Source: a virus. From it: a stretch of DNA of 30,252 bases. The notes below the pieces were generated by a model, which saw nothing but the letters and a program-made list of their open reading frames with translations, was not told the DNA's origin and did not search any database. Location of the stretch: positions 1 through 30,252 of the IMG/VR virus record IMGVR_UViG_3300021959_008041. One strand, 5' to 3'. This document shows positions 1 to 30,252 of the stretch, in pieces. A program made the translations under genes and the position numbers. Within the stretch, counting starts at the first letter, position 1, and every line of letters begins with the position of its first letter.

Positions 1-1
1 C

Positions 2-229
2 GAAGACTATGTACCACAAGGTGTTCATATTGTACCTATAGCGCTCAAAGGGCGTGTACCTTGTAAAATTGTTGGACCTGTAAAGCGAGGAGACCAAATT
101 ATATCTTCAGCTCAACCTGGTGTAGGCAGAGTAAAGCAGCCTATTGATCCCGCTACAGCAGTTGTAATTGGACGAGCTATTGACAATAACGATAATCCAG
201 AAATTAAGTTAGTAGAAATACAAGTATAA
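2..229 (+). CDS. C-terminal end of a tail-fibre-like virion structural protein (5' partial)
   Basis: Frame 2 is open from the first bases to a TAA at 227-229, giving the last 75 residues of a protein that starts outside the window. The residues include GRVPCKIVGPVKRGD followed by PGVGR and VVIGRAI. This 'GRVPxKVxGxVxxGD...PGxA...VIGKAL' pattern is one I know from the C-termini of tail-fibre and other structural proteins of marine T4-like phages. It precedes two virion-type genes on the same strand, which fits a late structural region. The exact protein cannot be named from this fragment. A late-promoter-like motif overlaps its stop codon. Confidence 0.6.
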   Translation, partial: EDYVPQGVHIVPIALKGRVPCKIVGPVKRGDQIISSAQPGVGRVKQPIDPATAVVIGRAIDNNDNPEIKLVEIQV

Positions 230-232
230 ATA
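225..232 (+). promoter_or_regulatory. T4-type late promoter motif TATAAATA
   Basis: Exact TATAAATA, the T4 late promoter -10 consensus recognised by the phage sliding-clamp/late sigma system. It overlaps the stop codon of the upstream gene and lies about 20 bases before the ATG at 253, leaving room for a short leader with a ribosome site (aaaggga, 238-244). In AT-rich DNA such an 8-mer can occur by chance, but its position at a junction upstream of virion genes supports it. Confidence 0.55.
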
Positions 233-252
233 AAAATAAAGGGATATATAGA

Positions 253-1200
253 ATGCCAATAGCATATAGGAGTGCCGGAACAACTATTCAAGCGGACGAC
301 TATAACAGACTCCAAGAAAAAGTACAATCATTATTAGGCGCAGGAGGCGGCATCTATGGCTTAGACTATGGTTACGGCCAAACTGTTCATAGTTCACAAG
401 TTCAATCTAGCAGTATGGTAACTGCTGAACAGTTAAATAACTTAAGGATTGATATTTTAAAATTATGGCAGCATCAAACAATTGTTGTCTTTCCTGTAAA
501 CTCAGTAGATTTAAATGATGTAGTACAAGCTGGAAGTGCAACAGAATCATTAGCTGACGGTGAAAATAAAACTTATAATGATTACACTTTTGCAGTAAAC
601 CAAGTTGATACAAACAGATTACAAGTAAATGCATCTGCTATGACGCTTGTAGCCAGTGCTGCTACATATTCCTTTTCTAACTGGAACAACTTTAAAACTC
701 ACGATATTACAATAACATTTGACGTTAGTAGTCATCGTAGATTTTTCTTTAATACGGGCGGACAAATAAGAATATCAGCAAATTTAGCAGGATCGTGGGC
801 TACTGGTTCTAAACCTGGTGTTTGGCAAAACTTATTATCATCAGTTGGAACATATGTTTTTACCTATCCTGAAAATCAAACCATTAGCTCAGCACCGCAA
901 ATTTTAGTATTAAAAAATCCAGTTAGTGGAGGAGTATATTCAGAAAACTATTATAAGATTATAGGAAGTGCTATATCTTCTAATATTTTATTGTTTAGAG
1001 TTATTTTCCATGATGTTGATGTAGGTGATCAAACAGGAATAGGTGGCGGAGTAGATGAAAATGTATCAGGTACAACAATTAGCACCGCTTCTATTTATCA
1101 TGCTAGTGGCAGCCCAATTGATCCTGAGAATTCAGAAAGTATTGTAGGTGTACGAGTTAAATCACCAATTGTAGCTTCTGCACAAGGTACAGTTTACTAA
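253..1200 (+). CDS. virion structural protein (first of two tandem paralogues)
   Basis: A 315-residue protein without a signal peptide or membrane segment. It opens with a SAGTT...DDYNRL...K block near residues 7-25 and has a later block of the form SSHRRFFFNTGGQIRIS near residue 160. The neighbour at 1212-2150 shares both blocks in the same order (SAGTT..DYNEL and SNHQRWFFNAGGQVRF), so the two are paralogues. Proteins of this type are common in marine T4-like phage genomes and are annotated as virion structural proteins. A tail or baseplate appendage role is a guess. The ATG is preceded by aaaggga with an 8-base spacer. The gene probably starts the transcript from the motif at 225-232. Confidence 0.7.
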   Translation: MPIAYRSAGTTIQADDYNRLQEKVQSLLGAGGGIYGLDYGYGQTVHSSQVQSSSMVTAEQLNNLRIDILKLWQHQTIVVFPVNSVDLNDVVQAGSATESLADGENKTYNDYTFAVNQVDTNRLQVNASAMTLVASAATYSFSNWNNFKTHDITITFDVSSHRRFFFNTGGQIRISANLAGSWATGSKPGVWQNLLSSVGTYVFTYPENQTISSAPQILVLKNPVSGGVYSENYYKIIGSAISSNILLFRVIFHDVDVGDQTGIGGGVDENVSGTTISTASIYHASGSPIDPENSESIVGVRVKSPIVASAQGTVY

Positions 1201-1211
1201 GAGATATATAA

Positions 1212-2150
1212 ATGGCAATATCAAATCGTTCTGCTGGAACAACTTTAACAGCAACAGATTATAATGAATTACGGAATAAAATTATTGAGATTCTTGGACC
1301 TAACTCAGGAGGGTCTACACGAGGATATGGACAAGCTACTACTAGCTCTACTGTAGCAGGAGGAGCAACTACTTTAGTATCTGCTACTCATATGGCCCAA
1401 CTTAGAGCAGATATAGTTAAGGCATACGTTCATATTACTGCTGATAGTTTTGATTTGACTGTACCGTCAGGAGGAACTGATTTAATTAAGGCAACAGCAT
1501 CAGGGACAGATTATAATGAAACTCATAATGCTTATATTGAAGCTATAAATTATTGTTATGATAATGCGCCTACTGCAAATCCATCACAAATGACTCTGTC
1601 ATCTAATGTTGCTGCGGCTACTGCTGGAACGAATTGGAATGGCACTGTTACAACAACACATAGAGTTACATGGACTGATTCAAATCATCAACGATGGTTT
1701 TTTAATGCAGGTGGACAAGTTAGATTTCATGCTGCTCATGATAACAATAGTACGTCTAAATCAAATGATTGGCAACAATTTTTAGCTAATAAAGTAAATG
1801 GTATTAGTTTTGGTTATACAGAATATTGGCAACATATCCTTGCCTCTACTAATACATTTTTGCAGCAAAATCCTGATGGAGTAACAGTATACCAAGATAA
1901 CTATCATAACCTCTCAGTATCTAGACTCGTAGGTAGTACAAATGTAATGGATTTTACAATGAATTTTGTTGATGCAGATAGAGGAAATATTGCTAATACA
2001 TATTTTTGGATTGCTGCTTATGATGAAGATGTAATAGGCACAACTACCTCAAACATTTCTATATACTATCCTACAGGTTCTACAACAGATCCCTTGCTTG
2101 GAAGTATCTCAACAGTTCAATTAGATCCGCCTACTGTCACTGTAGCTTAA
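1212..2150 (+). CDS. virion structural protein (second tandem paralogue)
   Basis: A 312-residue paralogue of the preceding protein. The SAGTT...DYNEL block lies at residues 7-21 and SNHQRWFFNAGGQVRF near residue 158. The C-terminal thirds also correspond: a D-x-D turn (FVDADRGN here, FHDVDVGD upstream), then ISIYYPTGS...DP here against ASIYHASGS...DP upstream. Only 11 bases separate the genes, and the leaders resemble each other (gggatatataga against gagatatataa), as if the leader was duplicated too. The likely role is a virion component expressed late. Which particle position it occupies cannot be told from sequence. It is Ser/Thr/Asn-rich, so it is one possible acceptor for the modification genes downstream, but that is speculation. 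Confidence 0.7.
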   Translation: MAISNRSAGTTLTATDYNELRNKIIEILGPNSGGSTRGYGQATTSSTVAGGATTLVSATHMAQLRADIVKAYVHITADSFDLTVPSGGTDLIKATASGTDYNETHNAYIEAINYCYDNAPTANPSQMTLSSNVAAATAGTNWNGTVTTTHRVTWTDSNHQRWFFNAGGQVRFHAAHDNNSTSKSNDWQQFLANKVNGISFGYTEYWQHILASTNTFLQQNPDGVTVYQDNYHNLSVSRLVGSTNVMDFTMNFVDADRGNIANTYFWIAAYDEDVIGTTTSNISIYYPTGSTTDPLLGSISTVQLDPPTVTVA

Positions 2151-2183
2151 TCGTTTCTTACACTTCTTCTAATCTTTTTTAAT

Positions 2184-2204
2184 ATATACTTTAAAGGAGT
2201 ATAT
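2184..2204 (+). promoter_or_regulatory. small hairpin enclosing the ribosome-binding site of the next gene
   Basis: ATATACT (2184-2190) pairs perfectly with AGTATAT (2198-2204) around a 7-base loop. The strong Shine-Dalgarno sequence aaaggag (2193-2199) sits in the loop and at the base of the 3' arm, just before the ATG at 2206. This could modulate translation of the first gene of the accessory operon. The stem is short and mostly A-T, so it may not be functional. The 55-base gap shows no intrinsic terminator and no exact late promoter motif. Confidence 0.3.
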
Positions 2205-2205
2205 T

Positions 2206-2589
2206 ATGGACGAAAGATTAGAAAAAGCCCTCCAGTTTTCTCACTACATGGTTAATCTAAATAACCAAAAAAGAGTGTTAGAAGAAACTTATTCACAAGA
2301 CATTATACATTATTTTAATGGAGCACAATTTACAGTAAACAAAGAATTAATTTGTTTTTGTAAAATTATGATGTTGCTTGAGCAAGATACTGTAGTTTTA
2401 GTTGATGACAATAACAGACCAATTGAGATTGAAGATCTTGAAGAATTTTTTGATGAAATTCTTACTATCTACAATGAAGCATCAAATGAATATTTTGTAA
2501 ACTATACTACACTGGTAAAAAGTAAGCAAAAGATGCACGATGTTGTTTTAGATCAAATACAATTAGAAGAAACGGATAAAGAAAAATGA
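2206..2589 (+). CDS. conserved small phage protein of unknown function
   Basis: A 127-residue acidic, mostly helical protein without Cys clusters, signal peptide or membrane span. It begins MDERLEKALQFSHYMVNLNNQKR, and this N-terminus resembles small conserved proteins I associate with marine T4-like phages. I recognise no domain and no enzymatic motif. Residues 60-95 are rich in Asp/Glu. It has the best Shine-Dalgarno in the region (aaaggag, 7 bases before the ATG) and heads the run of overlapping genes, so it probably sets the translation rate for what follows. Its stop overlaps the next start as ATGA. Its position between virion proteins and glycosyltransferases does not reveal its role. 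Confidence 0.65.
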   Translation: MDERLEKALQFSHYMVNLNNQKRVLEETYSQDIIHYFNGAQFTVNKELICFCKIMMLLEQDTVVLVDDNNRPIEIEDLEEFFDEILTIYNEASNEYFVNYTTLVKSKQKMHDVVLDQIQLEETDKEK

Positions 2590-3473
2590 GCAAAGGTGTC
2601 CTTGTAGTAGCAAGGAATAATGAGAAACTTGATTATCTTAGGCAAGCTGCTTTTTTAGCCAGTAATGTTAAAAAATATTTGAACTTACCTACATCTGTAA
2701 TCACAGATAGTCAAAAATATTTAGAAGATAAAGGATATGGAGATTATTTTGATAAAGTAATTGAAATTGTTTGGCGGAAAGAAGATTTAAATGGAAACAA
2801 TGTTTTATCTAAAGGTGATCAACACTATTTAAGAAGATATCATGATGGATCATTATCAGCAAGGTCTCTACGATTTAAAAATGAGATTAGATCTGCGGCA
2901 TGGGGTGTAACTCCATATGAGCAAACATTGTTATTAGATACTGACATTGTTTTATTCAATGATGTATATAAACATTGTTTTGATCAACCTCATAATTTTC
3001 TTATATATGATAAATCGTATGATTTAGCAGGTTTTAGAAATGAGCATGAGTTTAAATTTATTTCTGATACTGGAGCTCATTTTTATTGGGCTACTGCTGT
3101 ATTCTTTAGGAAAACAGAAACTAATAAGATCTTCTTTGATTTAGTGCAACATATACAAGAAAATTGGTATCACTATCGTAGCATTTTCCAAATTCCTACG
3201 GTTTTGTTTAGAAATGATTTTGCATTTTCAATTGCTATTCATATAATGAATGGATATCAGGAAGGCGATTTTGCCAAGCCTATGCCTGGTAAATTATTTT
3301 TTACAACAGATAAAGATATTCTTTGGGATAGTACTAAAGAAGGTTTATTTATGTTGTTAGAAAAAGAAAATTATTTAGGCGAATACACAGCGGTTCATTG
3401 GAGACATCATAATCTTCATGTAATGAACAAGTTTAGTTTAGAAAGATATTTGACTAGGGTAATGGATGTCTAA
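2586..3473 (+). CDS. GT-A-fold glycosyltransferase-like protein with DTD motif
   Basis: A 295-residue protein. A hydrophobic strand runs into Asp118-Thr-Asp120 (LLLDTDIVLF), the classic DxD metal/nucleotide-sugar site of GT-A glycosyltransferases. The N-terminal VLVVARNNEKLDYLRQA resembles the first Rossmann strand and helix of GT8-like enzymes. Later, VHWRHHN near residue 272 supplies a conserved-looking His region where GT8-like proteins often have a metal-binding His. The next gene has the same opening (MSKGxLxxA) and the same layout, so the two are distant paralogues. It overlaps its upstream neighbour by ATGA and its downstream neighbour by 8 bases, which suggests translational coupling. 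Donor and acceptor are unknown. A cytoplasmic location is implied by the lack of a signal peptide. Confidence 0.65.
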   Translation: MSKGVLVVARNNEKLDYLRQAAFLASNVKKYLNLPTSVITDSQKYLEDKGYGDYFDKVIEIVWRKEDLNGNNVLSKGDQHYLRRYHDGSLSARSLRFKNEIRSAAWGVTPYEQTLLLDTDIVLFNDVYKHCFDQPHNFLIYDKSYDLAGFRNEHEFKFISDTGAHFYWATAVFFRKTETNKIFFDLVQHIQENWYHYRSIFQIPTVLFRNDFAFSIAIHIMNGYQEGDFAKPMPGKLFFTTDKDILWDSTKEGLFMLLEKENYLGEYTAVHWRHHNLHVMNKFSLERYLTRVMDV

Positions 3474-4293
3474 AGGAATATTAATTTACGCTACTGGAGA
3501 AAAATATATTAAGCAGGCATATTTGTGTGCCTTATCAATAAAAGCATCAGGTAACTCTACTCCAGTAAGCCTTTTTACAGATGACGAAATAGAAAATAAA
3601 AATGATGTTTTTGATAAAATAGTTATTAATAAATGGCCTGTTTTTGATACTTCTACTTATCAAGTTTTAAATAGATGGAAGCCGTATCATTATACTCCCT
3701 ACGACGAAACTATAGTTCTTGATGCTGATACTTTAGTTTTACAAGATATTACAGATTGGTGGTCTTTTTTTGAAAAATATGATTTATTTTTTCCTACAAA
3801 AGTATACACATATAGAAATATTCCTCTTACATCAGATTATTATAGGAAAGCATTTGTAGAAAATTCTTTACCTAATATATATTCAGGAATTCATTATTTT
3901 AGAAAAAGTGATAAAGCACATTTGTTTTTTAAATGGCTAGAAGTAGTTTCAAATAATTGGGAATTATTTTATGGTAATTTTTGTAAAGAAAGATATCCTA
4001 AAGTTCCAAGCATGGATTTGTCTACAGCAATTGTTACTAAAATACTAGAGTTAGATCAAGATGTTACTAATCATAAAATAAATTTCTTAAAATTTGTTCA
4101 TATGAAAGTACATGCCCAAGAATGGCAAACTTTAAGAAGTGAGCGTTGGATAGATCAAATTGGGATTTATCTAACAGAAGATTTAAATTTGATAATTGGC
4201 AATTATCTTCAGAGTGGTATTTTTCATTATGTTGAAGATGATTTTGTTACTGATGAAATAATAGAAGCATTTGAGAGGAAGGTACTAAAATGA
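3466..4293 (+). CDS. GT-A-fold glycosyltransferase-like protein with DAD motif
   Basis: A 275-residue protein with Asp86-Ala-Asp88 in the context VLDADTLVL, a typical DxD site of GT-A/GT8-type glycosyltransferases. The order is an N-terminal nucleotide-binding-like strand (GILIYATGEKYIKQA), the DxD strand, YSGIHYFR near residue 139 (the 'N/SGVmyF' position of such enzymes) and a C-terminal His region (HMKVHAQEW near residue 205). It overlaps the preceding paralogue by 8 bases and the next gene by ATGA. It probably transfers a sugar from a nucleotide donor to a phage or host acceptor. Specificity cannot be read from the sequence. Confidence 0.65.
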   Translation: MSKGILIYATGEKYIKQAYLCALSIKASGNSTPVSLFTDDEIENKNDVFDKIVINKWPVFDTSTYQVLNRWKPYHYTPYDETIVLDADTLVLQDITDWWSFFEKYDLFFPTKVYTYRNIPLTSDYYRKAFVENSLPNIYSGIHYFRKSDKAHLFFKWLEVVSNNWELFYGNFCKERYPKVPSMDLSTAIVTKILELDQDVTNHKINFLKFVHMKVHAQEWQTLRSERWIDQIGIYLTEDLNLIIGNYLQSGIFHYVEDDFVTDEIIEAFERKVLK

Positions 4294-4913
4294 CATATAT
4301 TGTCTTGAATAAAAAGAATGGAGAAATACTATCTTTAACAAATTTAGAACCTACTGGCGATATGTATCCAGATTTAGATTGGACATATTTTGATGAAGAG
4401 ATTATTCATGTGTTAGATATTCTAGAAGGAAAAAGGCAACCAACTAGTTATATTTGTGTTTATGATGTAAATAGAGAACGTTGGTTTTTAAGAGAAAAAT
4501 CAGAATTTGATACTACTGTTTTACCTATAACTGAACTAATTTATCATATTCCAAGACGTGTTGTTACAAATGAATATGATGATGAAATATTAGAGCATGT
4601 CAAGACACATGATATAGTTATTGTAAAAGACCACGGAGCAACTTGTTATAAATTTTTAATTGGATCTAAATTAGAAAGACAGTTAAGAGCTGAAGATTCT
4701 TACCATAATGTTCATATTGCTTTTAGTATTACAGAATTTAATAATCCTAATATTTTATATAAGATGTTAACAGTCGACTTACAACAATTAGTAAAAAACC
4801 ATTATCAGATATTTACTATGGATGACATTAATAAAGAAACAGAGGTTAACATACCAGTATCAATGTTTACAAATAAAAGGTATGATAACTACATATTTTT
4901 TGAGGTAGTATGA
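4290..4913 (+). CDS. hypothetical protein in glycosyltransferase operon
   Basis: A 207-residue protein that I do not recognise. It is acidic with alternating strands and helices, and has no signal peptide, membrane span or Cys cluster. The only Cys are single residues in ICVYDV and ATCYKF. Candidate functional residues are few: HDIVIVKDHGATC near residue 110 is the most motif-like stretch but matches no family I can name. It sits between DxD glycosyltransferase-like genes with ATGA overlaps on both sides, and a good ribosome site (gaggaagg) precedes its ATG. It is therefore a real gene co-expressed with them, perhaps an accessory subunit. Confidence 0.5.
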   Translation: MTYIVLNKKNGEILSLTNLEPTGDMYPDLDWTYFDEEIIHVLDILEGKRQPTSYICVYDVNRERWFLREKSEFDTTVLPITELIYHIPRRVVTNEYDDEILEHVKTHDIVIVKDHGATCYKFLIGSKLERQLRAEDSYHNVHIAFSITEFNNPNILYKMLTVDLQQLVKNHYQIFTMDDINKETEVNIPVSMFTNKRYDNYIFFEVV

Positions 4914-5836
4914 GTACAAAAAAATTTCAAGTATTAGATTATGATATAATCTATTTAAGTTATGACGAGCCTAATGCAGAACAAAATTACTCTAATTTGT
5001 GTTCAAAAATCCCATGGGCAAAGCGAGTACACGGCGTAGAAGGATCAGATTCAGCACACAAAGCCTGCGCTGAACTATCTGAAACAGACAGGTTTGTTAC
5101 TATAGATGGAGATAATAGGATTAGGGAAAACTTTTTAACTCAAACTATTGACTTTGAAGAGCATGTTGAATTAGAAAATAAAGTTATTAGTTGGTGTGGG
5201 CATAATGTCATTAACGGACTTATGTATGGCAACGGCGGAGTAAAATGCTGGCCCAAAGAGTTTGTCTTAAATATGCGAACACACGAAAACGCAGATCCAG
5301 ATAACCCACATGCCCAAGTAGACTTTTGCTGGGATGTAGAATACATTCAAATGAATTCCTGCTTCTCAGATATCTATAATAACGCAACTCCTCAGCAAGC
5401 ATGGCGAGCAGGATTTAGAGAAGGCGTTAAGATGGCGCTAGATCAAGGCGTAAAACCAACGTTAGAAGATTTTAAGAAAAACCACTGGAAAAATTTACAT
5501 CGCCTTTACATTTGGCTTATGGTAGGTAAAGATGTAGAAAATGGACAATACGCTTTACTAGGAGCACGTCAAGGTTTATACAAGACAATGTGTACAGATT
5601 GGGATTATATACAGGTAAGAGATTTTACATACCTTAATAATTTATGGGAAGAAGAATATAGTAATTTAAATTCAAGAGATGTACAGTATCTAATTCATTC
5701 TACTGGACGTGATCTAATGAAAGAATTAGATCTGCCAATTGGTAAAGAAGCATTGGATGCAGAACAAAGTAAGTTTTTTAAAACTGTTTATTTGAATCCA
5801 GCTAGAATTTCTAAATCATTTATAGATATTGAGTAG
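4910..5836 (+). CDS. marine-phage glycosyltransferase-like protein with DGD motif
   Basis: A 308-residue protein that opens with YDIIYLSYDEPNAEQNY, followed by AKRVHGVEG and Asp66-Gly-Asp68-Asn, a DxD-type site. The same elements in the same order (YDVVFMSYDEAAAD, ATRVHGVKG, VDADA, then YGxGGVK) form the C-terminal domain of the 753-residue protein at 23497-25758, so this is a stand-alone version of that domain. Such domains recur in marine phage genomes and look like GT-A transferases, though no reaction is proven to my knowledge. Base composition is richer in G+C than the genes before it (26 of 60 in 5221-5280), suggesting a separate origin. The next gene's ATG follows its stop by one base. 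Confidence 0.6.
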   Translation: MSTKKFQVLDYDIIYLSYDEPNAEQNYSNLCSKIPWAKRVHGVEGSDSAHKACAELSETDRFVTIDGDNRIRENFLTQTIDFEEHVELENKVISWCGHNVINGLMYGNGGVKCWPKEFVLNMRTHENADPDNPHAQVDFCWDVEYIQMNSCFSDIYNNATPQQAWRAGFREGVKMALDQGVKPTLEDFKKNHWKNLHRLYIWLMVGKDVENGQYALLGARQGLYKTMCTDWDYIQVRDFTYLNNLWEEEYSNLNSRDVQYLIHSTGRDLMKELDLPIGKEALDAEQSKFFKTVYLNPARISKSFIDIE

Positions 5837-5837
5837 A

Positions 5838-7217
5838 ATGTCAACAGAAGATAATATTAAAAAAGTTGTTAAGATTACAGATACAGAATTTTCTAAAACA
5901 TTCTGTTTTGCTAAATGGTATCATACAACCATTTATCTACAAACAGGAGAAACACATTCCTGTTATCACCCAGCTCCGCACAAAATACATTTAGAAGCAT
6001 TAGACAATAATCCATCTGCTCTCCATAATACGCATGAGAAAAAGACGGAGAGGAAAGAAATGTTAGCAGGCAAACAATGCGCTGGCTGCCAATACTGCTG
6101 GAACATTGAAAATATGGGTCCTGATTACATTTCTGATCGTCACATACGTTCGTCTTCTATCTATACGCAAGAAAGACTAGATGAAGTTAAAGAGGGTGGA
6201 TGGCATTTTGATGTTCAACCTGAGTATATTGAGATATCGTTTGGTAATGAATGTAATTTTAGGTGTGGATATTGCCATCCAAAGGCGTCTTCACGCTACT
6301 ATGCTGAAATCGAAGAGCATGGTCCATATGATATGGTACAAAATCACCGCTGTGATATTGACTGGTTGACAATTTATAAAGAAGAAACTAATCCTTATGT
6401 AGACGCATGGTGGAGATGGTGGCCCGAAGTTAGTAAAAAATTGAACATTTTACGCATTACTGGCGGAGAGCCTACTATACAGATGTCAACTTACCGCCTT
6501 TTTGACGAGTTAGAGAAAGACCCTAAGCCTAATTTGGAGTTAAATGTCAATTCTAACCTCGGTGGCAAGCAACGACAGCTCAAAAAGTTTACAAATGGCG
6601 TAAATTCTCTCCTATCTCAAGGCAAGATCAAGGATTTTAAACTTTTTACGTCTATTGACAACTGGGGAGAGAGGGCAGAGTACATTAGAGATGGATTAAA
6701 TGTCAAAGTTTTTGAAGAAAACCTAGATTATTTCTTGACAAACACTACAGCACCTGTTACATTTATGATTACATTCAATATTTTCTCAGTGACAAACTTT
6801 CAAGCCCTGTTAGAGAAGATGTTAGAGTGGCGTAAAAAGTATAATGACGTAGAAACTACACGTTGGCAGCGTATTCATTTTGATACACCTTATCTTAAGG
6901 AACCTTTACAGTATGATATAAACATTTTACCAAAAGAGAGTTATGTTTCGTATTTTGAAAGCCATTTAGATTTTATAAAACAAAATATTACAGATGATAA
7001 GCATGGATTTTCTAACTTAGAGTATGAAAAATTTCGTAGAGTAGTAGATTATTTTAAAAGTACCATCTACACTGAGGAAAGAGTTAAACAAGGCAGGCAA
7101 GATTTTATAAAATTCTTTGGAGAGCAAGATCGCAGACGGAAAATTAATGCAGAACAAACATTTCCTGAAATGAAAGAGTTTTTTGATCTATGTTTTAGGG
7201 AAAGCATGTATGAATAA
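5838..7217 (+). CDS. radical SAM enzyme with N-terminal cysteine-rich region
   Basis: 459 residues from the ATG at 5838. An in-frame TTG at 5829 would add three residues but overlaps the upstream stop and has no better ribosome site. The radical SAM [4Fe-4S] motif CxxxCxxC is Cys139, Cys143 and Cys146 (CNFRCGYC), and ITGGEP near residue 208 is the SAM-binding 'GGE' motif. Before the core lie Cys23, Cys42 and Cys81/84/87 (CAGCQYC), possibly an auxiliary Fe-S cluster placed N-terminally. A radical SAM enzyme makes a 5'-deoxyadenosyl radical; the substrate here is unknown. It is more divergent and more G+C-rich than the three enzymes that follow. It shares with two of them an acidic block of the form 'HYGxRAEYIR' (here NWGERAEYIRDG). 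Confidence 0.8.
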   Translation: MSTEDNIKKVVKITDTEFSKTFCFAKWYHTTIYLQTGETHSCYHPAPHKIHLEALDNNPSALHNTHEKKTERKEMLAGKQCAGCQYCWNIENMGPDYISDRHIRSSSIYTQERLDEVKEGGWHFDVQPEYIEISFGNECNFRCGYCHPKASSRYYAEIEEHGPYDMVQNHRCDIDWLTIYKEETNPYVDAWWRWWPEVSKKLNILRITGGEPTIQMSTYRLFDELEKDPKPNLELNVNSNLGGKQRQLKKFTNGVNSLLSQGKIKDFKLFTSIDNWGERAEYIRDGLNVKVFEENLDYFLTNTTAPVTFMITFNIFSVTNFQALLEKMLEWRKKYNDVETTRWQRIHFDTPYLKEPLQYDINILPKESYVSYFESHLDFIKQNITDDKHGFSNLEYEKFRRVVDYFKSTIYTEERVKQGRQDFIKFFGEQDRRRKINAEQTFPEMKEFFDLCFRESMYE

Positions 7218-8445
7218 AAAAGAATTATTGGAAGAAAGCAAAGTTTTTTGTATGTTTCCATGGTTACATCTTAATGTAACTCCTTATGGAAATACCTATC
7301 CTTGTTGTAGTTCTTCTTATACAGATCCATATGGAAATGTTAAGGAAAATTCATTAGAAGAAATATTTAATAATGACAAAATGAAACAATTGCGGCTGAA
7401 TATGCTGCAAGGAAAAGAAACGTCAATTTGTACATATTGTTATAAGCATGAAAAAAGTTCTCCGTTTTCGTTTAGGAAATATGCTTTACAACATTATAGT
7501 AAATATTTTGATGAAATAGTGACTACTACACAAGAAGATGGAACTGTACCTAAATTCAAAATGAAATATTTTGATGTAAGGTTTTCTAATATATGCAACT
7601 TTAAATGTAGAACATGTGGAAAAGAGTTTTCTTCTACATGGGCACAAGAAGATCATGACTTGTATCCTGATCAAGCAGAATCTTGGAATTATAAGATTGT
7701 ACAACATGCAGATAATACTGGAAAATTATTAGAAGATATTAAATCACAAGTATGTCATATTGATTTAGCATATTTTGCAGGCGGCGAGCCTCTTATAACA
7801 GATGAACATTATTTAATTTTAGAGGAAATGATCCGTTTAGATCGTGCTAAAAATATCACATTAAGGTATAACAGTAATGTTAGTAATTTTAAATATAAAA
7901 AATATGATGTTTTTGATTTATGGAAACATTTTAAGAATATTGAATTAAGTGCCTCAATTGATCACTATGGAAAAAGAGCAGAATATATTAGACATGGAAC
8001 AGATTGGGGAGTTGTAGAAGAAAATTTGTTAAAAATAAGAACATTTGATAATATAGAGTATCAATTTAACACTGTTTTATCTGTTTTTAATTATGTAACT
8101 TTACAAGAGTTTTTTGATTATATGATATCTAAGGGATTGCTGCGTAAAACAGATATGATATCAATATATAGAGCAATTACTCCCACTTATTTTTGTTCAC
8201 AAACATTACCTTCTAGTATAAAGGAAATTGGTAATGTAAACACGCAAAAATTGTTAGATTGGTTGTTAGAAAATTATTACTATCAACATGAACATGTTGC
8301 AGATGCTATTTCTTTTACAAATGAAAATGACGGTTGGGATCAGAATAAAAAAGAATTTGCGAAGCACATTCGAGTTAGAGATAAAGTACGTGGAGAAGAT
8401 TTTGTAAAGACATTTCCAGAGTTAGCGAGTATGTATGACTACTAA
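7210..8445 (+). CDS. radical SAM enzyme with N-terminal twitch/SPASM-like domain
   Basis: 411 residues from the ATG at 7210, which overlaps the previous stop by 8 bases. An upstream in-frame start at 7183 would lie inside the previous gene and only add residues before the conserved FCMFPW. The N-terminal cluster is Cys14, Cys32/33, Cys74 and Cys77 in the pattern FCxxPWxH...G...PCC...YGN...L.EIFNN...R..ML.G....CxxCY. That is the pattern normally found in C-terminal SPASM/twitch domains, here placed before the core. The core motif is Cys129-xxx-Cys133-xx-Cys136, with FAGGEP at 189-194. It resembles N-terminal-twitch radical SAM proteins annotated in marine phages. Substrate unknown; an auxiliary cluster usually implies oxidative chemistry or substrate ligation. 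Confidence 0.85.
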   Translation: MNKKELLEESKVFCMFPWLHLNVTPYGNTYPCCSSSYTDPYGNVKENSLEEIFNNDKMKQLRLNMLQGKETSICTYCYKHEKSSPFSFRKYALQHYSKYFDEIVTTTQEDGTVPKFKMKYFDVRFSNICNFKCRTCGKEFSSTWAQEDHDLYPDQAESWNYKIVQHADNTGKLLEDIKSQVCHIDLAYFAGGEPLITDEHYLILEEMIRLDRAKNITLRYNSNVSNFKYKKYDVFDLWKHFKNIELSASIDHYGKRAEYIRHGTDWGVVEENLLKIRTFDNIEYQFNTVLSVFNYVTLQEFFDYMISKGLLRKTDMISIYRAITPTYFCSQTLPSSIKEIGNVNTQKLLDWLLENYYYQHEHVADAISFTNENDGWDQNKKEFAKHIRVRDKVRGEDFVKTFPELASMYDY

Positions 8446-9619
8446 AATTCCTTGTAGATACATTACACATGGATTATCTATAGATCCAAAAGGTGATGTA
8501 AAGCCTTGTTGTGTATGGCAAGGAGTTGAAGCTATGCCTGGAATTAGTTATATAAGTCAAAATAATACAAAAACCATCAATCAAATTTATCATGGTAATA
8601 GATGGAGTGATATAAGAAAATGGTTCGTTAATAATGATACATTACCTCCAATGTGTAATGTTTGCTCTAACATTGAGAGCACTGGCAATAAAAGTCCTCG
8701 ACTTTTAAGCTATGATTTAGAAAATGAAGAAATTCAAAAACAAGCATTTGAAAATATCAATAAAAAAACTGGGCAAATTGACAAAAATTATATTGATTTT
8801 ATAGATATTAGATTTTCTAATTTGTGTAATTTAAAATGTAGAATGTGTGTGCCTGAATGTAGCAGTCTATTGGCAGAAGAGGACGGTATAAATCCTTCTT
8901 ACACATCGTGGGCATCTAGTGATTTTTTGCAACTAATTTTTGATATTTTACCACAAGTTAGGACTATATATTTTGCAGGTGGAGAACCGTTATTAGCAAA
9001 AGAACATTATCAGATTTTAGAAGAATTAATTAGAATAAAACATTTTAATATTAATATATGTTATAATTCTAACGGTACAGTGTTACAATATAAAAATAAG
9101 GATCTTTTTGAATTATGGAAAGATTTTAAAAATATTGATTTTTTAGTTAGCTTAGATCATTATGGAGAGCGAGCTGAGTATATAAGACATCCGTGCGATT
9201 GGAGTAAGATAGAAAAAAATTTATTAAGATTGAAACATTTAAAAAATGTGTCAACAAAAATTATTACTACAATCCAACTTTATAATTATTGTACATACAA
9301 CGAATTTCATGAATATATGAAACAGAGTAAGTTTGCTCATATTAAAAGTTTAGGAACAAGCCTGTTGTCTTATCCTAATTTTTACAGTATTAAAGTTTTG
9401 CCATCAAAATATAAAATAGCTGCAAAAAAATCTATTTCAAATATTATTAATTTAGACAAAGATAATTCAATCTGTGATTTTTCTAATTATGCTGATAGTG
9501 ATGATTTGTGGGATACACTTAAAGATAAATTGAGGGAAGAAATTTTGTATAGAGATAAATTAAGGAATGAAGATTTTTGTAAAACTTTTCCAGAATTAAA
9601 AGGACTATTAAATGACTAA
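8435..9619 (+). CDS. radical SAM enzyme with N-terminal twitch/SPASM-like domain
   Basis: A 394-residue paralogue of the gene before it. N-terminal Cys7, Cys25/26 (PCCVW), Cys74 and Cys77 form the twitch-like set. The leading FCxxPW is reduced to IPCRYITHG, so this copy has diverged at the first ligand. The core is Cys131, Cys135 and Cys138 (CNLKCRMC), followed by YFAGGEP and DHYGERAEYIRH, the latter shared almost exactly with the preceding enzyme. The C-terminal ending (RDKLRNEDFCKTFPEL) matches the ending of the previous enzyme (RDKVRGEDFVKTFPEL), so the whole chain is duplicated. It overlaps its neighbours by 11 and 8 bases. Very AT-rich. Substrate unknown. Confidence 0.82.
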   Translation: MTTKIPCRYITHGLSIDPKGDVKPCCVWQGVEAMPGISYISQNNTKTINQIYHGNRWSDIRKWFVNNDTLPPMCNVCSNIESTGNKSPRLLSYDLENEEIQKQAFENINKKTGQIDKNYIDFIDIRFSNLCNLKCRMCVPECSSLLAEEDGINPSYTSWASSDFLQLIFDILPQVRTIYFAGGEPLLAKEHYQILEELIRIKHFNINICYNSNGTVLQYKNKDLFELWKDFKNIDFLVSLDHYGERAEYIRHPCDWSKIEKNLLRLKHLKNVSTKIITTIQLYNYCTYNEFHEYMKQSKFAHIKSLGTSLLSYPNFYSIKVLPSKYKIAAKKSISNIINLDKDNSICDFSNYADSDDLWDTLKDKLREEILYRDKLRNEDFCKTFPELKGLLND

Positions 9620-10889
9620 AGAAGAGCTTAAAAGTAATCATGTATTTTGTATGATGCCTTGGATTCATATGCATATCTGGCCTAACGGTAATGCATTACC
9701 GTGTTGTATAGCTGATAGCAATGATGTATATGGAAATGTAAATGATAAAACATTAAAAGAAGTATGGAACAACGAGAAGTTCTCTACAATGCGTAAAAAA
9801 ATGTTAGCAGGAGAAGAAATAGAAACTTGTTCTCGTTGTTATGAATTAGAAAAATCTACTAAAATTTATACACTAAGACAAAGTATAAATTTTGATATGA
9901 TAGATAAACATTTTGATTTAGTACAAAGTACAAAAGAAGATGGCACATTAGAAAATCCACGAATGGCATATATGGATATACGGTTTTCTAATATATGTAA
10001 CATGAAGTGTAGAACATGTGGTCCTGAGTTAAGCAGTACTCACGCTCAAGAACATGCAGATATGTGGTCTCCAAAACATACATCAGATTTAATGGGTGTG
10101 GCAGAAGGCCAAGGTCCAGTTATTAGTGTTACACAAGATAATCCTCATGTATGGGAAGATTTAGAACAATATTTGATGGATGTTGAAGAAGTATACTTTG
10201 CGGGGGGAGAAATTTTAATTACTGAAGAACATTATAAACTTTTAGATTACTGGATTGAGCATGGAAAGACAGATGTACGATTACGATATACAACAAATTT
10301 CTCAAACTTTAAATTTAAAAAGAAATCTTTGTTTGATTATTGGAAAAAATTTAGTGATGTTAATGTAGCAGCAAGTATTGATACTTTTGGACACAGAGCT
10401 GAATACATGAGATGGGGAACTGTTTGGAAAACTATTGAAGATAATCGTAGACAAATGATACAAGAATGTCCAAATATTAAATTTGAAATAACGCCTACTA
10501 TATCAATTTATAATGTATATTCGTGGCCTGACATGCATAAAAGGTGGTACGGAAGAGATTTGTTAAATGTTGCAGATGTACGATTTAATATTTTAACAGA
10601 TCCTATTTTTATGCGAATTGATAATATTCCTCCTAATCAAAAAGAAGAGTTAATCAAGTTGTATCAAAGATACTATAACTGGTTAGAATCTTTATGTCCT
10701 GATGATAGTCAGTTACAACATTACACAAGACCAGCATCTAGTGTAATAGATTTTCTTACAAAAAATGAAGGCGATATGTCCTTACTCAAAGAATTTTTCT
10801 TGTTTAATCATGAATTAGACCAATATCGTAAAGAAGATTTTTGGGAAGCATATCCTGAGCTTAATTGGTTGAGGTCATATGTCGATTAA
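9612..10889 (+). CDS. radical SAM enzyme with N-terminal twitch/SPASM-like domain, GGEI variant
   Basis: A 425-residue paralogue. N-terminal Cys13, Cys31/32, Cys73 and Cys76 lie in FCMMPWIH...PCC...YGN...VWNN...MLAG...CSRCY. The core motif Cys129/133/136 (CNMKCRTC) is at the same residue numbers as in the enzyme at 7210-8445, so the domain layout is rigidly conserved. The usual GGEP is GGEI at 198-201, replacing the proline after the SAM-binding Glu. That may be harmless but separates it from its sisters. The insert between core and GGE is longer than in the other copies. The C-terminus ends YRKEDFWEAYPEL, the same terminal motif as the other two. It overlaps its neighbours by 8 and 11 bases. 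Substrate unknown. Confidence 0.85.
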   Translation: MTKEELKSNHVFCMMPWIHMHIWPNGNALPCCIADSNDVYGNVNDKTLKEVWNNEKFSTMRKKMLAGEEIETCSRCYELEKSTKIYTLRQSINFDMIDKHFDLVQSTKEDGTLENPRMAYMDIRFSNICNMKCRTCGPELSSTHAQEHADMWSPKHTSDLMGVAEGQGPVISVTQDNPHVWEDLEQYLMDVEEVYFAGGEILITEEHYKLLDYWIEHGKTDVRLRYTTNFSNFKFKKKSLFDYWKKFSDVNVAASIDTFGHRAEYMRWGTVWKTIEDNRRQMIQECPNIKFEITPTISIYNVYSWPDMHKRWYGRDLLNVADVRFNILTDPIFMRIDNIPPNQKEELIKLYQRYYNWLESLCPDDSQLQHYTRPASSVIDFLTKNEGDMSLLKEFFLFNHELDQYRKEDFWEAYPELNWLRSYVD

Positions 10890-11853
10890 TTTTAATGCAA
10901 TTGTTGCAGAAGAAAAATATATGAATCTTACTTGGCAAGTAAGTAATCAATGTAATTATAGATGTTCGTATTGTAATCCAGGCAATTGGGCAGGATCCTC
11001 AAAAAACGAAGGCAATTTAGACAAATATATTAAAAATTTAGATAAAATATTTTCATTATATAAAGATAAAGGTTACCAAAACTTTAAGTTATTCTTTTCG
11101 GGTGGCGAACCTACTTATTGGGAAAATTTAATCCCAATAATAGAATTTGCAAAAGAGTCATTACCAAATACTACTATTGCAATTAATACCAACCTTAGTC
11201 GCCCGTTAAGATATTGGGAAGAACATTATCATTTGTTTGATGATGTAGTAGCTAGTTATCATATAGAATGGGCTAAGAAAGAACGTTATATAGAAAATGC
11301 AATTTTTTTGTGTGATAAGGTAAATTATTTGTGTACTAAGATGTTATTACACGATGAAAGATTTTGGGAAGTGGTAGAAGTAGGAAAAGAAGTTAGAGAA
11401 AGAGTACCAAACTATAATTTAGAATGGACTCCGTTGTTTGATGAAATGTCTGTTAATACAGGTCCGTGGAAGTATCTTGATGACGAAAAGAATAAATTTA
11501 TAAATGAATCAGTTTTTGAAACTGTTATGCGGAAAGATAAACCTTGGAAAGAAAGCAAAACTGTTAGTCTTGTAAAATATATTGATGGTACTTTAGAACC
11601 AGTAAATAGTAATACGATTATCGCCAATAGACAAAACTTTTTCAAATCATGGAAATGTTTTGTTGACGATGCTTTGTTTATTAATCCTACTGGAAATATA
11701 TCAAGTGCAAGTTGTGGAGTTGGTAATAATCATGGTAACATTTTAGACGATGATATTGAACTTACTTATTCTCCTGTAATATGTAGTAAAGACCATTGTC
11801 ATTGTGGTACAGATATTATTATACCAAAAGAGAAAATTTTAGATGGATTTTAA
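10879..11853 (+). CDS. radical SAM enzyme with C-terminal auxiliary-cluster cysteines
   Basis: 324 residues. The core motif is near the N-terminus (Cys25, Cys29, Cys32; CNYRCSYC) and FFSGGEPTYW follows near residue 75. The C-terminal third holds Cys260, Cys279, Cys302, Cys307 and Cys309, a SPASM-like set ending in CxxxxCxC. The protein at 27675-28610 has the same architecture and nearly the same Cys spacing, so the two are paralogues 16 kb apart. The ATG is chosen because gaggt (10871-10875) precedes it and it overlaps the previous stop by 11 bases, as elsewhere in this operon. It differs from the three preceding enzymes, whose auxiliary Cys are N-terminal. Substrate unknown. Confidence 0.82.
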   Translation: MSINFNAIVAEEKYMNLTWQVSNQCNYRCSYCNPGNWAGSSKNEGNLDKYIKNLDKIFSLYKDKGYQNFKLFFSGGEPTYWENLIPIIEFAKESLPNTTIAINTNLSRPLRYWEEHYHLFDDVVASYHIEWAKKERYIENAIFLCDKVNYLCTKMLLHDERFWEVVEVGKEVRERVPNYNLEWTPLFDEMSVNTGPWKYLDDEKNKFINESVFETVMRKDKPWKESKTVSLVKYIDGTLEPVNSNTIIANRQNFFKSWKCFVDDALFINPTGNISSASCGVGNNHGNILDDDIELTYSPVICSKDHCHCGTDIIIPKEKILDGF

Positions 11854-13954
11854 TTTAAGAGGACTAGCAAAAAAAGAATTAGTTATTCCTGACAAATTAG
11901 ATAAGGCTTCTGCAAATGATAAACATTTATCAATGCTAGAAGTTATTAAACCTTACGCAAGAGATACTAAACTAGTTGAGAAAAATCTAACTCCAGTATA
12001 TGTTGATTATCAAACAAGAAATACAAGTATTATTTGGGTATTATGTCCTGAATGGTCACCATCCTTTCCTCCTTTTAATTTAGCTAGATTATCTGGTGTT
12101 GCTAAATCAGCCGGATATAAGTCAGAAATTTTAGATATTAACATTGAGGCATATCGTTCTTACATGGATACCTTTCAACATGAGTTGTCATATCCTCTTT
12201 GGAGTCCTACTAGCAGTTGGCGTTGGACTGGAGATTCATATTGGAATGATATTCATCCACACTTAGAATCAATTCTGCAAAAAAAGGTTGATTATATTCT
12301 TGAGAAATCTCCTAATATTGTAGGATTCACCCTTTATTATATTAATGATAAACCGTCTGTATGGATGATGGAAAGAATAAGAGAAAAAAATCCAGATATA
12401 AAGTTTGCTGTTGGCGGTAGTAATGTGCAAAAAGGTTTTTTTAAAACTTTACCTATCTATGATTATGTTGTAGCAGGCGAAGGTGAAGCAGCAATCTTAG
12501 ATATTCTAGACGATATTGAAAATAACAAATTAAGGGCATCTACTGTTTTTCATGTTGGAAAATTAAATCAACGGTTGAGTATAAATGGCATGCCTATGCC
12601 TGATTATGAAAGTATTGATTTTACATTGTATGATATTCCTAATGGAGTTAATACAGAGTTTAGTAGAGGATGTACAGCAAAATGTTCTTTTTGCGAAGAG
12701 ACACATTTTTGGAAATACAGGCAAAGAACTGCTGTAGATGTTCTTACAGAAGTTGAATGGTTGTATTACAACAAAGGAACAACTGTATTTTGGTTTATTG
12801 ATTCTTTAGTTAACGGAAACCCTGCTGAATTACGAGCCTTCTGCAAGGCAGTTGATGCAAAAGGTCTTGATATATACTGGACTGGGTATGCTAGATGCGA
12901 TCATAGGATGGATTTAGATTATTTTCACGATCTAAAAGCAGGCGGATGTATCATGCTTAATTATGGTATTGAAAGTGGATCTCAAAATGTTCTTAATGAT
13001 ATGCATAAAGGCGTAACTATTGAAGCAATGGAGATGAATTTAAAAAACTGTAAAGAAGTTGGAATTTTTGCTGCTACTAATTGGATTGTAGGGTTTCCAA
13101 CTGAAACTTTGCAAGATTTTGCTAATTCTATGACCTTTTTATGGCGTAATAGAAATTATAATATTAATAACATTGCAGCAGGTGTTGGATTTGCACAAGG
13201 TCCCGAAACATTAGCAGGACAAAATCCTGAAAGATTCAATTTGTCTCCTTTCAAGTATATGGGTTTTTGGATCACTAAAGATTTATCAATGGGCGGTATG
13301 CATGTTATGCATAGAGTTAAATTTTTCTCAATGTTTATTGACATGATGGTTGGTTGTACAGATATGCCATTCCAGTATCCAGTACGTCGTGATCTTATTG
13401 ATTACCATTATACATTAGAGTGGCTACAAGAAGGTATTGATGATAAACCTTTCATGAAAGAAATAGACGAATACGAAGAATTTGACTATAACATTATTGA
13501 TTTAGGAGAAAACCAGTATGCTGATACATTAGTAAATGAAATTTGGCCTTTGCTAAGGCTGATGTGGCTATCACGAGGTGCTTTTCGTATCACTATACTG
13601 TTTACCCCTGAATTAGATCTAGAAGAATTTGGAACACAATTTGGGCCTGAACAATTTTCTGCTACTTATAAATTTGAAATAAACGAGCTAGGCAAATGGA
13701 AAGCAGATTTTGAGTATAAGTTTAATCAAGTTCCAAATTATCTAACGCACAAGCCCGAAGCATTTATTACTCAAGATTATTCTAGATTGCAGAGTAATGC
13801 TGCTAAAAGTGCAAGAAAGTTAGCAAAGCCTAAATGGTCAATTGAAGAGGGTAGAGATTCTGAAGATATCCGTGTATTAATTAAAGAGGAAAAAGTGTTA
13901 AATGATTTGGATTTTAGTTTTAAGTATCGATATAAAGGAAGAGGTAAATGGTAA
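11843..13954 (+). CDS. B12-binding-domain radical SAM protein
   Basis: 703 residues. Residues about 63-225 look like a cobalamin-binding-type Rossmann domain: VLCPEWSPSFPPFNLARLSGV, then VGFTLYY, then VVAGEGEAA at 209-217. The GEGE element is typical of B12-radical SAM proteins. The radical SAM motif is Cys277, Cys281 and Cys284 in SRGCTAKCSFC, followed by YGIESGSQ and GFPTET, both normal for this class (methyltransferases, ring-forming enzymes, BchE-like proteins). A DxHxxG cobalamin-ligand motif is not visible, as in many members of the class. About 230 further residues form a C-terminal region I do not recognise, rich in aromatic and acidic residues with a basic tail. A methyl transfer or C-C bond reaction is possible; the substrate is unknown. 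It overlaps the previous gene by 11 bases. Confidence 0.8.
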   Translation: MDFNLRGLAKKELVIPDKLDKASANDKHLSMLEVIKPYARDTKLVEKNLTPVYVDYQTRNTSIIWVLCPEWSPSFPPFNLARLSGVAKSAGYKSEILDINIEAYRSYMDTFQHELSYPLWSPTSSWRWTGDSYWNDIHPHLESILQKKVDYILEKSPNIVGFTLYYINDKPSVWMMERIREKNPDIKFAVGGSNVQKGFFKTLPIYDYVVAGEGEAAILDILDDIENNKLRASTVFHVGKLNQRLSINGMPMPDYESIDFTLYDIPNGVNTEFSRGCTAKCSFCEETHFWKYRQRTAVDVLTEVEWLYYNKGTTVFWFIDSLVNGNPAELRAFCKAVDAKGLDIYWTGYARCDHRMDLDYFHDLKAGGCIMLNYGIESGSQNVLNDMHKGVTIEAMEMNLKNCKEVGIFAATNWIVGFPTETLQDFANSMTFLWRNRNYNINNIAAGVGFAQGPETLAGQNPERFNLSPFKYMGFWITKDLSMGGMHVMHRVKFFSMFIDMMVGCTDMPFQYPVRRDLIDYHYTLEWLQEGIDDKPFMKEIDEYEEFDYNIIDLGENQYADTLVNEIWPLLRLMWLSRGAFRITILFTPELDLEEFGTQFGPEQFSATYKFEINELGKWKADFEYKFNQVPNYLTHKPEAFITQDYSRLQSNAAKSARKLAKPKWSIEEGRDSEDIRVLIKEEKVLNDLDFSFKYRYKGRGKW

Positions 13955-14733
13955 CAGACAATTTTGATAAGTTAGTGTTTGCTGGTTGCAGTCATACATC
14001 TGGTTCAGAAATTTTAAATGGTACAAAGTTAGCTAACATATCAGGAGATATTGAAGTAGAAAAAAAATATGCTTTTGGAGCCGTTTTAAGTAAAAAACTT
14101 AAAAAAAATTATGTCAACATAGCAGCACCAGGAGTAGGAAATCAATATATAACTAGAGCAGTATTATTATGGCTATTAAATAATCCTGACCAACATAAAA
14201 ACGTCTTTATAGTTGTACATTGGACTGGAGAGCATCGTATTGATTTTTCTTATTCAGGTGAAGATTTAACTCCACGTGATTTTTTTAATTATAATCACCA
14301 TTACAATGGATTATATGACGATGATATTATTACAGTTCATGGAACAAGAGGTCTTCCATTTCAGCGTTATCCTAGAGAAGCTAAGTATGTTCTAAAGTAT
14401 TTGATTAATGCACAGATATTAGGATCAAAAGAAAGAACTTGGCAGTTAATTGATAAACTTTCTGCTATAATTCATCTTCAAGAATTATTAAAGAGTTTAA
14501 AGATAAATTATCTATTCTTTAATGCATACGATAGTTTATTAGATACTAAGAGGTTTGAAATTTTTACTAAGCATTTAGATACTTCAAAATTTATTGAGCC
14601 ATATAATCCATCAATGGCATTTTATGAAAGATGTATAGAAGCAGGATTTACTGATGTTAGTGAACTTATGCATCATAAATTAGACGCACATAAATGGTAT
14701 GCTAATTTTTTATGGCAGAATTATTTTGTCTGA
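13948..14733 (+). CDS. SGNH/GDSL-hydrolase-like protein
   Basis: A 261-residue protein. FAGCSHTSG at residues 11-19 matches the GDSL-type block I, with Ser15 the likely nucleophile. APGVGNQY near residue 60 resembles the Gly/Asn blocks that form the oxyanion hole. Asp246-Ala-His248 near the C-terminus resembles the DxxH catalytic pair, though the spacing (DAH) is tighter than usual. Such enzymes often add or remove acyl groups on sugars, which fits the surrounding glycosyltransferases; this is inference. A good ribosome site (aaaggaagagg) precedes the ATG. The last 24 bases overlap the end of the opposing minus-strand gene, with no terminator visible. A second GCSxT protein lies at 19932-20669. 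Confidence 0.6.
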   Translation: MVTDNFDKLVFAGCSHTSGSEILNGTKLANISGDIEVEKKYAFGAVLSKKLKKNYVNIAAPGVGNQYITRAVLLWLLNNPDQHKNVFIVVHWTGEHRIDFSYSGEDLTPRDFFNYNHHYNGLYDDDIITVHGTRGLPFQRYPREAKYVLKYLINAQILGSKERTWQLIDKLSAIIHLQELLKSLKINYLFFNAYDSLLDTKRFEIFTKHLDTSKFIEPYNPSMAFYERCIEAGFTDVSELMHHKLDAHKWYANFLWQNYFV

Positions 14734-15993
14734 CTCGAATTCTTTTAGTAAATTAAAATTGTGTTCAAAAATATCATTCATTTCTTCAAGTAAACTATAT
14801 AACTTTTCGTACGGCAAAGCATTTACATAATCTATAATATCAAATATCATTTTCAGTCTTTTAGTATGGTTTTCTTCTTCGTCGTAGCTTTCGTCCCACC
14901 AATCACTAAAACTTTTAAAACCAAGTTTGTGTAAACATTCTAATGAATATGGTGGAGCTGCTAGGACCATTGGTCGTTTAGCTAAGTATCCCTTAAAAAC
15001 TTTTTCTGATATATTTGCTGTAGGCTGGCAAAATCTAGATTCTGAACACACATACAAAAAACACTCATGAACTATTCTAATCAAAATATTATTATTAATA
15101 TCATGTCTTTGGAAGACAGTAGGATGCTTATGATCTGTAATTAATAATGGTCGAGGGTTTCTCCTGTATGTTAGAAAATTTAAATTTTCAGCTAGTTTAG
15201 TTTTTGAAATATTGTCATAATAATTCCAATCAAGCAAATTGTGATCAACCCAAAGAAAATCTTTAATTGATAAATTTTCATCTATTAAATAATTCCAAGT
15301 TAGCCTACAATCTGTTGTAGCACAATGAGCTGCAATAATTTGTCTATGAGTTGCGTATCTTAAATTTAAATTACATATTTTATTAGTAAGTTCAAAGACA
15401 TGTTTTTTTGTGTATAAATTATATCCTTCTTGGTTTTCGCGAGCGGTCCGTGCTGTTTCTCTAATAAAAATATCATAGCAAAGACAAGTTATATTTGGAT
15501 ATAAATGTTTATAATATTTTTCAAATACAACAGATAAATTATAATCGCATGTATAAACCTTGAATTTGAAGTTATATTTTTCTGCAACAGTCTGTAAGTA
15601 ATCAAATTCAATGATTGTCATATTGTCACAGGTAGTTTCTAAATCAAATTCTTCATACATATGAAATCTACAAGTAGTTGGATAACCTTCATCTATTTTT
15701 GCCTGTATAAGTTCTTCAATAAATCTATAGCAAACAGGCTCGTAAAAATAAACATCAATTTCTTCATTGCTAAAACTGTTTAGTTGTTGTGTTGACAATT
15801 TAGATAGTAACTTTGTTTCTAACTCATCATCACGACTGAATATATCGTATAATAATAAATTACAACCTGGCGGAATGTAACATAAAATTGGTTTATCACC
15901 GTTGATAAAAAAAGGATTTAAATTATCATACATTATATCATTACATGGAATAGGAAAATTTTTCCATATCCAAGATCGAGGTTGATTGCTCAT
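14710..15993 (-). CDS. SEK-motif glycosyltransferase-like protein (distal copy)
   Basis: 427 residues, the last gene of the minus-strand operon. The C-terminal part has ANISEKVFKGYLAKRPMVL (SEK at 329-331), then SLECLHKLGFKSFSDWWDESYD. The 'SEK...RP' element resembles the donor-binding motif of GT-B fucosyltransferase/exostosin-like enzymes, which is the basis of the call. The gene upstream on this strand (15990-17279) matches along its whole length (VYxYEP, VYTCDYN, CYDIFIR, WWDESYD), so they are tandem paralogues. A strong Shine-Dalgarno AGGAGA lies five bases before the ATG, and the start overlaps the previous stop as ATGA. The acceptor is unknown. Confidence 0.55.
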   Translation of the reverse strand: MSNQPRSWIWKNFPIPCNDIMYDNLNPFFINGDKPILCYIPPGCNLLLYDIFSRDDELETKLLSKLSTQQLNSFSNEEIDVYFYEPVCYRFIEELIQAKIDEGYPTTCRFHMYEEFDLETTCDNMTIIEFDYLQTVAEKYNFKFKVYTCDYNLSVVFEKYYKHLYPNITCLCYDIFIRETARTARENQEGYNLYTKKHVFELTNKICNLNLRYATHRQIIAAHCATTDCRLTWNYLIDENLSIKDFLWVDHNLLDWNYYDNISKTKLAENLNFLTYRRNPRPLLITDHKHPTVFQRHDINNNILIRIVHECFLYVCSESRFCQPTANISEKVFKGYLAKRPMVLAAPPYSLECLHKLGFKSFSDWWDESYDEEENHTKRLKMIFDIIDYVNALPYEKLYSLLEEMNDIFEHNFNLLKEFESDKIILP

Positions 15994-17279
15994 ACTATTC
16001 TCCTACAATTCTTTAATTTAAGATTATGCTGACGGTTATAATAAAGTACATCTTCCATATCAATAATAATTTCTTGTAACTGCTTCATGTCTAATGTATC
16101 AATGTAGTTTATAATATCTAATATAGCGCCAAATCGCTTTGAATGATTTTCTATTTTGTCGTAACTTTCATCCCACCATTTGCTAAAAGTTTTAAATCCA
16201 AGTTTGTGTAAGTATTCTAAGCTATACGGCGGAGCTACAAGAACAACTGGTCTCATAGCTTGGAAGCTTCTTAATGTTTTTTCTGATATATTTGCTATTG
16301 GTTGGGCATATCTAGATTCTGTTACAACATAAAGAAATCCTTCTTGAATTTTTTTAACCATCTGTCGGTCATCAAACCCAAAAACAGCCTGGTTAACACT
16401 ATTTGATTGAAAATAATCCTCAATATGTTGTAATGGAATGAGATTTAGATCTCCTACAACATTCTGTTTTTTGTTTACAATGTTTTTTGTTACAAAGTCT
16501 ATTAAATCGCAGTCAAAATATTTAGAATCTACCCAACCATAATTATATGCTGATATTTTTTCATCAATTGTATATGTCCAAGTATAAAAAGAATTTCTAT
16601 GTGCTATACTTGCAACTGTTAAGTGCCTATGAGAGCTAAATCGTAAATTATAACTTATAAATTTGTAAGTTAATTTCTTTTTAAATTTATTATGGTTTTG
16701 TTTAAACCATATACCATGATAATCTTTATATGGAGCAATATCTCTAATAAAAATGTCATAACAAAAACATCTTAAATTTTTATAAAGTTGAGGATAATGT
16801 TCGTCAATAATTTTATCTATATTGTAATCACATGTGTAAACATTAAATAAAAGGTTATATTTTTCTGCGATATGTTGTAAATAATCTAAATCTAATATTG
16901 TAAAATCTTTTGGACCAAGATCTTTATCCCATTCTTCCCAAAAACCATATCTGCAGATATACGGAGTGCTATAACCTCTAAGTTGTTTTCTTAAATCAGC
17001 TGTAAGAACAAACGTAAGAGGTTCATACCAATATACATCAATTTTTTCTTTGCGTAAGGTTGCTAATTGTGTATCTGATAATTTAGATAGATTATTGTCT
17101 AAGAAGTCAGTATCATTTCCTATTAAATTTGTGCCCATACCTGTAAAAACACATAGTGGTTTGTCGTAATCTAGTAAGACTTGTTTTAATCTATCATAGG
17201 AACTAGAGCGATTAAGATTATTTTTTACTGGCGTAGGAAAGTTTCTTATCAGCCAAATATGTTGATGTTCTTCTTCCAT
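15990..17279 (-). CDS. SEK-motif glycosyltransferase-like protein (paralogue)
   Basis: 429 residues, closely related to the gene at 14710-15993. Shared blocks in order are DVYWYEP near 81, VYTCDYN near 147, CYDIFIRD near 173, NLRFSSHR near 211, ANISEKTLRSFQAMRPVVL near 329, and LHKLGFKTFSKWWDESYD near 357. The SEK...RP and GF...DESYD elements are the likely donor-binding region of a GT-B-like transferase; this is inferred from motif resemblance only. The start overlaps the upstream TAA by one base (TAATG), so translation is probably coupled. The N-terminal halves of the two paralogues differ more than the C-terminal halves, as expected if they use the same donor and different acceptors. Confidence 0.55.
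   Translation of the reverse strand: MEEEHQHIWLIRNFPTPVKNNLNRSSSYDRLKQVLLDYDKPLCVFTGMGTNLIGNDTDFLDNNLSKLSDTQLATLRKEKIDVYWYEPLTFVLTADLRKQLRGYSTPYICRYGFWEEWDKDLGPKDFTILDLDYLQHIAEKYNLLFNVYTCDYNIDKIIDEHYPQLYKNLRCFCYDIFIRDIAPYKDYHGIWFKQNHNKFKKKLTYKFISYNLRFSSHRHLTVASIAHRNSFYTWTYTIDEKISAYNYGWVDSKYFDCDLIDFVTKNIVNKKQNVVGDLNLIPLQHIEDYFQSNSVNQAVFGFDDRQMVKKIQEGFLYVVTESRYAQPIANISEKTLRSFQAMRPVVLVAPPYSLEYLHKLGFKTFSKWWDESYDKIENHSKRFGAILDIINYIDTLDMKQLQEIIIDMEDVLYYNRQHNLKLKNCRRIV
15999..16004 (-). promoter_or_regulatory. strong Shine-Dalgarno AGGAGA inside the upstream coding end
   Basis: On the minus strand AGGAGA is five bases before the ATG at 15993 and lies within the last codons of the 15990-17279 gene. 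It supports the chosen start and suggests independent loading of ribosomes on the last gene of this operon, in addition to coupling through the ATGA overlap. Confidence 0.55.
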
Positions 17280-18490
17280 TATAAATTGATTGTAACTATT
17301 TTTTGCTCTAAAACATCATTTTGTTTGAGTAATGTTTCGTAGTTGTGAATAATAACATCTTTTTGTCCTAACATTATAACATCTACTTTTTCTTTCCATG
17401 AATATTTTTCTAGGCGGGCTGCTAATTTAGTACACATATCAACCAGTAGCTCAATTCTCATTACATTGTTGAACTCATCGTCCCAGCTATAATCAAATAG
17501 AGATTCGTATAATTTAAATCCATAATTTGTCAATGCTTTATTGATACCTACATTACCATAAACTAAAAATGGCATCATAGCACCTATGGGTTTAAAAGTT
17601 TTTTCTGAATAGAAAAGATTAGAACTCCAATTAGTTTCGCCTGCTATATTAATAAGATATTTAGAGTATAATTTTAAATAAGTAATGTCAAATAAACCAT
17701 AATTAAACAAAAACTTGGTAGTGTCAACATGTAAAGGTAACTTTTTTGACCAAGAAAGTATATCATCATAGTCAATATTGTAATGTTTTTTAGACATTAT
17801 TTGTAATGATGTTTTTGCTATGTAATCTTGTGATAAACTGTAATAATTTTTATATGTATTTTTATGATCTATGAGATAATTAAACATTATTCTATGATCT
17901 CTACAAATTCGACTAAGATGCAAGAATACATTATTAGGATTTTGCTTCAATTTCTTTTTATACATCTGGTCAAAGTATTTCTCAGGATCATTTAATGTAA
18001 ATTTAATTTTCTTATTATATGTTTCTGCTACAAAATCTAAATCTTGTGCCATTGCTACTAAAAAATGGTTATAAGCAATTAGTTTTACATCCGGTTCAAA
18101 TCTAGTTCTAGCTGAATAATTTCTATATTCTTTTGCAATGTCAAGGTTAGCTGTTATAAAAACAAGTTTTGAAAAAGGAATACCATATGCTGATGCACTG
18201 GCACATAATGGAACGTAAAATTGTTGCATGTTCCAGCCTTCGGCGTCAGTTTGAAAAACTATATGATATTCAGGATCGTTTACTAAAGAATGAATTATAT
18301 TATCATTTATATTATCAAAGAAGTGCGGTAAATTAATAGTGATATTTCTAGTGGTCCATGATATGACAAGTAGTTTATCTCGATTAAAGTATTTTCGTAA
18401 TAATTTTTCAGCTATGCAGGCGTCCTCTTCATCTACTACTCGGTAATATGTATTAAATAACTCTATATCTCTAACATATTTGTTAAGCAT
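17279..18490 (-). CDS. SEK-motif glycosyltransferase-like protein (divergent)
   Basis: A 403-residue protein with FYSEKTFKPIGAMMPFLVYG at 293-312, then NYGFKLYESLFDYSWDDE. This matches the C-terminal element of the two genes downstream (SEK...P, GF, D-E) and also the gene at 21316-22290 (FFSEKIWKPI...RPFILLG). GETNWSS just before the motif (284-290) corresponds to ETTFSS in that protein, so those two are the closer pair. The N-terminal 250 residues have no match I can see. It overlaps the upstream gene by 8 bases and the downstream gene by one. A GT-B-type transferase is a reasonable but unproven call. Confidence 0.5.
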   Translation of the reverse strand: MLNKYVRDIELFNTYYRVVDEEDACIAEKLLRKYFNRDKLLVISWTTRNITINLPHFFDNINDNIIHSLVNDPEYHIVFQTDAEGWNMQQFYVPLCASASAYGIPFSKLVFITANLDIAKEYRNYSARTRFEPDVKLIAYNHFLVAMAQDLDFVAETYNKKIKFTLNDPEKYFDQMYKKKLKQNPNNVFLHLSRICRDHRIMFNYLIDHKNTYKNYYSLSQDYIAKTSLQIMSKKHYNIDYDDILSWSKKLPLHVDTTKFLFNYGLFDITYLKLYSKYLINIAGETNWSSNLFYSEKTFKPIGAMMPFLVYGNVGINKALTNYGFKLYESLFDYSWDDEFNNVMRIELLVDMCTKLAARLEKYSWKEKVDVIMLGQKDVIIHNYETLLKQNDVLEQKIVTINL

Positions 18491-18983
18491 ATGATCCTGT
18501 GATTTGTAGTGTGTACCGTGTATCTTTGCCTACGTTAGATGCTGCATGAATAACTCCAGGTTCCCAAAGAACATAATCTCCAGCACTCCAATTTACTATA
18601 CCTTGATTATCAATTTCAAAATAATGCCCAGGTTTCCAATCTTCTAAAAATACTAATGCTCGTATAACATTGTCATATGGCACACTAAAAACTTCTGAAT
18701 ATTTCTCATACTTGTCAATATGCGGAGGCATTACTATCATGCTAGTCATTTTATAAAAGACATAGCCGCACTTAGAAAGATTTAGCATCTTAGAAAGCGG
18801 CTCAACATAGTCAGGCATAGGATTTCTAGAGTCATACATTTCGCCAGATACATTATGATGATACCAGCCCTGCCTTTTCCAGTCTAATCTCTCTACTTCA
18901 GATATAGGCTGTCTAATATATTTGTATTTTTTATAATCATCATTCCAATATACTGGAACAGTTCCTCTAGTCCACACGTTCAA
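18483..18983 (-). CDS. 2OG-Fe(II)-oxygenase-like jelly-roll protein
   Basis: 166 residues. His88-Ile-Asp90 (PPHID) and His146 (GVIHAASN) form the HxD...H iron triad of cupin-fold 2-oxoglutarate oxygenases, and Arg156 (DTRYTLQ) is placed like the 2-oxoglutarate-binding Arg. The order HxD, RALVFLEDW, GDYVLWEPG, H, R is normal for the fold. Likely reaction: hydroxylation or a related oxidation of an unknown substrate. The start is not settled: TTG at 18983 gives 166 residues, while GTG at 18977 has a better-spaced GGA upstream and would remove two residues. The gene overlaps the amidinotransferase gene upstream by 17 bases. A second protein with the same triad is at 29686-30237. Confidence 0.65.
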   Translation of the reverse strand: MNVWTRGTVPVYWNDDYKKYKYIRQPISEVERLDWKRQGWYHHNVSGEMYDSRNPMPDYVEPLSKMLNLSKCGYVFYKMTSMIVMPPHIDKYEKYSEVFSVPYDNVIRALVFLEDWKPGHYFEIDNQGIVNWSAGDYVLWEPGVIHAASNVGKDTRYTLQITGSYA

Positions 18984-19935
18984 GATCCAATGTTACGCAA
19001 TGAAAACCACCACCGAGTGTTCGTTGATGCCGCATTGGTAATAATGCAGAATCTATGCCATATTTTTTCAATTCACGAGCAAGTGGTTTTTGGTGTCGCT
19101 CTATTACAACTAAGTTTTCGTTTACAGAAAATAAATTCATATTAATCCAAACACTTGCGTTACAATAATTTTCATAATAGCCAATATCTACTGGCTCAGG
19201 GCATTGTATGATGTCCCATTTGTTAAATGGTGCAGGTAATACATCTTTTGATTTAATTCTAGATGGATTTACAAGCATTAATCCTTCTCGTAAGAAAGCA
19301 ATAGTTGAATCAATGTGCATATATGAATATACACCTTGTAAGATAGCTACCTTTGCATCTATAATTGATGAAAGATATTGCGCTCCTGAAATGTTGCCTG
19401 AATTTGATAATAGGTACAGTACATCGTCGTTAGAACGCAGGCAGTTAGCCGCATCAAACATTGGAGAGTTAGTGCTTGTTGTAGCAAGTATGTCTGGCGA
19501 GAGAACACAATTTATATCATAACACGCATCCGTGAAAGCACAATCAAGATCGTAGATTGGCAAATCTATATGGTGAGCAAATGCTTTATATTCGCCGCTA
19601 CGTGCTCGTATTGGCATTGGGGTAGCTATAGCTATGTCTTTATGAATAAAAACTGAGTCACGAGGACAATAGTTATAATATTGACAGTCTGTTTCAAACG
19701 GGCGTAGGACTTCTACACCTTCGGTTTCAAGAAATAGACAAAAATTTTCTAAGTCATCGTTAGCTTGATCTATTACCTCTTCAGGATACGGACCAACTTT
19801 TATTTTATCTAGCTCGTCATCACGTAGGTCAGCATAATTTATACATCTTACACTTTTGTCAATATGTGGAATTTTAGCATTTGTTGCTGATCCAACTATT
19901 ACTTTTTTTAATTTAGAATATTCGTTTTTGGTCAT
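18967..19935 (-). CDS. glycine/inosamine-type amidinotransferase (AGAT/StrB family)
   Basis: A 322-residue protein in which all three catalytic positions of the family are readable: Asp161 in FDAANCLR, His207 in MHIDSTIAF and Cys313 in GGGFHCVTLD. These align with Asp254, His303 and Cys407 of human AGAT, and the surrounding blocks (FDAA-, MHIDxT, LGGGFHC) are nearly those of the AGAT/StrB branch rather than arginine deiminases. The enzyme would move the amidino group of arginine to an amine, forming a guanidino compound. It is shorter than StrB1 or AGAT (around 350 or more residues). Its operon also holds a DegT/StrS-type aminotransferase, which could supply an amino-sugar or amino-cyclitol acceptor. 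Start ATG overlaps the upstream stop (ATGA). G+C-richer than the downstream glycosyltransferases. Confidence 0.85.
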   Translation of the reverse strand: MTKNEYSKLKKVIVGSATNAKIPHIDKSVRCINYADLRDDELDKIKVGPYPEEVIDQANDDLENFCLFLETEGVEVLRPFETDCQYYNYCPRDSVFIHKDIAIATPMPIRARSGEYKAFAHHIDLPIYDLDCAFTDACYDINCVLSPDILATTSTNSPMFDAANCLRSNDDVLYLLSNSGNISGAQYLSSIIDAKVAILQGVYSYMHIDSTIAFLREGLMLVNPSRIKSKDVLPAPFNKWDIIQCPEPVDIGYYENYCNASVWINMNLFSVNENLVVIERHQKPLARELKKYGIDSALLPMRHQRTLGGGFHCVTLDLERVD

Positions 19936-20669
19936 ATAATAGGCTCTACATATGGATGATTAAATTTGTAATTGGAATTCCTATGGGAGTGAAATATAAA
20001 ATCTTCTTTTATTTCGTTTACATAATTGTGATAGTGAGTATATTTTTGTTGAATGTTTTGTGTTAAAGGCGTAATAGATTCTGCATAATTTAAATGCCAT
20101 TCTACCGAAGGATGAGGATCAGGAATTTTTCCATCAATGACATACGAGTCTTTTTCTTCAGTATAATCTATTACATAATCTATTGGAGGAAAGTATTTTT
20201 GAAATTTATCAAATACCCAACCGTGTTGTATTAAGTCGCATGGTTCCCAATCGCCTTCAGCTGCTCTAGGAGCAACTATATGATGATTGTGTGTAATATT
20301 GAATAGTTTATTAACACTTATTATAGCAGACATATTAGTCCATTCTATATCATTAGGGTTTACATATTTTTTTATGTATCTCCTATCAAAGTCTCCATTA
20401 CCAAATACGCTACCAATACCACCTATCCTTTTATCTCTAGTTAAAAAATTGTGTCTCCACCAATGAGTCCACAGTACATAAATTTTATCATCTTCAGTAT
20501 AATTATACATACAGTCAGCTATGGTTATCATTCGAGCTATATTTTCATTTGATAACCCTGGTTTACCATAGTTATACCCTTCTCCGTCGTGATTATCTAT
20601 TAATATGTCAGCCCATGTTGGCCAATCGTACATAGTAAAAGAGCATCCAAAGCAAAAAATTCTACCCAT
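19932..20669 (-). CDS. SGNH/GDSL-hydrolase-like protein
   Basis: 245 residues. FCFGCSFTMYDWPTWADIL at 5-23 is a GDSL-like block I with Ser10 as candidate nucleophile. YGKPGLSNENIARM near residue 34 fits the block with the oxyanion-hole Gly and Asn. DPHPSVEWHLNYA near residue 203 supplies the Asp-His pair. The same GCSxT signature occurs in the protein at 13948-14733, so the phage carries two such enzymes, one in each opposed operon. It is placed between the aminotransferase and the amidinotransferase, overlapping by 8 and 4 bases. A role in acyl-group transfer or removal on a sugar product is an inference from context. Confidence 0.6.
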   Translation of the reverse strand: MGRIFCFGCSFTMYDWPTWADILIDNHDGEGYNYGKPGLSNENIARMITIADCMYNYTEDDKIYVLWTHWWRHNFLTRDKRIGGIGSVFGNGDFDRRYIKKYVNPNDIEWTNMSAIISVNKLFNITHNHHIVAPRAAEGDWEPCDLIQHGWVFDKFQKYFPPIDYVIDYTEEKDSYVIDGKIPDPHPSVEWHLNYAESITPLTQNIQQKYTHYHNYVNEIKEDFIFHSHRNSNYKFNHPYVEPII

Positions 20670-21258
20670 TAAACACTTTCATTTTTGATAAGTCGGGATA
20701 GTCACGCCAATCCCAGATGCGTTGTGGAGCATGATGTATAGCCCACGGTAATTTTTCTAATCCTAGTTGTGCTGTTTCAGGCGGCATGTAATAATGGTAA
20801 CCCATAGTGTCAATATCTTGCTCTCTCCATAACATATTAGGATCTCTGCCGTCGTAAGACATTTTCTTTAAATGTCGTGCAGCATCTCTATTATCTGTAA
20901 GTATCATTCCTCCACGTACAAGATTAAGATGTTTCTTATACTGGAATGATATTACTGTATATGTTTTAGGTATGTAACTGTTTTCTCTCCACTGTACAGC
21001 GGCATCTATGATATTGGTACCTATAAGGTAGTAATGCTCCCTCCACGGTATATCATTCCATACAAAGTCTATGTTTAATTTTTTCAATGTCATTGGAATA
21101 GATATATACGTTTGCCTAGGAATAACAAGTTTAGTGTCTTCGCATGTATATCGCAGACAAAGTTCAATGCCGTGTGTGCAAGAATCTACTGCTACACTAT
21201 ACGGGGCACCAAAAAACTTCGCCACGTTTCTTTCAAATAGATTTATAGTATGTTCCAT
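20662..21258 (-). CDS. compact DegT/DnrJ/EryC1/StrS-type PLP aminotransferase
   Basis: Only 198 residues against roughly 370-400 for the family, yet large-domain landmarks are present in order: FFGAPYSVAVDSCTHGIEL (N-terminal phosphate-binding loop region), IPRQTYIS, IIDAA with Asp85 as the PLP-nitrogen Asp, SFQYKK with Lys109 as Schiff-base Lys, RGGMILTDN, and GYHYYMPPETAQLGLEKL. The C-terminal small domain is essentially missing, with a natural stop that overlaps the next gene by 8 bases, so it is shortened rather than obviously broken. StrS-type enzymes aminate keto sugars or keto cyclitols. It is the first gene of the minus-strand operon. No good ribosome site is visible before the ATG. 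Confidence 0.7.
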   Translation of the reverse strand: MEHTINLFERNVAKFFGAPYSVAVDSCTHGIELCLRYTCEDTKLVIPRQTYISIPMTLKKLNIDFVWNDIPWREHYYLIGTNIIDAAVQWRENSYIPKTYTVISFQYKKHLNLVRGGMILTDNRDAARHLKKMSYDGRDPNMLWREQDIDTMGYHYYMPPETAQLGLEKLPWAIHHAPQRIWDWRDYPDLSKMKVFNG

Positions 21259-21263
21259 AAAAA

Positions 21264-21271
21264 TATTTATC
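21264..21271 (-). promoter_or_regulatory. weak late-promoter-like GATAAATA on the minus strand
   Basis: Minus-strand GATAAATA differs from TATAAATA at the first base. It would place the RNA start almost at the ATG of the aminotransferase gene (21258), leaving essentially no leader. It is therefore a weaker candidate than the palindromic motif further upstream. Confidence 0.25.
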
Positions 21272-21283
21272 CCATTAACTGCG

Positions 21284-21298
21284 TATAAATATTTTATA
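21284..21298. promoter_or_regulatory. near-palindromic bidirectional late promoter
   Basis: The sequence TATAAATATTTTATA lies between two divergent operons. On the plus strand it gives exact TATAAATA (21284-21291), followed after about 25 bases by the TTG start at 21316 with its aggaa ribosome site. On the minus strand the same bases give TATAAAAT (21298-21291), upstream of the aminotransferase gene. The arms TATAAA and TTTATA are perfect inverted repeats around TAT. One short element could therefore fire both ways with the T4-type late machinery; the minus-strand half is one mismatch-type variant. Confidence 0.5.
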
Positions 21299-21315
21299 TT
21301 ATAATAGGAACTTAC

Positions 21316-22290
21316 TTGAACCGCAACTATGTGAATTTTATGCCTAGTTTTAATAAAGGCAATAACTGCAATTCAAATAGATATTTAAATGAAGTATTAA
21401 AAATTTTATCTAATCAAATAGGATCTAATGATCTAGTTATACACGACGGATGGGCAACAAAGAAAAATATAGACGATATATTTCATTATTTTAAGAAAAA
21501 AACTCTTAATAATATATATTATGTATCGCTAGTTGATGAATTTAGTTCTAATAAAGATTATGCCTTAAAAAAATTAAGTAAAATTGCAAAAAATGTTAAA
21601 TTAGTAGGTAATACAAATCTTGGCACAGATAGTTATTATTCGTTTTGGTTAGATTATGTTTATACTTACAAAGAACAATACTTATCATTTGATGTAACAC
21701 ATATGCAAGGCAATGTAAAGACTTATATGTGCTTAAATCGAAAACCGCATCACCATAGACAACATTTGTTTCAAAGATTATGTAAAAGGAAATTAAGTAA
21801 GCATGGTCATCTGAGTTTTCATAATCTTTTAAATTTGCCATTAGACATAGTATCTACAAATAGTTTTGAACCTAACGTTAATATAAAAAATGACATAGAT
21901 TCATTAGGACATCCAATGAATTGGCAAACACATTTTTTAAATATTGTTACAGAAACAACCTTTTCATCTGGACCATATGTTTTTTTCAGCGAAAAAATAT
22001 GGAAACCAATAATTGGTCGTAGGCCTTTTATTTTACTAGGAAGAGAATATATGTATAATAGTTTACATCATTACGGTTTTGATACTTTTGATGATATTTT
22101 TGGTACTGGATATAAGACAGATGATTTACACCTGCTTACTGATTGGATAATTAAAGTAATTAAATCTTTAAAAAATATTGATAAAATAGCATTGTATAAA
22201 GAATTACTGCCAAGATTAGAAAAAAATTATAATATTTTTTTAGATATAGCACAAGAAAATAAGAGAAAGAGAGATAATTTATGCAGATAG
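21316..22290 (+). CDS. SEK-motif glycosyltransferase-like protein
   Basis: 324 residues from a TTG start supported by aggaa (21306-21310) five bases upstream. The first in-frame ATG, eight codons later, lacks such a site. ETTFSSGPYVFFSEKIWKPI (SEK at 225-227), then RRPFILLG and HHYGFDTFDDIF, repeats the C-terminal element of the three minus-strand SEK proteins, most closely that at 17279-18490 (GETNWSSNLFYSEKTFKPI). The N-terminal part has LVIHDGWATKKN near residue 40 and TYMCLNRKPHHHRQ near 137; the latter (LNR..R.HR) is a common mid-protein motif in this type of phage protein. First gene of the second plus-strand block, directly after the bidirectional promoter. It overlaps the dehydrogenase gene by 10 bases. 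Confidence 0.55.
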   Translation: MNRNYVNFMPSFNKGNNCNSNRYLNEVLKILSNQIGSNDLVIHDGWATKKNIDDIFHYFKKKTLNNIYYVSLVDEFSSNKDYALKKLSKIAKNVKLVGNTNLGTDSYYSFWLDYVYTYKEQYLSFDVTHMQGNVKTYMCLNRKPHHHRQHLFQRLCKRKLSKHGHLSFHNLLNLPLDIVSTNSFEPNVNIKNDIDSLGHPMNWQTHFLNIVTETTFSSGPYVFFSEKIWKPIIGRRPFILLGREYMYNSLHHYGFDTFDDIFGTGYKTDDLHLLTDWIIKVIKSLKNIDKIALYKELLPRLEKNYNIFLDIAQENKRKRDNLCR

Positions 22291-23504
22291 GATTTATTGG
22301 ACTTGGAAAATTAGGTTTGCCTTGTGCAGAGGTGATAGCTAGTAAGAATCATTTAGTAGAAGGTTATGATGTTGCTACTGTATACTCAAACTCAGTGTTA
22401 GTTACAGATTCAATAGAGCTTGCAGTAAGAAATAAAAAAATTGTATTTGTTGCTGTACCAACACCGCATGATAAAGCATATGATGGAGTTAAACCTACAA
22501 CTAATCTACCACCTAAAGACTTTTCGTATGACATTGTTAAGGAAGTTTTATTAGAAGCTAATAATCATATGGATAAGGATCAGTTGTTAGTTCTTATATC
22601 TACTGTATTACCTGGCACCGTAAGGAGGCAGTTAGAACCTCTTGTAACTAATACTAGATTTGTATACAATCCTTATCTTATTGCTATGGGATCTGTAGCT
22701 TGGGACATGGTTAATCCTGAGATGGTTATGATTGGTACAGAGGACGGTAGGGAAACAGGCGATGCCAGAGAGTTAATTGATTTCTATAAAACTATAATGG
22801 AGAATAATCCACGTTATGAAGTTGGTACTTGGGACGAGTGTGAGTGTATAAAGGTTTTCTATAATACTTTTATTTCTGCAAAACTATCCTTAGTAAATAT
22901 GATGCAAGATGTAGCAGAGCGTCAAGGTAATATTAATGTTGATGTAGTAACTAACGCACTTGCTAAGTCAACTCAACGTATTATGGGTCCGCAATATATG
23001 ACAGCAGGAATGGGCGACGGAGGAGCTTGTCATCCTAGAGATAATATTGCATTACGATATCTAGCACAAAATTTAGAGCTAGGTTATGATATGTTTGAAT
23101 CTATTATGTTAGCAAGAGACATACAAGCAGAGAATCTAGCCAAGTTACTTGTTAAATTAGCTACTGATGACAAAATGGAGTTAATTATTCATGGTAAAGC
23201 ATATAAACCGTCAGTGGGATATACCGAAGGAAGTTATTCTTTATTAGTTGGTTATTTTTGTCAGCAGTTAGGAGTTGAACCAGTGTACGTTGATCTTGAA
23301 ACAGGAGATAATTATCGACCTAATGCTCCATGTGTAATACTATTAGCTCATAATTCTCAAGTAACCTACAAATATATGGATCATATGGATACAGTAAAGT
23401 TATATTGTGATATTCCAAACGGTTCTATTGTAGTAGATCCTTGGAGAAACTATGTTAATGATAAATGTAAAGTAATTCATTACGGTAATACAAGAAATGT
23501 TTGA
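22281..23504 (+). CDS. UDP-glucose/GDP-mannose-type nucleotide-sugar 6-dehydrogenase
   Basis: 407 residues, close to the family's usual 390-450. FIGLGKLGLP at 5-14 is the GxGxxG NAD-binding fold with Asp30 (GYD) after the second strand. VAVPTPHD is the family's V-x-T-P element, STVLPGT near 108 is standard, FYNTFISAKLSLVNMM near 193 is the conserved helix with the active-site Asn/Lys, and Cys250 in GDGGACHPRD is the catalytic Cys. The enzyme oxidises C6 of a nucleotide sugar twice to give a uronic acid donor, using 2 NAD+. UDP-glucose is the most common substrate, but GDP-mannose or UDP-HexNAc cannot be excluded. It follows one glycosyltransferase-like gene and precedes another, consistent with making a donor for them. 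Confidence 0.88.
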   Translation: MQIGFIGLGKLGLPCAEVIASKNHLVEGYDVATVYSNSVLVTDSIELAVRNKKIVFVAVPTPHDKAYDGVKPTTNLPPKDFSYDIVKEVLLEANNHMDKDQLLVLISTVLPGTVRRQLEPLVTNTRFVYNPYLIAMGSVAWDMVNPEMVMIGTEDGRETGDARELIDFYKTIMENNPRYEVGTWDECECIKVFYNTFISAKLSLVNMMQDVAERQGNINVDVVTNALAKSTQRIMGPQYMTAGMGDGGACHPRDNIALRYLAQNLELGYDMFESIMLARDIQAENLAKLLVKLATDDKMELIIHGKAYKPSVGYTEGSYSLLVGYFCQQLGVEPVYVDLETGDNYRPNAPCVILLAHNSQVTYKYMDHMDTVKLYCDIPNGSIVVDPWRNYVNDKCKVIHYGNTRNV

Positions 23505-25758
23505 TATATTTTATATTGCACCAACTAAAGATATACAATTCAAAAAATTAAAGACTAAATTTTTTACGATAAAGTTTGCGAAAGATATATTTGAAGCTCA
23601 ACGTAAATCTGTAACTAAGTTTTTTTATACTGTATATGATAATTGTATTGTATCATCTGATTTTAATTTTGATTATGTGCCAGATGACTGCAGTCAAGAT
23701 GTACCGCATCTCTTTTTGAATGATGTATATTATGACAATATTGCTTTAATACCAAAAAAATACCATATATCAGCAAGAGAAGCTGAATACAGATTTTTTG
23801 TTAATAAAAAACAAGTAGAAATTTTAGCTAGCACCCCAAAGAAATATGATAGATTTACAATCCAAAATTTTACTGACTATAAATACGCAATGGAATGCTC
23901 TGAAACAGAAATGTTTTACGCATCGTCGCCAAATATTGATATATCTCAATTTAATTTTGATATGTATTTTGAGTATTCTGATTTATATAATAGACACGAA
24001 AATCACGCATTTATACATAGAGTAGAAGGAATAGATTATTATAATGGTTTGTTTCTGCTATCTAAACATAAACCAGTCACAGCAAGAGAAATTGAGTATA
24101 GACATTTAGTAGGCAGAAAAGAACATAACATCGTAGCCAGTACACCTGTACAATATGACGTATTTAATGTAGAGACTTATGATGATTATTTACACGCATT
24201 AGATAATACAAAAACAGAATTATTTTGGGCAACTACCCCAAACATTGAAACTTCATACTATAGATTTGATTTATATTTTACACATGATGATGAATATAAT
24301 AGAAAAGAAAATCATGCATTAGCGCATCTAGTTAATGGTAAGAAATATCACAATGGATTGTTTCTATTATCCAAACATAAACCGTTGTCACGTAAAGAGA
24401 TAGAGTATAGGCATTTAGTTAGTGGCAAAGAATGGGATATAGTTGGGTCATTTGCTACAACATATGAAAGATTTGTCATTGATTCATATGAGATGTACAA
24501 ATATGCAATGGAGTGGTCAAAAACTGAATTATTTTGGGCATGTACTCCAAATATTAACACAGGTGACTTTGACTTTTCTCAAATATACTTTACACACGAT
24601 GACGAATATAATAGAAAAGAAAATCATGCCTTTATACATCATGTTGACGGAGTAGATTATTATAATGGTTTGTTTCTGCTATCTAAACATAAACCAGTTA
24701 CTGAAAGAGAAATAGAATACAGACATTTAGTATCACGTAAAGAACACGATCTTGTAGCAAGCGGTCCAGTAGAATATGATAGTTTTATAGTTGATACATA
24801 TGAGGATTATCAACACGCATTAACACAATCCTCAACTGAGTTATTTTATGCTATACCAACTCAAGTACAAGATGTAGAATTACCTAAGTTATATTTTACA
24901 CACGATAACGAATATCATAGAAAAGAAAATCATACATTTAAAAACTTATGTAATAGTGAAGAAAAAGATAATGGTGTATTTTTATGTTCAAAATATAAAG
25001 AACTTAGTAAAAGAGAGTTAGAACACAGACATATTGTCTACAAAAAACCGTGGGATATCATTGTATCTAAGCATAAACCATATGACGTAGTGTTTATGAG
25101 CTATGACGAAGCCGCAGCAGATAAGCATTATGAAGAACTGCTTATAAAAGCACCTCATGCTACTCGTGTTCATGGTGTAAAAGGAATTCATCAAGCACAT
25201 ATACAGGCAGCAAAGCAGTCTACATCAGAAATGGTATGGATTGTTGATGCTGACGCTGTTTTAATGGAAGATTTTAATTTTGATTTGTTTGTTGAGAAAT
25301 GGGATAGGGAAACGGTTCATGTGTGGCGTTCAAAAAATCCAATAAATGACTTAGTTTATGGTTATGGAGGAGTAAAATTGTTTCCTCGAGAGCTAACGAT
25401 AAATATGGATACATCTAAGCCTGATATGACAACGTCAATTACAGAAAGATTTAGAGCAGTACAGGTAATATCAAATATTACAGCATTTAATGTAGATGAG
25501 TTTTCTACTTGGAAGTCTGCTTTCAGAGAATGTTGTAAGTTATCTTCTAAAGTAATTGACAGGCAAAAAGCAGTTGAAACTGAAGAACGTTTAGACATTT
25601 GGTGTACAGTAGGAGCTGATAAAGAATTTGGAGAATATGCTATAGCTGGCGCTAAAGCAGGGAGAGAATATGGTTATCAAAATAAAAATAATGTCGCAGC
25701 ATTAAAATTAATAAATGATTTTGATTGGTTAAGGAATTATTATGGCAAAGAATATTAA
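23497..25758 (+). CDS. tandem-repeat protein fused to a C-terminal DxD glycosyltransferase-like domain
   Basis: 753 residues. Residues about 94-505 are four repeats of 102-104 residues. Each begins REIEYRHLV..KE..IVAS, passes YD.F.V.TY.DY..AL..T.ELFWA..PNI and a ...YFTHDDEYNRKENHAF block, and ends NGLFLLSKHKPV. A degenerate copy precedes them (1-93) and a partial one follows (506-528). Residues 529-753 are a GT-A-like domain starting YDVVFMSYDE, with RVHGVKG, Asp584-Ala-Asp586, and YGYGGVK. This domain also exists alone at 4910-5836. The repeats are His-, Asp- and aromatic-rich and could bind glycan or acceptor, or present the catalytic domain; their role is unknown. No signal peptide. It overlaps its neighbours by 8 and 17 bases. 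Confidence 0.7.
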   Translation: MFDIFYIAPTKDIQFKKLKTKFFTIKFAKDIFEAQRKSVTKFFYTVYDNCIVSSDFNFDYVPDDCSQDVPHLFLNDVYYDNIALIPKKYHISAREAEYRFFVNKKQVEILASTPKKYDRFTIQNFTDYKYAMECSETEMFYASSPNIDISQFNFDMYFEYSDLYNRHENHAFIHRVEGIDYYNGLFLLSKHKPVTAREIEYRHLVGRKEHNIVASTPVQYDVFNVETYDDYLHALDNTKTELFWATTPNIETSYYRFDLYFTHDDEYNRKENHALAHLVNGKKYHNGLFLLSKHKPLSRKEIEYRHLVSGKEWDIVGSFATTYERFVIDSYEMYKYAMEWSKTELFWACTPNINTGDFDFSQIYFTHDDEYNRKENHAFIHHVDGVDYYNGLFLLSKHKPVTEREIEYRHLVSRKEHDLVASGPVEYDSFIVDTYEDYQHALTQSSTELFYAIPTQVQDVELPKLYFTHDNEYHRKENHTFKNLCNSEEKDNGVFLCSKYKELSKRELEHRHIVYKKPWDIIVSKHKPYDVVFMSYDEAAADKHYEELLIKAPHATRVHGVKGIHQAHIQAAKQSTSEMVWIVDADAVLMEDFNFDLFVEKWDRETVHVWRSKNPINDLVYGYGGVKLFPRELTINMDTSKPDMTTSITERFRAVQVISNITAFNVDEFSTWKSAFRECCKLSSKVIDRQKAVETEERLDIWCTVGADKEFGEYAIAGAKAGREYGYQNKNNVAALKLINDFDWLRNYYGKEY
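23776..25080 (+). repeat. in-frame tandem repeats of about 309 bases inside the 753-residue gene
   Basis: Unit boundaries by the first base of the (R/K)E(I/A)EYR codons are 23776, 24085, 24394, 24706 and, for the truncated last copy, 25012. Units are therefore 309, 309, 312 and 306 bases long. Units 1 and 3 share YKYAME and the FIH..(E/D)G(I/V)DYYNG ending, while units 2 and 4 share (D/E)DY.HAL. The array therefore looks like A-B-A-B. Confidence 0.75.
24032..24698 (+). repeat. 46-base perfect direct repeat (24032-24077 and 24653-24698)
   Basis: The same 46 bases occur at both positions, encoding the end of units 1 and 3 of the repeat protein (DYYNGLFLLSKHKPV). The equivalent stretch between units 2 and 3 differs at several synonymous and non-synonymous sites. 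The copies are 621 bases apart, two repeat units, pointing to duplication or gene conversion of a two-unit block. Confidence 0.7.
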
Positions 25759-26437
25759 GTGGAACGATGATAGAGACATCTATGGTCGAATGTTATTATT
25801 AACTGGCTCTTTTTTGTTTACAGGATTAAGAAATGCTGTAGACCATTATGATGCTGATCTAACAGACGCACTGTCTTGGGGTCAATTAAAAAGTAAAAGA
25901 TGGCTAATACTTACTTTGGAAGAGCTAGATAGAGATCTAGGTATGATTTTTATGGGCGCAGGATGGTATGCAATATTAGCTGGCATGATATTTGAAAGTA
26001 AACTAAAGTTTAACAAAATAAGATCTTTTGACATTGACGAAGAATGTGCCGCTATAGCAGATACAATAAATAGAAAATACGTTGCTGATGGATGGAAGTT
26101 TAAAGCAACCACACTTAACATACAAAATATAGAATATCCTAATTGTTATATAACAAAAAAGTTTAACGGCGACGAGCAAAGTATGACAGAAACGCCTGAT
26201 ACTGTAATTAATACCTCATGTGAACATATTGTAGATTTTCAACAATGGTATGAACGAATTCCTGAAGGTACCTTGTGTGTTTTACAAACAAATAACTACT
26301 TTGAAATTGCGGATCATATAAATTGTGTTGAAACATTGTCTGATTTCGCTGAACAAACACCATTTCAAGAGCTGTTATATGAAGGAGATTTAGATTGTAA
26401 TAAGTATTTGCGATTTATGAGGATTGGTATTAAATAA
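25742..26437 (+). CDS. class I SAM-dependent methyltransferase-like protein
   Basis: 231 residues. MIFMGAGWYAILA at 68-80 resembles motif I (the Gly-rich SAM loop), and IRSFDIDEECAAIA follows with Asp97/Asp99 where the SAM-ribose acidic residue is expected. VINTSCEHI at 155-163 is the motif IV position, followed by QQWYERIPEGTLCVLQTNN, typical of the post-motif strand. The order and spacing fit a small Rossmann methyltransferase of the nicotianamine-synthase-like or phage type. Substrate unknown. Its start lies 17 bases inside the previous gene. Its stop abuts the next ATG with no gap (TAAATG), so it is tightly coupled to the halogenase-like gene. Confidence 0.6.
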   Translation: MAKNIKWNDDRDIYGRMLLLTGSFLFTGLRNAVDHYDADLTDALSWGQLKSKRWLILTLEELDRDLGMIFMGAGWYAILAGMIFESKLKFNKIRSFDIDEECAAIADTINRKYVADGWKFKATTLNIQNIEYPNCYITKKFNGDEQSMTETPDTVINTSCEHIVDFQQWYERIPEGTLCVLQTNNYFEIADHINCVETLSDFAEQTPFQELLYEGDLDCNKYLRFMRIGIK

Positions 26438-27694
26438 ATGTTAAAAATTTGTATAATTGGAGGTGGAACTGCTGGGTGGATGGCAGCTGGTTACATAGAA
26501 AGTCAAATAGAAGATGTAGAAATAACACTAATAGAAAGTAAATCAGTGCCTACTATTGGAGTAGGTGAATCAACTCTTCCACAAGTCAAAACGTTTTTTG
26601 ACACTATTGGCATTTCTACAGATATATGGGTAAACGAGTGCGATGCAATTGTTAAAGAAGGTAACAGTAAGCATAATTGGAATGATCCAAATAGTGAAGA
26701 TGATTATTTAGGTTATACGTTTTGGTGTAACGATGATAATATTTTTGACAATTGGATACATGGTTACTTTAACAAACAATATGACAAGCACCAAATAAAC
26801 GATGATTTATATTATGGTAACGATAGAAGCGACTTCTTACATACTGCTTATCATTTAAATGCTGAAAAAATACCAAGAGTCATAAAAAATCATTGTAAAA
26901 AAGTTATTCATGTATATGATACAGTTGAGTCATTGCCAAAAGGTTTTGATTATTACTTATTATGCACAGGCCCGTCAAAAAAACTTGTAAAAGATAAAAC
27001 TTTATTTGATATTTCTACATACCACAAAGTAAATAGGGCATGGGTAGCTCCGTTACATTTAAAGCCAAATACTGCGATTGATAAATTTACAAGAAGCATT
27101 GCTCGTAAACACGGATGGCAATTTTATATTGATACTATCAATAAAACAGGAACAGGCTATGTATTTTCTAGTGATTTTGTTAGTGAAGATGATGCGTTGA
27201 TTGAATTTAATGAATATTTAGAAAAAGATAATCGCACCACAATACATAAACCTAATTTATTAAGATGGAATCCTGGTTGGTTAAAAGAAGCATGGCAAAC
27301 AACTGAAGATGGAGAAGTAATTGCTATAGGTTTAGCTAATGGTTTTATAGATCCATTAGAATCAAATGCTCTGTTTATGATACAATACACATCAACAGCA
27401 TTTGTAGATAGTCTTAAGAAAAGAAATCCAAAAAAAATATATAATAGAGCTTTACATAAACTTTGGTACTTAAATTCTACATATATTAGATTATTTTATC
27501 TATTAGCAAGAAGAAATGATAGCAGTTTTTGGAAATATTACAAACAATTTGACATTGACCCATTTAAAAAAGAATTGTGGGCAAATTATAAATTGATGAG
27601 TAATAAATATACTAATTTATTTCCTAATGCGCTTTGGGCAACAACAGCACTTTATTTTGATGAATGGGACTATTATGTTAGAAATAACAAATGA
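26438..27694 (+). CDS. flavin-dependent halogenase-like protein (tryptophan halogenase family)
   Basis: 418 residues against about 500 for tryptophan halogenases. GGGTAGWMAA at 8-17 is the FAD-binding GxGxxG. TIGVGESTLP at 39-48 is the family's second flavin motif. Lys73 (CDAIVKEG) is where the catalytic Lys of PrnA-type enzymes lies. Glu308 (DPLESN) matches the active-site Glu. The diagnostic WxWxIP motif, however, is changed to WQFYID at 227-232, so halogenation is not assured. A cyanophage flavin halogenase (VirX1) that iodinates small molecules is known, so a viral enzyme of this family has precedent. It would need reduced FAD from a host or phage reductase; none is seen here. Flanked by a methyltransferase and a radical SAM gene. 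Confidence 0.75.
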   Translation: MLKICIIGGGTAGWMAAGYIESQIEDVEITLIESKSVPTIGVGESTLPQVKTFFDTIGISTDIWVNECDAIVKEGNSKHNWNDPNSEDDYLGYTFWCNDDNIFDNWIHGYFNKQYDKHQINDDLYYGNDRSDFLHTAYHLNAEKIPRVIKNHCKKVIHVYDTVESLPKGFDYYLLCTGPSKKLVKDKTLFDISTYHKVNRAWVAPLHLKPNTAIDKFTRSIARKHGWQFYIDTINKTGTGYVFSSDFVSEDDALIEFNEYLEKDNRTTIHKPNLLRWNPGWLKEAWQTTEDGEVIAIGLANGFIDPLESNALFMIQYTSTAFVDSLKKRNPKKIYNRALHKLWYLNSTYIRLFYLLARRNDSSFWKYYKQFDIDPFKKELWANYKLMSNKYTNLFPNALWATTALYFDEWDYYVRNNK

Positions 27695-28610
27695 TCAGCC
27701 TAATAGTATGCATGCCGAATGGGTACTAACAAATGTTTGTAATTATAAGTGTAGTTATTGTGATCCTAGGTTAAATGAAGGTACACATCGTTGGCCCAAT
27801 TTGAAAGATTCCTTACGTTTTTGGAATTATGTTCATAGCAATGTTAATGAAAATAATAAAATGTTAACATTAACTGGTGGTGAGCCTACCTTATGGCCTA
27901 ATTTAATTCCTTTTTTGCAAGGTATAGATAGTATGTATGAAACTGCTATAGTAAGTAATGGAAGCCGTTCCTTAAAATATTGGGATACACTTATAAATTC
28001 AGTAGACTTAACTCAAATAACTATAAGTGTTCATTTTGAGTATGCAGATTTTGAACATTTGTGTAAAGTAATAGATATAGTTGGACATTCAAGTTGTCTT
28101 ACAGTTTTAATTATGTATGATATAAAAAATATACAATTATGTAAAGAATTTGCAGAAAAAGTTGTAGATTTAAATTTGCCTTGTAGATTAATGATAAAGC
28201 CAATTACAGATAGAACGTATACAAAAGATAATAAGGCTCTAGATTATACTATAGAACAGAAAAAGTTTATACAAGAATTTAATTACAATAATCAAAATAA
28301 GAAAAGTAATAACAAAACAGCAGTAGATGTTTATATAGACGGAGTCAAGTATAATATTAGTAAGTTATTAGAATTAGTGGCAGAAAATAAGCATAGTTTT
28401 AAAGGATGGATTTGTAACACTGGATATAACAGACTAGTAGTATGGTATGATGGAAATGTATATGGTGCCCAATGTTCAACAGCTAAGAAAAAACCATTAG
28501 GAAATATAAAAAATACACATCATGATATAGATGTAAATCCTATAATATGTAATACAAACTTTTGTGCTTGCATTCCTGATATTAGGATACCAAAAAGGAT
28601 TAGACAATAG
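27675..28610 (+). CDS. radical SAM enzyme with C-terminal auxiliary-cluster cysteines
   Basis: 311 residues from the ATG at 27675. An upstream in-frame ATG at 27627 would add 16 residues that are only the other frame of the halogenase gene. The core motif is Cys22, Cys26 and Cys29 (CNYKCSYC), with LTGGEPTLWPNLIP near residue 68. C-terminal Cys247, 267, 292, 297 and 299 have spacings of 20, 25, 5 and 2, against 19, 23, 5 and 2 in the paralogue at 10879-11853. Both end (D/C)xxIxIPK. The shared set suggests an identical auxiliary Fe-S cluster and related substrates. It overlaps the halogenase-like gene by 20 bases, so the two are probably translated together. Confidence 0.82.
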   Translation: MLEITNDQPNSMHAEWVLTNVCNYKCSYCDPRLNEGTHRWPNLKDSLRFWNYVHSNVNENNKMLTLTGGEPTLWPNLIPFLQGIDSMYETAIVSNGSRSLKYWDTLINSVDLTQITISVHFEYADFEHLCKVIDIVGHSSCLTVLIMYDIKNIQLCKEFAEKVVDLNLPCRLMIKPITDRTYTKDNKALDYTIEQKKFIQEFNYNNQNKKSNNKTAVDVYIDGVKYNISKLLELVAENKHSFKGWICNTGYNRLVVWYDGNVYGAQCSTAKKKPLGNIKNTHHDIDVNPIICNTNFCACIPDIRIPKRIRQ

Positions 28611-29689
28611 TGTACAAATATTCAGACATTCGTAAAATTCACTTAGAAGTTACGCAAAGATGTAATGCGGCATGCCCTATGTGCGATAGAAATCAAAATG
28701 GCGGCTCTATTAATCCTCATATAAATCTAGACGAATTAACACTACAAGATTGTCAAAAAATATTTGAGCCAAAGTTTATACAACAGTTGGACACAATGTA
28801 TATGTGCGGCAACCTCGGCGATCCAATATCTGCTAAAGACACAATAAAAATATTTGACTATTTTAGGGATCACAACGAAAAAATGTGGCTGTCTATGAAC
28901 ACAAATGGCGGCGCACGGGACAGAGAGTGGTGGCAAATGCTTGCTAGGATACTTAGGAAGCCCGCTGCTGTGATTTTTTCAGTGGATGGGTTAGCTGATA
29001 CTAACCATCTATACCGTCAAGGCGTGGTATGGGAACACGTTGAGATGAATATGCGGACATTTATCGAAGCCGGCGGCAGGGCTCGTTGGGATTTTTTAAT
29101 ATTTGAGCATAATCAGCATCAAGTTGAAGAAGCACGAGCATTGGCAGATGCATGGGGTGTTGAACGATTTGTAGCCAAAAAAACAGGACGGTTTGTAACT
29201 GCTAAAGTAGAAGCAAAAGAAAAACATCAAGCAGTAAATCGCAAAGGCGATAAAACTGTAGAACTTAAAAAACCAAAAGAGGAGTATAGAAATGCAGCCG
29301 TGGAAAGTATGGACTCTCTTATCAGCCGCTATGGTAGTATGGACAATTATTACGATTCTGCTGCTATTCAGTGCAAGGTAAAAGAAGAAGGTAATTTGTT
29401 TATTACAGCAGAAGGGTTGGCCCTGCCTTGTTGTTGGACTGCTGGTAGAATGTATAAATGGTGGCACAAAGATCCAAAGGTTGAACAAATATGGGAATAT
29501 ATAGATGTTGTAGGAGGCAAAGACGCTATCAATGCCAAGCTCCATTCGTTAAAATCTGTATTTGATACAAAGATTTTTAACATTATAGAGGCAAGCTGGC
29601 AGAAACCATCCTGCGCTTCAGGTAAGTTAAAAGTATGTGCTACAAAATGTGGAGTAGAGTTTGATCCATTTGGAGAACAATATAAATGA
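28610..29689 (+). CDS. radical SAM/SPASM enzyme
   Basis: 359 residues from a GTG that overlaps the previous TAG by one base. The core motif is Cys18, Cys22 and Cys25 (CNAACPMC). MCGNLGDP near residue 64 takes the place of the GGEP motif, as in many SPASM enzymes. The C-terminal SPASM-like region has Cys255, Cys274/275 (LPCCW), Cys335, Cys343 and Cys347 (LKVCATKCG). It differs from the other seven radical SAM genes in this window. It is also clearly G+C-richer: 29 of 60 bases in 28921-28980 against 17 of 60 in 8101-8160. SPASM enzymes often act on peptides or on sugar-type substrates; nothing here fixes which. Confidence 0.82.
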   Translation: MYKYSDIRKIHLEVTQRCNAACPMCDRNQNGGSINPHINLDELTLQDCQKIFEPKFIQQLDTMYMCGNLGDPISAKDTIKIFDYFRDHNEKMWLSMNTNGGARDREWWQMLARILRKPAAVIFSVDGLADTNHLYRQGVVWEHVEMNMRTFIEAGGRARWDFLIFEHNQHQVEEARALADAWGVERFVAKKTGRFVTAKVEAKEKHQAVNRKGDKTVELKKPKEEYRNAAVESMDSLISRYGSMDNYYDSAAIQCKVKEEGNLFITAEGLALPCCWTAGRMYKWWHKDPKVEQIWEYIDVVGGKDAINAKLHSLKSVFDTKIFNIIEASWQKPSCASGKLKVCATKCGVEFDPFGEQYK

Positions 29690-30237
29690 CAACGTTTACA
29701 ATCATAAATAGATTTCCTAACGATTTATTAACAAAAGTTAAAGCTATATGGTACGAAGGTGTTTGGGAAAATATTACGGAGGCAAATCCTGGTATAATGT
29801 GGCATTATTGGTTACAGACAGATCACGAGCTATTTGATTATTTTCCTAAAGAGGCATTAACTTTAGAATATTATTTGAATCCTCCGCATGTAATCAATGC
29901 AGTTCATTTAGACAGAGGTAGGCTTTCAGCTTTAAACATTCCTGTTCAAGTTGATATTAACAACAGTTTTTTTGGTATAGGAAAGACTGATGATTTAAAT
30001 TACTATACTCCTAAAGAAGATGACTATACATTTGAAACGTCTGAGAAAGGAGAAAAAGGTTTTTTTGAGTATGAAAAAGATAAGATGTTACTGTATAATT
30101 TAGAAAAACCTGTATTGTTTAACACTAAAGTTCCTCATGGGTTAGTAAATAACTCAGACACAGAGCGTATTCTATTAAGCGTAACGTTTTCTAAAACCTA
30201 TAATGAAATGAAAGATATAATAAAAGAATGGATATGA
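29686..30237 (+). CDS. 2OG-Fe(II)-oxygenase-like jelly-roll protein
   Basis: 183 residues. His74-Leu-Asp76 (AVHLDRGR) and His151 (KVPHGLVNN) form the HxD...H iron site, and Arg161 (TERILLSVTF) is placed as the 2-oxoglutarate anchor. INxxH, NIPVQVD and the 'VPHxVxN' turn recall the aspartyl/prolyl-hydroxylase-like branch found in marine phages. It probably hydroxylates a substrate made or held by the preceding enzymes, or a protein residue. The ATG has ggag upstream (about 10-base spacing) and overlaps the previous stop as ATGA. Despite sharing the triad, it shows no clear sequence match to the oxygenase-like protein at 18483-18983 outside those residues. Confidence 0.6.
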   Translation: MTTFTIINRFPNDLLTKVKAIWYEGVWENITEANPGIMWHYWLQTDHELFDYFPKEALTLEYYLNPPHVINAVHLDRGRLSALNIPVQVDINNSFFGIGKTDDLNYYTPKEDDYTFETSEKGEKGFFEYEKDKMLLYNLEKPVLFNTKVPHGLVNNSDTERILLSVTFSKTYNEMKDIIKEWI

Positions 30238-30252
30238 TATCAGATACCTTTT
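30234..30252 (+). CDS. start of a further gene (3' partial)
   Basis: An ATG at 30234 overlaps the TGA of the preceding gene as ATGA, the same coupling used at many junctions in this window. The frame stays open to the window end, giving only six complete codons (MISDTF). Too short for any functional call; the identification rests on the overlap pattern alone. Confidence 0.4.

Follow-up and report, generated by a model that had tools for sequence, protein, structure and literature searches.

The aquatic phage DNA analysed here, a stretch of 30,252 nt called the window below, carries eight radical SAM (rSAM) genes, six of them consecutive, with sugar-handling genes adjacent (Table 1). This row of rSAM genes beside sugar genes suggests that the phage makes an unusual, heavily edited sugar, and sugar chemistry as the role of the rSAM island is moderately supported. 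rSAM enzymes perform difficult C-H chemistry. The initial annotation had listed eight rSAM genes with six in a row, and this was borne out: all eight open reading frames are uninterrupted, all contain CxxxCxxC, and all eight proteins match Radical_SAM PF04055 (E 1e-16 to 0.0025), five of them above the Pfam curated cut-off. The three under it, genes 1, 2 and 4, score 305, 380 and 377 bits against the twitch family model NF033640 (N_Twi_rSAM; cut-off 170 bits), which gene 3 passes as well. A search of the whole record returned eight rSAM places, none containing an internal stop. Successive genes of the row overlap by 8, 11, 8, 11 and 11 bp; the preceding gene is 1 bp distant, the following gene overlaps by 7 bp, and the largest intergenic gap in the series of twelve genes from 2206 to 14733 is 1 bp. 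The co-translation that these overlaps had been taken to imply is plausible, since adjacent rSAM genes lie near one another in the loci compared: with the start nearest the upstream stop taken, the distance is within 11 bp for 110 of 172 pairs. The eight start codons as given are ATG or GTG; alternative starts are possible at 5829 for gene 1, 7183 for gene 2 and 27627 for gene 7.

Four rSAM architectures were counted, and the earlier figure of at least five is too high, because genes 1 to 4 fall into a single family, NF033640, and genes 5 and 7 form a homologous pair (28% identity across 316 columns, E 3e-25); gene 6 is of the B12 type and gene 8 stands separate. Genes 5, 7 and 8 remain below the NF033640 cut-off (38, 18 and 53 bits) and gene 6 gave no match row; this model is the sole one in NCBIfam above its cut-off for the eight proteins, among the matches listed. 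An N-terminal SPASM domain PF13186 (cut-off 21.5 bits) was detected in genes 2, 3 and 4 (46.7, 25.2 and 50.2 bits), with no match row for genes 1 and 5 to 8. The gene 1 protein, TWI461, combines N-terminal cysteines C23, C42, C84 and C87 with the core C139, C143 and C146, conserved in 18 of 18 sequences. Its mean column identity among phages is 70% (18 sequences) against 39% for other twitch proteins, and at least 560 viral contig stretches encode relatives of it. The gene 5 protein, rS324, carries the core C25, C29 and C32 and C-terminal C260, C279, C302, C307 and C309 (kept in 20/20). The 703-aa gene 6 protein has 176 viral relatives (alignment A1) and matches B12-binding PF02310 at 29.4 bits (cut-off 32.1; E 7.5e-7), the profile being covered in part. 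The models closest to it describe enzymes of the RiPP, phosphinate and porphyrin types, and its scores against them are all well under cut-off. Gene 6 fell short of the curated cut-offs for RiPP B12-rSAM C-methyltransferases (TIGR03975, 105.5 of 281.85 bits; ApyD, 93.8 of 750), and genes 5 and 7 of that for prokaryotic viperins (43.5 and 48.1 bits; NF038283, cut-off 180 bits).

We think it unlikely that phage proteins are the direct substrates of the rSAM enzymes, altered in a RiPP-maturase-like manner by C-methylation, thioether formation or epimerisation, for instance at several sites of a virion protein. The N-terminal SPASM/twitch domains with invariant cysteines, the alignment of gene 6 with RiPP C-methyltransferase models and the virion-type neighbours in relatives are consistent with such a role, but the RiPP model scores of gene 6 are far under cut-off, the twelve-gene series leaves no gap above 1 bp for a non-overlapping precursor gene there, and sugar-type genes are often neighbours. 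The suggestion that the enzymes act on several sites of one substrate found support in none of our results.

Table 1. Features of the window, with the evidence for each.
Feature	Coordinates	Strand	Evidence
f50 family, two related proteins	253..2150	+	position in relatives
f35, small protein, first of overlapping series	2206..2589	+	position
f33, likely glycosyltransferase from its sequence	2586..3473	+	position kept in 44/45 loci; Pfam match absent
f28, likely glycosyltransferase	3466..4293	+	PF11051 weak, sub-cut-off; position conserved
207-aa protein in conserved position	4290..4913	+	neighbourhood comparison
GT308, GT-A-like, usual upstream partner of TWI461	4910..5836	+	predicted fold, DxD, neighbourhood
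rSAM gene 1, TWI461 (NF033640)	5838..7217	+	305 bits
rSAM gene 2, TWI (NF033640)	7210..8445	+	380 bits; Cys kept 26/26
rSAM gene 3, TWI (NF033640)	8435..9619	+	301 bits
rSAM gene 4, TWI (NF033640)	9612..10889	+	377 bits
rSAM gene 5, rS324	10879..11853	+	PF04055 match
rSAM gene 6, 703 aa, B12-binding-like domain and rSAM core	11843..13954	+	PF04055, NCBIfam
SGNH-like (sequence-read name), last of overlapping series	13948..14733	+	weak DUF6071 match; family in 54/83 loci
GT-B-like protein (predicted)	14710-15993	-	AlphaFold pLDDT 80; weak GT-B matches
Homologue of the 14710-15993 protein	15990-17279	-	39% identity
Protein grouped with the GT-B-like pair by weak sequence resemblance	17279-18490	-	16% identity to 14710-15993
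Oxygenase-like protein	18483..18983	-	30% identity to S-SCSM2R protein annotated 2OG-Fe(II) oxygenase
StrB1-like amidinotransferase, GGGFHC motif	18967..19935	-	1bwd E 1e-56, full length
Second SGNH-like protein (sequence-read name)	19932..20669	-	family in 36/83 loci
Half-length DegT/DnrJ/EryC1/StrS aminotransferase	20662..21258	-	PF01041 E 7e-16
f30, putatively GT-B-like by weak sequence resemblance	21316..22290	+	21% identity to modelled protein (alignment A5)
UDP-glucose/GDP-mannose dehydrogenase family	22281..23504	+	PF00984, PF03721
Degenerate N-terminal repeats and GT-like C-terminal region	23497..25758	+	PF00535 E 0.0098, under cut-off
Methyltransferase-like, family f22 (sequence-read name)	25742..26437	+	Pfam match absent
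Flavin-dependent tryptophan-halogenase family	26438..27694	+	PF04820 E 4e-59; RebH and others
rSAM gene 7, homologue of gene 5	27675..28610	+	PF04055; alignment with gene 5
rSAM gene 8	28610..29689	+	PF04055; probable C-terminal Cys set

The order of the genes is conserved in relatives. The exact six-gene rSAM row was found in the window and 10 other loci (of 83), and the same row minus one twitch gene in 8 loci; 34 loci possess TWI461, TWI and rS324 genes, and in 30 of them TWI461-TWI(2-3)-rS324 forms an unbroken block. Directly upstream, GT308 was the same-strand immediate neighbour of TWI461 in 78/78 loci of a sample chosen by gene 1, and the order f50-f35-f33-f28-GT308 was kept in 44 of 45 loci, which supports the glycan reading. 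The pair is not universal, however, and this counts against that reading, because in a sample chosen by gene 6 GT308 stood directly upstream of TWI461 in only 21 of the 34 loci having an upstream gene; among the other 13 it lay within 8 genes upstream in 10 and was not found in 3, and the fixed upstream order appeared in 0 of the 4 testable loci. The complement of other rSAM genes varies between contigs of the gene-1-chosen sample, the 703-aa protein being present in only 5 of 80 loci. The multi-step pathway proposed at the outset agrees with the intact, co-oriented genes and the conserved row, but the varying rSAM set is explained no less well by exchangeable editing steps than by a single fixed pathway. 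Neighbours vary too, and include amidinotransferase, DegT, UDP-sugar dehydrogenase, GT-B-like and halogenase genes and, in relatives, a NodU-type carbamoyltransferase gene.

The glycan reading is also supported by the predicted folds, GT-A-like with a DxD motif for GT308 and GT-B-like for the protein at 14710-15993. The AlphaFold model of GT308 (pLDDT 87) matches GT-A enzymes with Z 8-10 across about residues 5-158, half the protein, and the motif (D66, D68) is present in 18 of 20 rows, the remaining two carrying T and K. Against this reading, nucleotidyltransferases such as IspD and MobA score like GT-A enzymes against the GT308 fold, the fold matches of GT308 (by Foldseek) and of the GT-B-like protein are weak (TM ~0.3), two of the 20 GT308 rows are without DxD, and several putative glycosyltransferases have no Pfam match. 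The f28 protein has no solved-structure relative at E 0.1. The f50 proteins gave no match in Pfam or PHROG, the second none among phage isolates either; in relatives this family lies between virion structural genes and the cassette.

Further support comes from the StrB1-like amidinotransferase, which co-occurs with DegT, and from BtrN, the sole structural match of the twitch family. The amidinotransferase matches StrB1, an inosamine-phosphate amidinotransferase, from end to end (E 1e-56), keeps GGxFHC in 36/36 sequences and gave no NCBIfam or Pfam match row. Of 83 loci, 38 have it or DegT, and 30 of these have both (Fisher p 2e-14, the loci not being independent). The window DegT differs from known counterparts in being half length (192-238 aa in the family, with the Lys motif in 32/32). 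Against solved structures at E 0.001 the twitch family matched only BtrN chains, across the N-terminal Cys domain (E 1e-5) and confined to it; the BtrN substrate is an aminocyclitol. No aminocyclitol-making gene was recognised in the window, and the UDP-sugar dehydrogenase scores 135.5 of 189.8 bits against TIGR03026, under cut-off. Halogenase, amidinotransferase and B12-type rSAM genes, all present in the window, are together reminiscent of antibiotic clusters, and the products of the enzymes might instead be hypermodified bases of phage DNA, or a different small molecule such as an anti-host or anti-phage compound. The rSAM gene near a QueC-like gene in KVP40 and the match of gene 6 with the PADLOC candidate model PDC-M51A (47 bits) agree with this, but searches of the window with Pfam, NCBIfam and PHROG revealed no gene for base modification, the PADLOC viperin matches reach 19-51 bits, and the NCBIfam viperin cut-off was missed. 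We regard such a role as most improbable.

Genes 1 to 4 are members of NF033640 by score, and a few bacterial relatives occur in polysaccharide-type loci. The bacterial twitch relatives in L110, L116 and L168 lie beside carbamoyltransferase, epimerase-like and UDP-sugar dehydrogenase-type genes, and these sugar-type neighbours support the glycan reading. Against it, among the 78 TWI loci taken from the genome collection only 5 have the epimerase and dehydrogenase neighbourhood, and the Bdellovibrionota contigs L113 and L126 carry twitch rSAM clusters without recognised glycosyltransferases. The partners in L110 (UbiA and a group 1 glycosyltransferase) and L116 (an ABC transporter ATPase), and the glycosyltransferases typical of O-chain synthesis in the pelagimyophage host-recognition cluster (excerpts of PMC7029224), would also agree with phage glycans being placed, as infection proceeds, on the LPS or capsule of the host envelope, blocking superinfection or masking the cell, and not on the virion. 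This appears unlikely: no window protein looks multi-pass (at most one hydrophobic segment each in a hydrophobic-segment scan), whereas L110 and L116 encode such proteins by this crude scan; only 1 of 51 families of at least 4 members (f39; singletons outside the window left out) has members with three or more segments; and the cassette of the relatives adjoins virion-type genes.

We tentatively prefer, as a reading not far from an even chance, that the rSAM enzymes edit sugars or aminocyclitols attached by soluble phage glycosyltransferases, perhaps onto a virion protein. The window would be part of a glycan-building island that in relatives lies in the genomes of large phages, next to tail and virion genes. 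At the core of the island would stand a run of likely glycosyltransferases up to GT308, then TWI461, joined by a changing set of twitch, rS324 and B12-type rSAM enzymes with aminotransferase, amidinotransferase, UDP-sugar dehydrogenase and halogenase, and carbamoyltransferase in relatives. Oxidation, amination, guanidinylation and radical edits, C-methylation for example, would be the steps by which soluble enzymes produce or alter sugars or aminocyclitols. The acceptor onto which the glycosyltransferases transfer the products would be soluble as well, and might be a virion protein encoded nearby; the variable coat could aid the phage in evading or binding host surfaces. The analysis shows gene content, order, conservation, motifs and predicted folds; sugar substrate, acceptor and benefit are what we infer from them. 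That no window protein looks multi-pass agrees with this reading. So do jumbo relatives, where an upstream structural gene has as its match a virion protein of PA5oct that mass spectrometry detected. As to an assignment to the T4-type jumbo phages, no capsid gene was recognised in the window. The gp23 major capsid protein is encoded in all 4 records above 300 kb that have the 703-aa protein and in 8 of the 50 such records overall, and was not found for G003 and G004, whose contigs are the closest relatives. It is doubtful that the island is an O-antigen-like variable locus for the phage's own particles, in which GT308-TWI461 would start or commit the glycan and up to about 20 rSAM enzymes, with the amidinotransferase and the half-length DegT as in aminoglycoside pathways, would build guanidino- or C-methylated sugars on virion proteins. 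We are not aware of a previous example in which virion glycans are edited by radical chemistry.

That phages usually carry none or a few rSAM genes holds for eight hand-picked isolates (1.86 Mb, 3 genes in total) and fails for the relatives of this contig and for CP220. The number is not exceptional for its group: 37 related contigs carry 1-22 each (up to 25 in another set), and 10 of them match the window in density. The expectation per 30 kb is about 0.05 at the 8-isolate rate against about 4.9 at the 37-contig rate. The objection that such genes might be ordinary in number, with known unrelated roles, is right for the number and not for the roles. rSAM-rich clusters are already published for phages (PMC2853527, PMC5332604, PMC7029224). 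In excerpts of these papers, the Campylobacter phages CP220 and CPt10 have 11 and 12 rSAM genes (PMC2853527; we counted 11 PF04055 matches in CP220), one 183-kb T4-like marine genome has 12 (PMC5332604), and in pelagimyophages a hypervariable host-recognition cluster, which also holds tail fibres and glycosyltransferases, includes rSAM cassettes (PMC7029224). The Campylobacter phages resemble the window in a cluster of 10-12 genes with five rSAM genes and an amidinotransferase (PMC2853527, same excerpts), and CP220 has two neighbouring genes noted as nucleotide-diphospho-sugar transferases. They differ in that rSAM similarity is distant (best BLASTP with a window rSAM, E 3e-12, gene 8) and the amidinotransferase of CP220 is 27% identical; the TWI461, 703-aa and GT308 family models gave no match at E 0.001 among 12 CP220 genes tested. 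The excerpted marine accounts name neither rSAM families nor order nor glycosyltransferase partner, and the likeness is by description only (PMC5332604, PMC7029224). The excerpts read such genes of CP220 and CPt10 (PMC2853527) and of T4-like marine genomes (PMC5332604) as auxiliary metabolic genes, boosting host metabolism or iron-sulfur function in infection. This role is very unlikely here: TWI461 shows a preference in both position and partner, the latter glycosyltransferase-like, and NF033640 stands alone above the NCBIfam cut-offs, among the matches listed.

In their excerpted text, the published accounts give no tested function for such phage rSAM genes (PMC2853527, PMC5332604, PMC7029224). 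The sugar reading, if true, would revise the view that these genes boost metabolism and would add phages to the sources of new glycan chemistry. The cultured phages S-SCSM2R and nt-1 carry related genes, so the function is testable. Cyanophage S-SCSM2R differs in having only two rSAM genes genome-wide, and the one in its row is distant from gene 5 (28% over 95 aa, E 4e-5). The row itself (glycosyltransferases, DegT, rSAM, glycosyltransferase, oxygenase, amidinotransferase, glycosyltransferase) supports the glycan reading, and the identities to the window are 53% for DegT, 56% for the amidinotransferase, 30% for the oxygenase and 26% for a PrnA-type halogenase.

The eight radical SAM (rSAM) genes of the initial annotation are confirmed, since each of eight open reading frames carries a CxxxCxxC motif and matches the Radical_SAM model. 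The window, 30,252 bases long with 31.5% G+C, has a coding density of 98.7%. The claim that the genes fall into at least five architectures did not hold: genes 1 to 4 all score 301 to 380 bits against NF033640, a twitch rSAM protein model with a cut-off of 170, and genes 5 and 7 are homologues with 28% identity. In gene 6, a B12-binding-like domain slightly below its cut-off (29.4 bits) is joined to the rSAM core. Gene 8 has the core at its N-terminus, and the Pfam search returned no SPASM row for it. The proposed row of six overlapping genes does overlap, but six is not its full extent. Twelve genes run in the same direction with overlaps of 4 to 11 bp and a single 1-bp gap; the first of them encode a small protein and likely glycosyltransferases, the last an SGNH-like protein. 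Here and below, glycosyltransferase, SGNH, epimerase, oxygenase and methyltransferase labels that lack a database match were read from sequence. A RiPP precursor lying in a gap of the series was ruled out because such a gap is absent, and a viperin-type defence was ruled out by the NCBIfam and PADLOC model scores.

Coordinates of the features discussed, in the window unless a locus of a relative is named (rSAM genes by one position)
Feature	Position	Strand
12-gene series	2206-14733	
GT308, GT-A-like protein	4910..5836	+
rSAM gene 1 (TWI461)	5838	
rSAM gene 2 (TWI, twitch-type)	7210	
rSAM gene 3 (TWI)	8435	
rSAM gene 4 (TWI)	9612	
rSAM gene 5 (rS324)	10879	
rSAM gene 6 (B12-type, 703 aa)	11843	
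GT-B-like protein	14713-15993	
Amidinotransferase	18967..19935	-
DegT	20662..21258	-
753-aa repeat protein	23497-25758	
Halogenase	26438-27694	
rSAM gene 7	27675	
rSAM gene 8	28610	
Protein upstream of the cassette	L180:8574-9797	
Eight twitch rSAM genes	L113:6055-18051	
f12 protein (example)	L061:2034-3962	

A search of IMG/VR confirmed 176 relatives of the 703-aa protein; for the top 80 the best segment is 53-63% identical. For TWI461 there are at least 560. Loci were taken around the best 80 of the 176, plus two reached through gene 4, and around the best 80 of the at least 560, which are hence the closest ones; the two sets overlap in contigs (L264 and L011 lie on one contig, as do L336 and L088). 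Family counts are approximate, because genes in the fetched loci were called as simple longest open reading frames and grouped by BLAST and Louvain clustering or by models derived from the groups. Of 83 loci (window included), the window and 10 others have precisely the order TWI461-TWI-TWI-TWI-rS324-B12, and 8 of the 83 have it with two TWI genes instead of three. TWI461, two or three TWI genes and rS324 are contiguous in 30 of the 34 loci holding all three; the longest rSAM run is a single gene in 31/83 loci. Adjacent rSAM genes overlap or lie at most 10 bp apart in 167 of 172 pairs, a figure inflated by the longest-ORF calling. A further B12-type rSAM protein, f12 (about 640 aa), is present in 33/83 loci and has no copy in the window; its nearest model is KedN5 (256 of 700 bits).

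Among the 80 TWI461-chosen loci, GT308 lies directly upstream of TWI461 in all 78 that have an upstream neighbour, and in 44 of the 45 with at least 7 kb upstream the families f50, f35, f33, f28 and GT308 precede it in this order. The downstream side is less constant, with a same-strand TWI gene in 27/80, an opposite-strand gene in 29, and the 703-aa protein somewhere in 5/80. In the loci picked through the 703-aa protein, GT308 adjoins TWI461 in 21 of 34 and lies within eight genes in 10 of the remaining 13, which rules out that it always precedes TWI461; the f50-to-GT308 order was seen in none of the four testable loci. Taken together, the 78/78 and the looser 21/34 counts show that the GT308-TWI461 pair is the commonest core, the other rSAM genes being variable. 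No match was obtained by tblastn with the second f50 protein, the f33 protein or GT308 against phage isolates.

The number of rSAM genes is not exceptional but ordinary among relatives of the window, because related records and contigs chosen by the gp23 gene hold many. Fifty records with the 703-aa protein (50 of 82 loci used) contain 2-25 each, median 6, and NF033640 is above cut-off in all 50. In 37 records with TWI461, hand-picked among the longer contigs of 80 loci, the range is 1-22 and the median 9, and the density reaches that of the window in 10. The gp23 set, all 12 contigs of at least 60 kb among 80 (L201 being the same contig as L072), contains 0-19, with at least one in 11/12; the 703-aa protein exceeds 1000 bits in only 2/12. 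Isolates, a hand-picked and non-random set, gave 3 rSAM genes in 1.86 Mb across PA5oct, T4, P-SSM2, HTVC008M, S-SM2, RaK2, Syn1 and phiKZ, and 6 in K566, 5 in KVP40, 2 in nt-1, 11 in CP220 and 2 in S-SCSM2R. The viral contig G003 (L177, L178, L011) has 25 rSAM matches in 77 kb, 21 of them to NF033640; G083 has 19 in 57 kb and G068 22 in 72 kb.

The rSAM row is a real and conserved feature of an already known sort. PMC2853527 counts 11 rSAM proteins in CP220 and 12 in CPt10, and describes clusters of five rSAM genes with an amidinotransferase whose sequences differ while functions are kept; it suggests a metabolic benefit for the infected host. Other papers report a 183-kb T4-like genome with 12 rSAM genes (PMC5332604), rSAM cassettes within a host-recognition cluster alongside tail fibres and glycosyltransferases (PMC7029224), and rSAM genes prevalent in phage samples from the Tasman Sea (PMC7150976). 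The CP220 cluster also holds two genes noted as nucleotide-diphospho-sugar transferases, and S-SCSM2R carries a small version of the window's sugar row. Three phage groups, distant from one another, share the combination of rSAM, amidinotransferase and sugar transferase genes, and this is the strongest argument that they serve one kind of product. What appears to be new is the GT308-TWI461 association beside virion-type genes and in aminoglycoside-like company. A literature search turned up neither a description of it nor a paper title addressing what these clusters do; since the search also missed the relevant PMC2853527, this is weak evidence and the apparent newness is weakly supported.

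Of the 50 records that encode the 703-aa protein, 8 contain gp23, among them all four above 300 kb. In two of these large records (L180 of G016 and L181 of G033), proteins of 2583 and 3545 aa, both cut by the fetched edge, precede the cassette; the former had no PHROG match, and no PHROG family was found for f50. Another L180 protein upstream of the cassette has relatives in 45 phage isolates, and the PA5oct relative is a structural protein of the virion, detected by mass spectrometry and encoded beside a T4 gp10-like tail gene. Virion structural or tail-fibre PHROGs were assigned to the L180 protein and, in L265, to two proteins encoded upstream. Gene content suggests that the window comes from the same kind of phage as the gp23-bearing relatives; neither it nor the fragments of its closest relatives, G003 and G004, show a recognisable capsid gene.

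Several proteins point to sugar chemistry. The AlphaFold model of GT308 (pLDDT 87) resembles GT-A enzymes over residues ~5-158 with Z of 8-10, values that nucleotidyltransferases reach similarly, and its DxD is kept in 18/20. The GT-B-like assignment comes from a weak match to the predicted structure. The amidinotransferase is closest to StrB1, with GGxFHC kept in 36/36, and occurs together with DegT in 30 of the 38 loci having either. Also encoded in the window are an enzyme of the UDP-sugar dehydrogenase type and a halogenase; a NodU-type carbamoyltransferase family, lacking in the window, is found in 43/83 loci. At E 0.001 the only solved structures matched are BtrN chains for the twitch family and, for gene 6, an rSAM protein, TokK and AprD4, whose entry is titled putative apramycin biosynthetic oxidoreductase; all these matches are partial and weak. 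The substrates of BtrN and AprD4 are aminocyclitols or aminoglycosides. Every window protein has at most one hydrophobic segment; more than one was found in two bacterial loci with polysaccharide-type genes.

Bacterial relatives were sought among 78 TWI loci of the genome collection (best 80 of 200 matches). In L110, L116 and L168 (the first two also searched with Pfam) a carbamoyltransferase comes after the TWI gene, with epimerase-like and dehydrogenase-type genes at a greater distance; L122 and L156 have only the latter two near TWI, and L097, L104 and L121 a carbamoyltransferase match only. Two loci count against a sugar role. On the Bacteriovoracaceae contig L113 eight twitch rSAM genes lie close to obg and no glycosyltransferase was recognised, so such expansions occur in bacteria too, and in L126 relatives of twitch, rS324 and TWI461 adjoin a GDSL-type gene and a further rSAM gene. 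A scan with six exact 8-residue words, which detects close relatives only, gave no confirmed relative of the 703-aa protein among genome contigs; weaker matches to its model were L105, L107, L126, L152 and L155. Weighing both sides, we regard it as a tentative possibility, falling a little short of an even chance, that the rSAM enzymes edit sugars or aminocyclitols that phage glycosyltransferases then attach. That the virion is the target would be less probable still.

Eight of the bacterial loci are probably phage contigs binned in metagenome-assembled genomes, because seven (L095, L101, L102, L106, L108, L147, L148) show the f50-f35-f33-f28 order (7/78) and L162 has a strong GT308. The published genomes in which they sit are assigned to Rhodobacteraceae, Pelagibacter, Rickettsiales and others. 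DegT, a DegT/StrS aminotransferase half as long as is usual, spans 192-238 aa in 32 loci with the Lys motif kept, and gave no match to solved structures at E 1e-5. The halogenase, of the tryptophan-halogenase family, directly precedes rSAM genes 7 and 8. The 753-aa protein has several degenerate repeats of ~100 aa, which by eye resemble decayed GT-A segments, followed by a GT-like C-terminal region; the repeat-bearing family f10 reaches 2490 aa in relatives. Finally, an 8-kb single-cell virus contig, Marine virus AG-345-D19 (L094), encodes in a row, as assigned by coordinates, two SGNH-like proteins, a NodU-type carbamoyltransferase and a twitch rSAM protein.

Follow-up and report, generated by a model that had tools for sequence, protein, structure and literature searches.

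Flavin-dependent halogenases (FDHs) introduce chlorine, bromine or iodine into other molecules, and a gene carried by a viral contig raises the question of whether a relative of these enzymes, whose WxWxIP motif is changed, is still a halogenase. The stretch analysed (the window) has 30,252 nucleotides and represents the entire 30252-base contig of virus record IMGVR_UViG_3300021959_008041. A previous reading of the letters (the sequence-only reading) had offered an unusual halogenase or a hydroxylase/oxidase evolved from one as explanations. These are still the right pair of alternatives, although the likeness to the cyanophage iodinase VirX1 that accompanied the proposal turned out to be weak.

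Identity of the gene

The gene is a 418-codon open reading frame running from ATG to stop, with a product of 418 aa.

26438..27694, plus strand: compact FDH relative of the WxF clade described below, 418 aa (PF04820, phrog_2928, AlphaFold2, structural alignment)

Residues 3-402 of the protein match Pfam Trp_halogenase PF04820 with an E value of 3.8e-59 (201 bits, cut-off 21), and further matches were obtained with phrog_2928 'tryptophan halogenase' (E 4.5e-73) and with the RebH chain in the PDB (E 3.5e-39); among the NCBIfam halogenase models none matched at its cut-off. By these profile and PDB matches, which far exceed chance, the protein is homologous to FDHs. Its length is 93-120 aa below that of PyrH (511), RebH and VirX1 (about 530) and PrnA (538), a larger shortfall than the approximately 80 residues relative to tryptophan halogenases estimated previously.

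Catalytic residues and the altered motif

The following elements of the protein are relevant to catalysis.

26459..26476, plus strand: GGGTAG, residues 8-13, GxGxxG dinucleotide-binding motif (sequence; aligns to the RebH FAD motif)
26654..26656, plus strand: Lys73, catalytic Lys position, Lys79 of PrnA/RebH (HMM alignment)
26663..26665, plus strand: Asn76, catalytic Lys +3 (47/47 WxF-clade members, about 0% of other homologues)
27116..27133, plus strand: WQFYID, residues 227-232, at the place of WxWxIP (alignment to RebH)
27266..27268, plus strand: Trp277, clade-specific (47/47 clade members, 3% of others)
27344..27370, plus strand: FIDPLESNA, residues 303-311, halide-loop motif with Glu308 and Asp305 (alignment, published motif)

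In the HMM alignment Lys73 and WQFYID land on the columns of the RebH catalytic Lys and WxWxIP motif (GWTWKIP), respectively, and Glu308 falls on the PLES glutamate. The sequence-only reading had thus located exactly the reading frame, the retained GGGTAG, Lys73 and Glu308, and the replacement of WxWxIP by WQFYID at 227-232. The comparison with VirX1, PrnA and RebH that it had suggested confirms the kinship with FDHs, the conserved Lys and Glu columns and the changed motif, with VirX1 showing about 27% identity. Where WxWxIP is taken as a criterion for FDHs, the window protein reads WQFYID, and the AlphaFold2 model predicts a strand at residues 226-232 covering this segment. FIDPLE (303-308) matches the FDH motif FX[DE]PX[EFL] (PMC8407142), and Asp305 is located three residues ahead of Glu308. 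The F, P and S of the Fx.Px.Sx.G motif are also present, with Ala at the G position, at which variants are on record (PMC8407142).

The 285 lower-ranking homologues keep the Lys column in 276 cases and the Glu column in 268; the second Trp of the motif is kept in 252 and the motif Pro in 224. Since loss of the Pro is common among homologues, its change is unremarkable at the level of the alignment, in which the set of replacements around W229F is the real signal. Position 76 is Ile or Val, and position 277 Phe, Met or Ile, in most other homologues, and a computational study of PrnA counted an Ile at the spacing of catalytic Lys +3 as part of the first sphere surrounding Trp and HOCl (PMC9764358). 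Trp96 is constant in the compact group described below, but the surrounding alignment is gappy and we placed no weight on it. The Trp4 motif of tryptophan halogenases (YYxxF...NFW...YY or YHG..PYS; definitions in PMC8269204) is not visible in the C-terminal sequence of the window protein, and thus free tryptophan appears an unlikely substrate.

The WxWxIP motif has been proposed to prevent monooxygenation by shielding the substrate from the flavin, a role inferred in the literature (PMC10696468, PMC8407142). Because some proven FDHs, Bmp5 among them, do without the motif (PMC8407142), it is typical of the family and not strictly defining.

A virus-borne clade with coordinated replacements

Isolate phages contain only distant relatives of the window protein (23-31% identity), Megablast of window positions 1-25000 against them gave no match, and a scan of viral contigs with the single protein sequence retrieved nothing. 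Profile scans of IMG/VR yielded a group of similar length at 36-50% identity, and 322 extracted sequences were aligned. The compact group comprises the window protein and 32 viral homologues, mostly of 389-422 aa (one pair has 481 aa), and a further 14 viral proteins of 515-658 aa also carry the W-to-F change. We refer to these 47 proteins as the WxF clade; many are near-duplicates, and reduction to 90% identity leaves 19 compact members and 6 long ones. With the trait columns left out of tree building, the clade has a support of 99/93 (bootstrap/SH-aLRT) and the compact subclade, including the window protein, of 100/98. The sister group (L078, L096 and L064) retains WxW, and the compact subclade is ~100 residues shorter through loss. 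As the long members carry WxF too, the motif change is most simply explained as older than the shortening of the chain.

W229F, Asn76 and Trp277 are found in 47/47 members of the clade and Asp305, essentially absent elsewhere, in 44/47; the four together occur in no other sampled homologue. Lys73 and Glu308 are invariant across the 47 members, which diverge to about 30% identity. On this alignment the altered motif is a signature of the whole clade, as are the three other replacements, which in the sequence lie near the catalytic Lys, the motif and Glu308. A private mutation or sequencing error behind WQFYID was ruled out by the change being common to the clade, as was a truncated gene by the relatives of 389-422 aa that end in the same region. 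Sampled homologues with a residue other than Lys at the Lys column have also lost the second Trp of the motif, and most of them the Glu (some of these rows being poorly aligned); in contrast, the WxF clade loses the Trp alone.

In this sampling, members of the clade were seen in viral contigs only. None appeared among 398 genomes from a single phylum, where the best full-length match had about 33-34% identity and the frames about 500 aa, nor among 80 retained matches of a genome-contig scan whose patterns would miss sequences with GWW and FxDPLE. A limited literature search found no description of the WxF clade, which on that basis appears new, phage halogenases themselves being already known. 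The sequence places the window gene, in shortened form, within a virus-borne FDH branch that has altered residues near the catalytic pair.

Selection and predicted fold

The gene family is under purifying selection, with dN/dS values of 0.034-0.084 across 17 close pairs, of which many overlap. The structure prediction that had been suggested gave, with AlphaFold2 (input of 27 window and locus sequences), a model with a pLDDT of 91.9 and a pTM of 0.90. Its matches among solved structures (VIA-align) are FDHs along the whole chain, with Z scores of 42.7 for SttH, 41.8 for BrvH, 39.8 for PrnA and 34.8 for VirX1; FDHs of other types score lower, CndH reaching 29.6. The top alignments (SttH, BrvH, PrnA) show an rmsd of 2.8 over 392-403 residues, and model residues 1-418 align to 5-477 of PrnA and 6-482 of SttH. 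The predicted structure is a complete FDH fold.

Proposed reaction and alternative explanations

We propose that the window protein is probably a working two-component FDH of the virus-borne WxF clade, trimmed by about 100 residues. All its catalytic steps are inferred from characterised FDHs, in which hypohalous acid (HOX) travels about 10 angstroms to the Lys and Glu and then halogenates the substrate (PMC8407142, PMC10696468). A flavin reductase of the host would supply FADH2, which would bind to the Rossmann domain and react with O2 to give the flavin C4a-hydroperoxide; none was found among the window proteins scanned. A halide held at the FIDPLESNA loop would convert the hydroperoxide into HOX, which would reach Lys73 and Glu308 and there be positioned and activated for attack on the substrate. 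W229F, the Ile-to-Asn change at 76, Trp277 and Asp305 may reshape the reaction site, and the substrate is probably other than free tryptophan. Halogenation is favoured because the protein has the residues for each step, and the invariance of Lys73 and Glu308, the low dN/dS, the FDH fold, the fit of the halide-loop motif, the profile and PDB matches and the contrast with homologues that have lost the Lys along with the Trp all support it. Counting against it, WxWxIP, the proposed block to monooxygenation, is changed in every member of the clade, and the Lys and Glu may have been retained because another reaction needs them.

A second possibility is that a halogenase gave rise to a flavin monooxygenase, either a hydroxylase or an oxidase, in which the smaller Phe229 and the polar Asn76 would expose the substrate directly to the flavin hydroperoxide and Lys73 and Glu308 would now bind the substrate or protonate the peroxide. 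The proposed shielding of substrate from flavin by WxWxIP (PMC10696468, PMC8407142) and the joint clade-wide change of W229F, N76, W277 and D305 speak for such an enzyme. However, Lys73 and Glu308 are invariant and the halide loop still fits the FDH consensus, Trp to Phe is a mild replacement, and proven FDHs such as Bmp5 also miss the motif; we therefore consider this explanation unlikely. Extended to the clade, the idea would make it a natural conversion of halogenase to oxygenase, or a dual enzyme, in which the four replacements removed the flavin-substrate shield and Lys73 and Glu308 took a new role, a proposal that we regard as rather improbable. A promiscuous viral iodinase with an open active site, like VirX1, is doubtful: both are phage FDHs retaining Lys and Glu and the folds match (Z 34.8), but VirX1 shares about 27% identity, belongs to a separate clade, where it sits among ordinary phage halogenases, has an intact WVWNIP and is not among the nearest structures. 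VirX1 is too distant a relative for its iodinase activity to be extended to the window protein; halide preference is not readable from sequence, and VirX1-like iodination finds no specific support there. Finally, the shortened chain and deviating motif might be taken as the loss of function of a decaying or inactive remnant, which we judge very improbable given dN/dS values of 0.03-0.08, invariant catalytic residues, a high-confidence complete predicted fold and the recurrence of this short form across many viral contigs.

Genomic setting of the halogenase

Two genes of the window flank the halogenase directly.

25742..26437, plus strand: gene abutting the halogenase on its upstream side, with weak likeness to methyltransferases (a pelagiphage Mosig protein, a putative methyltransferase, is 25% identical)
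27675..28610, plus strand: downstream overlapping radical SAM gene, reading frame open from 27627 (PF04055, E 5.7e-9)

The upstream gene matched nothing in Pfam or NCBIfam, and its stop codon (26435-26437) lies immediately before the halogenase ATG. The radical SAM frame overlaps the halogenase by 68 nt from its first ATG at 27627, or by 20 nt from the ATG at 27675, and the domain layout favours the latter start. The abutment and the overlap noticed in the sequence-only reading are therefore both present, but the tailoring cassette deduced from them is weakly founded, as the halogenases of the closest relatives reside in different neighbourhoods. A conserved cassette of halogenase, methyltransferase and radical SAM genes is unsupported, the neighbours of the window halogenase not being common to those relatives; the methyltransferase-like gene recurs in 2 of 150 non-bacterial loci. 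An association with twitch/SPASM radical SAM genes is suggestive (8/32 compact, 2/14 long WxF and 5/104 other loci, near-duplicates included).

Other genes of the window include glycosyltransferase-like genes, a B12-binding radical SAM, a DegT-type aminotransferase and a sugar dehydrogenase. The 30-kb fragment holds at least 7 radical SAM genes (5829-11853 and 27675-29689); that at 9612-10889 matches NF033640 (N-terminal twitch radical SAM) with 377 bits, and its neighbours look alike. Two small proteins, at 18483-18983 on the minus strand and 29686-30237 on the plus strand, gave no match in Pfam but carry, as judged by eye, the HxD...H...R arrangement characteristic of 2OG-Fe(II) oxygenases. 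Positions 23497-25758 encode a 753-aa protein with 4-5 copies of a repeat of roughly 100 residues (EIEYRHLV...FYIDLYFTHDDEYNRKENHA-like), followed by a glycosyltransferase-like end.

Three settings recur in the clade. In L024, L028, L181, L188, L189, L191, L195 and L199 the halogenase immediately follows a 2OG/aspartyl-hydroxylase-like gene, which it overlaps by a short stretch; in L020, L025, L181, L183, L192 and others its neighbours are a GNAT-like protein and a short AMP-binding one; and in 13 loci an SbmA/BacA-like transporter precedes it. In the last setting, L018 (4607-5578) and 12 more compact-clade loci have a full-length SbmA/BacA-like peptide transporter just 5' of the halogenase (PF05992, E 2e-138 for L018). 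The viral contigs L095, L054 and L070 carry 3-4 different halogenase paralogues within 10 kb, among 2OG-oxygenase-like genes.

The GNAT-like and AMP-binding pair also adjoins the WxW sister proteins of L078, L096 and L064. L020, L183, L096 and L078 share one gene order (about 6400-12800 of each), with a WxF halogenase in L020 and L183 and a short WxW halogenase in L096 and L078. Between L020 and L096 the flanking proteins are 96-100% identical (AMP-binding 86%), whereas the GNAT protein is 66% and the halogenase 37% identical. Near-identical flanks around a diverged halogenase and GNAT gene suggest that halogenase alleles were exchanged, and the GNAT gene may have moved with them.

Significance and comparison with known systems

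A recent review names as still open the question of whether WxWxIP stops FDHs from hydroxylating, and proposes to answer it by engineering the motif (PMC10696468). The WxF clade is a natural version of that experiment, with the second Trp replaced throughout, three further positions changed alongside it and the catalytic residues kept; the WxW sister group stands as its contrast, and the L020/L096 locus type offers a matched WxF/WxW pair at the same place. The short chain may help structural work and biocatalysis. Should the enzyme be an ordinary halogenase, the clade nonetheless extends the diversity of halogenases known from viruses.

'Tryptophan halogenases' of phages were already being catalogued in 2010, if not earlier (PMC3037559), and VirX1 (cyanophage Syn10, PDB 6qgm) has already been characterised (PMC8407142). 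VirX1 shares with the window protein a phage origin, the FDH fold and the Lys and Glu, and differs in its 530 aa, the intact motif and its place in the tree. The 'prnA' genes of T4-like cyanophages and pelagiphage HTVC008M belong to the same PHROG family, phrog_2928, as the window gene and often have tail-fibre or virion genes and 2OG-Fe(II) oxygenases nearby. These isolate homologues are 23-31% identical to the window protein, most have 465-546 aa, and those aligned keep Trp at the second motif position (Tyr in P-TIM40_47), where the window protein has Phe. The halogenase relatives of Campylobacter phage IBB_35, S-PM2 and Syn1 (L006, L009 and L011) have Gln at the catalytic Glu position, a change that slows PrnA about 100-fold (PMC8407142). 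BrvH and other FDHs without Trp4 (group C of PMC8269204) resemble the window protein in the FDH fold and in having no Trp4-type motif, whereas BrvH is a 511-aa bacterial enzyme that keeps WxWxIP. With the tryptophan halogenases of FDH variant A (PrnA, RebH, Thal, SttH and PyrH) the window protein has in common the fold, the FAD motif, the Lys, the Glu and GVGE(S/A)T(L/I)P; it is 21-27% identical to them, 93-120 aa shorter and without a recognisable Trp4 motif, and it carries WQF for WxW, Asn at Lys +3, Trp277 and Asp305.
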